This document shows, one piece after another, positions 1 to 64,000 of a stretch of 64,000 bases of DNA. The position numbers and the translations under genes are program-made. The DNA lies in NCBI GenBank assembly GCA_029718625.1, contig CM056395.1, forward strand, positions 19,432,309-19,496,308, read 5' to 3'. Position 1 is the first letter of the stretch, and the number at the start of each line of letters is the position of its first letter. The stretch is from Synaphobranchus kaupii (taxonomy: Eukaryota > Chordata > Actinopteri > Anguilliformes > Synaphobranchidae). The notes beneath the pieces are model-generated. The model was not told the DNA's origin. It did not search any database and saw nothing but the letters and a program-made list of their open reading frames with translations.

Positions 1-1
1 A

Positions 2-3000
2 ACTTCAGCCTCTACAACAGCATCTCCCACTACAACTGCAGCACCCACTACAAATTCAGCCCCCACTACAACAGCAGCACACTCTACAACTGCAGCACCA
101 ACAACAACTGCAGCCCACACTACAACAGCAGCCCCCACTACAACTGCAGCTCCCACTACAACTGCAGCCCACACTACAACTGCAGCCCCCACTACAACTG
201 CAGCTCCCATTACAACTGCAGCCCCCACTACAACTACAGCCCCCACTACAACAGCAGCCTCTACTAAAACAGCATCTCCCGCTGCAACTGCAGCTCCCAC
301 TACAACTGCAGCACCAACAACAACTGCAGCCCCAAGTACAACCGCAGCTCCCACTACAACCACATCACCCACTACAACCACCACTACAACTGCTGTCCAT
401 ACTACAACTTCAGCCCCCACTACAACAGCAGCCTCTACTACAACAGCATCTCCCACTACAACTGCAGCACCCACTACAACTGCAGCACCAACTACAACTT
501 CAGCCCCCACTACGAATTCAGCACCCACTACAACAGCAGCACCCACTACAACTGCAGCACCAACAACAACTGCAGCACCAACTACAACTTCAGCCCCCGC
601 CTCAACTGCAGCTCCCACTACATCAGCAGCCTCCACTACAACTACAGCGCACACTGCAACAGCAGCCGCCACTACAACTGCAACCCTCACTACAACTGCA
701 GCTCACACTACAACTGCAGCACCAACAACAACTGCAGTCCCAACTACAACTTCAGCCTCTACAACAGCATCTCCCACTACAACAGCATCTCCCACTACAA
801 CTGCAGCACCCACTACAACTGCAGAACCAACTACAACAGCAGCTCCCACTACGAATTCAGCCCCCACTACAACAGCAGCACCCTCTACAACTGCAGCACC
901 AATAACTGCAGCCCCAACTACAACTTCAGCCCCCGCCTCAACTGCAGCTCCCACTACATCAGCAGCCTCCACTACAACTACAGCACACACTGCAACAGCA
1001 GCCGCCACTACAACTGCAACCCTGACTACAACTGCAGCTCCCACTACGAATTCAGCACACACTACAACAGCAGCACCCTCTACAACTGCAGCACCAACAA
1101 CAACTGCAGCACCAACTACAACTTCAGCCCCCGCCTCAACTGCAGCTCCCACTACATCAGCAGCCTCCACTACAACTACAGCGCACACTGCAACAGCAGC
1201 CGCCACTACAACTGCAACCCTCACTACAACTGCAGCTCACACTACAACTGCAGCACCAACAACAACTACAGTCCCAACTACAAATTCAGCCTCTACAACA
1301 GCATCTCCCACTACAACTGCAGCACCCACTACAACTGCAGAACCAACTACAACTGCAGCTCCCACTACGAATTCAGCCCCCACTACAACAGCAGCACCCT
1401 CTACAACTGCAGCACCAACAACAACTGCAGCCCCAACTACAACTTCAGCCCCCGCCTCAACTGCATCTCCCACTACATCAGCAGCCTCCACTACAACTGC
1501 AGCCCACACTACAACAGCAGCACCCACTACAACTGCAGCTCCCACTACAACTGCAGCCCTCACTACAACTGCAGCCCCCACTACAACTACAGCCCCCACT
1601 ACAACAGCAGCCTCCACTAAAACAGCATCTCCCGCTGCAACTGCAGCTCACACTACAACTGCAGCACAAACAACAACTGCAGTCCCAACTACAACTTCAG
1701 CCTCTACAACAGCATCTCCCACTACAACTGCAGCACCAACAACAACTGCAGTCCCAACTACAACTTCAGCCTCTACAACAGCATCTTCCACTACAACTGC
1801 AGCACCCACTACAACTGCAGAACCAACTACAACTGCAGCTCCCACAACAAATTCAGCCCCCACTACAACAGCAGCACCCTCTACAACTGCAGCACAAACA
1901 ACAACTGCAGCCCCAACTACAACTTCAGCCCCCGCCTCAACTGCAGCTCCCACAACAACTGCAGCCCACACTACAACTGCAGCCCCCACTACAACTGCAG
2001 CTCCCATTACAACTGCAGCCCCCACTACAACTACAGCCCCCACTACAACAGCAGAACCAACTACAACAGCAGCTCCCACTACGAATTCAGCCCCCACTAC
2101 AACAGCAGCACCCTCTACAACTGCAGCACCAATAACTGCAGCCCCAACTACAACTTCAGCCCCCGCCTCAACTGCAGCTCCCACTACATCAGCAGCCTCC
2201 ACTACAACTACAGCGCACACTGCAACAGCAGCCGCCACTACAACTGCAACCCTCACTACAACTGCAGCTCCCACTACGAATTCAGCACACACTACAACAG
2301 CAGCACCCTCTACAACTGCAGCACCAACAACAACTGCAGCACCAACTACAACTTCAGCCCCTGCCTCAACTGCAGCTCCCACTACATCAGCAGCCTCCAC
2401 TACAACTACAGCGCACACTGCAACAGCAGCCGCCACTACAACTGCAACCCTCACTACAACTGCAGCTCGCACTACAACTGCAGCACCAACAACAACTGCA
2501 GTCCCAACTACAAATTCAGCCTCTACAACAGCATCTCCCACTACAACTGCAGCACCCACTACAACTGCAGAACCAACTACAACTGCAGCTCCCACTACGA
2601 ATTCAGCCCCCACTACAACAGCAGCACCCTCTACAACTGCAGCACCAACAACAACTGCAGCCCCAACTACAACTTCAGCCCCCGCCTCAACTGCATCTCC
2701 CACTACATCAGCAGCCTCCACTACAACTGCAGCCCACACTACAACAGCAGCACCCACTACAACTGCAGCTCCCACTACAACTGCAGCCCTCACTACAACT
2801 GCAGCCCCCACTACAACTACAGCCCCCACTACAACAGCAGCCTCCACTAAAACAGCATCTCCCGCTGCAACTGCAGCTCACACTACAACTGCAGCACAAA
2901 CAACAACTGCAGTCCCAACTACAACTTCAGCCTCTACAACAGCATCTCCCACTACAACTGCAGCACCAACAACAACTGCAGTCCCAACTACAACTTCAGC

Positions 3001-6000
3001 CTCTACAACAGCATCTCCCACTACAACTGCAGCACCCACTACAACTGCAGAACCAACTACAACTGCAGCTCCCACAACAAATTCAGCCCCCACTACAACA
3101 GCAGCACCCTCTACAACTGCAGCACAAACAACAACTGCAGCCCCAACTACAACTTCAGCCCCCGCCTCAACTGCAGCTCCCACTACAACTGCAGCCCACA
3201 CTACAACTGCAGCCCCCACTACAACTGCAGCTCCCATTACAACTGCAGCCCCCACTACAACTACAGCCCCCACTACAACAGCAGCCTCTACTAAAACAGC
3301 ATCTCCCGCTGCAACTGCAGCTCCCACTACAACTGCAGCACCAACAACAACTGCATCCCCAACTACAACGGCAGCCCTCACTACAACTGCAGCCCCCACT
3401 ACAACTACAGCCCCCACTACAACTACAGCCCCCACTACAACAGCAGCCTCCACTAAAACAGCATCTCCCGCTGCAACTGCAGCTCACACTACAACTGCAG
3501 CACAAACAACAACTGCAGTCCCAACTACAACTTCAGCCTCTACAACAGCATCTCCCACTACAACTGCAGCACCAACAACAACTGCAGTCCCAACTACAAC
3601 TTCAGCCTCTACAACAGCATCTCCCACTACAACTGCAGCACCCACTACAACTGCAGAACCAACTACAACTGCAGCTCCCACTACAAATTCAGCCCCCACT
3701 ACAACAGCAGCACCCTCTACAACTGCAGCACCAACAACAACTGCAGCCCCAACTACAACTTCAGCCCCCGCCTCAACTGCAGCTCCCACTACAACTGCAG
3801 CCCACACTACAACTGCAGCCCCCGCCTCAACTGCAGCTCCCACTACATCAGCAGCCTCCACTACAACTACAGCGCACACTGCAACAGCAGCCGCCACTAC
3901 AACTGCAACCCTCACTACAACTGCAGCTCCCACTACGAATTCAGCACACACTACAACAGCAGCCTCTACTAAAACAGCATCTCCCGCTGCAACTGCAGCT
4001 CCCACTACAACTGCAGCACCAACAACAACTGCATCCCCAACTACAACGGCAGCCCTCACTACAACTGCAGCCCCCACTACAACTACAGCCCCCACTACAA
4101 CAGCAGCCTCCACTAAAACAGCATCTCCCGCTGCAACTGCAGCTCACACTACAACTGCAGCACAAACAACAACTGCAGCCCCAACTACAACTTCAGCCCC
4201 CGCCTCAACTGCAGCTCCCACAACAACTGCAGCCCACACTACAACTGCAGCCCCCACTACAACTGCAGCTCCCATTACAACTGCAGCCCCCACTACAACT
4301 ACAGCCCCCACTACAACAGCAGAACCAACTACAACAGCAGCTCCCACTACGAATTCAGCCCCCACTACAACAGCAGCACCCTCTACAACTGCAGCACCAA
4401 TAACTGCAGCCCCAACTACAACTTCAGCCCCCGCCTCAACTGCAGCTCCCACTACATCAGCAGCCTCCACTACAACTACAGCGCACACTGCAACAGCAGC
4501 CGCCACTACAACTGCAACCCTCACTACAACTGCAGCTCCCACTACGAATTCAGCACACACTACAACAGCAGCACCCTCTACAACTGCAGCACCAACAACA
4601 ACTGCAGCACCAACTACAACTTCAGCCCCTGCCTCAACTGCAGCTCCCACTACATCAGCAGCCTCCACTACAACTACAGCGCACACTGCAACAGCAGCCG
4701 CCACTACAACTGCAACCCTCACTACAACTGCAGCTCGCACTACAACTGCAGCACCAACAACAACTGCAGTCCCAACTACAAATTCAGCCTCTACAACAGC
4801 ATCTCCCACTACAACTGCAGCACCCACTACAACTGCAGAACCAACTACAACTGCAGCTCCCACTACGAATTCAGCCCCCACTACAACAGCAGCACCCTCT
4901 ACAACTGCAGCACCAACAACAACTGCAGCCCCAACTACAACTTCAGCCCCCGCCTCAACTGCATCTCCCACTACATCAGCAGCCTCCACTACAACTGCAG
5001 CCCACACTACAACAGCAGCACCCACTACAACTGCAGCTCCCACTACAACTGCAGCCCTCACTACAACTGCAGCCCCCACTACAACTACAGCCCCCACTAC
5101 AACAGCAGCCTCCACTAAAACAGCATCTCCCGCTGCAACTGCAGCTCACACTACAACTGCAGCACCAACAACAACTGCAGTCCCAACTACAACTTCAGCC
5201 TCTACAACAGCATCTCCCACTACAACTGCAGCACCCACTACAACTGCAGAACCAACTACAACTGCAGCTCCCACAACAAATTCAGCCCCCACTACAACAG
5301 CAGCACCCTCTACAACTGCAGCACAAACAACAACTGCAGCCCCAACTACAACTTCAGCCCCCGCCTCAACTGCAGCTCCCACTACAACTGCAGCCCACAC
5401 TACAACTGCAGCCCCCACTACAACTGCAGCTCCCATTACAACTGCAGCCCCCACTACAACTACAGCCCCCACTACAACAGCAGCCTCTACTAAAACAGCA
5501 TCTCCCGCTGCAACTGCAGCTCCCACTACAACTGCAGCACCAACAACAACTGCATCCCCAACTACAACGGCAGCCCTCACTACAACTGCAGCCCCCACTA
5601 CAACTACAGCCCCCACTACAACAGCAGCCTCCACTAAAACAGCATCTCCCGCTGCAACTGCAGCTCACACTACAACTGCAGCACAAACAACAACTGCAGT
5701 CCCAACTACAACTTCAGCCTCTACAACAGCATCTCCCACTACAACTGCAGCACCAACAACAACTGCAGTCCCAACTACAACTTCAGCCTCTACAACAGCA
5801 TCTCCCACTACAACTGCAGCACCCACTACAACTGCAGAACCAACTACAACTGCAGCTCCCACTACAAATTCAGCCCCCACTACAACAGCAGCACCCTCTA
5901 CAACTGCAGCACCAACAACAACTGCAGCCCCAACTACAACTTCAGCCCCCGCCTCAACTGCAGCTCCCACTACAACTGCAGCCCACACTACAACTGCAGC

Positions 6001-9000
6001 CCCCACTACAACTACAGCCCCCACTACAACAGCAGCCTCCACTAAAACAGCATCTCCCGCTGCAACTGCAGCTCACACTACAACTGCAGCACAAACAACA
6101 ACTGCAGTCCCAACTACAACTTCAGCCTCTACAACAGCATCTCCCACTACAACTGCAGCACCCACTACGAATTCAGCCCCCACTACAACAGCAGCACACT
6201 CTACAACTGCAGCACCAACAACAACTGCAGCCAACACTACAACAGCAGCCCCCACTACAACTGCAGCTCCCACTACAACTGCAGCCCACACTACAACTGC
6301 AGCCCCCACTACAACTGCAGCTCCCATTACAACTGCAGCCCCCACTACAACTACAGCCCCCACTACAACAGCAGCCTCTACTAAAACAGCATCTCCCGCT
6401 GCAACTGCAGCTCCCACTACAACTGCAGCACCAACAACAACTGCAGCCCCAACTACAACTGCAGCCCTCACTACAACTGCAGCCCTCACTACAACTGCAG
6501 CCCCCACTACAACTGCAGCTCCCATTACAACAGCAGCACCAAGTACAACTGCATCCCCAATTACAACTGCAGCTCCCACTACATCAGCAGCCTCCACTAC
6601 AACTGCAGCCCCCACTAAAACAGCCCCTACTACAACTGCAGCCCCAACAAAAATTGCAGCTCCCACTACACCCAAAGCTCCAAGTGGAACTGCAGCCCCA
6701 AGTACAACCGCAGCTCCCACTACAACCACATCACCCACTACAACCACCACTACAACTGCTGTCCATACTACAACTTCAGCCCCCACTACAACAGCAGCCT
6801 CTTCTACAACAGCATCTCCCACTACAACTGCAGCACCCACTACAACTGCAGCACCAACTACAACTTCAGCCCCCACTACGAATTCAGCACCCACTACAAC
6901 AGCAGCACCCACTACAACTGCAGCACCAACAACAACTGCAGCACCAACTACAACTTCAGCCCCCGCCTCAACTGCAGCTCCCACTACATCAGCAGCCTCC
7001 ACTACAACTACAGCGCACACTGCAACAGCAGCCGCCACTACAACTGCAACCCTCACTACAACTGCAGCTCACACTACAACTGCAGCACCAACAACAACTG
7101 CAGTCCCAACTACAACTTCAGCCTCTACAACAGCATCTCCCACTACAACAGCATCTCCCACTACAACTGCAGCACCCACTACAACTGCAGAACCAACTAC
7201 AACAGCAGCTCCCACTACGAATTCAGCCCCCACTACAACAGCAGCACCCTCTACAACTGCAGCACCAATAACTGCAGCCCCAACTACAACTTCAGCCCCC
7301 GCCTCAACTGCAGCTCCCACTACATCAGCAGCCTCCACTACAACTACAGCGCACACTGCAACAGCAGCCGCCACTACAACTGCAACCCTCACTACAACTG
7401 CAGCTCCCACTACGAATTCAGCACACACTACAACAGCAGCACCCTCTACAACTGCAGCACCAACAACAACTGCAGCACCAACTACAACTTCAGCCCCCGC
7501 CTCAACTGCAGCTCTCACTACATCAGCAGCCTCCACTACAACTACAGCGCACACTGCAACAGCAGCCGCCACTACAACTGCAACCCTCACTACAACTGCA
7601 GCTCACACTACAACTGCAGCACCAACAACAACTGCAGTCCCAACTACAAATTCAGCCTCTACAACAGCATCTCCCACTACAACTGCAGCACCCACTACAA
7701 CTGCAGAACCAACTACAACTGCAGCTCCCACTACGAATTCAGCCCCCACTACAACAGCAGCACCCTCTACAACTGCAGCACCAACAACAACTGCAGCCCC
7801 AACTACAACTTCAGCCCCCGCCTCAACTGCATCTCCCACTACATCAGCAGCCTCCACTACAACTGCAGCCCACACTACAACAGCAGCACCCACTACAACT
7901 GCAGCTCCCACTACAACTGCAGCCCTCACTACAACTGCAGCCCCCACTACAACTACAGCCCCCACTACAACAGCAGCCTCCACTAAAACAGCATCTCCCG
8001 CTGCAACTGCAGCTCACACTACAACTGCAGCACAAACAACAACTGCAGTCCCAACTACAACTTCAGCCTCTACAACAGCATCTCCCACTACAACTGCAGC
8101 ACCAACAACAACTGCAGTCCCAACTACAACTTCAGCCTCTACAACAGCATCTCCCACTACAACTGCAGCACCCACTACAACTGCAGAACCAACTACAACT
8201 GCAGCTCCCACAACAAATTCAGCCCCCACTACAACAGCAGCACCCTCTACAACTGCAGCACAAACAACAACTGCAGCCCCAACTACAACTTCAGCCCCCG
8301 CCTCAACTGCAGCTCCCACTACAACTGCAGCCCACACTACAACTGCAGCCCCCACTACAACTGCAGCTCCCATTACAACTGCAGCCCCCACTACAACTAC
8401 AGCCCCCACTACAACAGCAGCCTCTACTAAAACAGCATCTCCCGCTGCAACTGCAGCTCCCACTACAACTGCAGCACCAACAACAACTGCATCCCCAACT
8501 ACAACGGCAGCCCTCACTACAACTGCAGCCCCCACTACAACTACAGCCCCCACTACAACAGCAGCCTCCACTAAAACAGCATCTCCCGCTGCAACTGCAG
8601 CTCACACTACAACTGCAGCACAAACAACAACTGCAGTCCCAACTACAACTTCAGCCTCTACAACAGCATCTCCCACTACAACTGCAGCACCAACAACAAC
8701 TGCAGTCCCAACTACAACTTCAGCCTCTACAACAGCATCTCCCACTACAACTGCAGCACCCACTACAACTGCAGAACCAACTACAACTGCAGCTCCCACT
8801 ACAAATTCAGCCCCCACTACAACAGCAGCACCCTCTACAACTGCAGCACCAACAACAACTGCAGCCCCAACTACAACTTCAGCCCCCGCCTCAACTGCAG
8901 CTCCCACTACAACTGCAGCCCACACTACAACTGCAGCCCCCACTACAACTACAGCCCCCACTACAACAGCAGCCTCCACTAAAACAGCATCTCCCGCTGC

Positions 9001-12000
9001 AACTGCAGCTCACACTACAACTGCAGCACAAACAACAACTGCAGTCCCAACTACAACTTCAGCCTCTACAACAGCATCTCCCACTACAACTGCAGAACCA
9101 ACAACAACTGCAGTCCCAACTACAACTTCAGCCTCTACAACAGCATCTCCCACTACAACTGCAGCACCCACTACGAATTCAGCCCCCACTACAACAGCAG
9201 CACACTCTACAACTGCAGCACCAACAACAACTGCAGCCCACACTACAACAGCAGCCCCCACTACAACTGCAGCTCCCACTACAACTGCAGCCCACACTAC
9301 AACTGCAGCCCCCACTACAACTGCAGCTCCCATTACAACTGCAGCCCCCACTACAACTACAGCCCCCACTACAACAGCAGCCTCTACTAAAACAGCATCA
9401 CCCGCTGCAACTGCAGCTCCCACTACAACTGCAGCACCAACAACAACTGCAGCCCCAACTACAACTGCAGCCCTCACTACAACTGCAGCCCTCACTACAA
9501 CTGCAGCCCCCACTACAACTGCAGCTCCCATTACAACAGCAGCACCAAGTACAACTGCATCCCCAATTACAACTGCAGCTCCCACTACATCAGCAGCCTC
9601 CACTACAACTGCAGCCCCCACTAAAACAGCCCCTACTACAACTGCAGCCCCAACAAAAATTGCAGCTCCCACTACACCCAAAGCTCCAAGTGGAACTGCA
9701 GCCCCAAGTACAACCGCAGCTCCCACTACAACCACATCACCCACTACAACCACCACTACAACTGCTGTCCATACTACAACTTCAGCCCCCACTACAACAG
9801 CAGCCTCTTCTACAACAGCATCTCCCACTACAACTGCAGCACCCACTACAACTGCAGCACCAACTACAACTTCAGCCCCCACTACGAATTCAGCACCCAC
9901 TACAACAGCAGCACCCACTACAACTGCAGCACCAACAACAACTGCAGCACCAACTACAACTTCAGCCCCCGCCTCAACTGCAGCTCCCACTACATCAGCA
10001 GCCTCCACTACAACTACAGCGCACACTGCAACAGCAGCCGCCACTACAACTGCAACCCTCACTACAACTGCAGCTCACACTACAACTGCAGCACCAACAA
10101 CAACTGCAGTCCCAACTACAACTTCAGCCTCTACAACAGCATCTCCCACTACAACAGCATCTCCCACTACAACTGCAGCACCCACTACAACTGCAGAACC
10201 AACTACAACAGCAGCTCCCACTACGAATTCAGCCCCCACTACAACAGCAGCACCCTCTACAACTGCAGCACCAATAACTGCAGCCCCAACTACAACTTCA
10301 GCCCCCGCCTCAACTGCAGCTCCCACTACATCAGCAGCCTCCACTACAACTACAGCGCACACTGCAACAGCAGCCGCCACTACAACTGCAACCCTCACTA
10401 CAACTGCAGCTCCCACTACGAATTCAGCACACACTACAACAGCAGCACCCTCTACAACTGCAGCACCAACAACAACTGCAGCACCAACTACAACTTCAGC
10501 CCCCGCCTCAACTGCAGCTCTCACTACATCAGCAGCCTCCACTACAACTACAGCGCACACTGCAACAGCAGCCGCCACTACAACTGCAACCCTCACTACA
10601 ACTGCAGCTCACACTACAACTGCAGCACCAACAACAACTGCAGTCCCAACTACAAATTCAGCCTCTACAACAGCATCTCCCACTACAACTGCAGCACCCA
10701 CTACAACTGCAGAACCAACTACAACTGCAGCTCCCACTACGAATTCAGCCCCCACTACAACAGCAGCACCCTCTACAACTGCAGCACCAACAACAACTGC
10801 AGCCCCAACTACAACTTCAGCCCCCGCCTCAACTGCATCTCCCACTACATCAGCAGCCTCCACTACAACAGCAGCCCCCACTACAACTGCAGCTCCCACT
10901 ACAACTGCAGCCCACACTACAACTGCAGCCCCCACTACAACTGCAGCTCCCATTACAACTGCAGCCCCCACTACAACTACAGCCCCCACTACAACAGCAG
11001 CCTCTACTAAAACAGCATCTCCCGCTGCAACTGCAGCTCCCACTACAACTGCAGCACCAACAACAACTGCAGCCCCAACTACAACTGCAGCCCTCACTAC
11101 AACTGCAGCCCTCACTACAACTGCAGCCCCCACTACAACTGCAGCTCCCATTACAACAGCAGCACCAAGTACAACTGCATCCCCAATTACAACTGCAGCT
11201 CCCACTACATCAGCAGCCTCCACTACAACTGCAGCCCCCACTAAAACAGCCCCTACTACAACTGCAGCCCCAACAAAAATTGCAGCTCCCACTACACCCA
11301 AAGCTCCAAGTGGAACTGCAGCCCCAAGTACAACCGCAGCTCCCACTACAACCACATCACCCACTACAACCACCACTACAACTGCTGTCCATACTACAAC
11401 TTCAGCCCCCACTACAACAGCAGCCTCTTCTACAACAGCATCTCCCACTACAACTGCAGCACCCACTACAACTGCAGCACCAACTACAACTTCAGCCCCC
11501 ACTACGAATTCAGCACCCACTACAACAGCAGCACCCACTACAACTGCAGCACCAACAACAACTGCAGCACCAACTACAACTTCAGCCCCCGCCTCAACTG
11601 CAGCTCCCACTACATCAGCAGCCTCCACTACAACTACAGCGCACACTGCAACAGCAGCCGCCACTACAACTGCAACCCTCACTACAACTGCAGCTCACAC
11701 TACAACTGCAGCACCAACAACAACTGCAGTCCCAACTACAACTTCAGCCTCTACAACAGCATCTCCCACTACAACAGCATCTCCCACTACAACTGCAGCA
11801 CCCACTACAACTGCAGAACCAACTACAACAGCAGCTCCCACTACGAATTCAGCCCCCACTACAACAGCAGCACCCTCTACAACTGCAGCACCAATAACTG
11901 CAGCCCCAACTACAACTTCAGCCCCCGCCTCAACTGCAGCTCCCACTACATCAGCAGCCTCCACTACAACTACAGCGCACACTGCAACAGCAGCCGCCAC

Positions 12001-15000
12001 TACAACTGCAACCCTCACTACAACTGCAGCTCCCACTACGAATTCAGCACACACTACAACAGCAGCACCCTCTACAACTGCAGCACCAACAACAACTGCA
12101 GCACCAACTACAACTTCAGCCCCCGCCTCAACTGCAGCTCTCACTACATCAGCAGCCTCCACTACAACTACAGCGCACACTGCAACAGCAGCCGCCACTA
12201 CAACTGCAACCCTCACTACAACTGCAGCTCACACTACAACTGCAGCACCAACAACAACTGCAGTCCCAACTACAAATTCAGCCTCTACAACAGCATCTCC
12301 CACTACAACTGCAGCACCCACTACAACTGCAGAACCAACTACAACTGCAGCTCCCACTACGAATTCAGCCCCCACTACAACAGCAGCACCCTCTACAACT
12401 GCAGCACCAACAACAACTGCAGCCCCAACTACAACTTCAGCCCCCGCCTCAACTGCATCTCCCACTACATCAGCAGCCTCCACTACAACTGCAGCCCACA
12501 CTACAACAGCAGCACCCACTACAACTGCAGCTCCCACTACAACTGCAGCCCTCACTACAACTGCAGCCCCCACTACAACTACAGCCCCCACTACAACAGC
12601 AGCCTCCACTAAAACAGCATCTCCCGCTGCAACTGCAGCTCACACTACAACTGCAGCACAAACAACAACTGCAGTCCCAACTACAACTTCAGCCTCTACA
12701 ACAGCATCTCCCACTACAACTGCAGCACCAACAACAACTGCAGTCCCAACTACAACTTCAGCCTCTACAACAGCATCTCCCACTACAACTGCAGCACCCA
12801 CTACAACTGCAGAACCAACTACAACTGCAGCTCCCACAACAAATTCAGCCCCCACTACAACAGCAGCACCCTCTACAACTGCAGCACAAACAACAACTGC
12901 AGCCCCAACTACAACTTCAGCCCCCGCCTCAACTGCAGCTCCCACTACAACTGCAGCCCACACTACAACTGCAGCCCCCACTACAACTGCAGCTCCCATT
13001 ACAACTGCAGCCCCCACTACAACTACAGCCCCCACTACAACAGCAGCCTCTACTAAAACAGCATCTCCCGCTGCAACTGCAGCTCCCACTACAACTGCAG
13101 CACCAACAACAACTGCATCCCCAACTACAACGGCAGCCCTCACTACAACTGCAGCCCCCACTACAACTACAGCCCCCACTACAACAGCAGCCTCCACTAA
13201 AACAGCATCTCCCGCTGCAACTGCAGCTCACACTACAACTGCAGCACAAACAACAACTGCAGTCCCAACTACAACTTCAGCCTCTACAACAGCATCTCCC
13301 ACTACAACTGCAGCACCAACAACAACTGCAGTCCCAACTACAACTTCAGCCTCTACAACAGCATCTCCCACTACAACTGCAGCACCCACTACAACTGCAG
13401 AACCAACTACAACTGCAGCTCCCACTACAAATTCAGCCCCCACTACAACAGCAGCACCCTCTACAACTGCAGCACCAACAACAACTGCAGCCCCAACTAC
13501 AACTTCAGCCCCCGCCTCAACTGCAGCTCCCACTACAACTGCAGCCCACACTACAACTGCAGCCCCCACTACAACTACAGCCCCCACTACAACAGCAGCC
13601 TCCACTAAAACAGCATCTCCCACTACAACTGCAGCTCACACTACAACTGCAGCACAAACAACAACTGCAGTCCCAACTACAACTTCAGCCTCTACAACAG
13701 CATCTCCCACTACAACTGCAGAACCAACAACAACTGCAGTCCCAACTACAACTTCAGCCTCTACAACAGCATCTCCCACTACAACTGCAGCACCCACTAC
13801 GAATTCAGCCCCCACTACAACAGCAGCACACTCTACAACTGCAGCACCAACAACAACTGCAGCCCACACTACAACAGCAGCCCCCACTACAACTGCAGCT
13901 CCCACTACAACTGCAGCCCACACTACAACTGCAGCCCCCACTACAACTGCAGCTCCCATTACAACTGCAGCCCCCACTACAACTACGGCCCCCACTACAA
14001 CAGCAGCCTCTACTAAAACAGCATCTCCCGCTGCAACTGCAGCTCCCACTACAACTGCAGCACCAACAACAACTGCAGCCCCAACTACAACTGCAGCCCT
14101 CACTACAACTGCAGCCCTCACTACAACTGCAGCCCCCACTACAACTGCAGCTCCCATTACAACAGCAGCACCAAGTACAACTGCATCCCCAACTACAACT
14201 GCAGCTCCCACTACATCAGCAGCCTCCACTACAACTGCAGCCCCCACTAAAACAGCCCCTACTACAACTGCAGCCCCAACAAAAATTGCAGCTCCCACTA
14301 CACCCAAAGCTCCAAGTGGAACTGCAGCCCCAAGTACAACCGCAGCTCCCACTACAACCACATCACCCACTACAACCACCACTACAACTGCTGTCCATAC
14401 TACAACTTCAGCCCCCACTACAACAGCAGCCTCTACTACAACAGCATTTCCCACTACAACTGCAGCACCCACTACAACTGCAGCACCAACTACAACTTCA
14501 GCCCCCACTACGAATTCAGCACCCACTACAACAGCAGCACCCACTACAACTGCAGCACCAACAACAACTGCAGCACCAACTACAACTTCAGCCCCCGCCT
14601 CAACTGCAGCTCCCACTACATCAGCAGCCTCCACTACAACTACAGCGCACACTGCAACAGCAGCCGCCACTACAACTGCAGCACCAACAACAACTGCAGT
14701 CCCAACTACAACTTCAGCCTCTACAACAGCATCTCCCACTACAACAGCATCTCCCACTACAACTGCAGCACCCACTACAACTGCAGAACCAACTACAACA
14801 GCAGCTCCCACTACGAATTCAGCCCCCACTACAACAGCAGCACCCTCTACAACTGCAGCACCAATAACTGCAGCCCCAACTACAACTTCAGCCCCCGCCT
14901 CAACTGCAGCTCCCACTACATCAGCAGCCTCCACTACAACTACAGCGCACACTGCAACAGCAGCCGCCACTACAACTGCAACCCTCACTACAACTGCAGC

Positions 15001-18000
15001 TCCCACTACGAATTCAGCACACACTACAACAGCAGCACCCTCTACAACTGCAGCACCAACAACAACTGCAGCACCAACTACAACTTCAGCCCCCGCCTCA
15101 ACTGCAGCTCCCACTACATCAGCAGCCTCCACTACAACTACAGCGCACACTGCAGCAGCAGCCGCCACTACAATTGCAACCCTCACTACAACTGCAGCTC
15201 ACACTACAACTGCAGCACCAACAACAACTGCAGTCCCAACTACAAATTCAGCCTCTACAACAGCATCTCCCACTACAACTGCAGCACCCACTACAACTGC
15301 AGAACCAACTACAACTGCAGCTCCCACTACGAATTCAGCCCCCACTACAACAGCAGCACCCTCTACAACTGCAGCCCACACTACAACAGCAGCACCCACT
15401 ACAACTGCAGCTCCCACTACAACTGCAGCCCTCACTACAACTGCAGCCCCCACTACAACTACAGCCCCCACTACAACAGCAGCCTCCACTAAAACAGCAT
15501 CTCCCGCTGCAACTGCAGCTCACACTACAACTGCAGCACAAACAACAACTGCAGTCCCAACTACAACTTCAGCCTCTACAACAGCATCTCCCACTACAAC
15601 TGCAGCACCAACAACAACTGCAGTCCCAACTACAACTTCAGCCTCTACAACAGCATCTCCCACTACAACTGCAGCACCCACTACAACTGCAGAACCAACT
15701 ACAACTGCAGCTCCCACTACAAATTCAGCGCCCACTACAACAGCAGCACCCTCTACAACTGCAGCACCAACAACAACTGCAGCCCCAACTACAACTTCAG
15801 CCCCCGCCTCAACTGCAGCTCCCACTACAACTGCAGCCCACACTACAACTGCAGCCCCCACTACAACTGCAGCTCCCATTACAACTGCAGCCCCGACTAC
15901 AACTACAGCCCCCACTACAACAGCAGCCTCTACTAAAACAGCATCTCCCGCTGCAACTGCAGCTCCCACTACAACTGCAGCACCAACAACAACTGCATCC
16001 CCAACTACAACGGCAGCCCTCACTACAACTGCAGCCCCCACTACAACTGCAGCTCCCATTACAACAGCAGCACCAAGTACAACTGCATCCCCAACTACAA
16101 CTGCAGCTCCCACTACATCAGCAGCCTCCACTACAACTGCAGCCCCCACTAAAACAGCCCCTACTACAACTGCAGCGCCAACAAAAATCGCAGCTCCCAC
16201 TACACCCAAAGCTCCAAGTGGAACTGCAGCCCCAAGTACAACCGCAGCTCCCACTACAACCACATCACCCACTACAACCACCACTACAACTGCTGTCCAT
16301 ACTACAACTTCAGCCCCCACTACAACAGCACCCTCTACTATAACAGCATCTCCCACTACAACTGCAGCACCCACTACAACTGCAGAACCGACTAAAACTG
16401 CAGCTCCCACTACGAATTCAGTACCCACTACAACAGCAGCACCCTCTACAACTTCAGCCTCTACAACAGCATCTCCCACTACAACTGCAGTCCCAACTAC
16501 AACTTCAGCCTCTACAACAGCATCTCCCACTACAACTGCAGCACCAACAACAACTGCAGTCCCAACTACAACTTCAGCCTCTACAACAGCATCTCCCACT
16601 ACAACTGCAGCACCCACTACAACTGCAGAACCAACTACAACTGCAGCTCCCACTACAAATTCAGCCCCCACTACAACAGCAGCACCCTCTACAACTGCAG
16701 CACCAACAACAACTGCAGCCCCAACTACAACTTCAGCCCCCGCCTCAACTGCAGCTCCCACTACAACTGCAGCCCACACTACAACTGCAGCCCCCACTAC
16801 AACTACAGCCCCCACTACAACAGCAGCCTCCACTAAAACAGCATCTCCCGCTGCAACTGCAGCTCACACTACAACTGCAGCACAAACAACAACTGCAGTC
16901 CCAACTACAACTTCAGCCTCTACAACAGCATCTCCCACTACAACTGCAGAACCAACAACAACTGCAGTCCCAACTACAACTTCAGCCTCTACAACAGCAT
17001 CTCCCACTACAACTGAAGCACCCACTACGAATTCAGCCCCCACTACAACAGCAGCACACTCTACAACTGCAGCACCAACAACAACTGCAGCCCACACTAC
17101 AACAGCAGCCCCCACTACAACTGCAGCTCCCACTACAACTGCAGCCCACACTACAACTGCAGCCCCCACTACAACTGCAGCTCCCATTACAACTGCAGCC
17201 CCCACTACAACTACAGCCCCCACTACAACAGCAGCCTCTACTAAAACAGCATCTCCCGCTGCAACTGCAGCTCCCACTACAACTGCAGCACCAACAACAA
17301 CTGCAGCCCCAACTACAACTGCAGCCCTCACTACAACTGCAGCCCTCACTACAACTGCAGCCCCCACTACAACTGCAGCTCCCATTACAACAGCAGCACC
17401 AAGTACAACTGCATCCCCAATTACAACTGCAGCTCCCACTACATCAGCAGCCTCCACTACAACTGCAGCCCCCACTAAAACAGCCCCTACTACAACTGCA
17501 GCCCCAACAAAAATCGCATCTCCCACTACACCCAAAGCTCCAAGTGGAACTGCAGCCCCAAGTACAACCGCAGCTCCCACTACAACCACATCACCCACTA
17601 CAACCACCACTACAACTGCTGTCCATACTACAACTTCAGCCCCCACTACAACAGCAGCCTCTACTACAACAGCATCTCCCACTACAACTGCAGCACCCAC
17701 TACAACTGCAGCACCAACTACAACTTCAGCCCCCACTACGAATTCAGCACCCACTACAACAGCAGCACCCACTACAACTGCAGCACCAACAACAACTGCA
17801 GCACCAACTACAACTTCAGCCCCCGCCTCAACTGCAGCTCCCACTACATCAGCAGCCTCCACTACAACTACAGCGCACACTGCAACAGCAGCCGCCACTA
17901 CAACTGCAACCCTCACTACAACTGCAGCTCACACTACAACTGCAGCACCAACAACAACTGCAGTCCCAACTACAACTTCAGCCTCTACAACAGCATCTCC

Positions 18001-21000
18001 CACTACAACAGCATCTCCCACTACAACTGCAGCACCCACTACAACTGCAGAACCAACTACAACAGCAGCTCCCACTACGAATTCAGCCCCCACTACAACA
18101 GCAGCACCCTCTACAACTGCAGCACCAATAACTGCAGCCCCAACTACAACTTCAGCCCCCGCCTCAACTGCAGCTCCCACTACATCAGCAGCCTCCACTA
18201 CAACTACAGCGCACACTGCAACAGCAGCCGCCACTACAACTGCAACCCTCACTACAACTGCAGCTCCCACTACGAATTCAGCACACACTACAACAGCAGC
18301 ACCCTCTACAACTGCAGCACCAACAACAACTGCAGCACCAACTACAACTTCAGCCCCCGCCTCAACTGCAGCTCCCACTACATCAGCAGCCTCCACTACA
18401 ACTACAGCGCACACTGCAACAGCAGCCGCCACTACAACTGCAACCCTCACTACAACTGCAGCTCACACTACAACTGCAGCACCAACAACAACTGCAGTCC
18501 CAACTACAAATTCAGCCTCTACAACAGCATCTCCCACTACAACTGCAGCACCCACTACAACTGCAGAACCAACTACAACTGCAGCTCCCACTACGAATTC
18601 AGCCCCCACTACAACAGCAGCACCCTCTACAACTGCAGCACCAACAACAACTGCAGCCCCAACTACAACTTCAGCCCCCGCCTCAACTGCATCTCCCACT
18701 ACATCAGCAGCCTCCACTACAACTGCAGCCCACACTACAACAGCAGCACCCACTACAACTGCAGCTCCCACTACAACTGCAGCCCTCACTACAACTGCAG
18801 CCCCCACTACAACTACAGCCCCCACTACAACAGCAGCCTCCACTAAAACAGCATCTCCCGCTGCAACTGCAGCTCACACTACAACTGCAGCACAAACAAC
18901 AACTGCAGTCCCAACTACAACTTCAGCCTCTACAACAGCATCTCCCACTACAACTGCAGCACCAACAACAACTGCAGTCCCAACTACAACTTCAGCCTCT
19001 ACAACAGCATCTCCCACTACAACTGCAGCACCCACTACAACTGCAGAACCAACTACAACTGCAGCTCCCACAACAAATTCAGCCCCCACTACAACAGCAG
19101 CACCCTCTACAACTGCAGCACAAACAACAACTGCAGCCCCAACTACAACTTCAGCCCCCGCCTCAACTGCAGCTCCCACTACAACTGCAGCCCACACTAC
19201 AACTGCAGCCCCCACTACAACTGCAGCTCCCATTACAACTGCAGCCCCCACTACAACTACAGCCCCCACTACAACAGCAGCCTCTACTAAAACAGCATCT
19301 CCCGCTGCAACTGCAGCTCCCACTACAACTGCAGCACCAACAACAACTGCATCCCCAACTACAACGGCAGCCCTCACTACAACTGCAGCCCCCACTACAA
19401 CTACAGCCCCCACTACAACAGCAGCCTCCACTAAAACAGCATCTCCCGCTGCAACTGCAGCTCACACTACAACTGCAGCACAAACAACAACTGCAGTCCC
19501 AACTACAACTTCAGCCTCTACAACAGCATCTCCCACTACAACTGCAGCACCCACTACAACTGCAGAACCAACTACAACTGCAGCTCCCACTACGAATTCA
19601 GCCCCCACTACAACAGCAGCACCCTCTACAACTGCAGCCCACACTACAACAGCAGCACCCACTACAACTGCAGCTCCCACTACAACTGCAGCCCTCACTA
19701 CAACTGCAGCCCCCACTACAACTACAGCCCCCACTACAACAGCAGCCTCCACTAAAATAGCATCTCCCGCTGCAACTGCAGCTCACACTACAACTGCAGC
19801 ACAAACAACAACTGCAGTCCCAACTACAACTTCAGCCTCTACAACAGCATCTCCCACTACAACTGCAGCACCAACAACAACTGCAGTCCCAACTACAACT
19901 TCAGCCTCTACAACAGCATCTCCCACTACAACTGCAGCACCCACTACAACTGCAGAACCAACTACAACTGCAGCTCCCACTACAAATTCAGCCCCCACTA
20001 CAACAGCAGCACCCTCTACAACTGCAGCACCAACAACAACTGCAGCCCCAACTACAACTTCAGCCCCCGCCTCAACTGCAGCTCCCACTACAACTGCAGC
20101 CCACACTACAACTGCAGCCCCCACTACAACTGCAGCTCCCATTACAACTGCAGCCCCCACTACAACTACAGCCCCCACTACAACAGCAGCCTCTACTAAA
20201 ACAGCATCTCCCGCTGCAACTGCAGCTCCCACTACAACTGCAGCACCAACAACAACTGCATCCCCAACTACAACGGCAGCCCTCACTACAACTGCAGCCC
20301 CCACTACAACTGCAGCTCCCATTACAACAGCAGCACCAAGTACAACTGCATCCCCAACTACAACTGCAGCTCCCACTACATCAGCAGCCTCCACTACAAC
20401 TGCAGCCCCCACTAAAACAGCCCCTACTACAACTGCAGCCCCAACAAAAATCGCAGCTCCCACTACACCCAAAGCTCCAAGTGGAACTACAGCCCCAAGT
20501 ACAACCGCAGCTCCCACTACAACCACCACTATAACTGCTGTCCATACTACAACTTCAGCCCCCACTACAACAGCACCCTCTACTATAACAGCATCTCCCA
20601 CTACAACTGCAGCACCCACTACAACTGCAGAACCGACAACAACTGCAGCTCCCACTACGAATTCAGCACCCACTACAACAGCAGCACCCACTACAACTGC
20701 AGCACCAACAACAAATGCAGCACCAACTACAACTTCAGCCCCCGCCTCAACTGCAGCTCCCACTACATCAGCAGCCTCCACTACAACTACAGCGCACACT
20801 GCAACAGCAGCCGCCACTACAACTGCAACCCTCACTACAACTGCAACCCTCACTACAACTGCAGCTCACACTACAACTGCAGCACCAACAACAACTGCAG
20901 TCCCAACTACAACTTCAGCCTCTACAACAGCATCTCCCACTACAACAGCATCTCCCACTACAACTGCAGCACCCACTACAACTGCAGAACCAACTACAAC

Positions 21001-24000
21001 TGCAGCTCCCACTACAAATTCAGCCCCCACTACAACAGCAGCACCCTCTACAACTGCAGCACCAACAACAACTGCAGCCCCAACTACAACTTCAGCCCCC
21101 GCCTCAACTGCATCTCCCACTACATCAGCAGCCTCCACTACAACTGCAGCCCACACTACAACAGCAGCCCCCACTACAACTGCAGCTCCCACTACAACTG
21201 CAGCCCTCACTACAACTGCAGCCCCCACTACAACTACAGCCCCCACTACAACAGCAGCCTCCACTAAAACAGCATCTCCCGCTGCAACTGCAGCTCACAC
21301 TACAACTGCAGCTCACACTACAACTGCAGCACAAACAACAACTGCAGTCCCAACTACAACTTCAGCCTCTACAACAGCATCTCCCACTACAACTGCAGCA
21401 CCAACAACAACTGCAGTCCCAACTACAACTTCAGCCTCTACAACAGCATCTCCCACTACAACTGCAGCACCCACTACATCAGCAGCCTCCACTACAACTA
21501 AAGCCCACACTGCATCAGCAGCCCCCACTACAACTGCAACCCTCACTACAACTGCAGCTCACACTACAACTGCAGCACCAACAACAAATGCAGTCCCAAC
21601 TACAACTTCAGCCTCTACAACAGCATCTCCCACTACAACTGCAGCACCCACTACAACTGCAGAACCAACTACAACTGCTGCTCCCACTACGAATTCAGCC
21701 CCCATTACAACAGCAGCACCCTCTACAACTGCAGCACCAACAACAACTCCAGCCCCAACTACAACTGCAGCCCTCACTACAACTGCAGCTCCCATTACAA
21801 CAGCTGCACCAAGTACAACTGCATCCCCAACTACAACTGCAGCTCCCACTACATCAGCAGCCTCCACTACAACTGCAGCCCCCACTAAAACAGCCCCTAC
21901 TACAACTTCAGCCCCCACTACAACAGCAGCCTCTACTACAACAGCATCTCCCACTACAACTGCAGCACCCACTACAACTGCAGAACCGACTACAACTGCA
22001 GCTCCCACTACGAATTCAGCACCCACTACAACAGCAGCACCCTCTACAACTGCAGCACCAACAACAACTGCAGCCCCAACTACAACTTCAGCCCCCGCCT
22101 CAACTGCATCTCCCACTACATCAGCAGCCTCCACTGCAACTGCAGCCCACACTACAACAGCAGCCCCCACTACAACTGCAGCTCCCACTACAACTGCAGC
22201 CCTCACTACAACTGCAGCCCCCACTACACCCAAAGCTCCAAGTGGAACTGCAGCCCCAAGTACAACCGCAGCTCCCACTACAACCACATCACCCACTACA
22301 ACCACCACTACAACTGCTGTCCATACTACAACTTCAGCCCCCACTACAACAGCAGCCTCTACTAGAACAGCATCTCCCACTATAACTGCAGCACCCACTA
22401 CAACTGCAGAACCGACAACAACTGCAGCTCCCACTACGAATTCAGCACCCACTACAACAGCAGCACCCTCTACAACTGCAGCACCAACAACAACTGCAGC
22501 CCCAACTACAACTTCAGTCCCCGCCTCAACTGCAGCTCCCACTACATCAGCAGCCTCCACTACAACTACAGCCCACACTGCAACAGCAGCCCCCACTACA
22601 ACTGCAACCCTCACTACAACTGCAGCTCACACTACAACTGCAGTGCCAACTTCAACTTCAGCCTCTACAACAGCATCTCCCACTACAACTGCAGCACCCA
22701 CTACAACTGCAGAACGAACAACAACTGCTGCTCCCACTACGAATTCAGCCCCCACTCCAACAGCAGCACCCTCTACAACTGCAGCACCAACAACAAATGC
22801 AGCCCTAACTACAACTTCAGCCCCCGCCTCAACTGCATCTCCCACTACATCAGCAGCCTCCACTACAACTGCAGCCCACACTACAACAGCAGCCCCCACT
22901 ACAACTGCAGCTCCCACTACAACTGCAGCCCTCACTACAACTGCAGCCTCCACTACAACTACAGCCCCCACTACAACAGCAGCCTCCACTAAAACAGCAT
23001 CTCCCGCTGCAACTGCAGCTCACACTACAACTGCAGCACAAACAACAACTGCAGTCCCAACTACAACTTCAGCCTCTACAACAGCATCTCCCACTACAAC
23101 TGCAGCACCAACAACAACTGCAGTCCCAACTACAACTTCAGCCTCTACAAAAGCATCTCCCACTACAACTGCAGCACCCACTACAACTGCAGAACCAACT
23201 ACAACTGCAGCTCCCACTACGAATTCAGCCCCCACTACAACAGCAGCACCCTCTACAACTGCAGCACCAACAACAACTGCAGCCCACACTACAACAGCAG
23301 CCCCCACTACAACTGCAGCTCCCACTACAACTGCAGCCCACACTACAACTGCAGCCCCCACTACAACTGCAGCTCCCATTACAACTGCAGCCCCCACTAC
23401 AACTACAGCCCCCACGACAACAGGAGCCTCTACTAAAACAGCATCTCCCGCTGCAACTGCAGCTCCCACTACAACTGCAGCACCAACAATAACTGCAGCC
23501 CCACCTACAACTGCAGCCCTCACTACAACTGCAGCCCTCACTACAACTGCAGCCCCCACTACAACTGCAGCTCCCATTACAACAGCAGCACCAAGTACAA
23601 CTGCATCCCCAACTACAACTGCAGCTCCCACTACATCAGCAGCCTCCACTACAACTGCAGCCCCCACTAAAACAGCCCCTACTACAACTGCAGCCCCAAC
23701 AAAAATCGCAGCTCCCACTACAACCAAAGCTCCAAGTGGAACTGCAGCCCCAAGTACAACCGCAGCTCCCACTACAACTGCATCCCCAACTACAACTGCA
23801 GCTCCCACTACATCAGCAGCCTCCACTACAACTGCAGCCCCCACTAAAACAGCCCCTACTACAACTGCAGCCCCAACAAAAATCGCAGCTCCCACTACAA
23901 CCAAAGCTCCAAGTGGAACTGCAGCCCCAAGTACAACCGCAGCTCCCACAACAACCACATCACCCACTACAACCACCACTATAACTGCTGTCCATACTAC

Positions 24001-27000
24001 AACTTCAGCCCCCACTACAACAGCAGCCTCTACTACAACAGCATCTCCCACTACAACTGCAGCACCCACTACAACTGCAGAACTGACAACAACTGCAGCT
24101 CCCACTACGAATTCAGCACCCACTACAACAGCAGCACCCTCTACAACTGCAGCACCAACAACAACTGCAGCACCAACTACAACTTCAGCCCCCGCCTCAA
24201 CTGCAGCTCCCACTACATCAGCAGCCTCCACTACAACTACAGCGCACACTGCAACAGCAGCCGCCACTACAACTGCAACCCTCACTACAACTGCAGCTCA
24301 CACTACAACTGCAGCACCAACAACAACTGCAGTCCCAACTACAACTTCAGCCTCTACAACAGCATCTCCCACTACAACTGCAGCACCCACTACAACTGCA
24401 GAACCAACTACAACTGCAGCTCCCACTACGAATTCTGCCCCCACTACAACAGCAGCACCCTCTACAACTGCAGCACCAACAACAACTGCAGCCCCAACTA
24501 TAACTTCAGCCCCCGCCTCAACTGCAGCTCCCACTACAACTGCAGCTCCCACTACAACTTCAGCCGCCACTACAACAGCAGCCTCTACTAGAACAGCATC
24601 TCCCACTATAACTGCAGCACCCACTACAACTGCAGAACCGACAACAACTGCAGCTCCCACTACGAATTCAGCACCCACTACAACAGCAGCACCCTCTACA
24701 ACTGCAGCACCAACAACAACTGCAGTCCCAACTACAACTTCAGCCTCTACAACAGCATCTCCCACTACAACTGCAGCACCCACTACAACTGCAGCCCTCA
24801 CTACAACTGCAGCCTCCACTACAACTACAGCCCCCACTACAACAGCAGCCTCCACTAAAACAGCATCTCCCGCTGCAACTGCAGCTCACACTACAACTGC
24901 AGCACAAACAACAACTGCAGTCCCAACTACAACTTCAGCCTCTACAACAGCATCTCCCACTACAACTGCAGCACCAACAACAACTGCAGTCCCAACTACA
25001 ACTTCAGCCTCTACAAAAGCATCTCCCACTACAACTGCAGCACCCACTACAACTGCAGAACCAACTACAACTGCAGCTCCCACTACGAATTCAGCCCCCA
25101 CTACAACAGCAGCACCCTCTACAACTGCAGCACCAACAACAACTGCAGCCCACACTACAACAGCAGCCCCCACTACAACTGCAGCTCCCACTACAACTGC
25201 AGCCCACACTACAACTGCAGCCCCCACTACAACTGCAGCTCCCATTACAACTGCAGCCCCCACTACAACTACAGCCCCCACGACAACAGGAGCCTCTACT
25301 AAAACAGCATCTCCCGCTGCAACTGCAGCTCCCACTACAACTGCAGCACCAACAATAACTGCAGCCCCACCTACAACTGCAGCCCTCACTACAACTGCAG
25401 CCCTCACTACAACTGCAGCCCCCACTACAACTGCAGCTCCCATTACAACAGCAGCACCAAGTACAACTGCATCCCCAACTACAACTGCAGCTCCCACTAC
25501 ATCAGCAGCCTCCACTACAACTGCAGCCCCCACTAAAACAGCCCCTACTACAACTGCAGCCCCAACAAAAATCGCAGCTCCCACTACAACCAAAGCTCCA
25601 AGTGGAACTGCAGCCCCAAGTACAACCGCAGCTCCCACTACAACTGCATCCCCAACTACAACTGCAGCTCCCACTACATCAGCAGCCTCCACTACAACTG
25701 CAGCCCCCACTAAAACAGCCCCTACTACAACTGCAGCCCCAACAAAAATCGCAGCTCCCACTACAACCAAAGCTCCAAGTGGAACTGCAGCCCCAAGTAC
25801 AACCGCAGCTCCCACAACAACCACATCACCCACTACAACCACCACTATAACTGCTGTCCATACTACAACTTCAGCCCCCACTACAACAGCAGCCTCTACT
25901 ACAACAGCATCTCCCACTACAACTGCAGCACCCACTACAACTGCAGAACTGACAACAACTGCAGCTCCCACTACGAATTCAGCACCCACTACAACAGCAG
26001 CACCCTCTACAACTGCAGCACCAACAACAACTGCAGCACCAACTACAACTTCAGCCCCCGCCTCAACTGCAGCTCCCACTACATCAGCAGCCTCCACTAC
26101 AACTACAGCGCACACTGCAACAGCAGCCGCCACTACAACTGCAACCCTCACTACAACTGCAGCTCACACTACAACTGCAGCACCAACAACAACTGCAGTC
26201 CCAACTACAACTTCAGCCTCTACAACAGCATCTCCCACTACAACTGCAGCACCCACTACAACTGCAGAACCAACTACAACTGCAGCTCCCACTACGAATT
26301 CTGCCCCCACTACAACAGCAGCACCCTCTACAACTGCAGCACCAACAACAACTGCAGCCCCAACTATAACTTCAGCCCCCGCCTCAACTGCAGCTCCCAC
26401 TACAACTGCAGCTCCCACTACAACTTCAGCCGCCACTACAACAGCAGCCTCTACTAGAACAGCATCTCCCACTATAACTGCAGCACCCACTACAACTGCA
26501 GAACCGACAACAACTGCAGCTCCCACTACGAATTCAGCACCCACTACAACAGCAGCACCCTCTACAACTGCAGCACCAACAACAACTGCAGTCCCAACTA
26601 CAACTTCAGCCTCTACAACAGCATCTCCCACTACAACTGCAGCACCCACTACAACTGCAGAACCAACTACAACTGCAGCTCCCACTACGAATTCAGCCCC
26701 CACTACAACAGCAGCACCCTCTACAACTGCAGCACCAACAACAACTGCAGCCCCAACTACAACTTCAGCCGCCGCCTCAACTGCAGCTCCCACTACAACT
26801 GCAGCCCACACTACAACTGCAGCCCCCACTACAACTGCAGCTCCCATTACAACTGCAGCCCCCACTACAACTACAGCCCCCACGACAACAGCAGCCTCTA
26901 CTAAAACAGCATCTCCCGCTGCAACTGCAGCTCCCACTACAAATGCGGCACCAACAACAACTGCAGCCCCAACTACAACTGCAGCCCTCACTACAACTGC

Positions 27001-30000
27001 AGCCCTCACTACAACTGCAGCCCCCACTACAACTGCAGCTCCCACTACATCAGCAGCCTCCACTACAACTGCAGCCCCCACTAAAACAGCCCCTACTACA
27101 ACTGCAGCCAAAACAAAAATCGCAGCTCCCACTACACCCAAAGCTCCAAGTGGAACTGCAGCCCCAAGTAAAACCGAAGCTCCCACTACAACCACATCAC
27201 CCACTACAACCACCACTACAACTGCTGTCCATACTACAACTTCAGCCCCCACTACAACAGCAGCCTCTACTACAACAGCATCTCCCACTACAACTGCAGC
27301 ACCCACTACAACTGCAGAACCGACTACAACTGCAGCTCCCACTACGAATTCAGCACCCACTACAACAGCAGCACCCTCTACAACTGCAGCACCAACAACA
27401 ACTGCAGCCCCAACTACAACTTCAGTCCCCGCCTCAACTGCAGCTCCCACTACATCAGCAGCCTCCACTACAACTACAGCCCACACTGCAACAGCAGCCC
27501 CCACTACAACTGCAACCCTCACTACAACTGCAGCTCACACTACAACTGCAGTGCCAACTTCAACTTCAGCCTCTACAACAGCATCTCCCACTACAACTGC
27601 AGCACCCACTACAACTGCAGAACGAACTACAACTGCTGCTCCCACTACGAATTCAGCCCCCACTCCAACAGCAGCACCCTCTACAACTGCAGCACCAACA
27701 ACAAATGCAGCCCTAACTACAACTTCAGCCCCCGCCTCAACTGCATCTCCCACTACATCAGCAGCCTCCACTACAACTGCAGCCCACACTACAACAGCAG
27801 CCCCCACTACAACTGCAGCTCCCACTACAACTGCAGCCCTCACTACAACTGCAGCCTCCACTACAACTACAGCCCCCACTACAACAGCAGCCTCCACTAA
27901 AACAGCATCTCCTGCAGCAACTGCAGCTCACACTACAACTGCAGCACAAACAACAACTGCAGTCCCAACTACAACTTCAGCCTCTACAACAGCATCTCCC
28001 ACTACAACTGCAGCTCCCACTACGAATTCAGCACCCACTACAACAGCAGCACCCTCTACAACTGCAGCACCAACAACAACTGCAGCCCCAACTACAACTT
28101 CAGCCCCCGCCTCAACTGCATCTCCCACTACATCAGCAGCCTCCACTGCAACTGCAGCCCACACTACAACAGCAGCCCCCACTACAACTGCAGCTCCCAC
28201 TACAACTGCAGCCCTCACTACAACTGCAGCCCCCACTACACCCAAAGCTCCAAGTGGAACTGCAGCCCCAAGTACAACCGCAGCTCCCACTACAACCACA
28301 TCACCCACTACAACCACCACTACAACTGCTGTCCATACTACAACTTCAGCCCCCACTACAACAGCAGCCTCTACTAGAACAGCATCTCCCACTATAACTG
28401 CAGCACCCACTACAACTGCAGAACCGACAACAACTGCAGCTCCCACTACGAATTCAGCACCCACTACAACAGCAGCACCCTCTACAACTGCAGCACCAAC
28501 AACAACTGCAGCCCCAACTACAACTTCAGTCCCCGCCTCAACTGCAGCTCCCACTACATCAGCAGCCTCCACTACAACTACAGCCCACACTGCAACAGCA
28601 GCCCCCACTACAACTGCAACCCTCACTACAACTGCAGCTCACACTACAACTGCAGTGCCAACTTCAACTTCAGCCTCTACAACAGCATCTCCCACTACAA
28701 CTGCAGCACCCACTACAACTGCAGAACGAACTACAACTGCTGCTCCCACTACGAATTCAGCCCCCACTCCAACAGCAGCACCCTCTACAACTGCAGCACC
28801 AACAACAAATGCAGCCCTAACTACAACTTCAGCCCCCGCCTCAACTGCATCTCCCACTACATCAGCAGCCTCCACTACAACTGCAGCCCACACTACAACA
28901 GCAGCCCCCACTACAACTGCAGCTCCCACTACAACTGCAGCCCTCACTACAACTGCAGCCTCCACTACAACTACAGCCCCCACTACAACAGCAGCCTCCA
29001 CTAAAACAGCATCTCCCGCTGCAACTGCAGCTCACACTACAACTGCAGCACAAACAACAACTGCAGTCCCAACTACAACTTCAGCCTCTACAACAGCATC
29101 TCCCACTACAACTGCAGCACCAACAACAACTGCAGTCCCAACTACAACTTCAGCCTCTACAAAAGCATCTCCCACTACAACTGCAGCACCCACTACAACT
29201 GCAGAACCAACTACAACTGCAGCTCCCACTACGAATTCAGCCCCCACTACAACAGCAGCACCCTCTACAACTGCAGCACCAACAACAACTGCAGCCCACA
29301 CTACAACAGCAGCCCCCACTACAACTGCAGCTCCCACTACAACTGCAGCCCACACTACAACTGCAGCCCCCACTACAACTGCAGCTCCCATTACAACTGC
29401 AGCCCCCACTACAACTACAGCCCCCACGACAACAGGAGCCTCTACTAAAACAGCATCTCCCGCTGCAACTGCAGCTCCCACTACAACTGCAGCACCAACA
29501 ATAACTGCAGCCCCACCTACAACTGCAGCCCTCACTACAACTGCAGCCCTCACTACAACTGCAGCCCCCACTACAACTGCAGCTCCCATTACAACAGCAG
29601 CACCAAGTACAACTGCATCCCCAACTACAACTGCAGCTCCCACTACATCAGCAGCCTCCACTACAACTGCAGCCCCCACTAAAACAGCCCCTACTACAAC
29701 TGCAGCCCCAACAAAAATCGCAGCTCCCACTACAACCAAAGCTCCAAGTGGAACTGCAGCCCCAAGTACAACCGCAGCTCCCACTACAACTGCATCCCCA
29801 ACTACAACTGCAGCTCCCACTACATCAGCAGCCTCCACTACAACTGCAGCCCCCACTAAAACAGCCCCTACTACAACTGCAGCCCCAACAAAAATCGCAG
29901 CTCCCACTACAACCAAAGCTCCAAGTGGAACTGCAGCCCCAAGTACAACCGCAGCTCCCACAACAACCACATCACCCACTACAACCACCACTATAACTGC

Positions 30001-33000
30001 TGTCCATACTACAACTTCAGCCCCCACTACAACAGCAGCCTCTACTACAACAGCATCTCCCACTACAACTGCAGCACCCACTACAACTGCAGAACTGACA
30101 ACAACTGCAGCTCCCACTACGAATTCAGCACCCACTACAACAGCAGCACCCTCTACAACTGCAGCACCAACAACAACTGCAGCACCAACTACAACTTCAG
30201 CCCCCGCCTCAACTGCAGCTCCCACTACATCAGCAGCCTCCACTACAACTACAGCGCACACTGCAACAGCAGCCGCCACTACAACTGCAACCCTCACTAC
30301 AACTGCAGCTCACACTACAACTGCAGCACCAACAACAACTGCAGTCCCAACTACAACTTCAGCCTCTACAACAGCATCTCCCACTACAACTGCAGCACCC
30401 ACTACAACTGCAGAACCAACTACAACTGCAGCTCCCACTACGAATTCTGCCCCCACTACAACAGCAGCACCCTCTACAACTGCAGCACCAACAACAACTG
30501 CAGCCCCAACTATAACTTCAGCCCCCGCCTCAACTGCAGCTCCCACTACAACTGCAGCTCCCACTACAACTTCAGCCGCCACTACAACAGCAGCCTCTAC
30601 TAGAACAGCATCTCCCACTATAACTGCAGCACCCACTACAACTGCAGAACCGACAACAACTGCAGCTCCCACTACGAATTCAGCACCCACTACAACAGCA
30701 GCACCCTCTACAACTGCAGCACCAACAACAACTGCAGTCCCAACTACAACTTCAGCCTCTACAACAGCATCTCCCACTACAACTGCAGCACCCACTACAA
30801 CTGCAGAACCAACTACAACTGCAGCTCCCACTACGAATTCAGCCCCCACTACAACAGCAGCACCCTCTACAACTGCAGCACCAACAACAACTGCAGCCCC
30901 AACTACAACTTCAGCCGCCGCCTCAACTGCAGCTCCCACTACAACTGCAGCCCACACTACAACTGCAGCCCCCACTACAACTGCAGCTCCCATTACAACT
31001 GCAGCCCCCACTACAACTACAGCCCCCACGACAACAGCAGCCTCTACTAAAACAGCATCTCCCGCTGCAACTGCAGCTCCCACTACAAATGCGGCACCAA
31101 CAACAACTGCAGCCCCAACTACAACTGCAGCCCTCACTACAACTGCAGCCCTCACTACAACTGCAGCCCCCACTACAACTGCAGCTCCCACTACATCAGC
31201 AGCCTCCACTACAACTGCAGCCCCCACTAAAACAGCCCCTACTACAACTGCAGCCAAAACAAAAATCGCAGCTCCCACTACACCCAAAGCTCCAAGTGGA
31301 ACTGCAGCCCCAAGTAAAACCGAAGCTCCCACTACAACCACATCACCCACTACAACCACCACTACAACTGCTGTCCATACTACAACTTCAGCCCCCACTA
31401 CAACAGCAGCCTCTACTACAACAGCATCTCCCACTACAACTGCAGCACCCACTACAACTGCAGAACCGACTACAACTGCAGCTCCCACTACGAATTCAGC
31501 ACCCACTACAACAGCAGCACCCTCTACAACTGCAGCACCAACAACAACTGCAGCCCCAACTACAACTTCAGTCCCCGCCTCAACTGCAGCTCCCACTACA
31601 TCAGCAGCCTCCACTACAACTACAGCCCACACTGCAACAGCAGCCCCCACTACAACTGCAACCCTCACTACAACTGCAGCTCACACTACAACTGCAGTGC
31701 CAACTTCAACTTCAGCCTCTACAACAGCATCTCCCACTACAACTGCAGCACCCACTACAACTGCAGAACGAACTACAACTGCTGCTCCCACTACGAATTC
31801 AGCCCCCACTCCAACAGCAGCACCCTCTACAACTGCAGCACCAACAACAAATGCAGCCCTAACTACAACTTCAGCCCCCGCCTCAACTGCATCTCCCACT
31901 ACATCAGCAGCCTCCACTACAACTGCAGCCCACACTACAACAGCAGCCCCCACTACAACTGCAGCTCCCACTACAACTGCAGCCCTCACTACAACTGCAG
32001 CCTCCACTACAACTACAGCCCCCACTACAACAGCAGCCTCCACTAAAACAGCATCTCCTGCAGCAACTGCAGCTCACACTACAACTGCAGCACAAACAAC
32101 AACTGCAGTCCCAACTACAACTTCAGCCTCTACAACAGCATCTCCCACTACAACTGCAGCACCAACAACAACTGCAGTCCCAACTACAACTTCAGCCTCT
32201 ACAACAGCATCTCCCACTACAACTGCAGCACCCACTACAACTGCAGAACCAACTACAACTGCAGCTCCCACTACGAATTCAGCCCCCACTACAACAGCAG
32301 CACCCTCTACAACTGCAGCACCAACAACAACTGCAGCCCACACTACAACAGCAGCCCCCACTACAACTGCAGCTCCCACTACAACTGCAGCCCACACTAC
32401 AACTGCAGCCCCCACTACAACTGCAGCTCCCATTACAACTGCAGCCCCCACTACAACTACAGCCCCCACGACAACAGGAGCCTCTACTAAAACAGCATCT
32501 CCCGCTGCAACTGCAGCTCCCACTACAACTGCAGCACCAACAATAACTGCAGCCCCACCTACAACTGCAGCCCTCACTACAACTGCAGCCCTCACTACAA
32601 CTGCAGCCCCCACTACAACTGCAGCTCCCATTACAACAGCAGCACCAAGTACAACTGCATCCCCAACTACAACTGCAGCTCCCACTACATCAGCAGCCTC
32701 CACTACAACTGCAGCCCCCACTAAAACAGCCCCTACTATAACTGCAGCCCCAACAAAAATCGCAGCTCCCACTACAACCAAAGCTCCAAGTGGAACTGCA
32801 GCCCCAAGTACAACCGCAGCTCCCACTACAACTGCATCCCCAACTACAACTGCAGCTCCCACTACATCAGCAGCCTCCACTACAACTGCAACCCCCACTA
32901 AAACAGCCCCTACTACAACTGCAGCCCCAACAAAAATCGCAGCTCCCACTACAACCAAAGCTCCAAGTGGAACTGCAGCCCCAAGTACAACCGCAGCTCC

Positions 33001-36000
33001 CACAACAACCACATCACCCACTACAACCACCACTATAACTGCTGTCCATACTACAACTTCAGCCCCCACTACAACAGCAGCCTCTACTACAACAGCATCT
33101 CCCACTACAACTGCAGCACCCACTACAACTGCAGAACTGACAACAACTGCAGCTCCCACTACGAATTCAGCACCCACTACAACAGCAGCACCCTCTACAA
33201 CTGCAGCACCAACAACAACTGCAGCACCAACTACAACTTCAGCCCCCGCCTCAACTGCAGCTCCCACTACATCAGCAGCCTCCACTACAACTACAGCGCA
33301 CACTGCAACAGCAGCCGCCACTACAACTGCAACCCTCACTACAACTGCAGCTCACACTACAACTGCAGCACCAACAACAACTGCAGTCCCAACTACAACT
33401 TCAGCCTCTACAACAGCATCTCCCACTACAACTGCAGCACCCACTACAACTGCAGAACCAACTACAACTGCAGCTCCCACTACGAATTCTGCCCCCACTA
33501 CAACAGCAGCACCCTCTACAACTGCAGCACCAACAACAACTGCAGCCCCAACTATAACTTCAGCCCCCGCCTCAACTGCAGCTCCCACTACAACTGCAGC
33601 TCCCATTACAACTGCAGCACCAACAACAACTGCAGCCCCAACTACAACTGCAGCCCACACTACAACTGCAGCCCCCACTACAACTGCAGCTCCCATTACA
33701 ACTGCAGCCCCCACTACAAATACAGCCCCCACTACAACAGCAGCCTCTACTAAAACAGCATCTCCCGCTGCAACTGCAGCTCCCACTACAACTGCAGCAC
33801 CAACAACAACTGCAGCCCCAACTACAACTGCAGCCCTCACTACAACTGCAGCCCTCACTACAACTGCAGCCCCCACTACAACTGCAGCTCCCACTACATC
33901 AGCAGCCTCCACTAGAACTGCAGCCCCCACTAAAACAGCCCCTACTACAACTGCAGCCCCAACAAAAATCGCAGCTCCCACTACACCCAAAGCTCCAAGT
34001 GGAACTGCAGCCCCAAGTACAACCGCAGCTCCCACTACAACCACATCACCCACTACAACCACCACTACAACTGCTGTCCATACTACAACTTCAGCCCCCA
34101 CTACAACAGCAGCCTCTACTACAACAGCATCTCCCACTACAACTGCAGCACCCACTACAACTGCAGAACCGACAACAACTGCAGCTCCCACTACGAATTC
34201 AGCACCCACTACAACAGCAGCACCCTCTACAACTGCAGCACCAACAACAACTGCAGCACCAACTACAACTTCAGCCCCCGCCTCAACTGCAGCTCCGACT
34301 ACATCAGCAGCCTCCACTACAACTACAGCGCACACTGCAACAGCAGCCGCCACTACAACTGCAACCCTCACTACAACTGCAGCTCACACTACAACTGCAG
34401 CACCAACAACAACTGCAGTCCCAACTACAACTTCAGCCTCTACAACAGCATCTCCCACTACAACTGCAGCACCCAGTACAACTGCAGAACCAACTACAAC
34501 TGCAGCTCCCACTATGAATTCAGCCCCCACTACAACAGCAGCACCCTCTACAATTGCAGCACCAACAACAACTGCAGCCCCAACTACAACTTCAGCCCCC
34601 GCCTCAACTGCATCTCCCACTACATCAGCAGCCTCCACTACAACTGCAGCCCACACTACAACAGCAGCCCCCACTACAACTGCAGCTCCCACTACAACTG
34701 CAGCCCTCACTACAACTGCAGCCCCCACTACATCCACAGCCCCCACTACAACAGCAGCCTCCACTAAAACAGCATCTCCCACTACAACTGCAGCACCCAC
34801 TACAACTGCAGAACCAACTACAACTGCAGCTCCCACTACGAATTCAGCCCCCACTACAACAGCAGCACCCTCTACAACTGCAGCACCAACAACAACTGCA
34901 GCCCCAACTACAACTTCAGCCCCCGCCTCAACTGCAGCTCCCACTACATCAGCAGCCTCCACTACAACTACAGCCCACACTGCAACAGCAGCCCCCACTA
35001 CAACTGCAACCCTCACTACAACTGCAGCTCACACTACAACTGCAGCACCAACAACAACTGCAGTCCCAACTACAACTTCAGCCTCTACAACAGCATCTCC
35101 CACTACAACTGCAGCACCCACTACTACTGCAGAACCAACTACAACTGCTGCTCCCACTACGAATTCAGCCCCCACTACAACAGCAGCACCCTCTATAACT
35201 GCAGCACCAACAACAACTGCAGCCCCAACTACAACTGCAGCCCTCACTACAACTGCAGCCCCCACTACAACTGCAGCTCCCATTACAACAGCTGCACCAA
35301 GTACAACTGCATCCCCAACTACAACTGCAGCTCCCCCTACATCAGCAGCCTCCACTACAACTGCAGCCCCCACTAAAACAGCCCCTACTACAACTGCAGC
35401 CACAAGAAAAATCGCAGCTCCCACTACACCTGAAGCTCCAAGTGGAACTGCAGCCCCAAGTACAACCGCAGCTCCCACTACAACCACCACTATAACTGCT
35501 GTCCATACTACAAATTCAGCCCCCACTACAACAGCAGGATCTACTACAACAGCATCTCCCACTACAACTGCAGCACCCACTACAACTGCAGAACCGACTA
35601 CAACTGCAGCTCCCACTACAAATTCAGCACCCACTACAACAGCAGCACCCTCTACAACTGCAGCACCAACAACAACTGCAGCCCCAACTACAACTTCAGC
35701 CCCCGCCTCAACTGCAGCTCCCACTACATCAGCAGCCTCCACTACAACTACAGCGCACACTGCAACAGCAGCCGCCACTACAACTGCAACCCTCACTACA
35801 ACTGCAGCTCACACTACAACTGCAGCACCAACAACAACTGCAGTCCCAACTACAACTTCAGCCTCTACAACAGCATCTCCCACTACAACTGCAGCACCCA
35901 CTACAACTGCAGAACCAACTACAACTGCAGCTCCCATTACGAATTCAGCCCCCACTACAACAGCAGCACCCTCTACAATTGCAGCACCAACAACAACTGC

Positions 36001-39000
36001 AGCCCCAACTACATCAGCAGCCTCCACTACAACTGCAGCCCACACTACAACAGCAGCCCCCACTACAACTGCAGCTCCCACTACAACTGCAGCCCTCACT
36101 ACAACTGCAGCCCCCACTACAACTACAGCCCCCACTACAACAGCAGCCTCCACTAAAACAGCATCTCCCACTACAACTGCAGCACCCACTACAACTGCAG
36201 AACCAACTGCAACTGCAGCTCCCACTACGAATTCAGCCCCCACTACAACAGCAGCACCCTCTACAACTGCAGCACCAACAACAACTGCAGCCCCAACTAC
36301 AACTTCAGCCCCCGCCTCAACTGCAGCTCCCACTACATCAGCAGCCTCCACTATAACTACAGCCCACACTGCAACAGCAGCCCCCACTACAACTGCAACA
36401 CTCACTACAACTGCAGCTCACACTACAACTGCAGCACCAACAACAACTGCAGTCCCAACTACAAGTTCAGCCTCTACGACAGCATCTCCCACTACAACTG
36501 CAGCACCCACTACTACTGCAGAACCAACTACAACTGCTGCTCCCACTACGAATTCAGCCCCCACTACAACAGCAGCACCCTCTATAACTGCAGCACCAAC
36601 AACAACTGCAGCCCCAACTACAACTGCAGCCCTCACTACAACTGCAGCCCCCACTACAACTGCAGCTCCCATTACAACAGCTGCACCAAGTACAACTGCA
36701 TCCCCAACTACAACTGCAGCTCCCCCTACATCAGCAGCCTCCACTACAACTGCAGCCCCCACTAAAACAGCCCCTACTACAACTGCAGCCCCAAGAAAAA
36801 TCGCAGCTCCCACTACACCTGAAGCTCCAAGTGGAACTGCAGCCCCAAGTACAACCGCAGCTCCCACTACAACCACCACTACAACTGCTGTCCATACTAC
36901 AAATTCAGCCCCCACTACAACAGCAGCCTCTACTACATCAGCATCTCCCACTACAACTGCAGCACCCACTACAACTGCAGAACCGACTACAACTGCAGCT
37001 CCCACTACAAATTCAGCACCCACTACAACAGCAGCACCCTCTACAACTGCAGCACCAACAACAACTGCAGCCCCAACTACAACTTCAGCCCCCGCCTCAA
37101 CTGCAGCTCCCACTACATCAGCAGCCTCCACTACAACTACAGCCCACACTGCAACAGCAGCCCCCACTACAACTGCAACCCTCACTACAACTGCAGCTCA
37201 CACTACAACTGCAGTCCCAACTACAACTTCAGCCTCTACAACAGCATCTCCCACTACAACTGCAGCACCCACTACAACAACAGCCCCCACTACAACAGCA
37301 GCACCCTCTACAACTGCAGCACCAACAACAACTGCAGCCCCAACTACAACTTCAGCCCCCGCCTCAACTGCATCTCCCACTACATCAGCAGCCTCCACTA
37401 CAACTGCAGCCCACACTACAACAGCAGCCCCCACTACAACTGCAGCTCCCACTACAACTGCACCCCTCACTACAACTGCAGCCCCCACTACAACAACAGC
37501 CCCCACTACAACAGCAGCCTCCACTAAAACAGCATCTCCCGCTGCAACTGCAGCTCACACTACAACTGCAGCACAAACAACAACTGCAGTCCCAACTACA
37601 ACTTCAGCCTCTACAACAGCATCTCCCACTACAACTGCAGCACCAACAACAACTGCAGTCCCAACTACAACTTCAGCCTCTACAACAGCATCCCCCACTA
37701 CAACTGCAGCACCCACTACAACTGCAGAACCAACTACAACTGCAGCTCCCACTACGAATGCAGCCCCCACTACAACAGCAGCACCCTCTACAACTGCAGC
37801 ACCAACAACAACTGCAGCCCACACTACAACAGCAGCCCGCACTACAACTGCAGCTCCCACTACAACTGCAGCCCACACTACAACTGCAGCCCCCACTACA
37901 ACTGCAGCTCCCATTACAACTGCAGCCGCCACTACAACTACAGCCCCCACTACAACAGCAGCCTCTACTAAAACAGCATCTCCCGCTGCAACTGCAGCTC
38001 CCACTACAACTGCAGCACCAACAACAACTGCAGTCCCAACTACAACTGCAGCCCTCACTACAACTCCAGCCCTCACTACAACTGCAGCCCCCACTACAAC
38101 TGCAGCTCCCATTACAACAGCAGCACCAAGTACAACTGCATCCCCAACTACAACTGCAGCTTCCCCTACATCAGCAGCCTCCACTACAACTGCAGCCCCC
38201 ACTAAAACAGCCCCTACTACAACTGCAGCCCCAACAAAAATCGCAGCTCCCACTACACCTGAAGCTCCAAGTGGAACTGCAGCCCCAAGTACAACCGCAG
38301 CTCCCACTACAACCACATCACCCACTACAACCACCACTACAACTGCTGTCCATACTACAACTTCAGCCCCGACTACAACAGCAGCCTCTACTACAACAGC
38401 ATCTCCCACTACAACTGCAGCACCCACAACAACTGCAGCTCCCACTACGAATTCAGCACCCACTACAACAGCAGCACCCTCTACAACTGCAGCACCAACA
38501 ACAACTGCAGCACCAACTACAACTTCAGCCCCCGCCTCAACTGCAGCTCCCACTACATCAGCAGCCTCCACTACAACTGCAGCCCACACTACAACAGCAG
38601 CCCCCACTACAACTGCAACCCTCACAACAACTGCAGCTCACACTACAACTGCAGCACCAACAACAACTGCAGTCCCAACTACAACTTCAGCCTTCACTAC
38701 AACTGCAGCCCTCACTACAACTGCAGCCTCCACTACAACTGCAGCTCCCATTACAACAGCAGCACCAAGTAGAACTGCATCCCCAACTACAACTGCAACT
38801 CCCCCTACGTCAGCAGCCTCCACTACAACTGCAGCCCCCACTAAAACAGCCCCTACTACAACTGCAGCCCCAACAAAAATCGCAGCTCCCACTACACCTG
38901 AAGCTCCAAGTGGAACTGCAGCCCCAAGTACAACTGCAGCTCCCACTACAACCACATCACCCACTACAACCACCACTACAACTGCTGTCCATACTACAAC

Positions 39001-42000
39001 TTCAGCACCCACTACAACAGCAGCCTCTACTACAACAGCATCTCCCACTACAACTGCAGCACCCACTACAACTGCAGAACCAACTACAACTGCAGCTCCC
39101 ACTACGAATTCAGCCCCCACTACAACAGCAGCACCCTCTACAACTGCAGCACCAACCACAACTGCAGCCCCAACTACAACTTCAGCCCCCGCCTCAACTG
39201 CAGCTCCCACTACATCAGCAGCCTCCACTACAACTGCAGCCCACACTACAACAGCAGCCCCCACTACAACTGCAACCCTCAATACAACTGCAGCTCCCAC
39301 TACAACTGCAGCCCACACTACAACTGCAGCCCCCACTACAACTGCAGCTCCCATTACAACAGCAGCCCCCACTACAACTACAGCCCCCACTACAACAGCA
39401 GCCTCTACTAAAACAGCATCTCCCTCTGCAACTGCAGCTCCCACTACAACTGCAGCACCAACAACAACTGCAGCCCCAACTACAACTGCAGCCCTCACTA
39501 CAACTGCAGCCTCCACTACAACTGCAGCCTCCACTACAACTGCAGCTCCCATTACAACAGCAGCACCAAGTAGAACTGCATCCCCAACTACAACTGCAGC
39601 TCCCCCTACATCAGCAGCCTCCACTACAACTGCAACCCTCACTACAACTGCAGCTCCCACTAAAACTGCAGCCCACACTACAACTGCAGCCCCCACTACA
39701 ACTGCAGCTCCCATTACAACAGCAGCCCCCACTACAACTACAGCCCCCACTACAACAGCAGCCTCTACTAAAACAGCATCTCCCTCTGCAACTGCAGCTC
39801 CCACTACAACTGCAGCACCAACAACAACTGCAGCCCCAACTACAACTGCAGCCCTCACTACAACTGCAGCCCTCACTACAACTGCAGCCCTCACTACAAC
39901 TGCAGCCTCCACTACAACTGCAGCTCCCATTACAACAGCAGCACCAAGTAGAACTGCATCCCCAACTACAACTGCAGCTCCCCCTACATCAGCAGCCTCC
40001 ACTACAACTGCAGCCCCCACTAAAACAGCCCCTACTACAACTGCAGCCCCAACAAAAATCGCAGCTCCCACTACACCTGAAGCTCCAAGTGGAACTGCAG
40101 CCCCAAGTACAACTGCAGCTCCCACTACAACCACATCACCCACTACAACCACCACTACAACTGCTGTCCATACTACAACTTCAGCACCCACTACAACAGC
40201 AGCCTCTACTACAACCGCATCTCCAACTACAACTGCAGCTCCCACTACGAATTCAGCCCCCACTACAACAGCAGCACCCTCTACAACTGCAGCACCAACC
40301 ACAACTGCAGCCCCAACTACAACTTCAGCCCCCGCGTCAACTGCAGCTCCCACTACATCAGCAGCCTCCACTACAACTGCAGCCCACACTACAACAGCAG
40401 CCCCCACTACAACTGCAACCCTCACTACAACTGCAGCTCCAACTACGAATTCAGCCCCCACTACAACAGCAGCACCCTCTACAACTGCAGCACCAACAAC
40501 AAATGCAGCCCCCACTACAACTGCAACCCTCACTACAACTGCAGGTCCCACTACAACTGCAGCCCTCACTACAACTGCAACCCTCACTACAACTGCAGCT
40601 CCCACTACAACTGCAGCCCACACTACAACTGCAGCCCCCACTACAACTGCAGCTCCCATTACAACAGCAGCCCCCACTACAACTACAGCCCCCACTACAA
40701 CAGCAGCCTCTACTAAAACAGCATCTCCCTCTGCAACCGCAGCTCCCACTACAACTGCAGCACCAACAACAACTGCAGCCCCAACTACAACTGCAGCCCT
40801 CACTACAACTGCAGCCCTCACTACAACTGCAGCCTCCACTACAACTGCAGCTCCCATTACAACAGCAGCACAAAGTAGAACTGCATCCCCAACTACAACT
40901 GCAGCTCCCCCTACATCAGCAGCCTCCACTACAACTGCAGCCCCCACTAAAACAGCCCCTACTACAACTGCAGCCCCAACAAAAATCGCAGCTCCCACTA
41001 CACCTGAAGCTCCAAGTGGAACTGCAGCCCCAAGTACAACTGCAGCTCCCACTAGAACCACATCACCCACTACAACCACCACTACAACTGCTGTCCATAC
41101 TACAACTTCAGCCCCGACTACAACAGCAGCCTCTACTACAACAGCATCTCCCACTACAACTGCAGCACCCACAACAACTGCAGCTCCCACTACGAATTCA
41201 GCACCCACTACAACAGCAGCACCCTCTACAACTGCAGCACCAACAACAACTGCAGCACCAACTACAACTTCAGCCCCCGCCTCAACTGCAGCTCCCACTA
41301 CATCAGCAGCCTCCACTACAACTGCAGCCCACACTACAACAGCAGCCCCCACTACAACTGCAACCCTCACAACAACTGCAGCTCACACTACAACTGCAGC
41401 ACCAACAACAACTGCAGTCCCAACTACAACTTCAGCCTTCACTACAACTGCAGCCCTCACTACAACTGCAGCCTCCACTACAACTGCAGCTCCCATTACA
41501 ACAGCAGCACCAAGTAGAACTGCATCCCCAACTACAACTGCAACTCCCCCTACGTCAGCAGCCTCCACTACAACTGCAGCCCCCACTAAAACAGCCCCTA
41601 CTACAACTGCAGCCCCAACAAAAATCGCAGCTCCCACTACACCTGAAGCTCCAAGTGGAACTGCAGCCCCAAGTACAACTGCAGCTCCCACTACAACCAC
41701 ATCACCCACTACAACCACCACTACAACTGCTGTCCATACTACAACTTCAGCACCCACTACAACAGCAGCCTCTACTACAACAGCATCTCCCACTACAACT
41801 GCAGCACCCACTACAACTGCAGAACCAACTACAACTGCAGCTCCCACTACGAATTCAGCCCCCACTACAACAGCAGCACCCTCTACAACTGCAGCAACAA
41901 CCACAACTGCAGCCCCAACTACAACTTCAGCCCCCGCCTCAACTGCAGCTCCCACTACATCAGCAGCCTCCACTACAACTGCAGCCCACACTACAACAGC

Positions 42001-45000
42001 AGCCCCCACTACAACTGCAACCCTCAATACAACTGCAGCTCCCACTACAACTGCAGCCCACACTACAACTGCAGCCCCCACTACAACTGCAGCTCCCATT
42101 ACAACAGCAGCCCCCACTACAACTACAGCCCCCACTACAACAGCAGCCTCTACTAAAACAGCATCTCCCTCTGCAACTGCAGCTCCCACTACAACTGCAG
42201 CACCAACAACAACTGCAGCCCCAACTACAACTGCAGCCCTCACTACAACTGCAGCCTCCACTACAACTGCAGCTCCCATTACAACAGCAGCACCAAGTAG
42301 AACTGCATCCCCAACTACAACTGCAGCTCCCCCTACATCAGCAGCCTCCACTACAACTGCAGCCCCCACTAAAACAGCCCCTACTACAACTGTAGCCCCA
42401 ACAAAAATCGCAGCTCCCACTACACCTGAAGCTCCAAGTGGAACTGCAGCCCCAAGTACAACTACAGCTCCCACTACAACCACATCACCCACTACAACCA
42501 CCACTACAACTGCTGTCCATACTACAACTTCAGCACCCACTACAACAGCAGCCTCTACTACAACAGCATCTCCCACTACAACTGCAGCACCCACTACAAC
42601 TGCAGAACCAACTACAACTGCAGCTCCCACTACGAATTCTGCCCCCACTACAACAGCAGCACCCTCTACAACTGCAGCACCAACCACAACTGCAGCCCCA
42701 ACTACAACTTCAGCCCCCGCGTCAACTGCAGTTCCCACTACATCAGCAGCCTCCACTACAACTGCAGCCCACACTACAACAGCAGCCCCCACTACAACTG
42801 CAACCCTCACTACAACTGCAGCTCCAACTACGAATTCAGCCCCCACTACAACAGCAGCACCCTCTACAACTGCAGCACCAACAACAACTGCAGCCCCCAC
42901 TACAACTGCAACCCTCACTACAACTGCAGTTCCAATTACAACTACAGCCCTCACTACAACTGCAGCCCCCACTACAACTGCAGCTTCCATTACAACTGCA
43001 GCCCCCACTACAACTACAGCCCCCACTACAACAGCAGCCTCCACTAAAACAGCATCTCCTGCTGCAACTGCAGGTCACACTACAACTGCAGCACAAACAA
43101 CAACTGCAGTCCCAACTACAACTTCAGCCTCTACAACAGCATCTCCCACTACAACTGCAGCACCAACAACAACTGCAGTCCCAACTACAACTTCAGCCTC
43201 TACAACAGCATCTCCCACTACAACTGCAGCACCCACTACAACTGCAGAACCAACTACAACTGCAGCTTCCACTACGAATTCAGCCCCCACTCCAACAGCA
43301 GCCTCTACTAAAACAGCATCTCCCTCTGCAACTGCAGCTCCCACTACAACTGCAGCACCAACAACAACTGAAGCCCCAACTACAACTGCAGCCCTCACTA
43401 CAACTGCAGCCCTCACTACAACTGCAGCCTCCACTACAACTGCAGCTCGCATTACAACAGCAGCACCAAGTAGAACTGCATCCCCAACTACAACTGCAGC
43501 TCCCACTACATCAGCAGCCTCCACTACAACTGCAGCCCCCACTAAAACAGCCCCTACTACAACTGCAGCCCCAACAAAAATCGCAGCTCCCACTACACCT
43601 GAAGCTCCAAGTGGAACTGCAGCCCCAAGTAGAACTGCAGCTCCCACTACAACCACATCACCCACTACAACCACCACTACAACTGCTGTCCATACTACAA
43701 CTTCAGCACCCACTACAACAGCAGCCTCTACTACAACAGCATCTCCCACTACAACTGCAGCACCCACTACAACTGCAGAACCAACTACAACTGCAGCTCC
43801 CACTACGAATTCAGCCCCCACTACAACAGCAGCACCCTCTACAACTGCAGCACCAACCACAACTGCAGCCCCAACTACAACTTCAGCCCCCGCCTCAACT
43901 GCAGCTCCCACTACATCAGCAGCCTCCACTACAACTGCAGCCCACACTACAACAGCAGCCCCCACTACAACTGCAACCCTCACTACAACTGCAGCTCCCA
44001 CTACAACTGCAGCCCACACTACAACTGCAGCCCCCACTACAACTGCAGCTCCCATTACAACAGCAGCCCCCACTACAACTACAGCCCCCACTACAACAGC
44101 AGCCTCTACTAAAACAGCATCTCCCTCTGCAACTGCAGCTCCCACTACAACTGCAGCACCAACAACAACTGCAGCCCCAACTACAACTGCAGCCCTCACT
44201 ACAACTGCAGCCCTCACTAAAACTGCAGCCCTCACTACAACTGCAGCCTCCACTACAACTGCAGCTCCCATTACAACAGCAGCACCAAGTAGAACTGCAT
44301 CCCCAACTACAACTGCAGCTCCCCCTACATCAGCAGCCTCCACTACAACTGCAACCCTCACTACAACTGCAGCTCCCACTACAACTGCAGCCCACACTAC
44401 AACTGCAGCCCCCACTACAACTGCAGCTCCCATTACAACAGCAGCCCCCACTACAACTACAGCCCCCACTACAACAGCAGCCTCTACTAAAACAGCATCT
44501 CCCTCTGCAACTGCAGCTCCCACTACAACTGCAGCACCAACAACAACTGCAGCCCCAACTACAACTGCAGCCCTCACTACAACTGCAGCCCTCACTACAA
44601 CTGCAGCCTCCACTACAACTGCAGCTCCCATTACAACAGCAGCACCAAGTAGAACTGCATCCCCAACTACAACTACAGCTCCCCCTACATCAGCAGCCTC
44701 CACTACAACTGCAGCCCCCACTAAAACAGCCCCTACTACAACTGCAGCCCCAACAAAAATCGCAGCTCCCACTACACCTGAAGCTCCAAGTGGAACTGCA
44801 GCCCCAAGTACAACTGCAGCTCCCACTACAACCACATCACCCACTACAACCACCACTACAACTGCTGTCCATACTACAACTTCAGCACCCACTACAACAG
44901 CAGCCTCTACTACAACAGCATCTCCCACTACAACTGCAGCACCCACTACAACTGCAGAACCAACTACAACTGCAGCTCCCACTACGAATTCAGCCCCCAC

Positions 45001-48000
45001 TACAACAGCAGCACCCTCTACAACTGCAGCACCAACCACAACTGCAGCCCCAACTACAACTTCAGCCGCCGCGTCAACTGCAGTTCCCACTACATCAGCA
45101 GCCTCCACTACAACTGCAGCCCACACTACAACAGCAGCCCCCACTACAACTGCAACCCTCACTACAACTGCCGCTCCAACTACGAATTCAGCCCCCACTA
45201 CAACAGCAGCACCCTCTACAACTGCAGCACCAACAACAACTGCAGCCCCCACTACAACTGCAACCCTCACTACAACTGCAGTTCCCACTACAACTGCAGC
45301 CCTCACTACAACTGCAGCCCCCACTACAACTGCAGCTTCCATTACAACTGCAGCCCCCACTACAACTACAGCCCCCACTACAACAGCAGCCTCCACTAAA
45401 ACAGCATCTCCTGCTGCAACTGCAGCTCACACTACAACTGCAGCACAAACAAGAAATGCAGTCCCAACTACAACTTCAGCCTCTACAACAGCATCTCCCA
45501 CTACAACTGCAGCACCAACAACAACTGCAGTCCCAACTACAACTTCAGCCTCTACAACAGCATCTCCCACTACAACTGCAGCACCCACTACAACTGCAGA
45601 ACCAACTACAACTGCAGCTCCCACTACGAATTCAGCCCCCACTACAACAGCAGCCTCTACTAAAACAGCATCTCCCTCTGCAACTGCAGCTCCCACTACA
45701 ACTGCAGCACCAACAACAACTGCCGGCTCAACTACAACTGCAGCCTTCACTACAACTGCAGCCCTCACTACAACTGCAGCCTCCACTACAACTGCAGCTC
45801 CCATTACAACAGCAGCACCAAGTAGAACTGCATCCCCAACTACAACTGCAGCTCCCCCTACATCAGCAGCCTCCACTACAACTGTAGCCCCCACTAAAAC
45901 AGCCCCTACTACAACTGCAGCCAAAACAAAAATCGCAGCTCCCTCTACACCTGAAGCTCCAAGTGGAACTGCAGCCCCAAGTACAACTGCAGCTCCCACT
46001 ACAACCACATCACCCACTACAACCACCACTACAACTGCTGTCCATACTACAACTTCAGCACCCACTACAACAGCAGCCTCTACTACAACAGCATCTCCCA
46101 CTACAACTGCAGCACCCACTACAACTGCAGAACCAACTACAACTGCAGCTCCCACTACGAATTCAGCCCCCACTACAACAGCAGCACCCTCTACAACTGC
46201 AGCACCAACAACAACTGCAGCCCCAACTACAACTTCAGCCCCCACCTCAACTGCAGCTCCCACTACATCAGCAGCCTCCACTACAACTGCAGCCCACACT
46301 ACAACAGCAGCCCCCACTACAACTACAACCCTCACTACAACTGCAGCTCCCACTACAACTGCAGCCCACACTACAACAGCAGCCTCTACTAAAACAGCAT
46401 CTCCCTCTGCAACTGCAGCTCCCACTACAACTGCAGCACCAACAACAACTGCAGCCCCAACTACAACTGCAGCCCTCACTACAACTGCAGCCCTCACTAC
46501 AACTGCAGCCTCCACTACAACTGCAGCTCCCATTACAACAGCAGCACCAAGTAGAACTGCATCCCCAACTACAACTGCAGCTCCCCCTACATCAGCAGCC
46601 TCCACTACAACTGCAGACCCCACTAAAACAGCCCCTACTACAACTGCAGCCCCAACAAAAATCGCAGCTCCCACTACACCTGAAGCTCCAAGTGGAACTG
46701 CAGCGCCAAGTACAACTGCAGCTCCCACTACAACCACATCACCCACTACAACCACCACTACAACTGCTGTCCATACTACAACTCCAGCACCCACTACAAC
46801 AGCAGCCTCTACTACAACAGCATCTCCCACTACAACTGCAGCACCCACTACAACTGCAGAACCAACTACAACAGCAGCTCCCACTACGAATTCAGCCCCC
46901 ACTACAACAGCAGCACCCTCTACAACTGCAGCACCAACCACAACTGCAGCCCCAACTACAACTTCAGCCCCCGCGTCAACTGCAGCTCCCACTACATCAG
47001 CAGCCTCCACTACAACTGCAGCCCACACTACAACAGCAGCCCCCACTACAACTGCAACCCTCACTACAACTGCAGCTCCAACTACGAATTCAGCCCCCAC
47101 TACAACAGCAGCACCCTCTACAACTGCAGCACCAACAACAACTGCAGCCCCCACTACAAATGCAACCCAAACTACAACTGCAGTTCCCACTACAACTGCA
47201 GCCCTCACTACAACTGCAGCCCCCACTACAACTGCAGCTTCCATTACAACTGCAGCCCCCACTACAACTACAGCCCCCACTACAACAGCAGCCTCCACTA
47301 AAACAGCATCTCCTGCTGCAACTGCAGCTCACACTACAACTGCAGCACAAACAACAACTGCAGTCCCAACTACAACTTCAGCCTCTACAACAGCATCTCC
47401 CACTACAACTGCAGCACCAACAACAACTGCAGTCCCAACTACAACTTCAGCATCTACAACAGCATCTCCCACTACAACTGCAGCACCCACTACAACTGCA
47501 GAACCAACTACAACTGCAGCTCCCACTACAAATTCAGCCCCCACTACAACAGCAGCACCCTCTACAACTGCAGCACCAACAACAACTTCAGCCCCCGCCT
47601 CAACTGTAGCTCTCACTACATCAGCAGCCTCCACTACAACTGCAGCCCACACTACAACAGCAGCCCCCACTACAACTGCAACCCTCACTATAACTGCAGC
47701 TCCAACTACGAATTCAGCCCCCACTACAACAGCAGCCCCCACTACAACTGCAGCTCCCACTACAACTGCAGCCCTCACTACAACTGCAGCCCCCACTACA
47801 ACTGCAGCTCCCATTACAACTGCAGCCCCCAGTACAACTACAGCCCCCACTACAACAGCAGCCTCCACTAATACAGCATCTCCCGCTGCAACTGCAGCTC
47901 ACACTACAACTGCAGCACCAACAACAACTGCAGTCCCAACTACAACTTCAGCCTCTACAACAGCATTTCCCACTACAACTGCAGCACCCACTACAACTCC

Positions 48001-51000
48001 AGAACCAACTACAACTGCAGCACCCACTACAACTGCAGAACCAACTACAAATGCAGCTCCCACTACGAATTCAGCCCCCACTACAACAGCAGCACCCTCT
48101 ACAACTGCAGCACCAACAACAACTGCAGCCCCAACTACAACTTCAGCCCCCGCGTCAACTGTATCTCCCACTACATCAGCAGCCTCCACTACAACTGCAG
48201 CCCCCACTACAACTGCAGCTCCCACTACAACAGCAGCCCCCACTACAACTGCAGCTCCCACTACAACTGCAGCCCTCACTACAACTGCAGCCCCCACTAC
48301 AACTGCAGCCCTCACTACAACTGCAGCCCCCACTACAACTTCAGCCCCCGCCTCAACTGTATCTCCCACTACATCAGCAGCCCCCACTACAACTGCAGCC
48401 CCCACTACAACTGCTGCACCCATTACAACAGCAGCCCCCACTACAACTACAACCCTCACTACAAATGCAGCTCCCACTACAACTGCAGCCCACACTACAA
48501 CTGCAGCTCCCATTACAACAGCAGCCCCCACTACAACTACAGCCCCCACTACAACAGCAGCCTCTACTAAAACAGCATCTCCCTCTGCAACTGCAGCTCC
48601 CACTACAACTGCAGCACCAACAACAACTGCAGCCCCAACTACAACTGCAGCCCTCACTACAACTGCAGCCCTCACTACAACTGCAGCCTCCACTACAACT
48701 GCAGCTCCCATTACAACAGCAGCACCAAGTAGAACTGCATCCCCAACTACAACTGCAGCTCCCCCTACATCAGCAGCCTCCACTACAACTGCAGCCCCCA
48801 CTAAAACAGCCCCTACTACAACTGCAGCCCCAACAAAAATCGCAGCTCCCACTACACCTGAAGCTCCAAGTGGAACTGCAGCGCCAAGTACAACTGCAGC
48901 TCCCACTACAACCACATCACCCACTACAACCACCACTACAACTGCTGTCCATACTACAACTCCAGCACCCACTACAACAGCAGCCTCTACTACAACAGCA
49001 TCTCCCACTACAACTGCAGCACCCACTACAACTGCAGAACCAACTACAACAGCAGCTCCCACTACGAATTCAGCCCCCACTACAACAGCAGCACCCTGTA
49101 CAACTGCAGCACCAACCACAACTGCAGCCCCAACTACAACTTCAGCCCCCGCGTCAACTGCAGCTCCCACTACATCAGCAGCCTCCACTACAACTGCAGC
49201 CCACACTACAACTGCAGCTCCAACTACGAATTCAGCCCCCACTACAACAGCAGCACCCTCTACAACTGCAGCACCAACAACAACTGCAGCCCCCACTACA
49301 AATGCAACCCAAACTACAACTGCAGTCCTCACTACAACTGCAGCCCCCACTACAACTGCAGCTTCCATTACAACTGCAGCCCCCACTACAACTACAGCCC
49401 CCACTACAACAGCAGCCTCCACTAAAACAGCATCTCCTGCTGCAACTGCAGCTCACACTACAACTGCAGCACAAACAACAACTGCAGTCCCAACTACAAC
49501 TTCAGCCTCTACAACAGCATCTCCCACTACAACTGCAGCACCAACAACAACTGCAGTCCCAACTACAACTTCAGCATCTACAACAGCATCTCCCACTACA
49601 ACTGCAGCACCCACTACAACTGCAGAACCAACTACAACTGCAGCTCCCACTACAAATTCAGCCCCCACTACAACAGCAGCGCCCTCGACAACTGCAGCAC
49701 CAACAACAACTTCAGCCCCCGCCTCAACTGTAGCTCTCACTACATCAGCAGCCTCCACTACAACTGCAGCCCACACTACAACAGCAGCCCCCACTACAAC
49801 TGCAACCCTCACTATAACTGCAGCTCCAACTACGAATTCAGCCCCCACTACAACAGCAGCCCCCAGTACAACTGCAGCTCCCACTACAACTGCAACCCTC
49901 ACTACAACTGCAGCTCCAACTACGAATTCAGCCCCCACTACAACAGCAGCACCCTCTACAACTGCAGCACCAACAACAACTGCAGCCCCCACTACAAATG
50001 CAACCCAAACTACAACTGCAGTTCCCCCTACAACTGCAGCCCTCACTACAACTGCAGCCCCCACTACAACTGCAGCTTCCATTACAACTGCAGCCCCCAC
50101 TACAACTACAGCCCCCACTACAACAGCAGCCTCCACTAAAACAGCATCTCCTGCTGCAACTGCAGCTCACACTACAACTGCAGCACAAACAACAACTGCA
50201 GTCCCAACTACAACTTCAGCCTCTACAACAGCATCTCCCACTACAACTGCAGCACCAACAACAACTGCAGTCCCAACTACAACTTCAGCATCTACAACAG
50301 CATCTCCCACTACAACTGCAGCACCCACTACAACTGCAGAACCAACTACAACTGCAGCTCCCATTACAACTGCAGCCCCCACTACAACTACAGCCCCCAC
50401 TACAACAGCAGCCTCCACTAAAACAGCATCTCCTGCTGCAACTGCAGCTCACACTACAACTGCAGCACAAACAACAACTGCAGTCCCAACTACAACTTCA
50501 GCCTCTACAACAGCATCTCCCACTACAACTGCAGCACCAACAACAACTGCAGTCCCAACTACAACTTCAGCATCTACAACAGCATCTCCCACTACAACTG
50601 CAGCACCCACTACAACTGCAGAACCAACTACAACTGCAGCTCCCACTACAAATTCAGCCCCCACTACAACAGCAGCGCCCTCTACAACGGCAGCACCAAC
50701 AACAACTTCAGCCCCCGCCTCAACTGTAGCTCTCACTACATCAGCAGCCTCCACTACAACTGCAGCCCACACTACAACAGCAGCCCCCACTACAACTGCA
50801 ACCCTCACTATAACTGCAGCTCCAACTACGAATTCAGCCCCCACTACAACAGCAGCCCCCACTACAACTGCAGCTCCCACTACAACTGCAGCCCACACTA
50901 CAACTGCAGCCCCCACTACAACTGCAGCTCCCATTACAATGGCAGCCCCCACTACAACTACAGCCCCCACTACAACAGCAGCCTCTACTAAAACAGCATC

Positions 51001-54000
51001 TCCCTCTGCAACTGCAGCTCCCACTACAACTGCAGCACCAACAACAACTGCAGCCCCAACTACAACTGCAGCCCTCACTACAACTGCAGCCCTCACTACA
51101 ACTGCAGCCTCCACTACAACTGCAGCTCCCATTACAACAGCAGCACCAAGTAGAACTGCATCCCCAACTACAACTACAGCTCCCCCTACATCAGCAGCCT
51201 CCACTACAACTGCAGCCCCCACTAAAACAGCCCCTACTACAACTGCAGCCCCAACAAAAATCGCAGCTCCCACTACACCTGAAGCTCCAAGTGGAACTGC
51301 AGCCCCAAGTACAACTGCAGCTCCCACTACAACCACATCACCCACTACAACCACCACTACAACTGCTGTCCATACTACAACTTCAGCACCCACTACAACA
51401 GCAGCCTCTACTACAACAGCATCTCCCACTACAACTGCAGCACCCACTACAACTGCAGAACCAACTACAACTGCAGCTCCCACTACGAATTCAGCCCCCA
51501 CTACAACAGCAGCACCCTCTACAACTGCAGCACCAACCACAACTGCAGCCCCAACTACAACTTCAGCCCCCGCGTCAACTGCAGTTCCCACTACATCAGC
51601 AGCCTCCACTACAACTGCAGCCCACACTGCAACAGCAGCCCCCACTACAACTGCAACCCTCACTACAACTGCAGCTCCAACTACGAATTCAGCCCCCACT
51701 ACAACAGCAGCACCCTCTACAACTGCAGCACCAACAACAACTGCAGCCCCCACTACAACTGCAACCCTCACTACAACTGCAGTTCCCACTACAACTGCAG
51801 CCCTCACTACAACTGCAGCCCCCACTACAACTGCAGCTTCCATTACAACTGCAGCCCCCACTACAACTACAGCCCCCACTACAACAGCAGCCTCCACCAA
51901 AACAGCATCTCCTGCTGCAACTGCAGCTCACACTACAACTGCAGCACAAACAAGAAATGCAGTCCCAACTACAACTTCAGCCTCTACAACAGCATCTCCC
52001 ACTACAACTGCAGCACCAACAACAACTGCAGTCCCAACTACAACTTCAGCCTCTACAACAGCATCTCCCACTACAACTGCAGCACCCACTACAACTGCAG
52101 AACCAACTACAACTGAAGCTCCCACTACGAATTCAGCCCCCACTACAACAGCAGCCTCTACTAAAACAGCATCTCCCTCTGCAACTGCAGCTCCCACTAC
52201 AACTGCAGCACCAACAACAACTGCCGGCTCAACTACAACTGCAGCCTTCACTACAACTGCAGCCCTCACTACAACTGCAGCCTCCACTACAACTGCAGCT
52301 CCCATTACAACAGCAGCACCAAGTAGAACTGCATCCCCAACTACAACTGCAGCTCCCCCTACATCAGCAGCCTCCACTACAACTGTAGCCCCCACTAAAA
52401 CAGCCCCTACTACAACTGCAGCCAAAACAAAAATCGCAGCTCCCTCTACACCTGAAGCTCCAAGTGGAACTGCAGCCCCAAGTACAACTGCAGCTCCCAC
52501 TACAACCACATCACCCACTACAACCACCACTACAACTGCTGTCCATACTACAACTTCAGCACCCACTACAACAGCAGCCTCTACTACAACAGCATCTCCC
52601 ACTACAACTGCAGCACCAACTACAACTGCAGCTCCCACTACGAATTCAGCCCCCACTACAACAGCAGCACCCTCTACAACTGCAGCACCAACCACAACTG
52701 CAGCCCCAACTACAACTTCAGCCCCCGCGTCAACTGCAGTTCCCACTACATCAGCAGCCTCCACTACAACTGCAGCCCACACTGCAACAGCAGCCCCCAC
52801 TACAACTGCAACCCTCACTACAACTGCAGCTCCAACTACGAATTCAGCCCCCACTACAACAGCAGCACCCTCTACAACTGCAGCACCAACAACAACTGCA
52901 GCCCCCACTACAACTGCAACCCTCACTACAACTGCAGTTCCCACTACAACTGCAGCCCTCACTACAACTGCAGCCCCCACTACAACTGCAGCTTCCATTA
53001 CAACTGCAGCCCCCACTACAACTACAGCCCCCACTACAACAGCAGCCTCCACTAAAACAGCATCTCCTGCTGCAACTGCAGCTCACACTACAACTGCAGC
53101 ACAAACAAGAAATGCAGTCCCAACTACAACTTCAGCCTCTACAACAGCATCTCCCACTACAACTGCAGCACCAACAACAACTGCAGTCCCAACTACAACT
53201 TCAGCCTCTACAACAGCATCTCCCACTACAACTGCAGCACCCACTACAACTGCAGAACCAACTACAACTGCAGCTCCCACTACGAATTCAGCCCCCACTA
53301 CAACAGCAGCCTCTACTAAAACAGCATCTCCCTCTGCAACTGCAGCTCCCACTACAACTGCAGCACCAACAACAACTGCCGGCTCAACTACAACTGCAGC
53401 CTTCACTACAACTGCAGCCCTCACTACAACTGCAGCCTCCACTACAACTGCAGCTCCCATTACAACAGCAGCACCAAGTAGAACTGCATCCCCAACTACA
53501 ACTGCAGCTCCCCCTACATCAGCAGCCTCCACTACAACTGTAGCCCCCACTAAAACAGCCCCTACTACAACTGCAGCCAAAACAAAAATCGCAGCTCCCT
53601 CTACACCTGAAGCTCCAAGTGGAACTGCAGCCCCAAGTACAACTGCAGCTCCCACTACAACCACATCACCCACTACAACCACCACTACAACTGCTGTCCA
53701 TACTACAACTTCAGCACCCACTACAACAGCAGCCTCTACTACAACAGCATCTCCCACTACAACTGCAGCACCCACTACAACTGCAGAACCAACTACAACT
53801 GCAGCTCCCACTACGAATTCAGCCCCCACTACAACAGCAGCACCCTCTACAACTGCAGCACCAACAACAACTGCAGCCCCAACTACAACTTCAGCCCCCA
53901 CCTCAACTGCAGCTCCCACTACATCAGCAGCCTCCACTACAACTGCAGCCCACACTACAACAGCAGCCCCCACTACAACTACAACCCTCACTACAACTGC

Positions 54001-57000
54001 AGCTCCCACTACAACTGCAGCCCACACTACAACAGCAGCCTCTACTAAAACAGCATCTCCCTCTGCAACTGCAGCTCCCACTACAACTGCAGCACCAACA
54101 ACAACTGCAGCCCCAACTACAACTGCAGCCCTCACTACAACTGCAGCCCTCACTACAACTGCAGCCTCCACTACAACTGCAGCTCCCATTACAACAGCAG
54201 CACCAAGTAGAACTGCATCCCCAACTACAACTGCAGCTCCCCCTACATCAGCAGCCTCCACTACAACTGCAGACCCCACTAAAACAGCCCCTACTACAAC
54301 TGCAGCCCCAACAAAAATCGCAGCTCCCACTACACCTGAAGCTCCAAGTGGAACTGCAGCGCCAAGTACAACTGCAGCTCCCACTACAACCACATCACCC
54401 ACTACAACCACCACTACAACTGCTGTCCATACTACAACTCCAGCACCCACTACAACAGCAGCCTCTACTACAACAGCATCTCCCACTACAACTGCAGCAC
54501 CCACTACAACTGCAGAACCAACTACAACAGCAGCTCCCACTACGAATTCAGCCCCCACTACAACAGCAGCACCCTCTACAACTGCAGCACCAACCACAAC
54601 TGCAGCCCCAACTACAACTTCAGCCCCCGCGTCAACTGCAGCTCCCACTACATCAGCAGCCTCCACTACAACTGCAGCCCACACTACAACAGCAGCCCCC
54701 ACTACAACTGCAACCCTCACTACAACTGCAGCTCCAACTACGAATTCAGCCCCCACTACAACAGCAGCACCCTCTACAACTGCAGCACCAACAACAACTG
54801 CAGCCCCCACTACAAATGCAACCCAAACTACAACTGCAGTTCCCACTACAACTGCAGCCCTCACTACAACTGCAGCCCCCACTACAACTGCAGCTTCCAT
54901 TACAACTGCAGCCCCCACTACAACTACAGCCCCCACTACAATAGCAGCCTCCACTAAAACAGCATCTCCTGCTGCAACTGCAGCTCACACTACAACTGCA
55001 GCACAAACAACAACTGCAGTCCCAACTACAACTTCAGCCTCTACAACAGCATCTCCCACTACAACTGCAGCACCAACAACAACTGCAGTCCCAACTACAA
55101 CTTCAGCATCTACAACAGCATCTCCCACTACAACTGCAGCACCCACTACAACTGCAGAACCAACTACAACTGCAGCTCCCACTACAAATTCAGCCCCCAC
55201 TACAACAGCAGCGCCCTCTACAACTGCAGCACCAACAACAACTTCAGCCCCCGCCTCAACTGTAGCTCTCACTACATCAGCAGCCTCCACTACAACTGCA
55301 GCCCACACTACAACAGCAGCCCCCACTACAACTGCAACCCTCACTATAACTGCAGCTCCAACTACGAATTCAGCCCCCACTACAACAGCAGCCCCCACTA
55401 CAACTGCAGCTCCCACTACAACTGCAGCCCTCACTACAACTGCAGTTCCCACTACAACTGCAGCTCCCATTACAACTGCAGCCCCCAGTACAACTACAGC
55501 CCCCACTACAACAGCAGCCTCCACTAATACAGCATCTCCCGCTGCAACTGCAGCTCACACTACAACTGCAGCACCAACAACAACTGCAGTCCCAACTACA
55601 ACTTCAGCCTCTACAACAGCATTTCCCACTACAACTGCAGCACCCACTACAACTGCAGAACCAACTACAACTGCAGCACCCACTACAACTGCAGAACCAA
55701 CTACAAATGCAGCTCCCACTACGAATTCAGCCCCCACTACAACAGCAGCACCCTCTACAACTGCAGCACCAACAACAACTGCAGCCCTAACTACAACTTC
55801 AGCCCCCGCCTCAACTGTATCTCCCACTACATCAGCAGCCTCCACTACAACTGCAGCCCACACTACAACAGCAGCCCCCACTACAACTGCAGCTCCCACT
55901 ACAACAGCAGCCCCCACTACAACTGCAGCTCCCACTACAACTGCAGCCCTCACTACAACTGCAGCCCCCACTACAACTTCAGCCCCCGCCTCAACTGTAT
56001 CTCCCACTACATCAGCAGCCCCCACTACAACTGCAGCCCCCACTACAACTGCTGCACCCATTACAACAGCAGCCCCCACTACAACTACAACCCTCACTAC
56101 AACTGCAGCTCCCACTACAACTGCAGCCCACACTACAACTGCAGCTCCCATTACAACAGCAGCCCCCACTACAACTACAGCCCCCACTACAACAGCAGCC
56201 TCTACTAAAACAGCATCTCCCTCTGCAACTGCAGCTCCCACTACAACTGCAGCACCAACAACAACTGCAGCCCCAACTACAACTGCAGCCCTCACTACAA
56301 CTGCAGCCCTCACTACAACTGCAGCCTCCACTACAACTGCAGCTCCCATTACAACAGCAGCACCAAGTAGAACTGCATCCCCAACTACAACTGCAGCTCC
56401 CCCTACATCAGCAGCCTCCACTACAACTGCAGCCCCCACTAAAACAGCCCCTACTACAACTGCAGCCCCAACAAAAATCGCAGCTCCCACTACACCTGAA
56501 GCTCCAAGTGGAACTGCAGCGCCAAGTACAACTGCAGCTCCCACTACAACCACATCACCCACTACAACCACCACTACAACTGCTGTCCATACTACAACTC
56601 CAGCACCCACTACAACAGCAGCCTCTACTACAACAGCATCTCCCACTACAACTGCAGCACCCACTACAACTGCAGAACCAACTACAACAGCAGCTCCCAC
56701 TACGAATTCAGCCCCCACTACAACAGCAGCACCCTGTACAACTGCAGCACCAACCACAACTGCAGCCCCAACTACAACTTCAGCCCCCGCGTCAACTGCA
56801 GCTCCCACTACATCAGCAGCCTCCACTACAACTGCAGCCCACACTACAACTGCAGCTCCAACTACGAATTCAGCCCCCACTACAACAGCAGCACCCTCTA
56901 CAACTGCAGCACCAACAACAACTGCAGCCCCCACTACAAATGCAACCCAAACTACAACTGCAGTTCCCACTACAACTGCAGCCCTCACTACAACTGCAGC

Positions 57001-60000
57001 CCCCACTACAACTGCAGCTTCCATTACAACTGCAGCCCCCACTACAACTACAGCCCCCACTACAACAGCAGCCTCCACTAAAACAGCATCTCCTGCTGCA
57101 ACTGCAGCTCACACTACAACTGCAGCACAAACAACAACTGCAGTCCCAACTACAACTTCAGCCTCTACAACAGCATCTCCCACTACAACTGCAGCACCAA
57201 CAACAACTGCAGTCCCAACTACAACTTCAGCATCTACAACAGCATCTCCCACTACAACTGCAGCACCCACTACAACTGCAGAACCAACTACAACTGCAGC
57301 TCCCACTACAAATTCAGCCCCCACTACAACAGCAGCGCCCTCTACAACTGCAGCACCAACAACAACTTCAGCCCCCGCCTCAACTGTAGCTCTCACTACA
57401 TCAGCAGCCTCCACTACAACTGCAGCCCACACTACAACAGCAGCCCCCACTACAACTGCAACCCTCACTATAACTGCAGCTCCAACTACGAATTCAGCCC
57501 CCACTACAACAGCAGCCCCCAGTACAACTGCAGCTCCCACTAGAACTGCAACCCTCACTACAACTGCAGCTCCAACTACGAATTCAGCCCCCACTACAAC
57601 AGCAGCACCCTCTACAACTGCAGCACCAACAACAACTGCAGCCCCCACTACAAATGCAACCCAAACTACAACTGCAGTTCCCACTACAACTGCAGCCCTC
57701 ACTACAACTGCAGCCCCCACTACAACTGCAGCTTCCATTACAACTGCAGCCCCCACTACAACTACAGCCCCCACTACAACAGCAGCCTCCACTAAAACAG
57801 CATCTCCTGCTGCAACTGCAGCTCACACTACAACTGCAGCACAAACAACAACTGCAGTCCCAACTACAACTTCAGCCTCTACAACAGCATCTCCCACTAC
57901 AACTGCAGCACCAACAACAACTGCAGTCCCAACTACAACTTCAGCATCTACAACAGCATCTCCCACTACAACTGCAGCACCCACTACAACTGCAGAGCCA
58001 ACTACAACTGCAGCTCCCACTACAAATTCAGCCCCCACTACAACAGCAGCGCCCTCTACAACGGCAGCACCAACAACAACTTCAGCCCCCGCCTCAACTG
58101 TAGCTCTCACTACATCAGCAGCCTCCACTACAACTGCAGCCCACACTACAACAGCAGCCCCCACTACAACTGCAACCCTCACTATAACTGCAGCTCCAAC
58201 TACGAATTCAGCCCCCACTACAACAGCAGCCCCCACTACAACTGCAGCTCCCACTACAACTGCAGCCCTCACTACAACTGCAGCCCCCACTACAACTGCA
58301 GCTCCCATTACAACTGAAGCCCCCAGTACAACTACAGCCCCCACTACAACAGCAGCCTCCACTAAAACAGCATCTCCCGCTGCAACTGCAGCTCACACTA
58401 CAACTGCAGCACCAACAACAACTGCAGTCCCAACTACAACTTCAGCCTCTACAACAGCATTTCCCACTACAACTGCAGCACCCACTACAACTGCAGAACC
58501 AACTACAAATGCAGCTCCCACTACGAATTCAGCCCCCACTACAACAGCAGCACCCTCTACAACTGCAGCACCAACAACAACTGCAGCCCCAACTACAACT
58601 TCAGCCCCCGCCTCAACTGTATCTCCCACTACATCAGCAGCCTCCACTACAACTGCAGCCCACACTACAACAGCAGCCCCCACTACAACTGCAGCTCCCA
58701 CTACAACTGCAGCCCTCACTACAACTGCAGCCCCCACTACAACTGCAGCCCCCACTACAACTGCTGCACCCATTACAAAAGCAGCACCAAGTAGAACTGC
58801 ATCCCCAACTACAACTGCAGCTCCCCCTACATCAGCAGCCTCCACTACAACTGCAGCCCCCACTAAAACAGCCCCTACTACAACTGCAGCCCCAACAAAA
58901 ATCGCAGCTCCCACTACACCTGAAGCTCCAAGTGGAACTGCAGCGCCAAGTACAACTGCAGCTCCCACTACAACCACATCACCCACTACAACCACCACTA
59001 CAACTGCTGTCCATACTACAACTCCAGCACCCACTACAACAGCAGCCTCTACTACAACAGCATCTCCCACTACAACTGCAGCACCCACTACAACTGCAGA
59101 ACCAACTACAACAGCAGCTCCCACTACGAATTCAGCCCCCACTACAACAGCAGCACCCTGTACAACTGCAGCACCAACCACAACTGCAGCCCCAACTACA
59201 ACTTCAGCCCCCGCATCAACTGCAGCTCCCACTACATCAGCAGCCTCCACTACAACTGCAGCCCACACTACAACTGCAGCTCCAACTACGAATTCAGCCC
59301 CCACTACAACAGCAGCACCCTCTACAACTGCAGCACCAACAACAACTGCAGCCCCCACTACAAATGCAACCCAAACTACAACTGCAGTTCCCACTACAAC
59401 TGCAGCCCTCACTACAACTGCAGCCCCCACTACAACTGCAGCTTCCATTACAACTGCAGCCCCCACTACAACTACAGCCCCCACTACAACAGCAGCCTCC
59501 ACTAAAACAGCATCTCCTGCTGCAACTGCAGCTCACACTACAACTGCAGCACAAACAACAACTGCAGTCCCAACTACAACTTCAGCCTCTACAACAGCAT
59601 CTCCCACTACAACTGCAGCACCAACAACAACTGCAGTCCCAACTACAACTTCAGCATCTACAACAGCATCTCCCACTACAACTGCAGCACCCACTACAAC
59701 TGCAGAACCAACTACAACTGCAGCTCCCACTACAAATTCAGCCCCCACTACAACAGCAGCGCCCTCTACAACTGCAGCACCAACAACAACCTCAGCCCCC
59801 GCCTCAACTGTAGCTCTCACTACATCAGCAGCCTCCACTACAACTGCAGCCCACACTACAACAGCAGCCCCCACTCCAACTGCAACCCTCACTATAACTG
59901 CAGCTCCAACTACGAATTCAGCCCCCACTACAACAGCAGCCCCCAGTACAACTGCAGCTCCCACTACAACTGCAACCCTCACTACAACTGCAGCTCCAAC

Positions 60001-63000
60001 TACGAATTCAGCCCCCACTACAACAGCAGCACCCTCTACAACTGCAGCACCAACAACAACTGCAGCCCCCACTACAAATGCAACCCAAACTACAACTGCA
60101 GTTCCCACTACAACTGCAGCCCTCACTACAACTGCAGCCCCCACTACAACTGCAGCTTCCATTACAACTGCAGCCCCCACTACAACTACAGCCCCCACTA
60201 CAACAGCAGCCTCCACTAAAACAGCATCTCCTGCTGCAACTGCAGCTCACACTACAACTGCAGCACAAACAACAACTGCAGTCCCAACTACAACTTCAGC
60301 CTCTACAACAGCATCTCCCACTACAACTGCAGCACCAACAACAACTGCAGTCCCAACTACAACTTCAGCATCTACAACAGCATCTCCCACTACAACTGCA
60401 GCACCCACTACAACTGCAGAGCCAACTACAACTGCAGCTCCCACTACAAATTCAGCCCCCACTACAACAGCAGCGCCCTCTACAACGGCAGCACCAACAA
60501 CAACTTCAGCCCCCGCCTCAACTGTAGCTCTCACTACATCAGCAGCCTCCACTACAACTGCAGCCCACACTACAACAGCAGCCCCCACTACAACTGCAAC
60601 CCTCACTATAACTGCAGCTCCAACTACGAATTCAGCCCCCACTACAACAGCAGCCCCCAGTACAACTGCAGCTCCCACTACAACTGCAACCCTCACTACA
60701 ACTGCAGCTCCAACTACGAATTCAGCCCCCACTACAACAGCAGCACCCTCTACAACTGCAGCACCAACAACAACTGCAGCCCCCACTACAAATGCAACCC
60801 AAACTACAACTGCAGTTCCCACTACAACTGCAGCCCTCACTACAACTGCAGCCCCCACTACAACTGCAGCTTCCATTACAACTGCAGCCCCCACTACAAC
60901 TACAGCCCCCACTACAACAGCAGCCTCCACTAAAACAGCATCTCCTGCTGCAACTGCAGCTCACACTACAACTGCAGCACAAACAACAACTGCAGTCCCA
61001 ACTACAACTTCAGCCTCTACAACAGCATCTCCCACTACAACTGCAGCACCAACAACAACTGCAGTCCCAACTACAACTTCAGCATCTACAACAGCATCTC
61101 CCACTACAACTGCAGCACCCACTACAACTGCAGAGCCAACTACAACTGCAGCTCCCACTACAAATTCAGCCCCCACTACAACAGCAGCGCCCTCTACAAC
61201 GGCAGCACCAACAACAACTTCAGCCCCCGCCTCAACTGTAGCTCTCACTACATCAGCAGCCTCCACTACAACTGCAGCCCACACTACAACAGCAGCCCCC
61301 ACTACAACTGCAACCCTCACTATAACTGCAGCTCCAACTACGAATTCAGCCCCCACTACAACAGCAGCCCCCACTACAACTGCAGCTCCCACTACAACTG
61401 CAGCCCTCACTACAACTGCAGCCCCCACTACAACTGCAGCTCCCATTACAACTGAAGCCCCCAGTACAACTACAGCCCCCACTACAACAGCAGCCTCCAC
61501 TAAAACAGCATCTCCCGCTGCAACTGCAGCTCACACTACAACTGCAGCACCAACAACAACTGCAGTCCCAACTACAACTTCAGCCTCTACAACAGCATTT
61601 CCCACTACAACTGCAGCACCCACTACAACTGCAGAACCAACTACAAATGCAGCTCCCACTACGAATTCAGCCCCCACTACAACAGCAGCACCCTCTACAA
61701 CTGCAGCACCAACAACAACTGCAGCCCCAACTACAACTTCAGCCCCCGCCTCAACTGTATCTCCCACTACATCAGCAGCCTCCACTACAACTGCAGCCCA
61801 CACTACAACAGCAGCCCCCACTACAACTGCAGCTCCCACTACAACTGCAGCCCTCACTACAACTGCAGCCCCCACTACAACTGCAGCCCCCACTACAACT
61901 GCTGCACCCATTACAACAGCAGCACCAAGTAGAACTGCATCCCCAACTACAACTGCAGCTCCCCCTACATCAGCAGCCTCCACTACAACTGCAGCCCCCA
62001 CTAAAACAGCCCCTACTACAACTGCAGCCCCAACAAAAATCGCAGCTCCCACTACACCTGAAGCTCCAAGTGGAACTGCAGCGCCAAGTACAACTGCAGC
62101 TCCCACTACAACCACATCACCCACTACAACCACCACTACAACTGCTGTCCATACTACAACTCCAGCACCCACTACAACAGCAGCCTCTACTACAACAGCA
62201 TCTCCCACTACAACTGCAGCACCCACTACAACTGCAGAACCAACTACAACAGCAGCTCCCACTACGAATTCAGCCCCCACTACAACAGCAGCACCCTGTA
62301 CAACTGCAGCACCAACCACAACTGCAGCCCCAACTACAACTTCAGCCCCCGCGTCAACTGCAGCTCCCACTACATCAGCAGCCTCCACTACAACTGCAGC
62401 CCACACTACAACTGCAGCTCCAACTACGAATTCAGCCCCCACTACAACAGCAGCACCCTCTACAACTGCAGCACCAACAACAACTGCAGCCCCCACTACA
62501 AATGCAACCCAAACTACAACTGCAGTTCCCACTACAACTGCAGCCCTCACTACAACTGCAGCCCCCACTACAACTGCAGCTTCCATTACAACTGCAGCCC
62601 CCACTACAACTACAGCCCCCACTACAACAGCAGCCTCCACTAAAACAGCATCTCCTGCTGCAACTGCAGCTCACACTACAACTGCAGCACAAACAACAAC
62701 TGCAGTCCCAACTACAACTTCAGCCTCTACAACAGCATCTCCCACTACAACTGCAGCACCAACAACAACTGCAGTCCCAACTACAACTTCAGCATCTACA
62801 ACAGCATCTCCCACTACAACTGCAGCACCCACTACAACTGCAGAACCAACTAAAACTGCAGCTCCCACTACAAATTCAGCCCCCACTACAACAGCAGCGC
62901 CCTCTACAACTGCAGCACCAACAACAACTTCAGCCCCCGCCTCAACTGTAGCTCTCACTACATCAGCAGCCTCCACTACAACTGCAGCCCACACTACAAC

Positions 63001-64000
63001 AGCAGCCCCCACTACAACTGCAACCCTCACTATAACTGCAGCTCCAACTACGAATTCAGCCCCCACTACAACAGCAGCCCCCAGTACAACTGCAGCTCCC
63101 ACTACAACTGCAACCCTCACTACAACTGCAGCTCCAACTACGAATTCAGCCCCCACTACAACAGCAGCACCCTCTACAACTGCAGCACCAACAACAACTG
63201 CAGCCCCCACTACAAATGCAACCCAAACTACAACTGCAGTTCCCACTACAACTGCACCCATTACAACCGCAGCCCCCACTACAACTACAGCCCCCACTAC
63301 AACAGCAGCCTCTACTAAAACAGCATCACCCGCTGCAACTGCAGCTCCCACTACAACTGCAGCACCAACAACAACTGCAGCCCCAACTACAACTGCAGCC
63401 CTCACGACAACTGCAGCCCTAACTACAACTGCAGCCCCCACGACAACTGCAGCTCCCATTACAACAGCAGCACCAAGTACAACTGCATCCCCAACTACAA
63501 CTGCAGCTCCCACTACATCAGCAGCCTCCACTACAACTGCAGCCCCCACTAAAACAGCCCCTACTACAACTGCAGCCACAACAAAAATTGCAGCTCCCAC
63601 TACACCTGAAGCTCCAAGTGGAACTGCAGCCCCAAGTACAACCGCAGCTCCCACTACAACTGCAGCCCTCACTACAACTGCAGCCCCCACTACAACTGCA
63701 GCTCCCATTACAACTGCAGCCCCCAGTACAACTACAGCCCCCACTACAACAGCAGCCTCCACTAAAACAGCATCTCCCGCTGCAACTGCAGCTCACACTA
63801 CAACTGCAGCACCAACAACAACTGCAGTCCCAACTACAACTTCAGCCTCTACAACAGCATTTCCCACTACAACTGCAGCACCCACTACAACTGCAGAACC
63901 AACTACAAATGCAGCTCCCACTACAAATTCAGCCCCCACTACAACAGCAGCACCCTCTACAACTGCAGCACCAACAACAACTGCAGCCCCAACTACAACT
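2..64000 (+). CDS. Giant mucin-like Thr/Ala/Pro-repeat protein, internal part (both ends outside window)
   Basis: The frame beginning at base 2 is open across the window, giving 21,333 codons of imperfect TTTAAP repeats. In every line I sampled the phase is unchanged. The stop-like triplets I met are out of frame (ACT-AAA, ACT-ATA, AGT-AGA, CCA-ATA, GTA-GCT, CCT-GAA). The other two + frames are broken repeatedly: one at each ACT-AAA, the other at CCA-ATA, ACT-ATA and GTA-GCT. No start, signal peptide or membrane segment is present. In-frame Met occurs only at codons about 11,505 and 16,980, both internal. Composition is dominated by Thr, Ala and Pro, with scattered Ser, Glu, Lys, His, Leu, Val and Asn, four Cys, and no Tyr or Trp noticed. 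Clustered Thr with Pro is the hallmark of mucin-type O-glycosylated domains, so a secreted or surface gel-forming or coat protein is inferred. The unglycosylated mass of this part would be roughly 1.9 MDa. A non-coding minisatellite is the main alternative. No family can be assigned. Confidence 0.8.
118..1488 (+). repeat. Unit A, copy A0 (1,371 bp, internally deleted)
   Basis: This is the left-most copy of the 1,620-bp A unit. It aligns with A1 at an offset of 6,117 up to about base 334, and at 6,366 after that. The missing 249 bp (83 codons) removes the P-K-A-P-S-G marker found in the other A copies. Bases 1-117 align with 6,118-6,234, the tail of the preceding B-type unit. The coding frame continues through the deletion. 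Confidence 0.85.
821..2050 (+). repeat. 1,230-bp tandem duplication, first copy
   Basis: Bases 821-2,050 match 2,051-3,280 almost perfectly and the two copies abut directly. The right end of each copy is followed by different sequence (GCAGAACCA after the first, GCAGCCTCT after the second). The period is 410 codons, so the frame is kept. The copy spans the right part of A0 and the left part of B0. Confidence 0.85.
1489..6234 (+). repeat. Expanded B-type region B0 (about 4.7 kb instead of 1,386 bp)
   Basis: B0 lies between A0 and A1, where a single 1,386-bp B unit would be expected. It is enlarged by the 1,230-bp duplication at 2,051-3,280, by a third partial copy at about 4,148-5,230, and by an 18-bp unit duplication near 3,415. 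It lacks the K/E-A-P-S-G marker. All internal changes keep the TTTAAP frame. Confidence 0.7.
2051..3280 (+). repeat. 1,230-bp tandem duplication, second copy
   Basis: This is the direct repeat of 821-2,050. Removing it would restore collinearity with 8,417 onward: 3,281 aligns with 8,417, which equals the 6,366 offset minus 1,230. It is therefore an insertion relative to the other B units. A further partial copy lies at about 4,148-5,230, matching 1,880-2,962 at an offset of 2,268. Confidence 0.85.
6235..7854 (+). repeat. Unit A, copy A1 (1,620 bp)
   Basis: This is a complete 1,620-bp higher-order unit (540 codons). It begins CACTACAACAGCAGCCCC and ends in GCAGCCTC. It carries the marker motif (GTGGAAC at 6,684) and the seven-Thr run followed by A-V-H. 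It is near-identical to A2, A3 and A5, with the same ends. Confidence 0.85.
7855..9240 (+). repeat. Unit B, copy B1 (1,386 bp)
   Basis: This 462-codon unit begins CACTACAACTGCAGCCCAC and has no P-K-A-P-S-G marker. It matches B2 at an offset of 4,626 and the left part of B3. It includes ACAACGGCAGCCCTC and two TKTA units. Confidence 0.85.
9241..10860 (+). repeat. Unit A, copy A2 (1,620 bp)
   Basis: A2 matches A1 at an offset of 3,006 and is directly followed by another A unit (A3), so A is tandemly duplicated here with no B between. The marker is at 9,690. Confidence 0.87.
10861..12480 (+). repeat. Unit A, copy A3 (1,620 bp)
   Basis: A3 is an exact-length tandem partner of A2. Both end in CATCAGCAGCCTC, at 10,860 and 12,480. 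It also starts the second round of a 4,626-bp super-unit (A B A at 6,235-10,860, repeated from 10,861). The marker is at 11,310. Confidence 0.87.
12481..13866 (+). repeat. Unit B, copy B2 (1,386 bp)
   Basis: B2 aligns with B1 at an offset of 4,626 with no net length change. A local difference at about 13,621 (CCCACTACA where B1 has CCCGCTGCA) replaces P-A-A with P-T-T. The frame is kept. Confidence 0.85.
13867..15372 (+). repeat. Unit A, copy A4 (truncated, 36-bp internal deletion)
   Basis: A4 matches A2 from its start. It lacks 36 bp (12 codons, the TLTTTAAHTTTA-type segment) near 14,660 and then diverges near 15,372. The marker is at 14,316. The in-frame loss looks like slippage between neighbouring 18-bp units. 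Confidence 0.8.
15373..17094 (+). repeat. Spacer module E1 plus a B-type tail
   Basis: Bases from about 15,240 to 16,440 match about 19,503-20,690 at an offset of 4,263 and carry a marker at 16,218. The following stretch up to 17,094 matches the right end of B2 at an offset of 3,228. The spacer is therefore assembled from pieces found elsewhere in the array and holds no unique sequence. Confidence 0.7.
17095..18714 (+). repeat. Unit A, copy A5 (1,620 bp)
   Basis: A5 has exactly 1,620 bp between the same boundary words as A1-A3 and matches A3 at an offset of 6,234. In the marker region it reads ATCGCATCTCCC where the other A copies read ATTGCAGCTCCC (I-A-S-P instead of I-A-A-P). The marker is at 17,544. 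Confidence 0.85.
18715..19550 (+). repeat. Unit B, copy B3 (truncated at right)
   Basis: B3 matches B2 at an offset of 6,234 up to about 19,550, then switches into the E-type module. Confidence 0.78.
19551..20690 (+). repeat. Spacer module E2
   Basis: E2 matches E1 at an offset of 4,263. It carries a marker at 20,481 in which G-T-A-A-P has become G-T-T-A-P, and it lacks the 18-bp T-T-S-P-T-T unit just downstream. A unit near 19,757 reads ACTAAAATAGCA (T-K-I-A). Confidence 0.7.
20691..22000 (+). repeat. Transitional repeat stretch between zones I and II
   Basis: This is continuous TTTAAP-type coding with A- and B-like unit order (TTTTAHTATAA, AVPTTTSAS, TKTA). I could not assign it to one of the clean higher-order copies. 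The frame is open throughout and nothing else is seen. Confidence 0.6.
22915..24780 (+). repeat. 1,866-bp sub-unit, copy 1
   Basis: This is directly adjacent to an essentially identical copy at 24,781-26,646 (622 codons each). It carries two closely spaced markers, at 23,736 and 23,913 (177 bp apart), both in the form T-T-K-A-P-S-G rather than T-P-K-A-P-S-G. Confidence 0.82.
24781..26646 (+). repeat. 1,866-bp sub-unit, copy 2
   Basis: This is the tandem partner of copy 1, with markers at 25,602 and 25,779. The right boundary is sharp: GCAGAACCA follows at 26,647, where copy 1 is followed by GCAGCCCTC. Confidence 0.82.
28013..32158 (+). repeat. 6,012-bp super-unit, second copy (4,146 bp, one 1,866-bp sub-unit fewer)
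   Basis: Bases 28,013-30,792 match 22,001-24,780 (offset 6,012), and 28,927-32,158 match 24,781-28,012 (offset 4,146). The two offsets differ by exactly 1,866, so this copy has one sub-unit (28,927-30,792) where the first has two. Markers are at 28,254, 29,748, 29,925 and 31,296. Confidence 0.8.
31969..33605 (+). repeat. 1,866-bp sub-unit, fourth (partial) copy
   Basis: This matches 28,927 onward at an offset of 3,042 and diverges near 33,605. Markers are at 32,790 and 32,967. It differs from its relatives by scattered single bases, such as ACCCCC for GCCCCC near 32,890 (A to T). Confidence 0.72.
33606..38270 (+). repeat. Zone III modules of about 1.4 kb
   Basis: Markers at 33,999, 35,442, 36,831 and 38,271 divide this stretch into modules of 1,443, 1,389 and 1,440 bp, all multiples of 3. 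The first two are clearly related, with an offset of 1,389 or 1,425 on either side of a 36-bp indel. The marker changes from P-K-A-P to P-E-A-P between 33,999 and 35,442. An in-frame ATG at 34,514 replaces the usual ACG in a TNSA unit. Confidence 0.7.
38271..44358 (+). repeat. Zone III/IV array with a 2,745-bp duplication
   Basis: About 38,270-39,520 matches about 41,015-42,265 at an offset of 2,745 bp (915 codons). Shared rare words include GCCTTCACTACA (A-F-T-T, 38,690 and 41,435) and CTCAATACA (L-N-T, Asn codons 39,281 and 42,026). Markers are at 38,271, 38,910, 40,089, 41,016, 41,655, 42,438 and 43,611. From about 38,769 the P-S-T-T-A-S-P unit becomes P-S-R-T-A-S-P. Confidence 0.68.
44359..50859 (+). 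repeat. 6,501-bp super-unit, first copy
   Basis: The left boundary word at 44,359 recurs at 50,860, exactly where this copy ends (2,167 codons). It contains markers at 44,790, 45,963, 46,692 and 48,870, the first N-A-T sequon (Asn codon at 47,159), and one Cys codon at 49,097. It also contains a private 282-bp tandem duplication. Confidence 0.78.
50081..50644 (+). repeat. 282-bp tandem duplication (two copies)
   Basis: Bases 50,081-50,362 are repeated at 50,363-50,644 (94 codons). The corresponding place in the second super-unit (from about 57,737) has only one copy: the offset drops from 7,656 to 7,374 across it. The duplication is therefore private to this copy, or was lost from the other. 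Confidence 0.8.
50860..58263 (+). repeat. 6,501-bp super-unit, second copy, enlarged
   Basis: This matches the first copy at an offset of 6,501 up to about 52,605 and at 7,656 from about 53,760. The difference of 1,155 bp is an internal duplication. It then follows 7,374 after the 282-bp difference and diverges near 58,263. An 18-bp unit (T-A-E-P-T-T) is missing near 52,615. Markers are at 51,291, 52,464, 53,619, 54,348 and 56,508. Confidence 0.77.
51470..53768 (+). repeat. 1,155-bp internal tandem duplication (approximate ends)
   Basis: Sequence from about 51,630 matches sequence from about 52,785 at an offset of 1,155 bp (385 codons). To the left of the 18-bp deletion near 52,615 the spacing is 1,173. 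Only this part of the array contains the duplication; the first super-unit has a single copy near 45,188-46,104. The ends are approximate. Confidence 0.7.
56844..59981 (+). repeat. 3,138-bp tandem duplication, first copy
   Basis: This abuts its partner at 59,982-63,119, and a third copy begins at 63,120 before breaking off near 63,256. It contains a 714-bp sub-unit (238 codons) at 56,844-57,557 and again at 59,268-59,981. The marker is at 58,932 and the Cys codon at 59,159. It overlaps the right end of the 6,501-bp family, so the two levels of duplication are nested. Confidence 0.8.
59268..61370 (+). repeat. Three tandem 714-bp units
   Basis: Units at 59,268-59,981, 59,982-60,695 and 60,696-about 61,370 are near-identical (238 codons each; the last is slightly short). 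Each holds a T-N-A-T-Q unit with an N-glycosylation sequon. Related copies lie at 56,844, 57,558, 62,406 and near 49,188. Confidence 0.8.
59982..63119 (+). repeat. 3,138-bp tandem duplication, second copy
   Basis: This is collinear with 56,844-59,981 with no net length change (1,046 codons). The marker at 62,070 and the Cys codon at 62,297 lie exactly 3,138 bp from their partners. One difference is ACAACAGCA near 61,915, where the first copy has ACAAAAGCA. Confidence 0.82.
63257..63660 (+). repeat. Chimeric block of left-type units near the right edge
   Basis: At 63,256 the third 3,138-bp copy is replaced by units typical of zones I-III: P-S-T-T-A-S-P instead of P-S-R-T-A-S-P at 63,477, GCATCACCCGCTGC as near 9,400, and ACAAAAATTGCAGC as in the A units. 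The marker at 63,618 nevertheless has the right-type Glu. From about 63,660 the sequence again matches right-type units (47,762 onward). Confidence 0.65.
63661..64000 (+). repeat. Right-edge repeat, open at window end
   Basis: This right-type array matches 47,762 onward, with CCCAGTACA (P-S-T), then TKTA, AVPTTTSAS, GCATTTCCC (A-F-P) and TNSA units. The last complete codon ends exactly at base 64,000, so the protein continues beyond the window. Confidence 0.75.

Follow-up and report, generated by a model that had tools for sequence, protein, structure and literature searches.

How far does a reading frame built from a short repeat extend in the genome of the eel Synaphobranchus kaupii, and to what kind of gene, if any, does it belong? 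The question arises from a stretch of 64,000 nucleotides, referred to here as the window (C20:19432309-19496308, with window position w at contig position 19432308 + w), in an assembly of 1,503,245,316 bases and 94 contigs. An earlier note on this DNA, made from its letters, had proposed that the + frame from base 2 is open across the whole window and past both edges, and that it encodes a mucin-like repeat. We read the window with 100 kb on each side, 14 kb at the 5' end, further pieces of 50 kb and 14.1 kb, and short samples elsewhere.

A six-frame stop scan found no stop among the 21,333 codons of the base-2 + frame (window 2..64000), in agreement with the note. The five other frames contain 185 (+1), 71 (+3), 701 (-1), 74 (-2) and 3,307 (-3) stops, so variation among the repeats does generate stops, the base-2 + frame excepted. 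When the assembly flanks were read, the frame holding the window was found to run from stop to stop over window positions -83122 to 64687 (49,270 codons), and it is therefore open beyond both edges as claimed. The translated product has a computed mass of 1.97 MDa, close to the 1.9 MDa before glycosylation that had been estimated, and it contains two Met, which bears out the remark that this residue would be nearly absent. Thr (9,434), Ala (6,007) and Pro (2,635 of the 21,333 residues), of which the product had been said to consist almost exclusively, account for 84.7% of it, rising to 92.7% with Ser (1,701). Tandem Repeats Finder reports one array over window bases 12-64000 with a period of 18, and one short overlapping row. 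The unit is a TTTAAP-like hexapeptide of 18 bp with a run of three Thr, and Thr and Ser together make up 52% of the residues in the repeat; a long Pro/Thr/Ser-rich tandem repeat domain of this kind is found in membrane-tethered SEA mucins. When the 1,100 residues at the start of the window were searched against proteins, with scoring of the 7,948 candidates that had most words in common with them, 52 matches resulted, mostly of low complexity and from many kinds of organism; four of these (P0027, P0034, P0056 and P0068) come from vertebrates and carry a Pfam SEA domain.

Because an 18-bp unit keeps its phase through every change of whole units, openness of the frame has to be read with caution, and the array might be a non-coding minisatellite whose period yields a long open frame for free. 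The unit length, the recent homogenisation of the copies and the distance of most consensus codons from a stop (more than one step) all fit that explanation, but the two other frames of the same strand hold the 185 and 71 stops given above. Over the 49,214 codons that end the repeat exon described below, 2,764 are one substitution away from a stop and none is a stop, an absence that exceeds chance, with the reservation that codons in recent copies are far from independent. Among 219 ungapped 600-bp copy pairs (88-97% identity), every offset is divisible by three but only 35 of the 219 by 18. Between copies anchored by exact 60-mers no length change is off the triplet (0 of 21; 19 of the 21 are whole units, 18 or 36), whereas in 28 alignments of the mostly non-coding flanks 68 of 85 gaps are off the triplet. 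With exons in phase on both sides of the repeat, those downstream being conserved in other fish, we consider the minisatellite very improbable.

Other measures of coding signal are less sharp. The dN/dS-like ratio over the 219 pairs, which are not independent of one another, is 0.61 in frame, as against 0.92 and 1.20 for the two shifted frames, and this is weak constraint. Third positions are the most variable in four of the six repeat codons, a result favoured by the preselection of units in which four or more of the six residues match. Synonymous changes number 3,237 against 3,091 expected when changes are placed at matched trinucleotide contexts, a null that is uninformative because trinucleotide context nearly fixes codon position in the repeat. 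In 207 global gapped alignments of array copies, 315 of 1,595 gaps are not multiples of three; we read these as paired or split alignment artefacts of a tandem repeat, a reading not provable gap by gap.

The note had suggested checking the flanks for coding sequence in phase, and exons with agreeing phases are indeed predicted on either side of the repeat. Downstream, the repeat fades in ...TTTTTAAQTTTIPRRT and is followed by a GT donor (AC|gtatgt) at window position 64581. Five further + strand exons with GT-AG sites and agreeing phases follow at window positions 64674-64828 (exon 5), 65172-65293 (exon 6), 65918-65979 (exon 7), 66167-66267 (exon 8) and 70625-70785 (exon 9), and exon 10 (70925-71017, also + strand) continues in phase to a TGA. 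With the upstream exons included, the gene model has ten exons, with GT-AG sites throughout and consistent phases. In the spliced C-terminus a SEA-like domain, some 150 residues long, is joined by a Thr-rich linker to a hydrophobic helix and a short basic tail, so that a single transmembrane helix and a short cytoplasmic tail follow the SEA-like domain, closely matching the relatives described below. Of the downstream domains that the note had suggested, the membrane anchor was therefore found, with a SEA-like domain, while von Willebrand D (VWD), cystine-knot and EGF domains were not.

A protein search with this C-terminus found 25 proteins at E 0.001 or better (best E 1.7e-194). The closest are from Conger, Aldrovandia, Anguilla and Albula, with 54-66% identity in the first nine matches; Aldrovandia and Conger belong to the Elopomorpha, which points to an elopomorph fish as the probable source of the window. 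Further relatives come from salmonids, Scleropages, Umbra, Colossoma, Dallia, Esox and Lepisosteus. One Conger protein, which has a single SEA-like domain, is 58% identical (146/251 columns) through domain, helix and tail. In an alignment of 14 proteins hand-picked from the 25 relatives FPGWALAIIIPCGI is invariant; outside that alignment, P0001 has FPGWALAIIIPIGV and the P0004 record lacks the helix. The teleost proteins with a SEA-like domain and a transmembrane helix (Conger conger P0009, Anguilla P0003, P0005 and P0012, Aldrovandia P0002 and P0006, and Salmo salar P0017) share with the gene model the C-terminal SEA-like domain, a membrane helix of the FPGWALAIIIPCGIAIIL type, the basic tail and the Thr-rich linker, and one helix is predicted in a structural model of Conger P0009. 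Anguilla rostrata P0012, whose record stops before the helix, has a similar join between repeat and SEA-like domain: the exon junction reads PRR-TMG here, and its counterpart in the annotated A. rostrata protein is PRR-IMG. Unlike our model, these proteins are 233-663 amino acids long, and several have more than one SEA-like domain. None of the 16 relatives whose sequences were inspected has a comparable array, in a search that admitted only 0.55-1.75 times the query length and in which longer or full-length records could therefore not appear. The relatives are named 'uncharacterized', 'mucin-2-like' or 'location of vulva defective 1-like', and S. salar P0017 is annotated as 'SEA domain-containing protein'; P0010, P0011, P0012 and P0013 are misnamed or partial, which suggests that annotation often fragments such genes.

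Assignment of the C-terminal domain to the SEA family is supported less directly. The domain itself has no Pfam SEA match, and one of 14 relatives scanned with Pfam has one. A GSVVV-like motif is associated with SEA autoproteolysis, and none is present in the C-terminal domain. A profile search of the PDB with alignment A1 gave one match, to a non-relative at E 0.89, and a search with the C-terminal domain alone gave two (E 0.12 and 1.2); Foldseek returned 337 matches at E 10 and none at 0.001.

Upstream of the repeat, three + strand exons with GT-AG sites and agreeing phases are predicted at 19008647-19008686 (exon 1; window -423661 to -423622), 19008822-19009015 (exon 2; -423486 to -423293) and 19009223-19009284 (exon 3; -423085 to -423024). 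They contain an ATG followed by MKGINLVIFILIF, with a 13-residue hydrophobic leader that is a candidate signal peptide, and the array starts in phase behind ...LPGSIRVTHISAPNTTTAPTKTEAP. A signal peptide upstream had been anticipated, and the candidate leader was found in phase and with consensus splice sites, together with a weak SEA domain: Pfam SEA matches residues 52-143 of the N-terminus at E 1.9e-4 and 22 bits, below the cut-off of 26.4. The N-terminal region has no relative at E 0.001 among 168 candidates in the protein database. A second copy of the leader exon, with its flanks, stands at window position 159383, before another mucin-like gene. Outside the gene model, a Tc1-type transposase ORF (Pfam HTH_Tnp_Tc3_2) lies upstream at C20:19004256-19005047, and a separate piece at 19007119-19007669 has copies of 93-95% identity downstream of the gene at window positions 75357 and 109612.

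Between these two ends lies exon 4, the repeat exon (C20:19009555-19496889, + strand; window -422753 to 64581), which begins about 423 kb upstream of the window. As modelled it is 487,335 bp long, a length divisible by three, and would provide 162,445 codons and about 15 MDa of protein. In three pieces, 229,436 of its 487,335 bases were read continuously, and the remaining 258 kb or so were sampled. The first 40,754 bases (13,584 codons, read in the SEA-exon phase) and the last 147,642 (49,214 codons, including the window) contain no stop. A compensated pair of frame changes, 95 bases apart, occurs at window -64363 to -64268 and produces no stop. In the sampled parts, all 74 samples of 81-300 bases are repeat and stop-free, and they fall in two constant phases: the 38 between 19050309 and 19185308 all share the phase of the SEA exons, and the 36 between 19189410 and 19312308 all share one other phase. 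Paired frame changes between samples may have escaped, and the constancy of phase is more telling here than the absence of stops. All 20 samples taken up to 300 kb upstream, and the first four of the next series, are repeat, the first non-repeat sample being at 19007309. These observations support the view that the window is a slice of an enormous repeat exon in what would be the gene for a fish cell-surface mucin.

The note had treated the repeat as a single exon, and this holds in part: a mucin-like exon is modelled that is, as assembled, 7.6 times the length of the window, but upstream of the window the assembly contains ten net frame changes in exon 4 as read, on a path through three phases, so that the whole exon is not one unbroken frame in this assembly. 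One change is at 19185861, four are in 19188336-19188839 and five in 19331719-19349246. They are confined to two patches of 3.0 and 17.5 kb, and elsewhere the phase is constant at every site that was read or sampled. Comparison by eye with adjacent copies shows a single C added to a run of C in seven cases, an added A in one and a loss in two. Their net phase is zero, and the first and last stretches therefore share a common frame with both ends of the gene. The four changes at C20:19188336-19188839 show a pattern like that of a poorly resolved consensus. It is also conceivable that the gene is real and this haplotype broken, with the frame changes as true mutations and the window untranslated or in a decaying allele. 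The ten changes themselves speak for this, as does the first stop after the first of them, at 19187642 in the frame of the SEA exons; if the changes were real, translation would end there after about 59,460 codons, with no anchor. Against it stand the confinement of the changes to two patches, with four of them inside about 500 bases, the added C in seven of the ten, and the net phase of zero. The 147.6 kb downstream, moreover, hold one compensated pair and no stop, a state unexpected under decay. We regard a broken haplotype as unlikely. Most likely, the ten changes are consensus errors in two badly resolved patches, as suggested by their clustering, by the prevalence of one homopolymer type and by their absence from the end stretches of 147.6 and 40.8 kb. 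A preprint on the human mucin pangenome puts forward a comparable cause for frames lost in MUC1, namely sequencing errors in GC-rich homopolymer repeats (PMC13345508).

The size of the array raises a further question about the assembly. Of 123 one-kb blocks in 184.6 kb read, 66 match another place without gaps at 99% identity or more. The longest exact repeat within these 184.6 kb spans 3,330 bp, its copies being offset by 15,186 bp. Such similarity, with the two error-rich patches, might mean that the array was inflated or mis-joined by the assembly, the true exon being a large but more ordinary mucin repeat. Usual long-read lengths are well above 3,330 bp, however, and when the 147.6-kb stretch is cut into 164 blocks of 900 bp, 90 have no earlier ungapped copy at 95% identity or better; the phase, too, is constant outside the two patches at all sites read or sampled. 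We judge an artefact of this kind to be quite unlikely. The copies suggest to us instead a young array that has expanded in kilobase pieces and in codon steps, growth that might have proceeded by unequal exchange and by slippage in steps that preserved the frame. Other arrays lie nearby. The second mucin-like gene, which lies on the same strand and shares the signal exon (MKGKNLLIFLLLFASATTT), occupies window positions 159383-164000+ (C20:19591691 onward), its mixed TTTAAP / TTTTPAP array running past 164000. Samples upstream at C20:18722309, 18732309, 18752309-18812309 and 18582309 contain more arrays of identical or related repeat, and with non-repeat DNA between some of them the locus resembles a mucin gene cluster.

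A leader, a dense Thr/Ser repeat, a SEA-like domain, a helix and a tail point to a tethered mucin, and two other classes of repeat protein were considered and set aside. A gel-forming mucin would not be expected to lack VWD and cystine-knot domains at either end, as this model does (no Pfam match at E 1 in 168 N-terminal and 235 C-terminal model residues), or to end in a membrane anchor and a stop. The repeat of antifreeze glycoproteins is the tripeptide Thr-Ala-Ala, whereas the unit here is six codons long and includes three Thr in a row, in a gene model that is membrane-anchored. In favour of the tethered mucin we count the stop-free stretches, the 74 samples, the ten exons, the C-terminal relatives, the junction shared with A. 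rostrata, the signal exon of the neighbouring paralogue, the variable third positions and a dN/dS-like ratio that is lower in frame than in the shifted frames; against it, the frame changes, the weak SEA evidence, an N-terminus without relatives, the weak constraint that a ratio of 0.61 represents, with its null, the off-triplet gaps, and the coverage of about 258 kb of the exon by samples. On balance we think it fairly likely, as a prediction from sequence, that the window lies within the central exon of a membrane-tethered SEA-type teleost mucin gene. That the 487-kb coding exon yields a single tethered mucin, with some 162,500 residues and a mass of about 15 MDa, is a more tentative proposal, to which we give somewhat less than even credence.

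Giant proteins are known from other systems. Human MUC12 is also membrane-tethered, and a single very large central exon carries its tandem repeats (PMC13345508); the likeness is one of architecture, and the 162,445 codons as assembled, or 49,214 stop-free codons read through, set the present exon apart. The giant ORF of V. archaeovorus LiM, whose predicted product of 39,678 amino acids is proposed to form an extracellular coat, is bacterial, with 42 predicted membrane helices and no mucin repeat (PMC10066038). The PKZILLA gigasynthases resemble our case as giant eukaryotic proteins found by mining genome assemblies (PMC12300183). They differ in being modular enzymes rather than repeat glycoproteins. 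No publication on the present gene was found in the mucin, giant-exon and eel-genome literature searched, with most subscription papers outside the search. Titin has about 35,000 amino acids and PKZILLA-1 about 45,000, and one bacterial protein prediction is near 85,800. The 49,214 stop-free codons alone exceed titin and PKZILLA-1, and the whole exon would exceed the 85,800 prediction too; the window exon may thus encode one of the largest known proteins. If the single-mucin proposal is true, the protein would have about four times the length of the 39,678-residue product that is the longest found in print, and about twice that of the longest prediction known to us, and if the gene is expressed, both exon and protein sizes would lie far beyond those found in print. 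Such exons fall in a blind spot, being missed by gene finding and by protein searches that are length-limited or filtered for low complexity.

In the mucin that we propose, the leader would direct the chain to the secretory pathway, O-glycans on most Thr and Ser would stiffen the repeat into a bottle-brush, and the C-terminal helix would fix the chain in the epithelial cell surface, where, judging from the tethered mucin family, it may serve as a very long protective brush. A stretched mucin measures about 0.25 nm per residue, and the stretched molecule, if the proposal is true, would be tens of micrometres long, exceeding the length of the cell that anchors it. If the gene is expressed, it becomes a question how a mature mRNA of about 490 kb is transcribed, exported and kept from decay, how a ribosome keeps its frame for hours, and how a 15-MDa chain is glycosylated and secreted.
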